This document shows positions 1 to 32,176 of a DNA stretch of 32,176 nt, piece after piece. The notes under the pieces were generated by a model. That model was given only the letters and a program-made list of their open reading frames with translations, was not told the origin of the DNA and made no database searches. Positions within the stretch are counted from its first letter, which is position 1, and every line of letters begins with the position of its first letter. The stretch is taken from the IMG/VR virus record IMGVR_UViG_3300017714_000080, positions 1 to 32,176 of that record; one strand, written 5' to 3'. This stretch comes from a virus. A program made the translations under genes and the position numbers.

Positions 1-2217
1 AAGCGATGTTACAAGAAATTGTTTAGCGTATAAGTATTGTGTTCCTGCTACTGGTGTTCCTCCGCCAGTTGAGTTAATCATTTCTAATTGTATTACATCA
101 CCAGCAAAAGCTTCACCAACATCGACATCATAACTTCTAAATGAGTGTACTGAAGATGATTCGCCTGAAGCTAAACCATATGAGAAAGATTTTTGAGCAT
201 TACCACCACCGTGATTTACCATACTCATAACTGTACCATTACGTGTAATTCTCCATGCCCAATAATAAGTACCCGATGCATTTTTAGCAGCCCATTTAAT
301 AGATAAAGATTTACAGTTTGCACCTAAAGTAAATGTTTTCATCGCTATCCAACTACTTGCATTATTATTATCTTGTTTAACTTCCATAGCTCTATCTGCT
401 ACTAAATGCCAATTATCACCAGCTGTAGAAGAAGTAGCATTCGGACCTTCGTATCCAATAAAGTCTGCACCATTATTTGTATTAGCTTTTAAATGTAATC
501 TTTCTCTCGCATTACCAGATGCATCTGTTACACCAAAAGTTAAATCAGTTTGTTCAGTTGTATGATTTACAAACTTAGCTCCAATATGAGCTCTATGTCC
601 ACTATCATTTTTAAAGAATAGTGTAGCATGATTAGAATCAGTTGTTCCAGCATTTTGAATTGTTATACCAGGTGCATTACCTGGACCTATTCCAGTATAT
701 AGATCTCCTGCAGAATTATTCGATGCTTTTGTGTGTAATAAACTATCTGGGTTTTCTTCGCCAATGCCAACGTTACCGCTATATGAAATTCTCATACTTT
801 CATCAAGTACACCAACTGTACCTGTTTCAAATGATAGTCCTGAAGATATATTAGTTCCTGAGTTTACTTCTGCGATTGACCTGATTCTTCCTACATTTTG
901 ATTAACACCATTATTTCTTTCTGCTTGGAATACTATAGCAGGACCAAACCCGGTTGTAGTTGTTCCAGTTGATAATGCTGTAAGATACATCATGTTTACT
1001 GCATCATTGGTTGTCGAATCATTTGACTGTATATGTAGTAAGGATGATGGAGCCGGTGTGCCGATACCAACATTGCCGTTAGCTAAAATTTTGAATCTGT
1101 TAGTACCATTATTAGTAGCAATACCAAAATTTAATGCACTTAATTCCATATTAAGATAAACACTGTTAGCTCTATCATAAGCTAGTATAAATTGATTATT
1201 AGATGCATGAGTAGTAACTTGAGTTTCAATTCCTTTACCACCATTACTTGCTGAAACTACTAATTGACTTGATGGATTACTCGTTCCGATACCAACGTTG
1301 CCTGTATTGGTAATACGCATTTTCTCTGTTGATACAGTATTAGAAGCTCCACCAGTATTTGTCCAAAAAGCTAGATCTGATGAAAAAGATGGGTCTCCTG
1401 ATGAGTTTTGAGCAGAGTGGCCGCGCATGATGGCTTGTATTTTTCCATAATCACGAATTGCAGTATTTCCGTAATCTTCACCTTGAAAATTTATACCCAT
1501 TCCGTAGCCACCATATGGAAAATAACCAGTAGCTTCTAGTGTTAATACATCTTCAACTGTGTTTCTGTTGCCTCCGCTGTTGGGAGCACTGCTGTATCTT
1601 ACATGTAACGGAGTTGATGGAACAGTCATTCCAATACCAACCTTTCCATCAGTTTTAAGTGTTATTTGAGGAGCAGCATTATTTGTAGCAAATGCTAAGT
1701 CATGGTTTGAGAGTGTAAATAATTCTGCTCTTGGACCATCACCAAGTGCATGCATTCTTAAAGTTACATCATTGCCTGAGCTATCTTTCGAACTTAAACT
1801 TAATGTTGAACGAGTGTTATTACCAGTGACAAGTAATTCGTGTATTGTAGTGGCTGCATTTGTAACTTGTACTTGACCAGTAAAATCTGGATTTGCTAAC
1901 GGTGCTTTAGTTGCAATTGAATTAACAAGAGTAGTATTTAAACCAGTATCATCGTTTAATGAAGCTGCAATTTCGTTAAGAGTATTTAACCCTGCAGGTG
2001 CACCATCGATAATATTATCAATTGCTGTTTTTACAAACGCAGTACTTGCAACAGAAGTATCATTATCACCTGCACTTGCTGTTGCGACCGTAACTGTTTT
2101 TCCAGTTAAGTCTAGAGTTGCATGTAAATCATCTGCTGTTATTGATGCATCAGTAATATTTCCTGCTGATATAGCATTACTACCGATGAGATTACTTGTT
2201 ATTTTAGTTAATGCCAT
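1..2217 (-). CDS. Tail fibre protein with VGIGT repeats (3' end outside window)
   Basis: The frame opens at ATG 2217 and stays open for 739 codons to base 1, so the C-terminus is missing. The N-terminus (MALTKITSNL) leads into a module at about residues 54-113 (LNTLNEIAASLNDD, then NSIATKAPLANPDF) that is shared with the 857-aa fibre. At least four VGIG-type repeats follow (KVGIGMTVPSTPLHV, NVGIGTSNPSS, NVGIGTPAPSSLLHI, NVGIGEENPDS), some preceded by ERMRI-like strands. This beta-rich repeat is typical of fibre shafts in T4-like marine phages. The last 140 visible residues change character (WAAKNASGTYYWAWRITRNG) and look like a globular domain; no S74 motif has appeared by the window edge. 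The stop of the upstream 82-aa gene lies only 15 nt away, and a late promoter box fills that gap. The role in adsorption is inferred from the family. Confidence 0.85.
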   Translation of the reverse strand, partial: MALTKITSNLIGSNAISAGNITDASITADDLHATLDLTGKTVTVATASAGDNDTSVASTAFVKTAIDNIIDGAPAGLNTLNEIAASLNDDTGLNTTLVNSIATKAPLANPDFTGQVQVTNAATTIHELLVTGNNTRSTLSLSSKDSSGNDVTLRMHALGDGPRAELFTLSNHDLAFATNNAAPQITLKTDGKVGIGMTVPSTPLHVRYSSAPNSGGNRNTVEDVLTLEATGYFPYGGYGMGINFQGEDYGNTAIRDYGKIQAIMRGHSAQNSSGDPSFSSDLAFWTNTGGASNTVSTEKMRITNTGNVGIGTSNPSSQLVVSASNGGKGIETQVTTHASNNQFILAYDRANSVYLNMELSALNFGIATNNGTNRFKILANGNVGIGTPAPSSLLHIQSNDSTTNDAVNMMYLTALSTGTTTTGFGPAIVFQAERNNGVNQNVGRIRSIAEVNSGTNISSGLSFETGTVGVLDESMRISYSGNVGIGEENPDSLLHTKASNNSAGDLYTGIGPGNAPGITIQNAGTTDSNHATLFFKNDSGHRAHIGAKFVNHTTEQTDLTFGVTDASGNARERLHLKANTNNGADFIGYEGPNATSSTAGDNWHLVADRAMEVKQDNNNASSWIAMKTFTLGANCKSLSIKWAAKNASGTYYWAWRITRNGTVMSMVNHGGGNAQKSFSYGLASGESSSVHSFRSYDVDVGEAFAGDVIQLEMINSTGGGTPVAGTQYLYAKQFLVTSL
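1893..1914 (-). repeat. 22-nt exact repeat, copy 1
   Basis: These 22 bases are identical to 7831-7852 and encode the IATKAPLA segment shared by two fibre genes. An 18-nt match also links 1972-1989 with 7910-7927. The copies are in the same orientation, 5.9 kb apart. Confidence 0.85.
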
Positions 2218-2222
2218 AGTTC

Positions 2223-2230
2223 TATTTATA
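2223..2230 (-). promoter_or_regulatory. T4-type late promoter box TATAAATA
   Basis: An exact minus-strand TATAAATA sits in the 15-bp gap between the 82-aa gene and the last fibre gene. The box is followed by GAACT and then ATG. With the usual T4 late spacing (box at about -13 to -6) the start site would fall on the A of the ATG. The AGGA before the box is about 13 nt from the start codon, which is far for a Shine-Dalgarno site. Confidence 0.65.
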
Positions 2231-2232
2231 TC

Positions 2233-2481
2233 CTATTCGCTAGGTATTTGCACAGATGTATCATCTGGGTCGTTCATTCTAGCATATATATTTTCCATTG
2301 TTACTGGTGTTATATTACCATCTACAAGTTCATATGTAAATGTTGTATCTAAATGTTCAACAGTTGAAATTGTACTTCCAGCTGGATGTGCTCCTAATAA
2401 CTCATTACCATTATCTACTTGATTATTATAAATGGCAAGAATTACGTTATCTTTTTTTATTATATGTGCGTATTGTGTCAT
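2233..2481 (-). CDS. Small hypothetical protein downstream of the 1025-aa fibre
   Basis: This 82-aa protein begins MTQYAHIIKKDNVILAIYNN and ends in an acidic tail (MNDPDDTSVQIPSE). I do not recognise a domain. AAGGA lies about 7 nt upstream of the ATG, a normal ribosome binding site. The gene begins 9 nt after the stop of the 1025-aa fibre and ends 15 nt before the next fibre. Small genes placed right after a receptor-binding fibre are often fibre chaperones or minor tip subunits (T4 gp38 and related tail fibre assembly proteins are the general precedent), but no sequence similarity supports that here. Tight packing and the good ribosome binding site argue that it is real. Confidence 0.75.
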   Translation of the reverse strand: MTQYAHIIKKDNVILAIYNNQVDNGNELLGAHPAGSTISTVEHLDTTFTYELVDGNITPVTMENIYARMNDPDDTSVQIPSE

Positions 2482-2490
2482 AGTTTTTCC

Positions 2491-5400
2491 TTATGCTGCG
2501 AAGTAACCTCTACCTTCGGCAAGAGATATTGTTTTAAAGTGATACTTACCACCAAGATTTCCCAATGCATCCATTTGGGCTTGAGTATTTGCTGATGAAT
2601 AATATCTATTACCTCCGAACGCAATTTCTGTTACTACATAATCTCTTTGATATGCACCGCCAGAATTTAAAGTAAGAGCAGTTCTATAAACAGTTTGGCC
2701 TGAATGCGACCCTCCACTATTTGTTGTGCTGCCTTTCGTAATGGTAGCAGGAGTTGCTCCCCAAGCAGTACCAGTATTATAATGAGTTGGAACTTCGTTT
2801 AAATATGAAGTACCTCCTACTTGTCTAAATAAATATTCTCTATATCCACCAGTAAAATATGTTGAGTATACTTTGAACCTACATACTGGGTATTCTCCCC
2901 AATGGCCTGAACTATAAATTGTTAAAAAATGTGTACTTGCTGCTCCACTACTTGGAGAAGTGACTGAAGGTGTTCTAAATATTGCATGAGTACCAAAATC
3001 AGCTCCATTTGCACCAATATAACTACCACCTACATCATATGTATATGTTCCACCGCCAAAAGCTTTTAAATATCTTGCAGTGGCAACATTTTTATGATCA
3101 ACAACAACACCATTACCACCACCATTACCAAGAGAAATTGTGTTATCATCTTGGTCAGCACCAGGACTTGCCGTTAATCCGTGATATGATAATGTACCAT
3201 TATTCGCTTTGGCTTTTAATTGTAGATGAATTACATCACCATTAGTATTACCTTCGAGTATTACTGCTGCAATTGAATTTGTAGCTCCGTCAATATGCAA
3301 CATTGCATCTGGACTATTTTGTCTAATTCCAACTTTAGCACTTGCACTTCCAAGTAATACATTTGTATAACCTTCCCCAACTTGTAGTACACCTCCAGTT
3401 GAATTACCTTCTAAGGCTCTAATACTTGTACCACCTTCAGTACCAAAATATAATCGACTATTATTATTTGCAATTTTAACTCCACCATCAACTGTTAGCT
3501 TTTCTTCTGGGGCTGTACAATTAATTCCAACGTTGCCAGCATTTGAAAGAAACATTGCGGTATTTAACTGGTCTCCAGTATTAACTTGAAAATATAAGTC
3601 TCCTTTAGCCTGTCCACCAGCAACAGCTTGTTGTGATAATATAGCAGCTCCACTATTTCCATTTCCAAGGATATTAGTTAAATCTCCACCACCAAATCGT
3701 ATGGCTATTAAATCGTTATAATTCTCTCCAACTATACCGAGAGTTGGGTTAGAATCTGCATGAATAATAAGTTCGTGTGCTGGTGTATCCGTTCCAATTC
3801 CAACTCCTGTACCATTTTTAATATATAAATCATTACCTGCAGAGCTATCAGTACCTGTTGTAAATCCTATATCTCCTGCAGCTTTACTATAAATTTGTCC
3901 TCTTAATGCTGTACCTGCGTTATTGAAAAATTGAAAAAAGGAATAATCATCAGCACTTCTTGCTCTCAGTGCAATAGCATTTGCTCCACTATCAGAAGTA
4001 ATAGTAAGAGGCTTATTTGGATTACTATTAGCAATACCAACATTACTGTTATTATCGAACAGTACGTTATTAGTACCATCATTCGTGAATCTTAATGCAT
4101 AACCATTATTAGCACCAACGTAAAGTTCATCGCCTGCACTAGCATAAATTTTTGATGCGTCAGTGCCAGCATTTCCAAGAATTAATCCACTATCTGCATC
4201 ACCATTTACAACTAAAGAACCTGTTACAGTTGCACCACTATTATTAACATTAAATCTACTACCTGCTGAAGATCCAAGAGTAATACCACCAGAATGATAT
4301 GATGTTATAAACATTGGTCGATTACTATCACCTTCTATTCGATGATTTGCTGTGTCCCATTGTCCAATATTTAATTGTGCAGAACCATTTAAAATTTTAA
4401 TTCTATCATGAAAAGTTGATAATGAACTTTCAGCAATAATTTTTCCACTTGCTTTAATATTTCCTGTAACATGTAAAGCTTCAGATGGACTGGTTCCACT
4501 ATTAATGCTTACTCTATCGTTTGTAACATCTACATATAATGTATCTGTATCAACTGCGAGTGGACCAGGTACTGTTACAACATCTGTATCTGCATTACCT
4601 AAAGTAGTTCCACCATCTACAATTAAATTTCCTGCTACTGTCATTCCAGCATCAGCCATTGTAACTAAGACATCACCATCAGTCCACGGTGCACTACCAC
4701 TACTTATATTATTTTTAAATATTATTGAACCAACATTAGATGAAGGACCGATATAAACATGATTCGAGTTATATCCTATTTTTCCTCTGTTACCGCTATT
4801 ATTAAGATCTATATAACCATTAGCAGCTAATACACCAGAAATTGCTACAGATGTTAATGTTCCTAACGATGTGATATTTGTTTGAGCTGCTGCTGTAACT
4901 GTTGCTGCTGTTCCAGATACATTACCTGTTACATTCCCGACGATATTAGCTGTAATAGGTTTATTTGCAAAAAATCTCTGATCTGAGTGACTCCATTCAA
5001 ATCGAGGTATAGTACCTGAAGACCAAGCACCGAATGTTAATCCTGCTCCATTCGTTGCTGCACTCGTAGTAGCATTTTTCGCTACTTGAATATTAAGATC
5101 CGCAACTTCCATCGTTGTACTATTAACAGAAGTAGTTGTACCATTAACGGTTAAGTTTCCGCCAATCGTAACATTTCCAGTTGTGGTTATAGTTGCCGAA
5201 TCAATATGTCCAGTTACATCAATACCATCTGAAGATGTAGCTAACTTTGAATTACCTGCATGAAACAATGTAAGTGCTCCACCAGTATCAGCGTGTAACA
5301 TATTTTGACCAGCTGAACTATGTAATGCAATATGTTCGTTTTGAATAATTAAATCTGCGCTTGCATTTACACCTTTTATATAGTTATGAGTATTATGATA

Positions 5401-5568
5401 AATTTCTAAATCATCATGAATACCTAATCGAATTTTTTTATTATCTGATAAATCTACGTGACCATGAAATAACGCATTTTCTGAGCTATCAAAAGATAGA
5501 GTAGTAGCATCACTAGAATCCGAGATTCCAGTATCGAGCATTCCTCTTGATGGTTTAGTTATTGCCAT
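2491..5568 (-). CDS. Tail fibre protein with a distinctive C-terminal tip domain
   Basis: This 1025-aa protein starts one base after the stop of the 857-aa fibre, so translational coupling is likely. Residues 40-65 carry the phage fibre motif KKIRLGIHDDLEIYHNTHNYI-like. Residues 131-205 hold the shared module VTIGGNLTVNGTTT...NGAGLTFG...EWSHSDQRFF, followed by GNVTGNVSGTA. The shaft contains VGIG-like repeats (NVGIANSNPNKPL, GVGIGTDTPAHEL, NVGINCTAPEEKL, KVGIRQNSPDAML). The last 160 residues or so differ sharply: they are rich in Gly, Tyr, Ser and His (FLTIYSSGHWGEYPVCRFK, YFTGGYREYLFRQVGG) and end SLAEGRGYFAA. No S74 protease is present. I infer a trimeric fibre whose C-terminal domain is a receptor-binding tip; this is not demonstrated by the sequence alone. 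Confidence 0.85.
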   Translation of the reverse strand: MAITKPSRGMLDTGISDSSDATTLSFDSSENALFHGHVDLSDNKKIRLGIHDDLEIYHNTHNYIKGVNASADLIIQNEHIALHSSAGQNMLHADTGGALTLFHAGNSKLATSSDGIDVTGHIDSATITTTGNVTIGGNLTVNGTTTSVNSTTMEVADLNIQVAKNATTSAATNGAGLTFGAWSSGTIPRFEWSHSDQRFFANKPITANIVGNVTGNVSGTAATVTAAAQTNITSLGTLTSVAISGVLAANGYIDLNNSGNRGKIGYNSNHVYIGPSSNVGSIIFKNNISSGSAPWTDGDVLVTMADAGMTVAGNLIVDGGTTLGNADTDVVTVPGPLAVDTDTLYVDVTNDRVSINSGTSPSEALHVTGNIKASGKIIAESSLSTFHDRIKILNGSAQLNIGQWDTANHRIEGDSNRPMFITSYHSGGITLGSSAGSRFNVNNSGATVTGSLVVNGDADSGLILGNAGTDASKIYASAGDELYVGANNGYALRFTNDGTNNVLFDNNSNVGIANSNPNKPLTITSDSGANAIALRARSADDYSFFQFFNNAGTALRGQIYSKAAGDIGFTTGTDSSAGNDLYIKNGTGVGIGTDTPAHELIIHADSNPTLGIVGENYNDLIAIRFGGGDLTNILGNGNSGAAILSQQAVAGGQAKGDLYFQVNTGDQLNTAMFLSNAGNVGINCTAPEEKLTVDGGVKIANNNSRLYFGTEGGTSIRALEGNSTGGVLQVGEGYTNVLLGSASAKVGIRQNSPDAMLHIDGATNSIAAVILEGNTNGDVIHLQLKAKANNGTLSYHGLTASPGADQDDNTISLGNGGGNGVVVDHKNVATARYLKAFGGGTYTYDVGGSYIGANGADFGTHAIFRTPSVTSPSSGAASTHFLTIYSSGHWGEYPVCRFKVYSTYFTGGYREYLFRQVGGTSYLNEVPTHYNTGTAWGATPATITKGSTTNSGGSHSGQTVYRTALTLNSGGAYQRDYVVTEIAFGGNRYYSSANTQAQMDALGNLGGKYHFKTISLAEGRGYFAA

Positions 5569-5569
5569 A

Positions 5570-8143
5570 TTATGCGTCCTCTAAAGCCTTTACTTTGGCT
5601 TCTAATGTTTCTATTCTTGCTTTTAAATCTTCTATAATTGTTTGTTGTTCTTGCACAGTTTTTACGAGTAATGGTACGAGTTTACTATTATCCAGCATTT
5701 GATAGTCAGGCACTGATGCTTCCTTAACATCTCCAACACTTTTGCCATCAGGTAATTCATCACCTTCGGTATAAAGCACTTGAGCAGTCATAGCATCTTT
5801 TGTTCCAACAACTGCGTCAGGAACTACAGCTGCAACTTCATGTGCTAAAAATCCATCGTATAATGTGTTTGTTGTATCTGATATATAATTAAATTTCTTT
5901 GGTTTTAGTTGTTTCAGTCTAGTAGTAGCATTTGTCATATCTGCTACATTTTCTTTTAATCTATAATCAGAGGTTCCACCATAGGTCATGACTGAACCGT
6001 TTTGAGATATACTTCCAATAGTGCCCCCATTATTTCTAAAAGTTATCATATTACCAGAACCAAGAGCACGGTTTAAAATAACTGGTGTATCATTATTGGT
6101 TGCTAATACTAACTGACCACTACCTAAAGAACCACAACTTATATTTGATGTTCCATTTGAAATACCTGACTGCGTAGTTGTATGGAATAAAAGAACTCCA
6201 TTAGAAAGAATACGCATTCTTTCTGTATATGATGTACCCGTATTAAGCGAAATATATCCAGAATCTAGTGAAAGTTCTGCACCTGTACTATGATACCCAT
6301 ACGCGTTTCTAATTGTAAACTTAGTTAATCCACTATTATCTGCATGGATAATTTGATTAGCCATTCTTATTTCAGAATCATCACCTGCTAAATGTAAATT
6401 TGAACCATTACCACCTATTCCTCCATTACCGGAAGTTGGGTATTTGTCTGCTGACCCACTACTAAATCTAGCTATTTCTGTACCATCTTGAGAGAATACA
6501 TGAGCATTTCCTGTAGCTCCAAAACCTACATTAGTAGTACTATCACCATCTCTAACTGACATGATGCATTTAGCATCTGTGCTTTCACCATAGAATACAT
6601 TATCTGCAGCTGCAGAGTTAACTGATAGTATTTGTGAAGAATATCCTGCATTGTTATTTCCAATAGCAACTCCACCATCTGACCTAATGCGCATTTTTAA
6701 AGTACCATTAACTTCAAAACTAGTATTACCACCGGCAGAGTTAAATCCTAACTCACTTCCTGTTCCTCTAATCCAGTTAGAAGTATTATTACTTGAGTTA
6801 CCTGTACTTCCAAGTACTAATCTTACTTGTGATGCTGATTGTGCGACTAAATAACCTGTGCTATTTTGTACACGGAATTTTTCTGCACCAGCTGGGAATA
6901 ATACAACATCAGAGCCATCACAACCTATTTCTGCTGAACCACCTGAATCTGTAAATTCTAATGCTGCAATCTGGTCTGTACTTTCAAACTTAGCAACTAC
7001 GTTTGTAGTTCCACTCTTTACATGAAGTTGTCTATCAGGATTTATTTCTCCTATACCAATATTTGAATTTGTATGAATACGCATTCTCTCAGTATATGAC
7101 CCACCACCCATAAATTTAACTGGGCCAGCACCTGACCACCCATATTCTAATTCATTAGAACCATTTATCCTAACTAGTGTTTTTTCATTGCCGCTTGAAT
7201 CTTTACTTCTTAATTCTCCGCCTCTTTCAAATAAGATATGGTTTGCATTACCAATGTGTAATGCTCGAAGAGGGTTATCTGTTCCAATACCAACGTTGCC
7301 TGTACTACTGATTCGCATTTGCTCGACAGGGGTTGCACCCGCTGCCCTAGTAGAGAAAAGCATAGCACTTGCTACATTTCCAGCAGTAGAATTTTCTTTT
7401 ATTCCTTGAATATTTCCAAAGTGATAAACATCTCCGCCTGTACCATTTGTATATCCACCAAAAGCTATACCTCCACCCGTTCCTGTGGTTGCAGAGGTTG
7501 TGTCGAATGCTAGTATGTTATTTTTAGCTTCTCCATTAAATCCAGTCGCACCTTGTACGTGCAAGGGAAAATAAGGAGCAGGATTTCCGATACCAACATT
7601 ATTACCAACCACATTCATAGCAATAGTACCAGTACCAGTACCTGTTCTAAAGTTTATGCTTTCGCTATCTCCATGACCCCAAAGTTCTAATTCCCCAGTT
7701 GATAAAAGCGATATTATACCAAGCTCAGACCCATTATTTAGTCTCATATGTTGAGCAGTACTAGTAATATTTAATGCTGCTGTTCCATGAGCAGCAACAC
7801 CTATACCTACTCTATTTGTAAATTGTGGAGTTGCTAACGGTGCTTTAGTTGCTATAGAGTTAGTAACTGTAGTTGAGAAACTAGCATCATCGCCTAAAGC
7901 AGCAGCTAATTCGTTAAGAGTATTTAATGCTCCTGGAGAGGAATCTACTAATGCAGTAATTGCAGCATCTGTATAAGCTGTTGTTGCGATTTTAGTAGAA
8001 TTATCAGAAGCAGATTGTGTAGTTGCAGTTGTAGCGCTTGCTAATGAACCACTTAATGAACCTGTTATTACACCAGCAGAAGATATTCTTTCTGTTGATC
8101 CTACGGTTAATCCGTTCTTAATTAAAAAATTTTTGTCAGCCAT
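5570..8143 (-). CDS. Tail fibre protein with C-terminal S74 autoprotease/chaperone
   Basis: The protein is 857 aa. Residues 49-109 carry a module shared with the leftmost fibre gene (GALNTLNELAAALGDD, then NSIATKAPLATPQFT). The shaft has VGIG-type repeats (NVGIGNPAPYFPLHV, NVGIGTDNPLRALHI, NIGIGEINPDRQLHV), each preceded by ERMRI-like strands. The S74 intramolecular chaperone begins at about residue 725 with SDYRLKEN. In this family the Ser and Lys of the SDxRLK motif form the catalytic dyad and the chain is cut just before the Ser after trimer folding. GFLAHEVAAVVPDAV and a closing coiled coil (ARIETLEAKVKALEDA) complete the domain. GGAG lies about 10 nt upstream of the ATG. A late promoter box lies 38 nt upstream. 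Confidence 0.92.
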   Translation of the reverse strand: MADKNFLIKNGLTVGSTERISSAGVITGSLSGSLASATTATTQSASDNSTKIATTAYTDAAITALVDSSPGALNTLNELAAALGDDASFSTTVTNSIATKAPLATPQFTNRVGIGVAAHGTAALNITSTAQHMRLNNGSELGIISLLSTGELELWGHGDSESINFRTGTGTGTIAMNVVGNNVGIGNPAPYFPLHVQGATGFNGEAKNNILAFDTTSATTGTGGGIAFGGYTNGTGGDVYHFGNIQGIKENSTAGNVASAMLFSTRAAGATPVEQMRISSTGNVGIGTDNPLRALHIGNANHILFERGGELRSKDSSGNEKTLVRINGSNELEYGWSGAGPVKFMGGGSYTERMRIHTNSNIGIGEINPDRQLHVKSGTTNVVAKFESTDQIAALEFTDSGGSAEIGCDGSDVVLFPAGAEKFRVQNSTGYLVAQSASQVRLVLGSTGNSSNNTSNWIRGTGSELGFNSAGGNTSFEVNGTLKMRIRSDGGVAIGNNNAGYSSQILSVNSAAADNVFYGESTDAKCIMSVRDGDSTTNVGFGATGNAHVFSQDGTEIARFSSGSADKYPTSGNGGIGGNGSNLHLAGDDSEIRMANQIIHADNSGLTKFTIRNAYGYHSTGAELSLDSGYISLNTGTSYTERMRILSNGVLLFHTTTQSGISNGTSNISCGSLGSGQLVLATNNDTPVILNRALGSGNMITFRNNGGTIGSISQNGSVMTYGGTSDYRLKENVADMTNATTRLKQLKPKKFNYISDTTNTLYDGFLAHEVAAVVPDAVVGTKDAMTAQVLYTEGDELPDGKSVGDVKEASVPDYQMLDNSKLVPLLVKTVQEQQTIIEDLKARIETLEAKVKALEDA
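7831..7852 (-). repeat. 22-nt exact repeat, copy 2
   Basis: Same-orientation partner of 1893-1914, within the N-terminal module of the 857-aa fibre. The DNA identity is higher than that of the surrounding protein module requires, which would fit recent exchange or a recombination site. Confidence 0.85.
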
Positions 8144-8169
8144 TGGTTTTCACTCTCCAACCATTGTTT

Positions 8170-8193
8170 GTTGTATAGATCTATTTATACAAC
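8170..8193. repeat. Inverted repeat spanning a late promoter
   Basis: Eight-base arms (GTTGTATA at 8170-8177 and TATACAAC at 8186-8193) flank an 8-base spacer in the 51-bp gap between the 977-aa and 857-aa fibre genes. One arm overlaps the TATAAATA box. The predicted start site (about 8176) lies inside the other arm, so the symmetry is mainly at the DNA level and could be a protein-binding site. Confidence 0.6.
8182..8189 (-). promoter_or_regulatory. T4-type late promoter box TATAAATA
   Basis: An exact minus-strand TATAAATA followed by GATCT, in the gap before the 857-aa S74 fibre gene. The predicted leader of about 33 nt contains GGAG, and a four-codon frame (ATG GTT GGA GAG TGA) precedes the real start. 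Confidence 0.75.
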
Positions 8194-8194
8194 T

Positions 8195-11128
8195 TTAAAT
8201 CTTAATCAGAGTTTTTTCGGCTTTAATAGTTTGTGTACTAGATCCAGTTCTAGTGTATTGTAATATCATATTACTACCAGAATATGTAGCAGAGAATGTT
8301 CCTAATGCAGCAGATCCAGTAAATATTTGTCCGTACTCTGTTATTGAAGCAGTAGATCCATTATGCACTAATAATAATTCAGTTATCATGTATTCACTAC
8401 CAGAAGTTACTTGTGCAATTACTTTAGCAGAACGATATGTTCCAGCAGATAAAGTAAGAATCGAAGTTGCACTTCCTGCACTTATTGTTGCAACGACATC
8501 ACCTGTAACTATTTGTCCGTTTGTAACATCACCATCTGTGTCCCATTGAGGACCACCAGAGGAGATTTTTGCAGGTGTTACGGATCCGTTCGTTGGTACT
8601 CCAATTTCAGTTAATGAAGGAATTATTACTTCAATCACTACACCTGTAGGAACATTAGCATCGAATGTTAACGTTGTTCCTGAAACAGAGAATGTTGATT
8701 TATTCTGATATACACCATCGGCGAATACAAAACAATTATCTTCAGTTGCTGGATTTCCAGATAATGTATAAGCTGCAGTGCTTCCATTACCTGTGAATGA
8801 ATCTTGAATATGTCCGGTTCCTACAACACCGTTTCCTACAGCATGAACTACAACTTCAGATCCAGTGGTTGGAGCAGAATCTAATGTTAATGAAGAACCA
8901 CTAAGAGTATATGAATTTTTATTCTGATATACACCTTCGATAAATACGATTAAATGATCTTCATCAACTGGAGATGCAGATAATGTAAATGCGGTTTGAT
9001 TCGAAGTAGATGTATATAAATCTGTTTGAAAGGGATTTAAATATGCAGCATTACTAATCGTAACTGAGTCAGCACTCGCATCAGTTGTTAATGTTATACC
9101 TTGACCAGCTACAAAAGTTAATGAATCGTTTTCTTGTTCAGCAACTACATTAGATTGTCCTGAAACAGAGATAGTTCCGAATGAATCTCCACCCCCACCT
9201 ATTTTACCCCACGCACCATCTGCGTATCCTTCAAATTCTGAAGTAGTTGTATTATATCTTAATTGACCTAAAGCTGCTGTTGGTCTTTGACCTGTTGTTC
9301 CATTTGGAACTCTTAATGCATCTGTTTCAGAACCAATATCTAAACTAACTGCAGGTGAATTTGTGCCGATACCGACAGTACCACCACTATAACCACTATC
9401 TCTAACTACAAATCCATTTGAGTGGTCACCTACTTGAGTATAACCAGCATTAAATCTTTTAAGAAGATTATAACCATTTGATGAATCATTAATTCCATTT
9501 GCTAAAACTAATCCGTTTGCACCTAATTTTACATCATGATTGAATATAGCTGTTCCTGCATCTGACATATCAAGGGTAAGGGCAGTTATTTCAGAACTGC
9601 TATCTTGTCCTTTAAATATTATGTCTCCGTCTGTTCCATTAGAATCTATAGTCGTATTGATACCATCAAGAGTTATAGTTGTAGTTGCAGAAGAGCTTGT
9701 ATCAGTAAGTTTTAAAACTGGAGTACCATGACTTATATTAACTGGATGCGAGAAATCAAACTTATCATTGGTTGCGTCCCATAATATCGTTGCATCTGTT
9801 GAAGCATTAACCGCATCTTGTATTGTAAGTCCTGCACCATCAGCAGTACTTGAAGTATCTCCTGAACCTTTATTTACAGTTATGTTTTTATCCGCAACAT
9901 CGAGTGTTGTACTATTAACTGTAGTAGTTGTTCCGCTTACCGTTAGGTTTCCACCGACTGTAACATTACCTGTGGTTACAAGTGTTGTTGCACTTCCACC
10001 AGAAAGATATGTTTGAACATCAGAATCTGCATACGCAGCACTACCTGCAATTACACCACTTCCAGAAATTGTTATGTTTGAACCTGCACTAATATGTGCA
10101 AGTACTTGAGCTTGACTTGGACCTGTATATGTGATAACACCAGAGCTTGAATTATATGCAAGTGAACCATCTCCACCTGAATCAGTTACTGATATTGCAC
10201 CACGTGCATTTGAATCTGCATATTGTGTAATTGTACTAGTCATTACACCAGTAGAATTATTATATGATAATCCCGTACCTGCGCTTATGCCCGCCCGGGC
10301 GCGCGCGGTAGTAAAATATAAATTACTTGATCCTTCAGATAGATTATCTGTATCAAGATTATTTAAACTAGAAACTGTACCTGTTACGTTACCTGTTACA
10401 TTACCGTTGACATTACCTGTTAAATTACCAACTAATGCATTTCCTGTTATTGTTCCAGTTGCAGTTAAATTTACAATTTGTTCTGTTGTAAAATTCCCGA
10501 CATGAGTAACAACTTCAATAGCTACACCTGAAGGAGGAGCTGTAGAGAAAGTTAGAGTTGTTCCACTGATTGAATAGTTTGCTTTACTTTGGTAGATACC
10601 ATCGAAAAATACTAGAGTTTGATTTTCATCTATAGGATCTGTTCCTAAAGTATATGCTGTAGTAGAACCATCACCATCACCCAAAGCTTGAGATATATCA
10701 TCACCTCTACCAATTGTTTTCCACCATGTAATGATTTGAATATCATCACTTGCTGTTGCACCATTAACAAGCACAACTGTTGCACCATTAGAAGCAGTAT
10801 AATCTGTAGTGAGTTTTAGTAATACACCATTTTGATACACATTGAGTGCACCTGGAGTATAACTTAGGGTGTTTGAATTTGCATCGGAGCCTGAAAACGT
10901 TGTTTGATTTGAAGTTGCAACGTATGCGTATTCTTTTAAAATATCTGATGCGGATGCATCTGATGAACCTATTTGAACAACAGATTCTGTGCCACCCACA
11001 TTCTTTTTCATGTAGGCTTTACCGTCGTAAGTATTAAGGGCTATTTCACCTAAATCTAGATTCGATGTGGTTGGGATTGAACCAGCAGTAGCTGATCTCC
11101 TCAACTGGATATTTGTAATACGTGCCAA
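8195..11128 (-). CDS. Tail fibre-like structural protein with four copies of a YQNK-type beta domain
   Basis: The start codon is TTG at 11128 with a strong AGGAG six bases upstream; no better ATG lies nearby. The N-terminus (MARITNIQLRRSATAGS...LGEIALNTYDGKAYMKK) resembles the N-terminal domain of major tropism determinant-type proteins. A domain of about 60 residues occurs at about 150-212, 704-767 and 776-838 (AYTLSxxP...VFxDGVYQNK...SGTTLTF), with a diverged copy at about 70-137. Residues 235-250 are a GNLTGNVNGNVTGNVTG repeat, 269-290 the LYFTTARARAGISAGTGL motif, and 388-465 the [11 protein letters not shown] module shared with other fibres. One VGIGTNSP repeat lies at 585. The C-terminal 100 residues (MITELLLVHNGS, ITEYGQIFTGSA) form a separate domain common in T4-like marine phage fibres. 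The 977-aa protein has no S74 domain. Confidence 0.88.
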   Translation of the reverse strand: MARITNIQLRRSATAGSIPTTSNLDLGEIALNTYDGKAYMKKNVGGTESVVQIGSSDASASDILKEYAYVATSNQTTFSGSDANSNTLSYTPGALNVYQNGVLLKLTTDYTASNGATVVLVNGATASDDIQIITWWKTIGRGDDISQALGDGDGSTTAYTLGTDPIDENQTLVFFDGIYQSKANYSISGTTLTFSTAPPSGVAIEVVTHVGNFTTEQIVNLTATGTITGNALVGNLTGNVNGNVTGNVTGTVSSLNNLDTDNLSEGSSNLYFTTARARAGISAGTGLSYNNSTGVMTSTITQYADSNARGAISVTDSGGDGSLAYNSSSGVITYTGPSQAQVLAHISAGSNITISGSGVIAGSAAYADSDVQTYLSGGSATTLVTTGNVTVGGNLTVSGTTTTVNSTTLDVADKNITVNKGSGDTSSTADGAGLTIQDAVNASTDATILWDATNDKFDFSHPVNISHGTPVLKLTDTSSSATTTITLDGINTTIDSNGTDGDIIFKGQDSSSEITALTLDMSDAGTAIFNHDVKLGANGLVLANGINDSSNGYNLLKRFNAGYTQVGDHSNGFVVRDSGYSGGTVGIGTNSPAVSLDIGSETDALRVPNGTTGQRPTAALGQLRYNTTTSEFEGYADGAWGKIGGGGDSFGTISVSGQSNVVAEQENDSLTFVAGQGITLTTDASADSVTISNAAYLNPFQTDLYTSTSNQTAFTLSASPVDEDHLIVFIEGVYQNKNSYTLSGSSLTLDSAPTTGSEVVVHAVGNGVVGTGHIQDSFTGNGSTAAYTLSGNPATEDNCFVFADGVYQNKSTFSVSGTTLTFDANVPTGVVIEVIIPSLTEIGVPTNGSVTPAKISSGGPQWDTDGDVTNGQIVTGDVVATISAGSATSILTLSAGTYRSAKVIAQVTSGSEYMITELLLVHNGSTASITEYGQIFTGSAALGTFSATYSGSNMILQYTRTGSSTQTIKAEKTLIKI
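10289..10308. other. 20-base run of pure G/C inside the 977-aa fibre gene
   Basis: Twenty consecutive G or C bases stand in an AT-rich gene. On the minus strand they encode the ARARAG core of the LYFTTARARAG motif, using GCG, CGC, GCC and CGG codons that are scarce around it. The frame is intact. Confidence 0.9.
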
Positions 11129-11134
11129 TTTTGG

Positions 11135-11139
11135 CTCCT
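11135..11139 (-). promoter_or_regulatory. Ribosome binding site AGGAG fixing a TTG start
   Basis: A minus-strand AGGAG ends six bases before the TTG at 11128. The spacing is optimal and the downstream peptide matches a family N-terminus, so TTG is chosen as the start. Confidence 0.75.
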
Positions 11140-11148
11140 ATGTTCAAT

Positions 11149-11162
11149 ACTCTATATAGAGT
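11149..11162. repeat. 14-bp perfect palindrome
   Basis: ACTCTATATAGAGT is a perfect palindrome in the 89-bp gap upstream of the 977-aa gene, between the late promoter and the AGGAG. It could form a small hairpin in the leader or bind a protein. Confidence 0.5.
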
Positions 11163-11182
11163 GTTATTTAAAAATTTGTCAC

Positions 11183-11198
11183 ACCGTTATTTAACGGT
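11183..11198 (-). promoter_or_regulatory. Hairpin at the predicted 5' end of a late transcript
   Basis: On the minus strand ACCGTT and AACGGT are separated by a four-base loop. The predicted start site from the adjacent TATAAATA is at about 11199, so the hairpin would lie at the extreme 5' end of the RNA. It is not followed at once by a U-run, so I favour a stabilising 5' hairpin over a terminator, with low certainty. Confidence 0.45.
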
Positions 11199-11204
11199 TA
11201 ATAT

Positions 11205-11212
11205 TATTTATA
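11205..11212 (-). promoter_or_regulatory. T4-type late promoter box TATAAATA
   Basis: An exact minus-strand TATAAATA begins five bases after the stop codon of the 510-aa gene and lies 77 bp upstream of the TTG start of the 977-aa gene. It is the longest leader predicted in the fibre locus apart from the box at 18083. Confidence 0.75.
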
Positions 11213-11217
11213 ACGAT

Positions 11218-12750
11218 TTAATAGGTTCCGCCATCGATGATACTTGACCAAGATACTGTTCCATTTGCTGCACCTTGTAATATATTACCTGCTGCAGAAG
11301 AAACTCTTTCTGTTGGTGCTGATGTACCATTACCAACAATAATAGCATTTGCAGTGATAGATCTTTTACCTGTACCACCTTGGCCAACTGAAAGTCCAGC
11401 ACCTGCTGATAACGTTACTGCTCCACTTACTACTAATGCATCATCAATAGTGGTTGTACCACCAGCTGAATCAATTGTTAAGTTACCTGATGATGTATCT
11501 ATTTCACCATTCGCTGTAACACCAACTTGAACTGTATTAGCTTTTACACCACCAACATCTAATTGACCTTTTGTTCCTGTTATAACACCTGAAGTATCAG
11601 TTGCATCCGGAATAAATGTAAATTTCCCTGTTGAATCGTCAAAACCAAAGAAACCTAATTTTGCAGCAGATCCATTATGCCATCTAAATTCTAAACCTCT
11701 ATCAAGGTTATCATCCGAACTTGGAGCTGTATCACCACCAACAACAAATATTGGATCATCAACTGTAACTGTTGTTGAGTTTAATGTGGTTTGTGTTCCG
11801 TTAACTGTTAAGTTACCACCAACAGTCATGCTACCAGAAGTTGTTACTGTATCACTTGAACCATTACCTAAGTTAACATTTCCGTTAACTGTTAAATTAT
11901 CTGTAACAAGTAGATCTGAACCAATTGTTACATCATCTGGTAAACCAACTGTGACTGTTACATCAGTACCAGATTTTGCTGCAGCTGTTACAATCTCGTT
12001 TGATGTTCCAACGATTCTTAAATCGTCTGTTAATAAAGCTACATCTCCTGTTCCTGAATCACCATCAACTGTAAGAGCTGTTGCGAGAGCAACTGTACTT
12101 GCAGCAGTTAATCGACCTTGAGCGTCAACTGTAATTACTGGAATTGCTGTTTGTGAACCATAAGATCCTGCAGATACTGCTGTATCATCAAGATCAATTG
12201 TTATTGTTTGACCTGAAGCTGATGTTGTAATACCTGTATCACCAGCAAGTGTAAGTGATTGTGAATCTAAATCAACTGCACCTGTACCAGAATCACCAGC
12301 AACATCTAAATCTTGAAGTGTTACTTGTGCATCTACATATGCTTTAATTGATTGTTGAGTAGCAAGAGCAGTATTACTATTTGAAGACATATTATCTTCA
12401 TCTTTAATAGAATCAATTGCAACTGCAGCACCTAATGCACCTGAAGCTGCTATTTTTAATGCAGCTGTATTAAATTCATTGACATGTTTATTACCATTTA
12501 ATATTAAAGCACTTGACGCAGTAGCAGTACCATGTACATGATCGAGCATATCGGTAAAATATTTTCCGCCAATAACCGATACTGTCGATGCATATGGACT
12601 TTCATTACCTGTACCAATATAAAGTCTATCACCATTATTTGCTTGTGATCCTCCAACATAAGAGTATGCGAGCTCACCTGTGTATATATTACTAGGAGCT
12701 GCGGCGGTTGCGCTCGTAGTTAATATCTTAATTCTTGTTAAATTTGCCAT
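11218..12750 (-). CDS. Tail fibre-like structural protein, Mtd-like N-terminus
   Basis: The protein is 510 aa. The N-terminus (LTRIKILTTSATAAAPSNIYTGELAYSY, then GDRLYIGTG) resembles the short beta domain that begins many fibre and tropism proteins. Residues 125-140 contain TALATQQSIKAYVDAQ, common in phage fibres. Residues 192-335 ([21 protein letters not shown]...GLPDDVTIG...GGNLTVNGTQTTLNS) closely parallel a block in the 1535-aa S74 fibre. LSVGQGGTGKRSITANAIIVGNGT and the end IIDGGTY close the protein. AGGGA upstream of the ATG serves as ribosome binding site, and the gene follows the 82-aa gene by 3 nt. It is probably a fibre or collar-type trimeric protein; there is no S74 domain. Confidence 0.85.
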   Translation of the reverse strand: MANLTRIKILTTSATAAAPSNIYTGELAYSYVGGSQANNGDRLYIGTGNESPYASTVSVIGGKYFTDMLDHVHGTATASSALILNGNKHVNEFNTAALKIAASGALGAAVAIDSIKDEDNMSSNSNTALATQQSIKAYVDAQVTLQDLDVAGDSGTGAVDLDSQSLTLAGDTGITTSASGQTITIDLDDTAVSAGSYGSQTAIPVITVDAQGRLTAASTVALATALTVDGDSGTGDVALLTDDLRIVGTSNEIVTAAAKSGTDVTVTVGLPDDVTIGSDLLVTDNLTVNGNVNLGNGSSDTVTTSGSMTVGGNLTVNGTQTTLNSTTVTVDDPIFVVGGDTAPSSDDNLDRGLEFRWHNGSAAKLGFFGFDDSTGKFTFIPDATDTSGVITGTKGQLDVGGVKANTVQVGVTANGEIDTSSGNLTIDSAGGTTTIDDALVVSGAVTLSAGAGLSVGQGGTGKRSITANAIIVGNGTSAPTERVSSAAGNILQGAANGTVSWSSIIDGGTY

Positions 12751-12753
12751 GTT

Positions 12754-13002
12754 TTAATATGTCCCTGAACTTATATTGAGGTTTTGATTCTCAATTGTTG
12801 TTTTCATTTCGTAATTACCAGTAGAACCATTGAAGATCATCATTGCTCCATCAGTTTGTCCTGCAGTATTTACATTACTTAATTCACCAATTCCAATTTC
12901 GAATGCACCAAGCCTAACGCTCTGTGCAACGATCTCTTGTTGACCCTTTTGTTTACCTTTAACTTTAGAAGTGGTATTTATCTTAGCTTTTAGCTGTGCC
13001 AT
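12754..13002 (-). CDS. Small virion-associated protein ending in SSGTY
   Basis: This 82-aa protein has a basic, polar N-terminus (AQLKAKINTTSKVKGKQKGQQ), a central segment (VRLGAFEIGIGELSNVNTAGQTDGAMMIFNG) and the C-terminal SSGTY. The central part resembles the beginning of Mtd-like fibre N-termini. Its last residues parallel the C-terminus of the next protein (IDGGTY). The ATG follows the TAA of the 110-aa gene directly, with AGGAG 12 bases upstream, so the two are probably coupled. Function is unknown; position suggests a fibre adaptor or minor structural protein. Confidence 0.75.
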   Translation of the reverse strand: MAQLKAKINTTSKVKGKQKGQQEIVAQSVRLGAFEIGIGELSNVNTAGQTDGAMMIFNGSTGNYEMKTTIENQNLNISSGTY

Positions 13003-13335
13003 TTATCGTGTAACTCCTGGTGTAACTTCTATTTGTCCTTGTATAATTCTAGTAACCGTTCCTGCTGAACTGGTAATTTCTACATCGTATACGTATCTAC
13101 CAGCTTCTATAGCATTCGTTTGTGTAGCAGTTAAGCTTATAGCTACTTGTCCTAGACCAGCATTTTGAATTGCACATGTGAAATCAATTTTATTTGCAGA
13201 GTCGAAACTCTTTCTCATTTGTCCAGCTACAGAATATCCTGATAAAACTAAAATATTATTATCAACATCTGTTACGTCAACAGAAGCATTAAATGTGCTT
13301 CCTTGATCCAATGTTAAATTACTATATATTGCCAT
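13003..13335 (-). CDS. Small beta-sandwich structural protein
   Basis: The 110-aa protein (MAIYSNLTLDQGSTFNASVD, then LVLSGYSVAGQMRKSFDS, AGRYVYDVEI and RIIQGQIEVTPGVTR) alternates short beta strands. The pattern of a linear-polarising D-x-G-S-T-F strand, a GYSVxGQMRKS strand and a final QGxIEVTPGVT strand resembles the N-terminal domain of baseplate upper/BppU-like proteins; this is judged from the pattern only. Its ATG abuts the stop of the 1535-aa S74 fibre, and a late promoter box lies 18 nt upstream inside that gene. A fibre-attachment or baseplate-decoration role is inferred. Confidence 0.75.
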   Translation of the reverse strand: MAIYSNLTLDQGSTFNASVDVTDVDNNILVLSGYSVAGQMRKSFDSANKIDFTCAIQNAGLGQVAISLTATQTNAIEAGRYVYDVEITSSAGTVTRIIQGQIEVTPGVTR

Positions 13336-16300
13336 TTAACTGTCTACCTTACTATTTATACTTTTTAATTCTTCCACTTCGGATTTTAATTCTTTTATTG
13401 CTTCAATAAGTAAAGGAACTAATTTCTCATATTGAACAGTTTTATAATCATTGTCTCCTTCAACAACTTCTGAATTAATCGGAGCATCTTTTACTGCTTG
13501 TGGTAAAACTGCTTCAACTTCTTGAGCCGAAACACCTACTCTTTCTTCTTTTTGATATCCAAGTTCTATTGCTCTTTCGTTTGGTTCGTATATAAACCCT
13601 GATAAACTATTTACTTTATCTAATGCATTATCTATAATACCGATTCTTGTTTTTAATCTATCATCTGAATAGAAAGCTGTAATATCGTTAGTTGCTCTTA
13701 TTTCACCCGCTGTACCTGATGCATCTGTACCTACACCAAAAGAACTAGCTCTTATTGATATGTTTGGTGCAGATGCTGACATAAATGAACCAGCTGAATA
13801 TGTTGTATTTGTGTCTGTCGAAGCAATATTAAATACTCCAGTTGAGGGCTCACTAATCGTTACGTTTGAACCGCTTTGTAAAGTAATACTACCAGTTCTA
13901 TATGAACCCGAATCTTCTCTTATTTGAGTGATTGTATTTGTATTCGTATCGGCATCATCTCTCCAATTAGGATTACCGGATGCATCAGTTTTCCAAACTT
14001 TATTTGCTTGACCTGAACCTGATGCAACATAACCCTCGCTTGAACTTGTATTGGCATGCCATGTATTATTATCTGATGAACTTGTTCCTGCACCGATTAG
14101 TGTTCTAATTTCTGGACCAGTAATATTAGTTGCTAATGACGGATTATTACCATCTGTTGTGATTGCCGGAGCTGCAGTATTTGTTGCTCCACTTGCAACT
14201 CCAATAATTCCTAATACTTCTGATGCGGTTAATGCAGTTACATCACCAGCATTATCTGCGGTTCTACCAATGATTGTATTCGTTGCAACGTTTTGGTATT
14301 TAGCATGAGTAACAGCACCATCTACAATTGTTTGTGCACCATCAGAAGCTGAAGTTACATCACCGGTGTGATTCGGGTGACTATACTCAACATTTGGCGA
14401 ATCGTTTGTAATAGTTAATGTGTTATTTGCTCTATTAAACTGAGTTGATATTCCAGTTCCACCATCAAAAGAAACTGTCTCAGCAGAAGCAATCTGTTCA
14501 TTTCCACTACCAATATTTCCGTCTGAATCAATTATCCAATGACTATAATCATCATATCTCGTATCAAAGTCATCCTGTGTTACTGCTTGAACACGACCAT
14601 ATGCATCTACTATTATTGATTTAATGTATCTACCATCAGCTGTGCCTGTTGGACCAAAAGTATGACCGGCTGCAGGAAGAGCAGCATTGTCTAAACTGAT
14701 TACATTACTTCCAGAAATTGCAATTTGACCAGATGTTCCAGAATATGTTGTGTTAGTAGATGTCCATGTAAATGTTCCAGTAGGACTTTCGGTAATTGTT
14801 GTATTACCTGATGCGGCAAGAGTAACTTGACCAGATCTGTGATTACCAGCAGATCCAACCGTTGTTCCTGCACCGATAGTTGTCCACGTGAAACCTTCCG
14901 TTGTAGAATTGTATGCTAGTACTTGACCATTAGATGGATTAGCATTAGCCTTTAAATGTTTTTCAAATATTTTCTCATCGCCAATAGTTGATGTACCGGT
15001 AACATTAGCTGATCCATTAAAACTAGCAGATGTCCATGCAACATCACCTGTCATTGCGATTGTTCGGCCAGTTGCTAAAGTTCCTGCGCTACCTGAGGTA
15101 TTACCTGTTACGTTACCAGTAAGATTACCGGTAAAACCTACTGCACTATAAACTCTTTTATTGATATCTAATCTTGCAGATGAATTATTCCATAAGATAG
15201 TTGGTTTCGTGCTTGATCCTCCAAATTCTAAACCAGCTCCATCTGTTTGTGCTAATGTTGTAGTGTTCTTTGCAAATCTTAAAGTAGTATCTTCTATATC
15301 TAAGTTTGCAGTGTTAATTGTAGTGGTTGTTCCACTTACTGTTAGATCACCTGCGATTGTTACGTTAGTAGGTAATCCAATTTTAATTTTATTATTCGAA
15401 ACAACGGTATCAATTTCGTTAGTTGTTCCTTCGAAAGTTAATGTATCACCATTATTAAATGTATCATTAGATCCTGAATCAGCAGAGAGTGTAAATGAAC
15501 TTGATATTGCTTGCGTAGTTACTGCAGTGACGAGACCTTTTCCATTTACTGTTATAACTGGAATAGCTGTTTGAGAACCAAAACTACCAACGTTAGAGTT
15601 AACCGTATCTAATGTAACACCAATATTAACATTACCAAGATTGGTCATTGTAGCATTTCCATCTACATCACCTGAAATAGTTATTACTGGATCATTAACA
15701 TTAAAATCAAAGTTATCGTTAGCATCGTCCCATGCAACTACAATACCCGATTCATTATTGTTTGCGATTAAATCTTTTGCATTATAGAATGTTACTATCT
15801 CAGCAGTATGTGTTGTACCATCATCTTTTAGTCCAAGCAATTGCCATGCTCTTTCTGGTGTAGATCCAACTAATCCTTCATTCCATTGAATAGCAACATC
15901 ATTTTTATCTGCTGCAGAAACGTGTGCTCTATCAACCTTTAAACCCATTACGTTAACGTTAGCATCTAATTCAATAAATGCATTTCCAAGAGCTAATGTA
16001 CCACCACTACCACCAACGAGGAGTGAAGCGCTTGATAAATCAAGAGTCGTACCACTTGCAAAAACAAAAGTTTTACCTGATGTTGCGAAATTTAAATTAC
16101 CTGAAATTGATTGTGTGAGACTTCCACCTTGAAGATTAAGTCTACCTTGTGTGGTACCATTTCCTTGTAGTGCAGCAATGTCTGTATCATTACTTCCTAT
16201 ATTTGTTGCGTTAGTGTTAATTTCTCCATGCAATTCATTGATTGCACCAGATAATGTGGTTGCACTTGTTCCTAAATTAGCTGCACCTTGTTTTAAATCT

Positions 16301-17943
16301 AATTCATTAATAGCTAATACAATGTTAGTATCTGCAGTCGTTGTTAAATTACCTATTGTTCCAATATCACCTTGTAATTCATTGATTCCATCCATAATTG
16401 TGGTTGATGAGAATCTACTATCGAATGCTTGAGTAGGTTCTACTCTTGTATTTAATACATCAATCTCTGCTTCTAATTCTGCAATCGCAGTAGTCACAGT
16501 TGATGCTGTTGTTCCCATATTACTTGCTGTAGGATTACCCATTTTAGCATGTACTTCAACAAGACCAGCAGAAGCGCTTACTGCAGAATATCCAGTCGCA
16601 TCGTTAATTGTATTAACATCACCGAGTTCAACTCTTAATTCTCTTGCAGCTGCAGATAAATCAGTCGCTGTCAGATTAGTTAAAGTCATATTACCGATAT
16701 CAACTTCATGCTCGTTAATAGCAGCTACTAAATCATTTGCTGCAGTGCTTAAAGTATAATTACCAGCAGATCCTCTAACAGCTGTTTCTATTTCATTAAT
16801 AGAAGAAACAACATCAGATTTGTTCGTAGTACCAAGAGAGGTGATATCACCTACATCATCTTGTACTTCGTTAATAGCATCGATAGCATTGCTTGCATCG
16901 ATTTTAATTACATCACTCGCAGATGCACCAGTATGTAATTCAATAAGTGTTCCTATTGAGGTATCAACTGCAGTACTTGAAGATATGCCTCCATGTGCAA
17001 TGGAACCTGTTGCTCCATTAATTTCTAAATTTCTACTCGTTGAAAAAGAACCAGTAGAAGTTTTCATTCTTGCACTTGTTGAAGTGATATCGTATAATGT
17101 ACCTTGCCAATTGGCACTTGCAAAATTACTATCTGATTGATATAGTGTTGCACCTTCTGAGAAAGTTGTTGGAATACTTGGGTTTCCAGTAAAATTGATT
17201 GTTAATGCATGATTAACAACGTGGAAACCACCAGCTGTTAAGTCTTGAGGTAATTCAGTTGCACCTTTATAAACTCTTACAACACCGAAATTATAAATTT
17301 CATTTTCTAATCTTCCTACATTACTTGCAGCAATTGAATCTCCTCCAATCGAAACTGCTTCAGCAGCATTAAATGTACCTGTAATATTTTTAATTAATAA
17401 TTTTTTTGTATGAGTTGCATCACCAATAGGAGATACTATAACTGCTGTAAATGTATTTGAAAAACTTAGATCAACATTATTTCCAAGAGTTTGTGCTGTA
17501 GATAATACAATAGATGTTCCATTAATTGACACAACAGTAGGAGTACCAGCTATTCCTGTTCCTGAAACTGTTTGACCAACTAATATTAAACTATTCGCAG
17601 CATCGAGTGTAACGTTTGCACTTGAGTTAACTGCACCATTTGTATTTACTGTTACTTTCTGAGTTACAGTTGCGTTTGCTACAAAGGAAGATGGAACTGT
17701 TGGATTCGCTTCGAATATAATATACCCTGAATCATTATCAAGTGTACGTTCATTAGATAATTCAAAACGTGTTGCAGGAAATACTCTATCATGTGCTGCA
17801 GCAGTTGTTAAATATTCTTTATCTGTTATTCGTGAATCAAGTAAATCAGTATCTCCTAAATGTAAAGAGATCTCATTATCTTTTTGCCTCCAATCTTCGA
17901 AGGTATTTGTTTTTAATATTCTGGTTTCTTTATTAATTGCCAT
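13336..17943 (-). CDS. Giant tail fibre with INEL repeats and C-terminal S74 autoprotease
   Basis: This 1535-aa protein begins with [18 protein letters not shown], an N-terminus I associate with T4-like cyanophage fibres and probably the virion attachment part. Residues about 350-575 hold nine short repeats of the type AINELxxxIG ([61 protein letters not shown]), likely a helical or mixed shaft. [11 protein letters not shown] and [13 protein letters not shown] modules at about 785-935 are shared with the 510-aa and other fibres, and [13 protein letters not shown] follows. The S74 domain begins at residue 1426 ([10 protein letters not shown]; Ser and Lys as expected dyad), with [17 protein letters not shown] and a terminal helix. 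Autocleavage before Ser1426 is expected from the family. The ATG overlaps the TAA of the 72-aa gene by one base. Confidence 0.92.
13353..13360 (-). promoter_or_regulatory. T4-type late promoter box inside the end of the 1535-aa gene
   Basis: An exact minus-strand TATAAATA is embedded in the codons for SINS, seven residues before the stop of the S74 fibre. The predicted start site at about 13347 gives a leader of only about 12 nt for the 110-aa gene, without a clear Shine-Dalgarno site. Confidence 0.6.
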
Positions 17944-18161
17944 TATTTACTCGCTAAATTCTTTAACATCTTTTTGATATCTGCCATATCTTGTTTTAAT
18001 ACTTCGATATCAGCTGACTGTTGTTTATCTAATCTTTCTTTTTCTATCTGTGCAAGTCTTTCTTCATAAGCACTTGTATTAGTATTTATAATAGCTTTCG
18101 AAGACATATCTCTAACTAAATCAGGATTATCTTTTACTGCTACTGTTTTTTTGTTTGCCAT
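17943..18161 (-). CDS. Small coiled-coil protein
   Basis: The 72-aa protein has a polar N-terminus ([20 protein letters not shown]) and a heptad-like helix from about residue 33 to the end ([34 protein letters not shown]). AGGA overlapping the stop of the 1820-aa gene is its ribosome binding site, and its own stop overlaps the start of the 1535-aa fibre (TAATG). The coupling suggests it is made in proportion to the fibre. A fibre-attachment or assembly role is plausible but not shown. A TATAAATA box lies within the gene. Confidence 0.8.
18083..18090 (-). promoter_or_regulatory. Possible late promoter box inside the 72-aa gene
   Basis: An exact minus-strand TATAAATA falls in the codons for IINTN, 140 nt upstream of the 1535-aa fibre start. 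It is followed by CT, not by the GA seen at most other boxes, and lies far from the next start, so it may be chance. Confidence 0.35.
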
Positions 18162-18169
18162 ATTATTTC

Positions 18170-21100
18170 CTAAGTTGTAGCTAATGCTCTAAGATCTGTA
18201 ACTAGTGGAACGTTATTACTATTCGTTGACCTAAATACTATTTTAATTGCGAATGAACCAAATTTATCTGTAGAACCAAAATCTTTTGCATAGTGTACTT
18301 CAGAGAATCTACGTGCATCATTAATCGGTATTGTTTTATCCGAAGTTAATTGAACCCATGGAATTGTGTGGAAGTTTGAATCACTACCTGATGGTTGTAC
18401 TCTATAATACACATCGATGTTAGATCCAGTTGGTCGATTAATACCTAAATATACATCAAGCTTTTGAGCTTCTTCAGCTAAATCAATTTGACGTGTAATG
18501 TATTTAGATATAGCAGTACCACCTGTTCCAGTTGAATTTGTTTCTGCTACTAATCTACTGTTCGCAGAATATTGAGCAGATGCACCTGATGGATCATTTA
18601 TTCTATTTGATACCGCAACAACTTCACATCTTTCCATATCAATAACAGGAGAAATAAAATCATTTCCTCCATTATTTAAAACTGCTCTTAAGATCAGTGA
18701 TTTGGCACCTATTACATCTTCTTGTGATTTACCTGCAATAGCATATGTTTTATCTGGAACAAAGTTTTTATTTGGCATAATTTGTTGTTCAGGAACCGCA
18801 GTCCATGCACTTGCACCACTATCTTGTGATGCACCTTCTCTTGCTGTTAAGTGTAAATCGATTGATGTTCCAGGTAATTCAAGAGTTTGCATAACAGGTT
18901 TTAATATATTATATTGTTGATCTTCTGTTGCAGTGATTCCATTTCCACCACCAACAATTCCTGTTGTTGTTGCAGATCCAGTATGTGTAATAACATATGA
19001 ATCATGCTCAATTAAATTATTAGCAAGTGTAAATTCTTTATTAATTTTACTAACATCTGTTATACCATTTTCTGCAGTAAATCCAGCGATTGTAACTTTA
19101 TTTGTACCGTTACCATACATATTATGATTCGGATGACTAACTCTTATTGTTGTAGCTGTGAGATATTCAAACGGTGAAGCACCTAATTTTTTAACAGGTA
19201 TTCTATCGTTGTTTAAAATCATTTCTGCTTTATCACCTGTAAATTTACATCTATTAAAAGTAAATTTAAGATCTTTCGTTTGTTCTGCTGTCCAAGTTGA
19301 AGCGTTTGCAGAAGTAAAGAATACACCATTATATGGTTGTTTAACAATTCTTTTTGTTTGATCTGCAACATCAAATGCACCCATTTCAGAAACCCAAACT
19401 TTATATACATCTGAATTCGCCATTAATACGATCGCATATTCTTGTCCACTATCTAAAAATACTGGATGATCCCATGTAATTGTAGTTGCAGTATTTCCAG
19501 TTGCATGTATATTAATATCTGTAGGATATACCCACTTTTCTGCACCTGGTAAAACACTTTGTGTAGGATATCCATTTTCTACTGATCGAATTGAAACATT
19601 AATTGGTAGAGCTGCATCTTTTGCAGAGAAGAATATATCTAAGCTTCTTGCAAATATACCATCTGGTGCAACCTCATGATTGATTGTAAATGTTTGTGCT
19701 AATGGATCCTTCCATCTTACTAATTCATTTTCTGTTGTTCTACGTGTTCTTTCAACTTGTGCACCATCTTCTCTTATTTCTCTTGTAACCAATCTAGGTA
19801 TTTTAGTTGCAATGATAGTTTTTTGATGTACTTCAAGCAAACCTTGTGCATAATAAGTTGCACTTGCTTTTGTTCCATCTGCAGTTTCAGCATTCGTTGA
19901 GGAATCTGTTAGTTTAAATTCTTGTGAACCTGTTTTAAATTTAAGAGCAGAGTTTCTTGGTAATATGAATGAACCAATACATCTACCTGATGCATCAGTA
20001 ATTAGAGATCCACGTGTTGATCCACCTGAAGTTGCATCGGGATGTTGTGTTTCATCTTCATATGTTTTTATAAGTGTTCTAGAACTAAAGTCTACAAAGT
20101 CTGCTGCAGTATGAAGATAAGGTGCAGAACTATCTGCAAATTCTTGTCTAACGTATGCAGTAATATTTGTACCACCAAAGAATGCATATAGTTTAGTATC
20201 AGGCTTTAAAGCTTCTGCATCAAAAAATATTTTTCTTGATCTCATGAAAGGAATAAAGTTTGTCTCTACAACATAACTTCCTACTTCTCTATATTGAGTA
20301 TCAGATGCAACACTTGTTGTTGTACCAGATCTTGATTGAGATCCAGTTTCTGTTGTTGCAGTTGTTGTTTGATTTATGATTGCTCTTCTTCTACCTGAAC
20401 CATCACCATAACCTAATTGCCCTGCAGTTTGTGCATCAACATCAAGTTGTGTAGTAGTAGAAGTAGTTTCTGTTCCTGTCCAGTTTGTTTCCCATTCGTT
20501 CCATACTGTTCCTAAAATACCAGCTTCTTCTGCCATAGCTACGAATTGATCGTATACACTATTATCATCAATAATAATATCTGGTCTTACATCAACTTCT
20601 TTCCATACATCAGAATCAGGAGAAAGTTTTACTGAACCTTCCCATACAAATACATTATATGGATTTACAAACTCTGCATAAGTTGCATAAGGTTGTTTTA
20701 TAAATTCTTGTGAAGTGTGTGGTAATGTTACAAGACCTCCGCGAGTTGAGCTCACAGCCTTTGCATCTATTCCTGCATTCTGACTAGCGACTGATAGTGA
20801 TGCTGCTTGATCACCTGCAGTTCGAACCATATTAACAATTCGTTCATCGAATTTAGGTCTTAATATTCCTTTATCTTTATCGATACTACATGAGTAATCA
20901 ACAGTAGCTGGATTACCAACACCATGTCCATGGAAACCATCTACAACAAACCCATTTCTAAATCTACCTGGGAATAACGTTGCTGCACTTGATTCTAAAA
21001 GGGATAGTGAAGTATAGTATTCTAAATTTTTTAATCTCTTATCGAGCCTACCAATATCTCTCATTGTATAACGTTTGTTATCAACTGGAATTGGTTTAAT

Positions 21101-23632
21101 ATCTTTCATATCAAATACATAAGGAGCTACTGATATTGTATATAGTGTCATTGCATCTGCGCTATCTTCTGGTGCTACAGGATTTAATGATGAATTTCCT
21201 TTTTGATATTTAAACTTTCCTTCTTTTGATAAACTTAATTTATCTAAACGAGGCATATAAACTTGTGTTAGTGTGTGAGCAAATATTGCATCAGGTGCAG
21301 GAGGTAATGCTGTAGAAAATCCAGTACCCGTTGACATTTCTTTCCCACTTGTTGGGCTACCTGATCCTTCGACTGATCTAAAATCTACACAATCTCTAAG
21401 ATTCAATAATCCTTGAGAGCTATTAAAAGTTGGGATTCTTGTGTAATGTGTTGCTTGATATGAGTTAGTATCAAAGAAATCTCCAGCACTATGAGTATAA
21501 TGATCGAACGTTGCAACATAAGTTCCGTTCGCTATTGACTCTCCACCCTTTAATACTATTTTTGATACATCGTAATAACTTTCTTGTTGACCATCATCAA
21601 GAATAAATTTATCTTTATAATCAATTCCGCCATTCGTAAGTGATGTTAATTTAATTACATCTGTTTTTCCTAAAGTATATTCAGCAGAGCCATTCGCAGT
21701 GATATTTAAAGTAGTTCCTACTTGTAAATTTTTTGATCTCCTTCTGGCATTGGTAACTTTAGCAGTTACAATTGCCTGAACTTTATCAGTATTCGAAATT
21801 GTTCCTGATATATCAGAAGAATCTAATTCAAACGTTTGAGAATTTATTCCGCTTGTTACTGATGTCGCTTCAACTGTTGCGTTTCCATTTACTGCAACTT
21901 GAATGTCATCGTTATTAGCAAGCACACAACCAGTAGGTAATGTAAATGCTGCAACTCCACTTCCTGCGGTAGATGCTACTTTAATTCTTACATTATATGT
22001 CCACGTTGATGAATGACCATCTTCTGCTATTACGTCAAATGGTAATTTATAAACTAAACTTTCTTTACCTGATTCATACCTTGTTCCAACTGGATTTAAA
22101 GTTCCAGCAAAACCTTGTGTCATACCAGACCCAGTTGCATCTTGTGTTACGTTTGTTACACTACCAAATACTTGGCTTGAATTCATTTGAATATCATAAA
22201 GGAATAATCTATATGTTGTTCCGTCCCATTCTAAACCTTTTGCACGTGCTGTACCAATATTGGCATTACTACTATTTCTCAAATTCATTTGAATTTGTGT
22301 AGTAACATCAGGTATTCCTCTTACTGTTGAAGCAGTAAGTTTAACATAGTTACCAACTTCTAATAAAGTACTTGCACCTGCTATTACAGCTTTATCTGAA
22401 TTTGCTCTTGGCTTATCGATTTCGATAGGAGCTCCTCCAGCTGGAGTTTTAATTTCATATCCTTGTACGTATGCTTTATTTTCGCCAACTCCAATTGCAA
22501 ATTTACCTGCTGATCCACCTTCACTCGATGTTTTAAAACCAAAATTAGATCCATCATTTAAGTGTTCTTTAATATCTAAAACAAATGGATTAACCGTATA
22601 ATTTCCTGATTCATCGAATGTTCTTCTTGCAAGTTCATCAGATCTTTCAGTTTTTTCTTTTACATTCAATGAACTAAAAGATTTAATACCATTTTCTATT
22701 GTAAATAAAGCGATATAATTGTTTGTTGTTCTACTATCAATATTAAGAGGTTCAGCAATTAAGGTAGTTGATATTTGATATCTGTGTGCACCAGGTGCTG
22801 AAGTGTTTGGAACGCCTTGAGCATTATCAACTAAATCTGAATCAGTTGTAGATGTTACAATGTTTTCAGAAACTTTTAAACCAATTCTATATGATGGAGT
22901 GTTTGTGTATTTATCGAGTACTAAACTTGTAGATGGAACATATACATAAGAACCTGAAATAAAATATACACCTTCAGTAATATTTGCAAATGAACCCGTA
23001 CCAGTTTGAGAATTATCTGTTAAAGCAGAGTTTGTACTAGCAGTAGTTCCTACATATTCTGTCGATGAAGCTGCGTTCTCTCCCTGAACTTTACCATATC
23101 GTACAGTTCCTGCATCTGAAAAGAATGTTTCACCTCTACCAAATACTCCTACTGTTTTATTTGGACCACCACTTGCTACATAATGTCCATATAAAGTAAT
23201 AGGATGATTAGTATTTGTTGTATGTGCTGGACCTACACCTGCTGCATATGCAGCTGATACTTTAAATTTTACTTGATTACCAGTATTATCTCGACCTGTA
23301 ATAGTTGTTCCTACGAATTCTGCTATGTAAGCACTCGTAGTATATGATGCTGCAGAACCTGAAGCAAGAGTAGATTGAAATACATCTTCTATTTTAATAT
23401 AATTTGTACTTAGATCATCTTCGCATTTTCCACCAACTACCGCTGATCCATCTGCGAATGCCCATTGACCAAATCTATCAAGCTGAGCTTGTAATGCAGT
23501 TTGCATTTGTGTAAGCTCTCTTGCTTGAACCGCAAATCCAGGTTGGAATAATATTCTATGATAATTTTTTGTTTCATCATAGTCATCATAATACGGTTCT
23601 TGTGTATAATGTTTTACTTTACTTATTGTCAT
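18170..23632 (-). CDS. Giant tail/baseplate structural protein, DUF4815-type N-terminus
   Basis: At 1820 aa this is the longest gene in the window. Residues 5-65 (VKHYTQEPYYDDYDETKNYH, ILFQPGFAVQARELTQMQTA) match the DUF4815 phage structural domain as I know it. Near residue 857 is MRDIGRLDKRLKNLEYYTSL, a short helical stretch. Around 960-1060 (TSQEFIKQPYATYAEFVNPY, FVWEGSVKLSPDSDVWKEVD) is a segment conserved in T4-like marine phages. Around 1331 is DIFFSAKDAALPINVSIRSV followed by SGQEYAIVLMANSDVYKVWV. The C-terminus is beta-rich. It lies between gp8 and the fibre locus, where T4 has genes 9-12, so a wedge-periphery or fibre-connecting role is likely. Exact equivalence to T4 gp10 is not claimed. 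AGAG lies about 9 nt before the ATG. Confidence 0.85.
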   Translation of the reverse strand: MTISKVKHYTQEPYYDDYDETKNYHRILFQPGFAVQARELTQMQTALQAQLDRFGQWAFADGSAVVGGKCEDDLSTNYIKIEDVFQSTLASGSAASYTTSAYIAEFVGTTITGRDNTGNQVKFKVSAAYAAGVGPAHTTNTNHPITLYGHYVASGGPNKTVGVFGRGETFFSDAGTVRYGKVQGENAASSTEYVGTTASTNSALTDNSQTGTGSFANITEGVYFISGSYVYVPSTSLVLDKYTNTPSYRIGLKVSENIVTSTTDSDLVDNAQGVPNTSAPGAHRYQISTTLIAEPLNIDSRTTNNYIALFTIENGIKSFSSLNVKEKTERSDELARRTFDESGNYTVNPFVLDIKEHLNDGSNFGFKTSSEGGSAGKFAIGVGENKAYVQGYEIKTPAGGAPIEIDKPRANSDKAVIAGASTLLEVGNYVKLTASTVRGIPDVTTQIQMNLRNSSNANIGTARAKGLEWDGTTYRLFLYDIQMNSSQVFGSVTNVTQDATGSGMTQGFAGTLNPVGTRYESGKESLVYKLPFDVIAEDGHSSTWTYNVRIKVASTAGSGVAAFTLPTGCVLANNDDIQVAVNGNATVEATSVTSGINSQTFELDSSDISGTISNTDKVQAIVTAKVTNARRRSKNLQVGTTLNITANGSAEYTLGKTDVIKLTSLTNGGIDYKDKFILDDGQQESYYDVSKIVLKGGESIANGTYVATFDHYTHSAGDFFDTNSYQATHYTRIPTFNSSQGLLNLRDCVDFRSVEGSGSPTSGKEMSTGTGFSTALPPAPDAIFAHTLTQVYMPRLDKLSLSKEGKFKYQKGNSSLNPVAPEDSADAMTLYTISVAPYVFDMKDIKPIPVDNKRYTMRDIGRLDKRLKNLEYYTSLSLLESSAATLFPGRFRNGFVVDGFHGHGVGNPATVDYSCSIDKDKGILRPKFDERIVNMVRTAGDQAASLSVASQNAGIDAKAVSSTRGGLVTLPHTSQEFIKQPYATYAEFVNPYNVFVWEGSVKLSPDSDVWKEVDVRPDIIIDDNSVYDQFVAMAEEAGILGTVWNEWETNWTGTETTSTTTQLDVDAQTAGQLGYGDGSGRRRAIINQTTTATTETGSQSRSGTTTSVASDTQYREVGSYVVETNFIPFMRSRKIFFDAEALKPDTKLYAFFGGTNITAYVRQEFADSSAPYLHTAADFVDFSSRTLIKTYEDETQHPDATSGGSTRGSLITDASGRCIGSFILPRNSALKFKTGSQEFKLTDSSTNAETADGTKASATYYAQGLLEVHQKTIIATKIPRLVTREIREDGAQVERTRRTTENELVRWKDPLAQTFTINHEVAPDGIFARSLDIFFSAKDAALPINVSIRSVENGYPTQSVLPGAEKWVYPTDINIHATGNTATTITWDHPVFLDSGQEYAIVLMANSDVYKVWVSEMGAFDVADQTKRIVKQPYNGVFFTSANASTWTAEQTKDLKFTFNRCKFTGDKAEMILNNDRIPVKKLGASPFEYLTATTIRVSHPNHNMYGNGTNKVTIAGFTAENGITDVSKINKEFTLANNLIEHDSYVITHTGSATTTGIVGGGNGITATEDQQYNILKPVMQTLELPGTSIDLHLTAREGASQDSGASAWTAVPEQQIMPNKNFVPDKTYAIAGKSQEDVIGAKSLILRAVLNNGGNDFISPVIDMERCEVVAVSNRINDPSGASAQYSANSRLVAETNSTGTGGTAISKYITRQIDLAEEAQKLDVYLGINRPTGSNIDVYYRVQPSGSDSNFHTIPWVQLTSDKTIPINDARRFSEVHYAKDFGSTDKFGSFAIKIVFRSTNSNNVPLVTDLRALATT

Positions 23633-23643
23633 ATTTTATCTCT

Positions 23644-23659
23644 ACTTAAAATTTTAAGT
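23644..23659. repeat. 16-bp AT palindrome between gp8 and the 1820-aa gene
   Basis: ACTTAAAATTTTAAGT is a perfect palindrome in the 30-bp gap after gp8, directly before the AGAG ribosome binding site of the next gene. It could form a weak hairpin in the polycistronic RNA. Confidence 0.5.
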
Positions 23660-23662
23660 TTA

Positions 23663-25051
23663 TTAAAATTCAATTATTACTTTAATATCTTCTATCTGTG
23701 ATGATGATCTATTAATCGGTGTTCTGTTTTCTAAGAAGATCATTTGACCGGTATTGTTTGCAACTTCAGGTGCACCTAATGCATTACTTCCATGTAATGT
23801 TGCATTACCACCACCAACACCAGTTACTGCTTCTCCATTTTGGAAAGGTATGTAACCTGTCTTAGAATTTTGGTGATAAAATAATTTACCATCTGTGGCA
23901 TTAATTTCTGCAAGGAATGCTTTTGCACCGGAAGTTCCACCAGTTAATATAGCATCAACAACAAAACCACTGGTGTTTTGGCCTGAAGCTATTAATAAAT
24001 GAGGAACAGCTCTTAATGTTGATGCTGTTGCAACAGTTGTAGTATTATAGTTAAAAGGATTTTTAATTAATGATACTTGTCTAAAATCCTGATTAATAAC
24101 TAAATCTGTATTATCTGTTCCACCTAAAAGAGTATTAAGTCCAATATAAAATGCTCCGAGTTCTGTAACTGGATCTACACCGTGGCCAAGTTTTGGAGCA
24201 ATCACTGCTCGTGCTGTTGCACCAGTACCATTTCCACCTGTAATTGCAACTTGAGCTACAGTATAATCTGTACCCTTTCTTGCTTGATTCATTGTGATAC
24301 CAGTAATTGTAGTTCCAGATTTTGTAATATCGGCCGTAACAACACTTGCAGCTGTTCCATCACCTGTAATTGTTACAGTTGGATTACCAGAATAACCATT
24401 ACCTACTGATAAGATATCTATTCGTTCAATACCTGCAGCTTGAGCATGATCTCTTGAAGCTTTTTGGTTTAAGTACTGTGCATAATCAGATTCTGATAGT
24501 GCAGTTTCTGCAGCACCATCATTCGCGAAGTTAAGGGAAACGGTCTTAACTGGTATGTATGATAGTGTTAAGAATTTTTCTGCATCTGCAACTGAAACTG
24601 TAAACATATACTTCCAATGATATCCATCGGATTCTGCAGTTGGTACAGTATTTGTTTGAGTAGGTTGCTCTGTTGAAACACTTGGACCTTTTACAATACA
24701 CTTATAAACTTTAAATTCTGTAGTAATAACATAAAATGGGTTATCGTATATATCAGCTTCATTAGAATCCCATGCAGAGTATGAATTACCTGTTGTCCAA
24801 CTATGTCTTGGTACAACGTGAGTTATATCACCTGCTGTGAGTTTCTTTAAACCTAACATATTTTTATATGCTTCGTTCTTGTTATCTAAATCATCGTAAG
24901 GAGTAAATGGTGTTGTGTCAGTTGTATCTGACATTGCGGTTGACCATACATCTGGTTTTCCAATACCAAGATACATGCCACCTGCTGCGACATCTTCCTT
25001 AAAATTTTCTGCGTTTAAGACCCTGAAATCGGTCGTTACTATTGCTGTCAT
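23663..25051 (-). CDS. gp8: Baseplate wedge protein gp8
   Basis: The 462-aa protein aligns with T4 gp8 (334 aa) at several points: IVTTDFR at the N-terminus, PRHSW at 81-85, SDGYHWKYMF at 141-150 (T4 GDGYVWEYLF), RQVSLIKNP at 324-332 (T4 RQISIITNP), and MIFLENRTPI...EDIKVIIEF at the C-terminus (T4 MIYMENRPPI...EEINILFTF). It is longer than T4 gp8 because of two insertions: a GxGY-type segment at about 211-290 (VGNGYSGNPTVTITGDGT), also found in the preceding 748-aa protein, and one at about 360-415 (VVDAILTGGTSGAKAFLAEI). In T4, gp8 is a dimer in each wedge, binding gp7, gp10 and gp6. AGGA lies about 9 nt before the ATG; a late promoter box lies about 50 nt upstream. Confidence 0.95.
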   Translation of the reverse strand: MTAIVTTDFRVLNAENFKEDVAAGGMYLGIGKPDVWSTAMSDTTDTTPFTPYDDLDNKNEAYKNMLGLKKLTAGDITHVVPRHSWTTGNSYSAWDSNEADIYDNPFYVITTEFKVYKCIVKGPSVSTEQPTQTNTVPTAESDGYHWKYMFTVSVADAEKFLTLSYIPVKTVSLNFANDGAAETALSESDYAQYLNQKASRDHAQAAGIERIDILSVGNGYSGNPTVTITGDGTAASVVTADITKSGTTITGITMNQARKGTDYTVAQVAITGGNGTGATARAVIAPKLGHGVDPVTELGAFYIGLNTLLGGTDNTDLVINQDFRQVSLIKNPFNYNTTTVATASTLRAVPHLLIASGQNTSGFVVDAILTGGTSGAKAFLAEINATDGKLFYHQNSKTGYIPFQNGEAVTGVGGGNATLHGSNALGAPEVANNTGQMIFLENRTPINRSSSQIEDIKVIIEF

Positions 25052-25064
25052 TTTTCGTTTCCTA

Positions 25065-27311
25065 TTATGTGTGTTCTATATTACTCAAAGAGCTATATCT
25101 ATTTATACTAGTTCCAAGGCCATTTTGAATAATATTTGATGCATAATGCACAATTGGCACATTGTCCCTAAATTTGGTTAATGTATCATAATCACGTTTT
25201 TGATTAAAGTAATTATTTCCGTTTATTGTTCTTGATATATCAGCAAGATGATTTAGATATATTATTAATATTGGTTCTATTTGTTTCGCTCTATTCTCTG
25301 AAGAAACCGGAGAACCAACTTTTATGTTAGGTGTAAGGACATATCCATTACCTCTATTTAATAATGTAACCGATGCTATCTCAGCTGGTTCAAGTTCTGC
25401 AATTGCTGTAGCCCCGCTGAGATTACCGCTTATTGTAATTGTAGGAGGTTCAGTGTAACCAGAACCTGCATTTATAATTCGTATTGATTCTAATCTACCA
25501 TCTTCAATTGTGGATTCTGCTGTAGCATTACCACTTACTGTAATTGTAGGAGCAGTTGTATAACCTGTTCCGCCATTTGTAACTTTAATTGATCTTAATG
25601 ATGTAGGTTCTAAATTTAATTTTGCTGTTGCGGTTACGTTTGTTGCAAGTAAAACTTGATCAACATCTTTTGAAGTAGGAGCATCGAATGTTAAAGTTGG
25701 TGCAGTAGTATATTTCTTATCGCCAAAATTACTGAGATAAACACCTTGAACTTTACTAAGATTCGGTACAGCAGGAACAACAACTGAAGCAGAAGTATAA
25801 CCCGAACCCGCAGCTGAAACAACTGCAGTATCTATTTGCCCTTCTGAATCTATCGTTACAGTGATTGCTCCACCAGATCCATTATCACCCACGATTGTTG
25901 GTGTTGCAGCTGTGGTATTTGGATATCCATAACCTTTATCTACAATTGTTACAACTGATAGTGCACCACTGTTAAGAGAAACAGAAAGTTTTGCCGATTT
26001 AAATAATCTTGCTTCAACGTTTGCAGTAAACATTGATACAAACATTTGAACAAGTAATGGAAGATCTTCAATACCAATTACACCTGGTTGAAGTGTTGGT
26101 AATGATGATAATGTCTTACGATTTAATCTACCGTATATATCTTTATATGCATATTGAGTATTACCTATACCAAATCCACCAGTAGAACCATCACTTAATG
26201 CATCAGATGCTTGAGTTGGTCCAGTACCTGGAACTCTCTTATCTACTTTATCTGTATCACCTAAAACTGCACGAGTTAATTGAGTTAAGAGTAAGATCTC
26301 TCCGAAGAACTTGAATCCTGCAGGATGGACTAATTTTGCAAATGCATTTTTCCAATCAGAAAGGTTTTTACCTGTACGAATAAGGTAACTGAACTTCTGA
26401 TAGAATTCTGAATCTTGTATTTTTATTGTATTACTTAGTTGGCCCTTTGCATCGAAATAACTATTTGTGTTTGTGTCCCATCCACCATCTGATGGTTTTA
26501 ATGTTTTGTCCCATGGTTTTTCAACTTCTACGTTTGCATTAAATAACAAACGAAAGAATATTTCAATTGAATCTTCAGTACCACGAACTTTATAAAAATC
26601 TGTTATACTCTTATATAAACTTCTTTTATTTACAGTAAGATCTCTTGGAATTGAAGCAGCAATTTCTTTCTGCATTAATTCTAAATAATCTGTTGTGTTA
26701 TCATCGATGTTCAATGCTTCTTCAATTGCATTTAAAATATACGATGGACCTGGACCAACCCAATATTTTATTATTGTGGTAAGCTTGGCAGATTTGCCGT
26801 TGTGTGCTGCCATTAAAGTAGGATCATCTGATCCATCATCATTTCTTCCTGTTACAGAAAATGTCTTACCTACATTAGGAGTTGTTGTAATACCAGGATC
26901 AAATACTTGTAATGTACCTGGTAAATCATTACCATTTGAGATTGCAGCATTCGATGCAGCTAGAGTAAAAGGTGTAATTGTACCATCTGCGTTTGTAATT
27001 TCCAATGTAGAATTACCAAACCCATCATCGGCAAAGAAATGATCATTCGAATTTTCAGGATCTGAGATTCTGAATACTGCTTTACCATTTAAAATCGTAT
27101 CACTGAAAACCTCTGTTTCTTGATAAATAAATTCTTCCATATTATTGAATTGATAATATGCTTGTAATAAATTTTTAATACCACCACTCTCATCAAGAAT
27201 ATCTTGAGGTATCAATTGTTCTAAACGTATATCTTCTTTTGTCTTACGCTTAGTACTACCTACGGATTCAATATATCCAGGTGTCTGAGAATGTGAACCA
27301 TAATCAGGCAT
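25065..27311 (-). CDS. Baseplate wedge-like protein with GxGY repeats (gp7/gpI position)
   Basis: The protein has 748 aa. The N-terminal part (1-440) contains SLYKSITDFYKVRGTEDSIEIFFRLLFNANVEV-like sequence at about 231-263, which recalls the YRxKGTxxGI segment of gpI/gp7-type wedge proteins; this is a resemblance, not a search result. Residues 441-668 hold five GxGY repeats (KGYGYP 459, GSGYT 502, GTGYT 581, GSGYT 616, GNGY 654), each followed by a short PTITxSG-like strand pair. The C-terminal 80 residues are helical and polar. The gene lies between gp6 and gp8, exactly where T4 encodes gp7 (1032 aa), so a gp7 functional equivalent is the best guess. The start follows the gp6 stop by 2 nt, with AGGAG in the last gp6 codons. 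Confidence 0.85.
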   Translation of the reverse strand: MPDYGSHSQTPGYIESVGSTKRKTKEDIRLEQLIPQDILDESGGIKNLLQAYYQFNNMEEFIYQETEVFSDTILNGKAVFRISDPENSNDHFFADDGFGNSTLEITNADGTITPFTLAASNAAISNGNDLPGTLQVFDPGITTTPNVGKTFSVTGRNDDGSDDPTLMAAHNGKSAKLTTIIKYWVGPGPSYILNAIEEALNIDDNTTDYLELMQKEIAASIPRDLTVNKRSLYKSITDFYKVRGTEDSIEIFFRLLFNANVEVEKPWDKTLKPSDGGWDTNTNSYFDAKGQLSNTIKIQDSEFYQKFSYLIRTGKNLSDWKNAFAKLVHPAGFKFFGEILLLTQLTRAVLGDTDKVDKRVPGTGPTQASDALSDGSTGGFGIGNTQYAYKDIYGRLNRKTLSSLPTLQPGVIGIEDLPLLVQMFVSMFTANVEARLFKSAKLSVSLNSGALSVVTIVDKGYGYPNTTAATPTIVGDNGSGGAITVTIDSEGQIDTAVVSAAGSGYTSASVVVPAVPNLSKVQGVYLSNFGDKKYTTAPTLTFDAPTSKDVDQVLLATNVTATAKLNLEPTSLRSIKVTNGGTGYTTAPTITVSGNATAESTIEDGRLESIRIINAGSGYTEPPTITISGNLSGATAIAELEPAEIASVTLLNRGNGYVLTPNIKVGSPVSSENRAKQIEPILIIYLNHLADISRTINGNNYFNQKRDYDTLTKFRDNVPIVHYASNIIQNGLGTSINRYSSLSNIEHT
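25100..25107 (-). promoter_or_regulatory. T4-type late promoter box inside the end of the 748-aa gene
   Basis: An exact minus-strand TATAAATA followed by GATAT lies in the codons for SINR near the C-terminus of the 748-aa protein. The predicted leader to the gp8 start is about 43 nt and includes AGGA. Confidence 0.65.
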
Positions 27312-27313
27312 TC

Positions 27314-29185
27314 TTAACTCCTAAACCTTGAGGTTGTGGTATAATCAATTGAACCAGTAGAACCTGATACGGCAATCGTATCAATCTCAGGAGTAATCAC
27401 AACACCTGCTGCAGTAATACTTAAGAGTTGATCTCTCTTCGGTGCAATATCAAGTGAATTTGGTTTAACTGATATCTTAATTGTTGGTGAACCGTGTGCA
27501 GCGAATTGATTTAAAATAACTACACCTGTTGTTGGATTCACTGTACCACAATCGGGTAATACTTTTGTTTCTACACCATTTACGATTCTGAAAAGATATA
27601 CTTGTCTCTCTACTGAACCATCAACTGCTTCATCTCCAAAATAATGTAGATCTGAATTCGCATCGATTTTAAATCCTGAACTTGTGATAACAGAATCAGT
27701 AGAAGAACCACTTACATAGAAAGAACCTGTGAAGTTCAGAGTATGATTATTCGATGCCAAAGCCGTAGCACCTACAATACTTTTATGCATGAATGGGCGA
27801 ACGGTCGAGTTCTGTATTGATGGATCCGCAGAATCAATTGCTTTGAGTAATTGTGAATGCCTAAATACACCATCGAATTTGTTTAGATTATTAAAAGAGT
27901 AATCATCAATTGTATCTCGAACAACCGCGGTTAATTCTACCGGACTTCTATCTGTGAGGTTGTTATTATATTTAAAGAATACATCGAGATCGAGATATGT
28001 AAAGTTAGGATCTACAATATAAGGTGTTATACTTACCACGTTCTTACCCTTTAGAACATTACCAGTAATCTCTGCCTTCTGTGATGTGGTTAATGTTTCT
28101 GCAAGAATTGGTTTAATACAAATATAGATCGCACCATAATCAGGTGGATCATTGTCTTCACCACCCCATGTAGAGATCGCGTCAATATCAGAGAATTCTT
28201 TTTGTATGATTGCACGATAATCATCAGAGGTAACCGCACGATTCTGAGAAGTAAATGTTAACGGAGCATTATATCGTATGGACTCGATTGTTTCTTGAAG
28301 TACACCACCCGTTGCCGCAGAGACAAGAGTAACAGAGGTCGGTGTATATCCACCGATATTATCCGAACCACTGAATGTCTTGGCACCATTTGCTTCTGGT
28401 CCGTTTGTATGAATGTAATCGAGTGTTACGACATTATTGTTTGTTGGTTTAAAACCTGTAATACCATCACCAAAATAGATCTCATAGTATTCGTTTGAAT
28501 TTTCTTGTAGATGAAATATCTTTGAGGTAGAGATCACGTTCAGAAGTGTCGAAAATTTAGAGTAGATATCGAACGACGTTGAATCCTGATTAGCCTGTAC
28601 ACGAACACGTAATGTAGAAGTATCTACGTCCTTGTCAGAGATCTGAAATTTCTGAGTAGCGATATCATTATCCACACGAAACTTAAGTGTCTTATATGTA
28701 CCTTCTACAATTGCCACATTCGTAAAGTTATATTTCTGATCTGATCCGGCAATCGTTCCTGTTTTAATGGCACTCTGTGTTTCAAGTACTACGAAACTAT
28801 ATTCAACTCCATCTGTCAGAGAGGTTAGCTTGGCACCACGCGGAAGGGATAAAGAGGTAGGCGCGCCCGCGGTATCACCAATCGCTACCTCAATGTTTAC
28901 AACTGCTCTCGCACCTAACTGAGAACGAGGAGTATATCCAAGTAGATTCGCACGAGATACAACATTACCACGTATCTGAGCACTATCAAGAAAGGCTTCG
29001 TTTAATGCAAAGTGTGCAGCCATGGCATTGTAATGTGTATTATATGATAGAACATCTAGGAGTACGGATAGACCGGATCCATCAAAATCATAATCATTAA
29101 ATGTAGATTGTGTTTGGAGATAGTTCTTCAGATTCAGTTTAATCTGATCGAAGTCTAACTCTGTTACTTTTAAATTTGTTGCCAT
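27314..29185 (-). CDS. gp6: Baseplate wedge protein gp6
   Basis: The 623-aa protein (T4 gp6 has 660) shows the family N-terminus: FDQIKLNLKNYLQTQSTFND, then DFDGSGLSVLLDVLSYNTHYNA (T4 DFEGSRLNVLCDLLAYNT), followed by NEAFLDSAQIRGNVVSRANLLGYTPRS (T4 YESFMRTANLRSSVVQAAQDNGYLPTS). This is the gpJ-like wedge family; gp6 dimers join neighbouring wedges into the baseplate inner ring together with gp25 and gp53. GC content is clearly higher than in the fibre genes, especially in the first third, where a 13-base pure G/C run occurs. The ATG has AAGG about 8 nt upstream, and a GC-rich tandem repeat lies between it and gp25. Confidence 0.96.
   Translation of the reverse strand: MATNLKVTELDFDQIKLNLKNYLQTQSTFNDYDFDGSGLSVLLDVLSYNTHYNAMAAHFALNEAFLDSAQIRGNVVSRANLLGYTPRSQLGARAVVNIEVAIGDTAGAPTSLSLPRGAKLTSLTDGVEYSFVVLETQSAIKTGTIAGSDQKYNFTNVAIVEGTYKTLKFRVDNDIATQKFQISDKDVDTSTLRVRVQANQDSTSFDIYSKFSTLLNVISTSKIFHLQENSNEYYEIYFGDGITGFKPTNNNVVTLDYIHTNGPEANGAKTFSGSDNIGGYTPTSVTLVSAATGGVLQETIESIRYNAPLTFTSQNRAVTSDDYRAIIQKEFSDIDAISTWGGEDNDPPDYGAIYICIKPILAETLTTSQKAEITGNVLKGKNVVSITPYIVDPNFTYLDLDVFFKYNNNLTDRSPVELTAVVRDTIDDYSFNNLNKFDGVFRHSQLLKAIDSADPSIQNSTVRPFMHKSIVGATALASNNHTLNFTGSFYVSGSSTDSVITSSGFKIDANSDLHYFGDEAVDGSVERQVYLFRIVNGVETKVLPDCGTVNPTTGVVILNQFAAHGSPTIKISVKPNSLDIAPKRDQLLSITAAGVVITPEIDTIAVSGSTGSIDYTTTSRFRS
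28860..28872. other. 13-base run of pure G/C inside gp6
   Basis: Thirteen consecutive G or C bases encode TAGAP (residues 105-109 of gp6). The run resembles the 20-base run at 10289-10308: both are followed on the plus strand by TA and include GCGCGC. Confidence 0.85.
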
Positions 29186-29210
29186 GTTGTTTACCTTTTA
29201 TGTATTCATA

Positions 29211-29240
29211 CCCGGGGAAAAAAATTCCCGGGGAAAAATT
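29211..29240. repeat. GC-clamped tandem repeat in the gp25-gp6 gap
   Basis: Two tandem units of CCCGGGGAAAAA(AA)TT lie at 29211-29226 and 29227-29240, filling half of the 55-bp gap. The two CCCGGG cores are self-complementary and can pair as a six-bp all-GC stem with a loop of about ten bases. On the minus strand a T-run precedes each core, so it is not a classical terminator in the direction of transcription; a processing or pausing hairpin between gp25 and gp6 is possible. Confidence 0.7.
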
Positions 29241-29678
29241 TTATCTTAATCTCCTGAGAATCAACTCCACCTTCTCCTCGGCCAGGGAAGAAATAATCTG
29301 GAACGAAACTGTAATTTTAAACGCATTCCCTTGGGACGCTTCCTGTATGTCTATCACCGGCGAGCTAATTCTTGGTTCGTGATCTGAAAGTACTTGTTGA
29401 ATACCTTCTCTCAGCTGCACACGTGTTAGGACATCATTCGGTTCAAATAATAAACCTCTTAGATTAGCACCTAATGTATGCTGAAAGGGACGCTCGTAGA
29501 AGTTAGATCTTAATAGATTCTTTACTGCATTCTTAATCGCTGCATCGTCCTTGAGTATACTGATATCCTTTGTTACCTTATTCAGATGTAGGGATAGATC
29601 GAGATCAGCAAACCCTTTCTTTCGGGATACCTGATTAGAGGATCCTCCGCTTCTACTGTTAATGTTTAATGATGCCAT
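29241..29678 (-). CDS. gp25: Baseplate wedge protein gp25
   Basis: The 145-aa protein (T4 gp25 has 132) belongs to the gp25/gpW family. The diagnostic stretch is FYERPFQHTLGANLRGLLFE at about residues 60-79, followed by the EPRI motif (SDHEPRISSPVIDIQEA), which matches the LG..L..LLFEP and EPRI pattern of the family. gp25 sits in the inner baseplate ring beside gp6 and gp53 and contacts the sheath at its initiation point. The N-terminal 15 residues are Ser/Gly/Asn rich and probably flexible. The gene is followed by gp6 after 55 bp and preceded by a late promoter box ending five bases before the ATG. Confidence 0.96.
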   Translation of the reverse strand: MASLNINSRSGGSSNQVSRKKGFADLDLSLHLNKVTKDISILKDDAAIKNAVKNLLRSNFYERPFQHTLGANLRGLLFEPNDVLTRVQLREGIQQVLSDHEPRISSPVIDIQEASQGNAFKITVSFQIISSLAEEKVELILRRLR

Positions 29679-29683
29679 GTATC

Positions 29684-29691
29684 TATTTATA
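29684..29691 (-). promoter_or_regulatory. T4-type late promoter box TATAAATA next to gp25 start
   Basis: An exact minus-strand TATAAATA, preceded by AGGA and followed by GATAC and the ATG. The arrangement is almost the same as at 2223-2230, and the predicted start site would again be the A of the start codon. Confidence 0.65.
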
Positions 29692-29729
29692 TCCTTTACT
29701 ATGTACTTTTACTCTATTATATGGTATAA

Positions 29730-30491
29730 TTAATCAGGCGTACTGGTCTTATTACCATCGCCCTGCTCTGTATGTGTATGTGTTCCGAGTGTTGCACCAC
29801 TATCTGTTATAGTATCTGATGCTACGATTGTGCTTGCATTTGTTTGAGCCCCAGTTACAGCCAATGTATTCTGGAGCGTAGTGGCATCGCTCACAGAGAG
29901 CGTACCGGTGATGCTCGTATTTCCATCTAATGTTATAACATCGTTCGAAGAATCTATGCTGATGGTGCCATCCCTGTGCATCGTCAGAGTACTCCCGGAC
30001 ATATGTGTTACAATAATCTGTTCAACCGGAAAGGTATCATCTAGCTCTATTGTATGCCCGCTCTCGGTCTGTATTACCTGTTTAGTAGTAGAACGATCTC
30101 TTGCCAGGACGGGCATGTCCAAGCCTGGCTGGGTAGGGTATACGCCGGTGAATCCCTTGCTCTTATCAGGTAATTCTTCCACCTGAGAGGCGATTGAACC
30201 CATTATAAGAGGATCCTGAGCACTGGGACCATCTCGAAAGAACCCTACAACCCATGAACCCGGCAATAAGCGATGATTAATTCCTATACCCTGTACACCC
30301 GCTGAGGTTGTTGGACCCATCACTGTGGCCCATGGTAGATCATCTGTCTTTATAATCTTCTTATCATCTGTATGGTAACCAAAGCATCGAACCTTTACTC
30401 GCCCTAGGTTGGTATCATCTGATATATCTTCTACCACACCGGTAAACCAAACGAATTGGCCTCCGATAAACTGATCTTCTTCTCTATTCAT
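29730..30491 (-). CDS. gp5: Central spike protein gp5, OB-fold plus needle, no lysozyme
   Basis: The 253-aa protein begins with an OB-fold (about 10-105): FVWFTGVVEDISDDTNLGRV, LPWATVMGPTTSAGVQGIG and GSWVVGFFRDG...PLIMGSI match T4 gp5 (WFVGVVEDRMDPLKLGRVRV, LPWMSVIQPITSAAMSGIG). T4 gp5 has 575 aa with a central lysozyme; here no lysozyme domain exists. Residues 140-232 are repetitive beta strands (GSTLTMHRDGTISIDSSNDV, TSITGTLSVSDATTL) suited to a trimeric needle. The C-terminus GTHTHTEQGDGNKTSTPD carries an HxH motif (His238, His240) like the iron-binding tips of P2 gpV-type spikes. The protein would sit at the centre of the baseplate and pierce the outer membrane. It starts 4 nt after the 67-aa gene. 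Confidence 0.92.
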   Translation of the reverse strand: MNREEDQFIGGQFVWFTGVVEDISDDTNLGRVKVRCFGYHTDDKKIIKTDDLPWATVMGPTTSAGVQGIGINHRLLPGSWVVGFFRDGPSAQDPLIMGSIASQVEELPDKSKGFTGVYPTQPGLDMPVLARDRSTTKQVIQTESGHTIELDDTFPVEQIIVTHMSGSTLTMHRDGTISIDSSNDVITLDGNTSITGTLSVSDATTLQNTLAVTGAQTNASTIVASDTITDSGATLGTHTHTEQGDGNKTSTPD

Positions 30492-30495
30492 ATTC

Positions 30496-30699
30496 TTATT
30501 TACCTCGGTCCATTTTAGTGCGCGGTATTCGTCGATCAGCGAAAGCCTTAGTTTTCCTTACCCTCGGTTCTGCTGTTCTATGTACAAAATCATCCCGTTT
30601 TTTTTCTAAACTCGAATATGGTACAAGAAAATCAAGAGAATTCCAAAAAAAATCCCCTCCTCTCTGTAGATATTCGTATAATTTAAAAAAATATTTCAT
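30496..30699 (-). CDS. Small basic hypothetical protein between hub and spike genes
   Basis: The 67-aa protein has an aromatic N-terminal half (MKYFFKLYEYLQRGGDFFWN, SLDFLVPYSS) and a strongly basic C-terminal half (HRTAEPRVRKTKAFADRRIP, RTKMDRGK). No family is recognised. Its ATG overlaps the stop of the hub gene (TAATG) and gp5 starts 4 nt after its stop, so the reading frame is exactly fitted into the operon. GAAGG lies just before the start. A minor baseplate or assembly factor is possible. Confidence 0.7.
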   Translation of the reverse strand: MKYFFKLYEYLQRGGDFFWNSLDFLVPYSSLEKKRDDFVHRTAEPRVRKTKAFADRRIPRTKMDRGK

Positions 30700-32030
30700 T
30701 ATATTACCTTCCCATCTATATCCGTATCACTACTATCTTTCTGTATTGTTAAAACCATCTCATATTGCGTTCCAAACTGATGTAATATGTTGGTGATCAT
30801 ATATTTACCACCCAATAACTTATCTTTTAATCCTGTTGCATCTGTTCCTAATGATTTGGGTATAATGATACGTATAATTTTACCTACCGATATCTCATAA
30901 TCTCCCGCTACTGTGATTTCTTGTGTCATTGTTTCTAAATTTTCTTTCTGCGCTTCGCTATTCAATAATGTAGGTGCTGCGGGTGCGTGGTAGTTACTTA
31001 GGTTATACGCGTTTTCATTCAACGAGAGGAAATGATGATACGAATCCTTACCTTGATTATACTTTATTCCATCTATTTCTGCTTCTTTACTGAACGGAAT
31101 GTTCGAATTTAATTTTTTTGGTTTATTTATCTCATAATCATATATCAGTTTAGAATATTTTTTTGTACTGAGATCGAGTGTATGCATGGTCGAAGCATAT
31201 GCACCAGCGGATACTGATACCAACTTCGATAGATTCAATGTTGAACGTAGTTTTGTGATTCTTTCTTGTATTTCTTTATAATATTCTTCTGTTCCTTCTG
31301 TTTCACTATATCCGATTCTCTGATTATAATCACGATACACATCTTCATTGATTAAATTTTCGTAACTATTAAAATTTATTCCATCCTTCGCTGTTTCATA
31401 GAAATAATACTGTGTTTTATTATCAAAACTATTACGTAATAACCAAGAAATAGCGTTCAATGGTCTTATATTCGGAAAAATACCTTGTACTATATCCTTT
31501 GTTTCTGTATTTATTTTCTTTATACGATGTGTTCCTCTCGGAAACGATCTTAATTTTAAATCTTTTCTACATATATCCTTTACAATACTACCAATTGAAC
31601 CTTTAAACGGTCTCGATAGCTTTTTAATTGAGTTAATGTACATATGTTCGGAAAAACATTCGATCTGATATCTTGTCATACCAGGTTTTACACGTTCAAA
31701 ATTATTTATTTCTACAATAAACACTTCAAAGATAAATCTTTTTTTCTTTTTATTATTTTTTTTCAGTTCGGTGTGTTTAATTCTTAATCGTATACGTTCA
31801 TTACCAGCGATTAATGTATTTTCTAGAAAATTAATTGAATCTTCGATACGTATTGATACTTTCATTGAAGATTTATATAAACTTTCTTCAATCTGTATAC
31901 CCGTTACGAGATCATTTATAAGAAATTTCTTACCAGAATTGGTATAAAGAGAACATTCTTGTAATTGATACGAAGAAGGTAATACGGATGCTGATCCGTC
32001 TCCTGCTATAGCTGAATTAAATTCACTCAT
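30699..32030 (-). CDS. Probable baseplate hub protein (gp27-like position)
   Basis: The 443-aa protein is AT-rich in its DNA and Lys/Ile/Asn-rich in sequence. It starts with a polar leader, then CSLYTNSGKKFLINDLVTGI, EESLYKSSMKVSIRIEDSIN, and a basic stretch KHTELKKNNKKKKRFIFEVF. The strand pattern of a ligand-like domain followed by VGKIIRIIIPKSLG and GGKYMITNILHQFGTQYEMV near the C-terminus resembles hub proteins of the gp27/gpD type, where LLGGKYMI..I.H closes the domain. It lies directly upstream of gp5, whose trimer sits on the hub. It is similar in length to T4 gp27 (391 aa). The identification rests on context and pattern; no specific motif proves it. The start overlaps the previous gene by 8 bases (ATGAGTGA). 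Confidence 0.7.
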   Translation of the reverse strand: MSEFNSAIAGDGSASVLPSSYQLQECSLYTNSGKKFLINDLVTGIQIEESLYKSSMKVSIRIEDSINFLENTLIAGNERIRLRIKHTELKKNNKKKKRFIFEVFIVEINNFERVKPGMTRYQIECFSEHMYINSIKKLSRPFKGSIGSIVKDICRKDLKLRSFPRGTHRIKKINTETKDIVQGIFPNIRPLNAISWLLRNSFDNKTQYYFYETAKDGINFNSYENLINEDVYRDYNQRIGYSETEGTEEYYKEIQERITKLRSTLNLSKLVSVSAGAYASTMHTLDLSTKKYSKLIYDYEINKPKKLNSNIPFSKEAEIDGIKYNQGKDSYHHFLSLNENAYNLSNYHAPAAPTLLNSEAQKENLETMTQEITVAGDYEISVGKIIRIIIPKSLGTDATGLKDKLLGGKYMITNILHQFGTQYEMVLTIQKDSSDTDIDGKVI

Positions 32031-32176
32031 TGATTAACTCTTCAAAATCTTCAGCAAATTGTTCAATATATTTCGGTGCAATCACACGTATTCTTGATCT
32101 TTCGGAGTTTAATTCTTCCATATATGCTTGATTTGTAACATAGGATATTGATGTCATCGGTAATAAATCAAGAGGT
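32023..32176 (-). CDS. C-terminal end of an unidentified late gene
   Basis: Only 50 codons and the TGA stop are in the window, reading PLDLLPMTSISYVTNQAYME and ending EQFAEDFEELINE. The frame enters from the right edge, so the start is not visible, and an internal ATG could also serve. The stop overlaps the hub gene start by 8 bases, indicating coupled translation. The fragment is too short to name; a tail or baseplate assembly protein is expected from the position. Confidence 0.7.
   Translation of the reverse strand, partial: PLDLLPMTSISYVTNQAYMEELNSERSRIRVIAPKYIEQFAEDFEELINE

Follow-up and report, generated by a model that had tools for sequence, protein, structure and literature searches.

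Conserved fibre slots, mosaic distal fibres and break points at a shaft motif in a probable host recognition cluster of a T4-like marine myovirus

Introduction

Positions 1-17943 of the DNA analyzed here, an IMG/VR fragment taken in full (32,176 bases; the window), form a block of large fibre-like proteins with modules in common. How do several fibre genes of one phage come to carry the same modules? The original prediction viewed the block as a likely shuffling system for host-range variation. Mosaic adhesins have been described in several phage groups. T-even adhesins are reported to recombine between conserved motifs (Tetart 1998, as cited in PMC3797505), and glycine repeats flank the hypervariable parts of T-even distal adhesins (PMC6027323). 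Domain mosaicism is concentrated in the receptor-binding proteins of phages (PMC10684548), and Alteromonas phages A5/V22 exemplify a tail fibre and chaperone that distant phages have in common (PMC10579305). The host recognition cluster of pelagi- and cyanomyophages lies between VrlC and gp14 (PMC7029224).

Comparison of the window with related loci favors, at a probability of roughly 0.85, the following answer: the block belongs to a T4-like marine myovirus and represents its host recognition cluster, in which gene slots are conserved, modules are mostly inherited with their slot and mosaic fibres arise by recombination between phages, often at a VGIG(T) motif.

Results

Every long gene of the window lies on the minus strand, as do all features described below. 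The reading order starts with a tail protein (30699-32030), followed by gp5-like, gp25, gp6, gp7-like and gp8 genes and a VrlC-like baseplate protein (18170..23632) with a DUF4815 domain (Pfam E 1.9e-48; phrog_358 E 0), which forms the upstream border of the fibre block. A 72-aa virion structural gene (17943..18161; phrog_473 E 9e-17) comes next, positioned as gp058 of HTVC008M. The block itself is 99% coding and contains six large fibre open reading frames of 1535, 510, 977, 857, 1025 and at least 739 aa in reading order, designated slots A to F.

The slot A fibre (1535 aa; 13336..17943) is composed of a conserved N-terminus, a variable middle and a C-terminal S74 intramolecular chaperone, and its N-terminus is present in 119 loci, the window included. 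It is followed by a 110-aa LtfC-like or 'L-shaped tail fiber assembly' protein (13003..13335; phrog_1084 E 6.5e-29; phrog_3304 E 9e-23) and by a small 82-aa protein (12754..13002; phrog_13853 E 1e-6) that is conserved at the same position in relatives. The slot B fibre (510 aa; 11218..12750; phrog_15769 E 2e-46) has full-length orthologues (57-67%) at the same position. The slot C fibre (977 aa; 8195..11128) carries two DUF4183 stretches (Pfam E 1.4e-11), and its N-terminus recurs in 123 loci, again counting the window. The slot D fibre (857 aa; 5570..8143) combines an LNTLNE module, VGIG shaft repeats and a C-terminal S74 domain. Slots E (1025 aa; 2491..5568) and F (at least 739 aa; 1..2217) are mosaics, separated by a second 82-aa gene (2233..2481) beside the tip of the 1025-aa fibre; the slot F frame is open at the contig end. 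The predicted fibres are present at the stated place, with two corrections: three small genes of 82, 82 and 110 aa are interspersed among them, and the prediction had overlooked the 72-aa gene at 17943-18161.

The shared modules are real. All-against-all BLASTP recovered the regions that had been named as shared, with 0 matches in 20 shuffled rounds. The 1025- and 1535-aa fibres align at 47% over 99 aa (E 4e-18), the 510- and 1535-aa fibres at E 1.5e-15, the 739- and 857-aa fibres at 31% over 403 aa (E 1e-31) and the 977- and 510-aa fibres at 52% over 56 aa. The GGNLTV-type motif occurs four times (shuffled mean 0.0), once each in the 1535-, 510-, 977- and 1025-aa proteins; GN[VL]xGN, predicted as GNVTGN in three proteins, occurs six times (0.02) in the 1535-, 977- and 1025-aa proteins; VGIG nine times (0.3) in the 977-, 857-, 1025- and 739-aa proteins; and LNTLNE twice (0.0), in the 857- and 739-aa proteins, as parts of LNTLNE...IATKAPLA modules at 7790..8053 and 1852..2103, respectively.

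An HMM of the GGNLTV module matches exactly the four proteins that carry the motif, at 15157..15369 in the 1535-aa protein (aa 859-929; E 2e-20), 11608..11835 in the 510-aa protein (aa 306-381; E 2.9e-26), 9746..9973 in the 977-aa protein (aa 386-461; E 1.7e-23) and 4960..5181 in the 1025-aa protein (aa 130-203; E 9.6e-23). Its AF2 model is confident (pLDDT 85) and has no match in the PDB; the modelled fold resembles phage fibre models (E about 1e-5) and occurs in many phage structural proteins. At the DNA level, the window's own module copies are identical in register to 77-78%, with 78% as the maximum.

S74 domains reside in two proteins, as predicted: SDxRLK has one copy each in the 1535- and 857-aa fibres, and Pfam Peptidase_S74 agrees at 13489..13668 (E 3.5e-10) and 5810..5971 (E 8.3e-10). 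The former also matches the long tail fibre distal subunit of PDB 6f45 (E 7e-6). By sequence, both C-termini resemble those of fibres with an S74 intramolecular chaperone. Unlike in such fibres, three of the other four proteins have no S74 domain by Pfam, and the 739-aa fibre is cut off.

Whether modules follow the slot or the paralogue was examined with 203 distinct GGNLTV modules from 330 fetched loci. All relatives compared are distant, with VrlC identity to the window of 65% at best. Slots were labelled by where a gene stands with respect to VrlC and the 110-aa gene; in relatives the labels derive from the order of genes, and extra ORFs may shift them by one. On the module tree, slot labels require 29 changes, compared with 86 when shuffled, and single branches are weak because the tree has few columns (78). 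The nearest neighbor in another genome occupies the same slot in 141 of 167 labelled pairs (84%), against 28% expected by chance. Among nearest relatives below 85% identity, this share is 37/42 for slots A and B and 14/31 for slots C-G. Modules are therefore inherited mainly with their slot; the tendency is strong in proximal slots A and B and weak in the distal ones.

Individual modules of the window reveal the same pattern. The nearest labelled relatives of the 510-aa GGNLTV module are in slot B, the 977-aa copy goes with slot C (87% identity to the copy in that slot of locus L263) and the S74 domain of the 1535-aa fibre follows slot A; for the 1535-aa GGNLTV module, the comparison does not single out a slot. 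The LNTLNE module of the 857-aa fibre follows slot D, with 88% identity to the L005 orthologue versus 54% to its own paralogue. That of the 739-aa fibre is 67% identical to the same slot in L168, 74% over 77 aa to L334 and 54% to its own paralogue. The exception is the GGNLTV module of the 1025-aa fibre, which has moved between slots: it shows 70% identity to slot C of L091, L123 and L259 and no more than 53% to any of its own paralogues.

The two distal fibres reveal how exchanged segments are bounded. Up to about residue 508, the 1025-aa fibre is unrelated to its L168 counterpart; beyond this point, starting at NVGIANSNP, DNA identity is 85%. This cassette (2232..4045; 85% over 1818 nt) covers the distal ~517 residues and the adjoining 82-aa gene, whose product is 85% identical in L168, beside the same tip. 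A tip and its following small gene can hence move together, as observed once, in the single relative L168. The 82-aa gene is absent from all other fetched contigs, the phage collection and PHROGs; its product may be a tip chaperone. AF2 modelled the 1025-aa tip poorly (pLDDT 48), and the structural matches of this model were discarded as meaningless. Within the cassette, a one-repeat segment running from a VGI motif to a VGIGT motif (3790..4040) also occurs in L169 (82% DNA over 251 nt), where it ends at GVGIGT and both flanks differ. Identity breaks inside the 1025-aa fibre are sharp, from <30% to >90%.

The 739-aa fibre is a three-source mosaic: its N-terminal part is related to L334, one repeat matches L333 and its C-terminal part is 59% identical to a fibre of L335. 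The repeat is a cassette from VGIGT to VGIGT (1047..1302) whose DNA agrees with that of L333's last fibre at 91% identity across 256 nt. A segment of the 857-aa fibre that starts at NVGIGN (7281..7581, right end approximate) shares 87% DNA identity with L331 across 301 nt, and in the L005 orthologue of the 977-aa fibre the segment order is permuted.

To locate break points, we compiled 67 non-redundant fibre ORFs with VGIG-like motifs, which gave 24 independent interior break points from alignments of ≥80% identity, a small sample drawn from loci reached via this window's proteins. Half of these (12/24) have a VGIG-type motif no more than 21 nt away in each of the two partners. The corresponding share is 13% for positions drawn at random from the same alignments; when the motif positions are displaced by 45-210 nt, it averages 2% and never exceeds 8%. 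An earlier null in which the two partners moved independently was dropped as too lenient. Of the remainder, two sit where the LNTLNE module ends (K-x-PLA) and ten are at neither motif class. Further scans with VGIG-rich parts yielded five loci only, and none of the ten papers listed (of 13) for the string VGIGT deals with phage fibres.

Three other accounts of the shared modules were weighed. One is that the motifs reflect low complexity or convergent fibre composition with no homology behind them. Short motifs in fibres with a high content of G, N, S and T would fit this idea; it nevertheless leaves unexplained the zero matches in shuffled controls, the HMM E values of 1e-20 to 1e-26, the module fold shared with phage fibre models and the in-register DNA similarity, and we give it almost no credence. 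A second account, a dedicated system that shuffles paralogue modules within one genome through invertible segments, a diversity-generating retroelement (DGR) or frequent gene conversion, gains some appeal from the modules common to several fibres of the locus. Single modules of L171 (slots C/F), L022 (slots C/D) and L306 are also nearest to a same-genome paralogue, the L171 pair being identical to 87% in aa and 78% in DNA over 324 nt. Against it, of the 128 modules for which a second copy is detectable on the same piece of contig, just 4 have their nearest relative on their own genome (a previous count of 20/140 was dropped for a stricter one, since near-identical contigs had been merged), and the window's copies are at most 78% identical in DNA, with D1 repeat differences mostly at third codon positions. 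Pfam and PHROGs recognized no reverse transcriptase (RT) or recombinase family in the window, which is a genome fragment, and three related records hold no RVT_1. A DGR was rejected on the missing RT and on repeat differences that are spread over base types, third-codon-weighted in D1. An invertible tail-fibre segment was likewise rejected: no invertase was recognized, and the window holds no long inverted repeats, the best being a short, weak one of 34 nt at 79%. Tandem repeat expansion is limited to one 12-nt array of 4.3 copies, and the window has no Rfam match to an RNA element. A dedicated system is accordingly very improbable. With 4/128 modules nearest to an own-genome copy and 84% of neighbors in the same slot elsewhere, the proposed shuffling among this locus's paralogues is unsupported, and the grouping of modules with the same gene position in relatives is the very pattern named beforehand as speaking against it. 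What stands is the modularity itself, with pieces moved between genes in the 1025- and 739-aa fibres and in L171, L022 and L306.

The opposite account, ancient duplication followed by purely vertical divergence with no exchange of modules, fits the conserved gene order, the orthologous N-termini and the majority of modules, which follow their slot. It fails on the 1025-aa module that groups with slot C of other phages, on the sharp identity breaks within the same fibre, on one-repeat cassettes that are 82-91% identical within otherwise different fibres and on the permuted segments of the L005 orthologue, which leaves it only a slim chance of being right. Slot inheritance combined with recombination between phages remains the preferred reading.

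Discussion

Judged by homology, the phage is related to pelagimyophages and cyanomyophages. Its nearest cultured relatives are the Pelagibacter phages HTVC008M and Mosig and the Methylophilales phage Melnitz, with VrlC and gp6 identities of 32-40%. The block agrees with the host recognition cluster (PMC7029224; HTVC008M NC_020484) in position, content and variability. The order gp25-gp6-gp7-gp8-VrlC followed by fibres is that of HTVC008M; several large fibre genes accompany an LtfC-like assembly protein; and the fibres vary among relatives between syntenic flanks. In L168, genes for a head-tail adaptor (Ad2), head closure (Hc2) and a sheath stabiliser come after the final fibre gene. The window therefore holds only part of the cluster, because the L168 fibres run on to these neck genes. 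It differs from the HTVC008M-type cluster in that shared backbone proteins are just 32-40% identical, and from pelagi- and cyanomyophage clusters in having at least six fibres and, as far as the contig reaches, no metabolic genes; its downstream end lies off the contig.

Homology places the fibre proteins in a fibre-type or baseplate-attached class, and they probably trimerise. The phage would thus encode at least six trimeric fibre or baseplate-attached proteins in a fixed slot order between VrlC and the neck genes. Proximal fibres carry conserved N-terminal domains of their own, and the middle and tip regions of the fibres draw on one shared stock of shaft and domain modules. Mosaics would arise when co-infecting phages recombine, also across different slots. 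Short similarity would focus the crossovers on the conserved VGIG(T) motif at the end of each shaft repeat. Crossovers at this motif would yield in-frame chimeras that keep the fibre register. The likely use is a changed receptor specificity, a host-range role suggested by the gene class.

Each element has a precedent. As in T-even gp37/gp38, short conserved motifs separate exchangeable segments, and a tip with its adjoining small gene is movable as one. Unlike in T-even phages, the motif is VGIG(T) within shaft repeats instead of the gp38 glycine repeats, several fibre genes take part instead of one, and the present case is known from sequence. Near-identical segments joined to unrelated ones in diverged fibres recall the receptor-binding proteins of PMC10684548; here, however, most copies follow gene position and exchange is concentrated in distal slots. 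Sharing of a fibre tip and the following small gene as a unit between otherwise different phages parallels A5/V22, except that the 82-aa gene has no family match and its chaperone role is putative.

Motif-guided swapping, domain mosaicism and shared fibre-chaperone pairs are already known; what this locus adds, the VGIG joint and the different behavior of proximal and distal slots, is modest and calls for a larger test. A broader proposal, that VGIG(T) is a general exchange joint of marine phage fibres, with the ~85-residue inter-motif repeats as cassettes moving among non-orthologous fibre genes of different phages, distal slots receiving and proximal slots staying stable, is possible but on balance rather doubtful. 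For this locus, the image of a shuffling machine gives way to a measured one, in which positions are conserved, proximal fibres are stable and distal fibres are mosaic. One short shaft motif marks the site of every second high-identity break point, a finding that offers a testable rule for fibre-tip transfer among abundant marine phages.

Upstream genes and late-promoter-like sites

The window holds seven TATAAATA sites, the core motif of T4 late promoters, at positions 2223, 8182, 11205, 13353, 18083, 25100 and 29684 (minus strand). All seven are located on the coding strand, and six are followed by a gene start within 100 nt downstream, a number reached in none of 5000 random placements; the site total in the window does not exceed chance.

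Between the genes for the baseplate protein VrlC and the 1535-aa fibre lies a 72-aa virion structural gene (phrog_473; 17943-18161, minus strand), with a 1-base overlap with the next start codon. A gene is also present at the matching position in the cultured Pelagibacter phage HTVC008M. Further upstream, the gp7-like protein (25065-27311, minus strand) measures 748 aa and has repeats in common with gp8. The HTVC008M counterpart is 1016 aa long, and that of P-HM1 exceeds 4400 aa. An unlisted short frame of ~67 aa (30492-30698, minus strand) separates the gp5-like gene from the gene for the tail protein.

Fibre segments in related loci and possible wider reach of the GGNLTV module

L005 and L171 are two related phage loci. 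The L005 orthologue (11638-15282) of the 977-aa fibre displays a permuted segment order, with 977-aa residues 62-234 placed after 238-463. In L171, the slot B orthologue (600 aa; 4323-6125) has two tandem copies of the region that spans 302-400 in the 510-aa fibre. The slot C fibre and one distal fibre of L171 (6218-9949 and 13261-17603) have a common 324-nt segment with 78% DNA identity, likely a within-genome copy.

Foldseek searches with the GGNLTV module model of the 977-aa fibre (window 9746-9973, m8b9e41c94c75) also matched algal virus proteins, namely EsV-1-56 (E 7e-4) and a protein of Micromonas pusilla virus SP1 (E 2e-3). Given these matches, the module is possibly not confined to phages, and its reach may extend past them.
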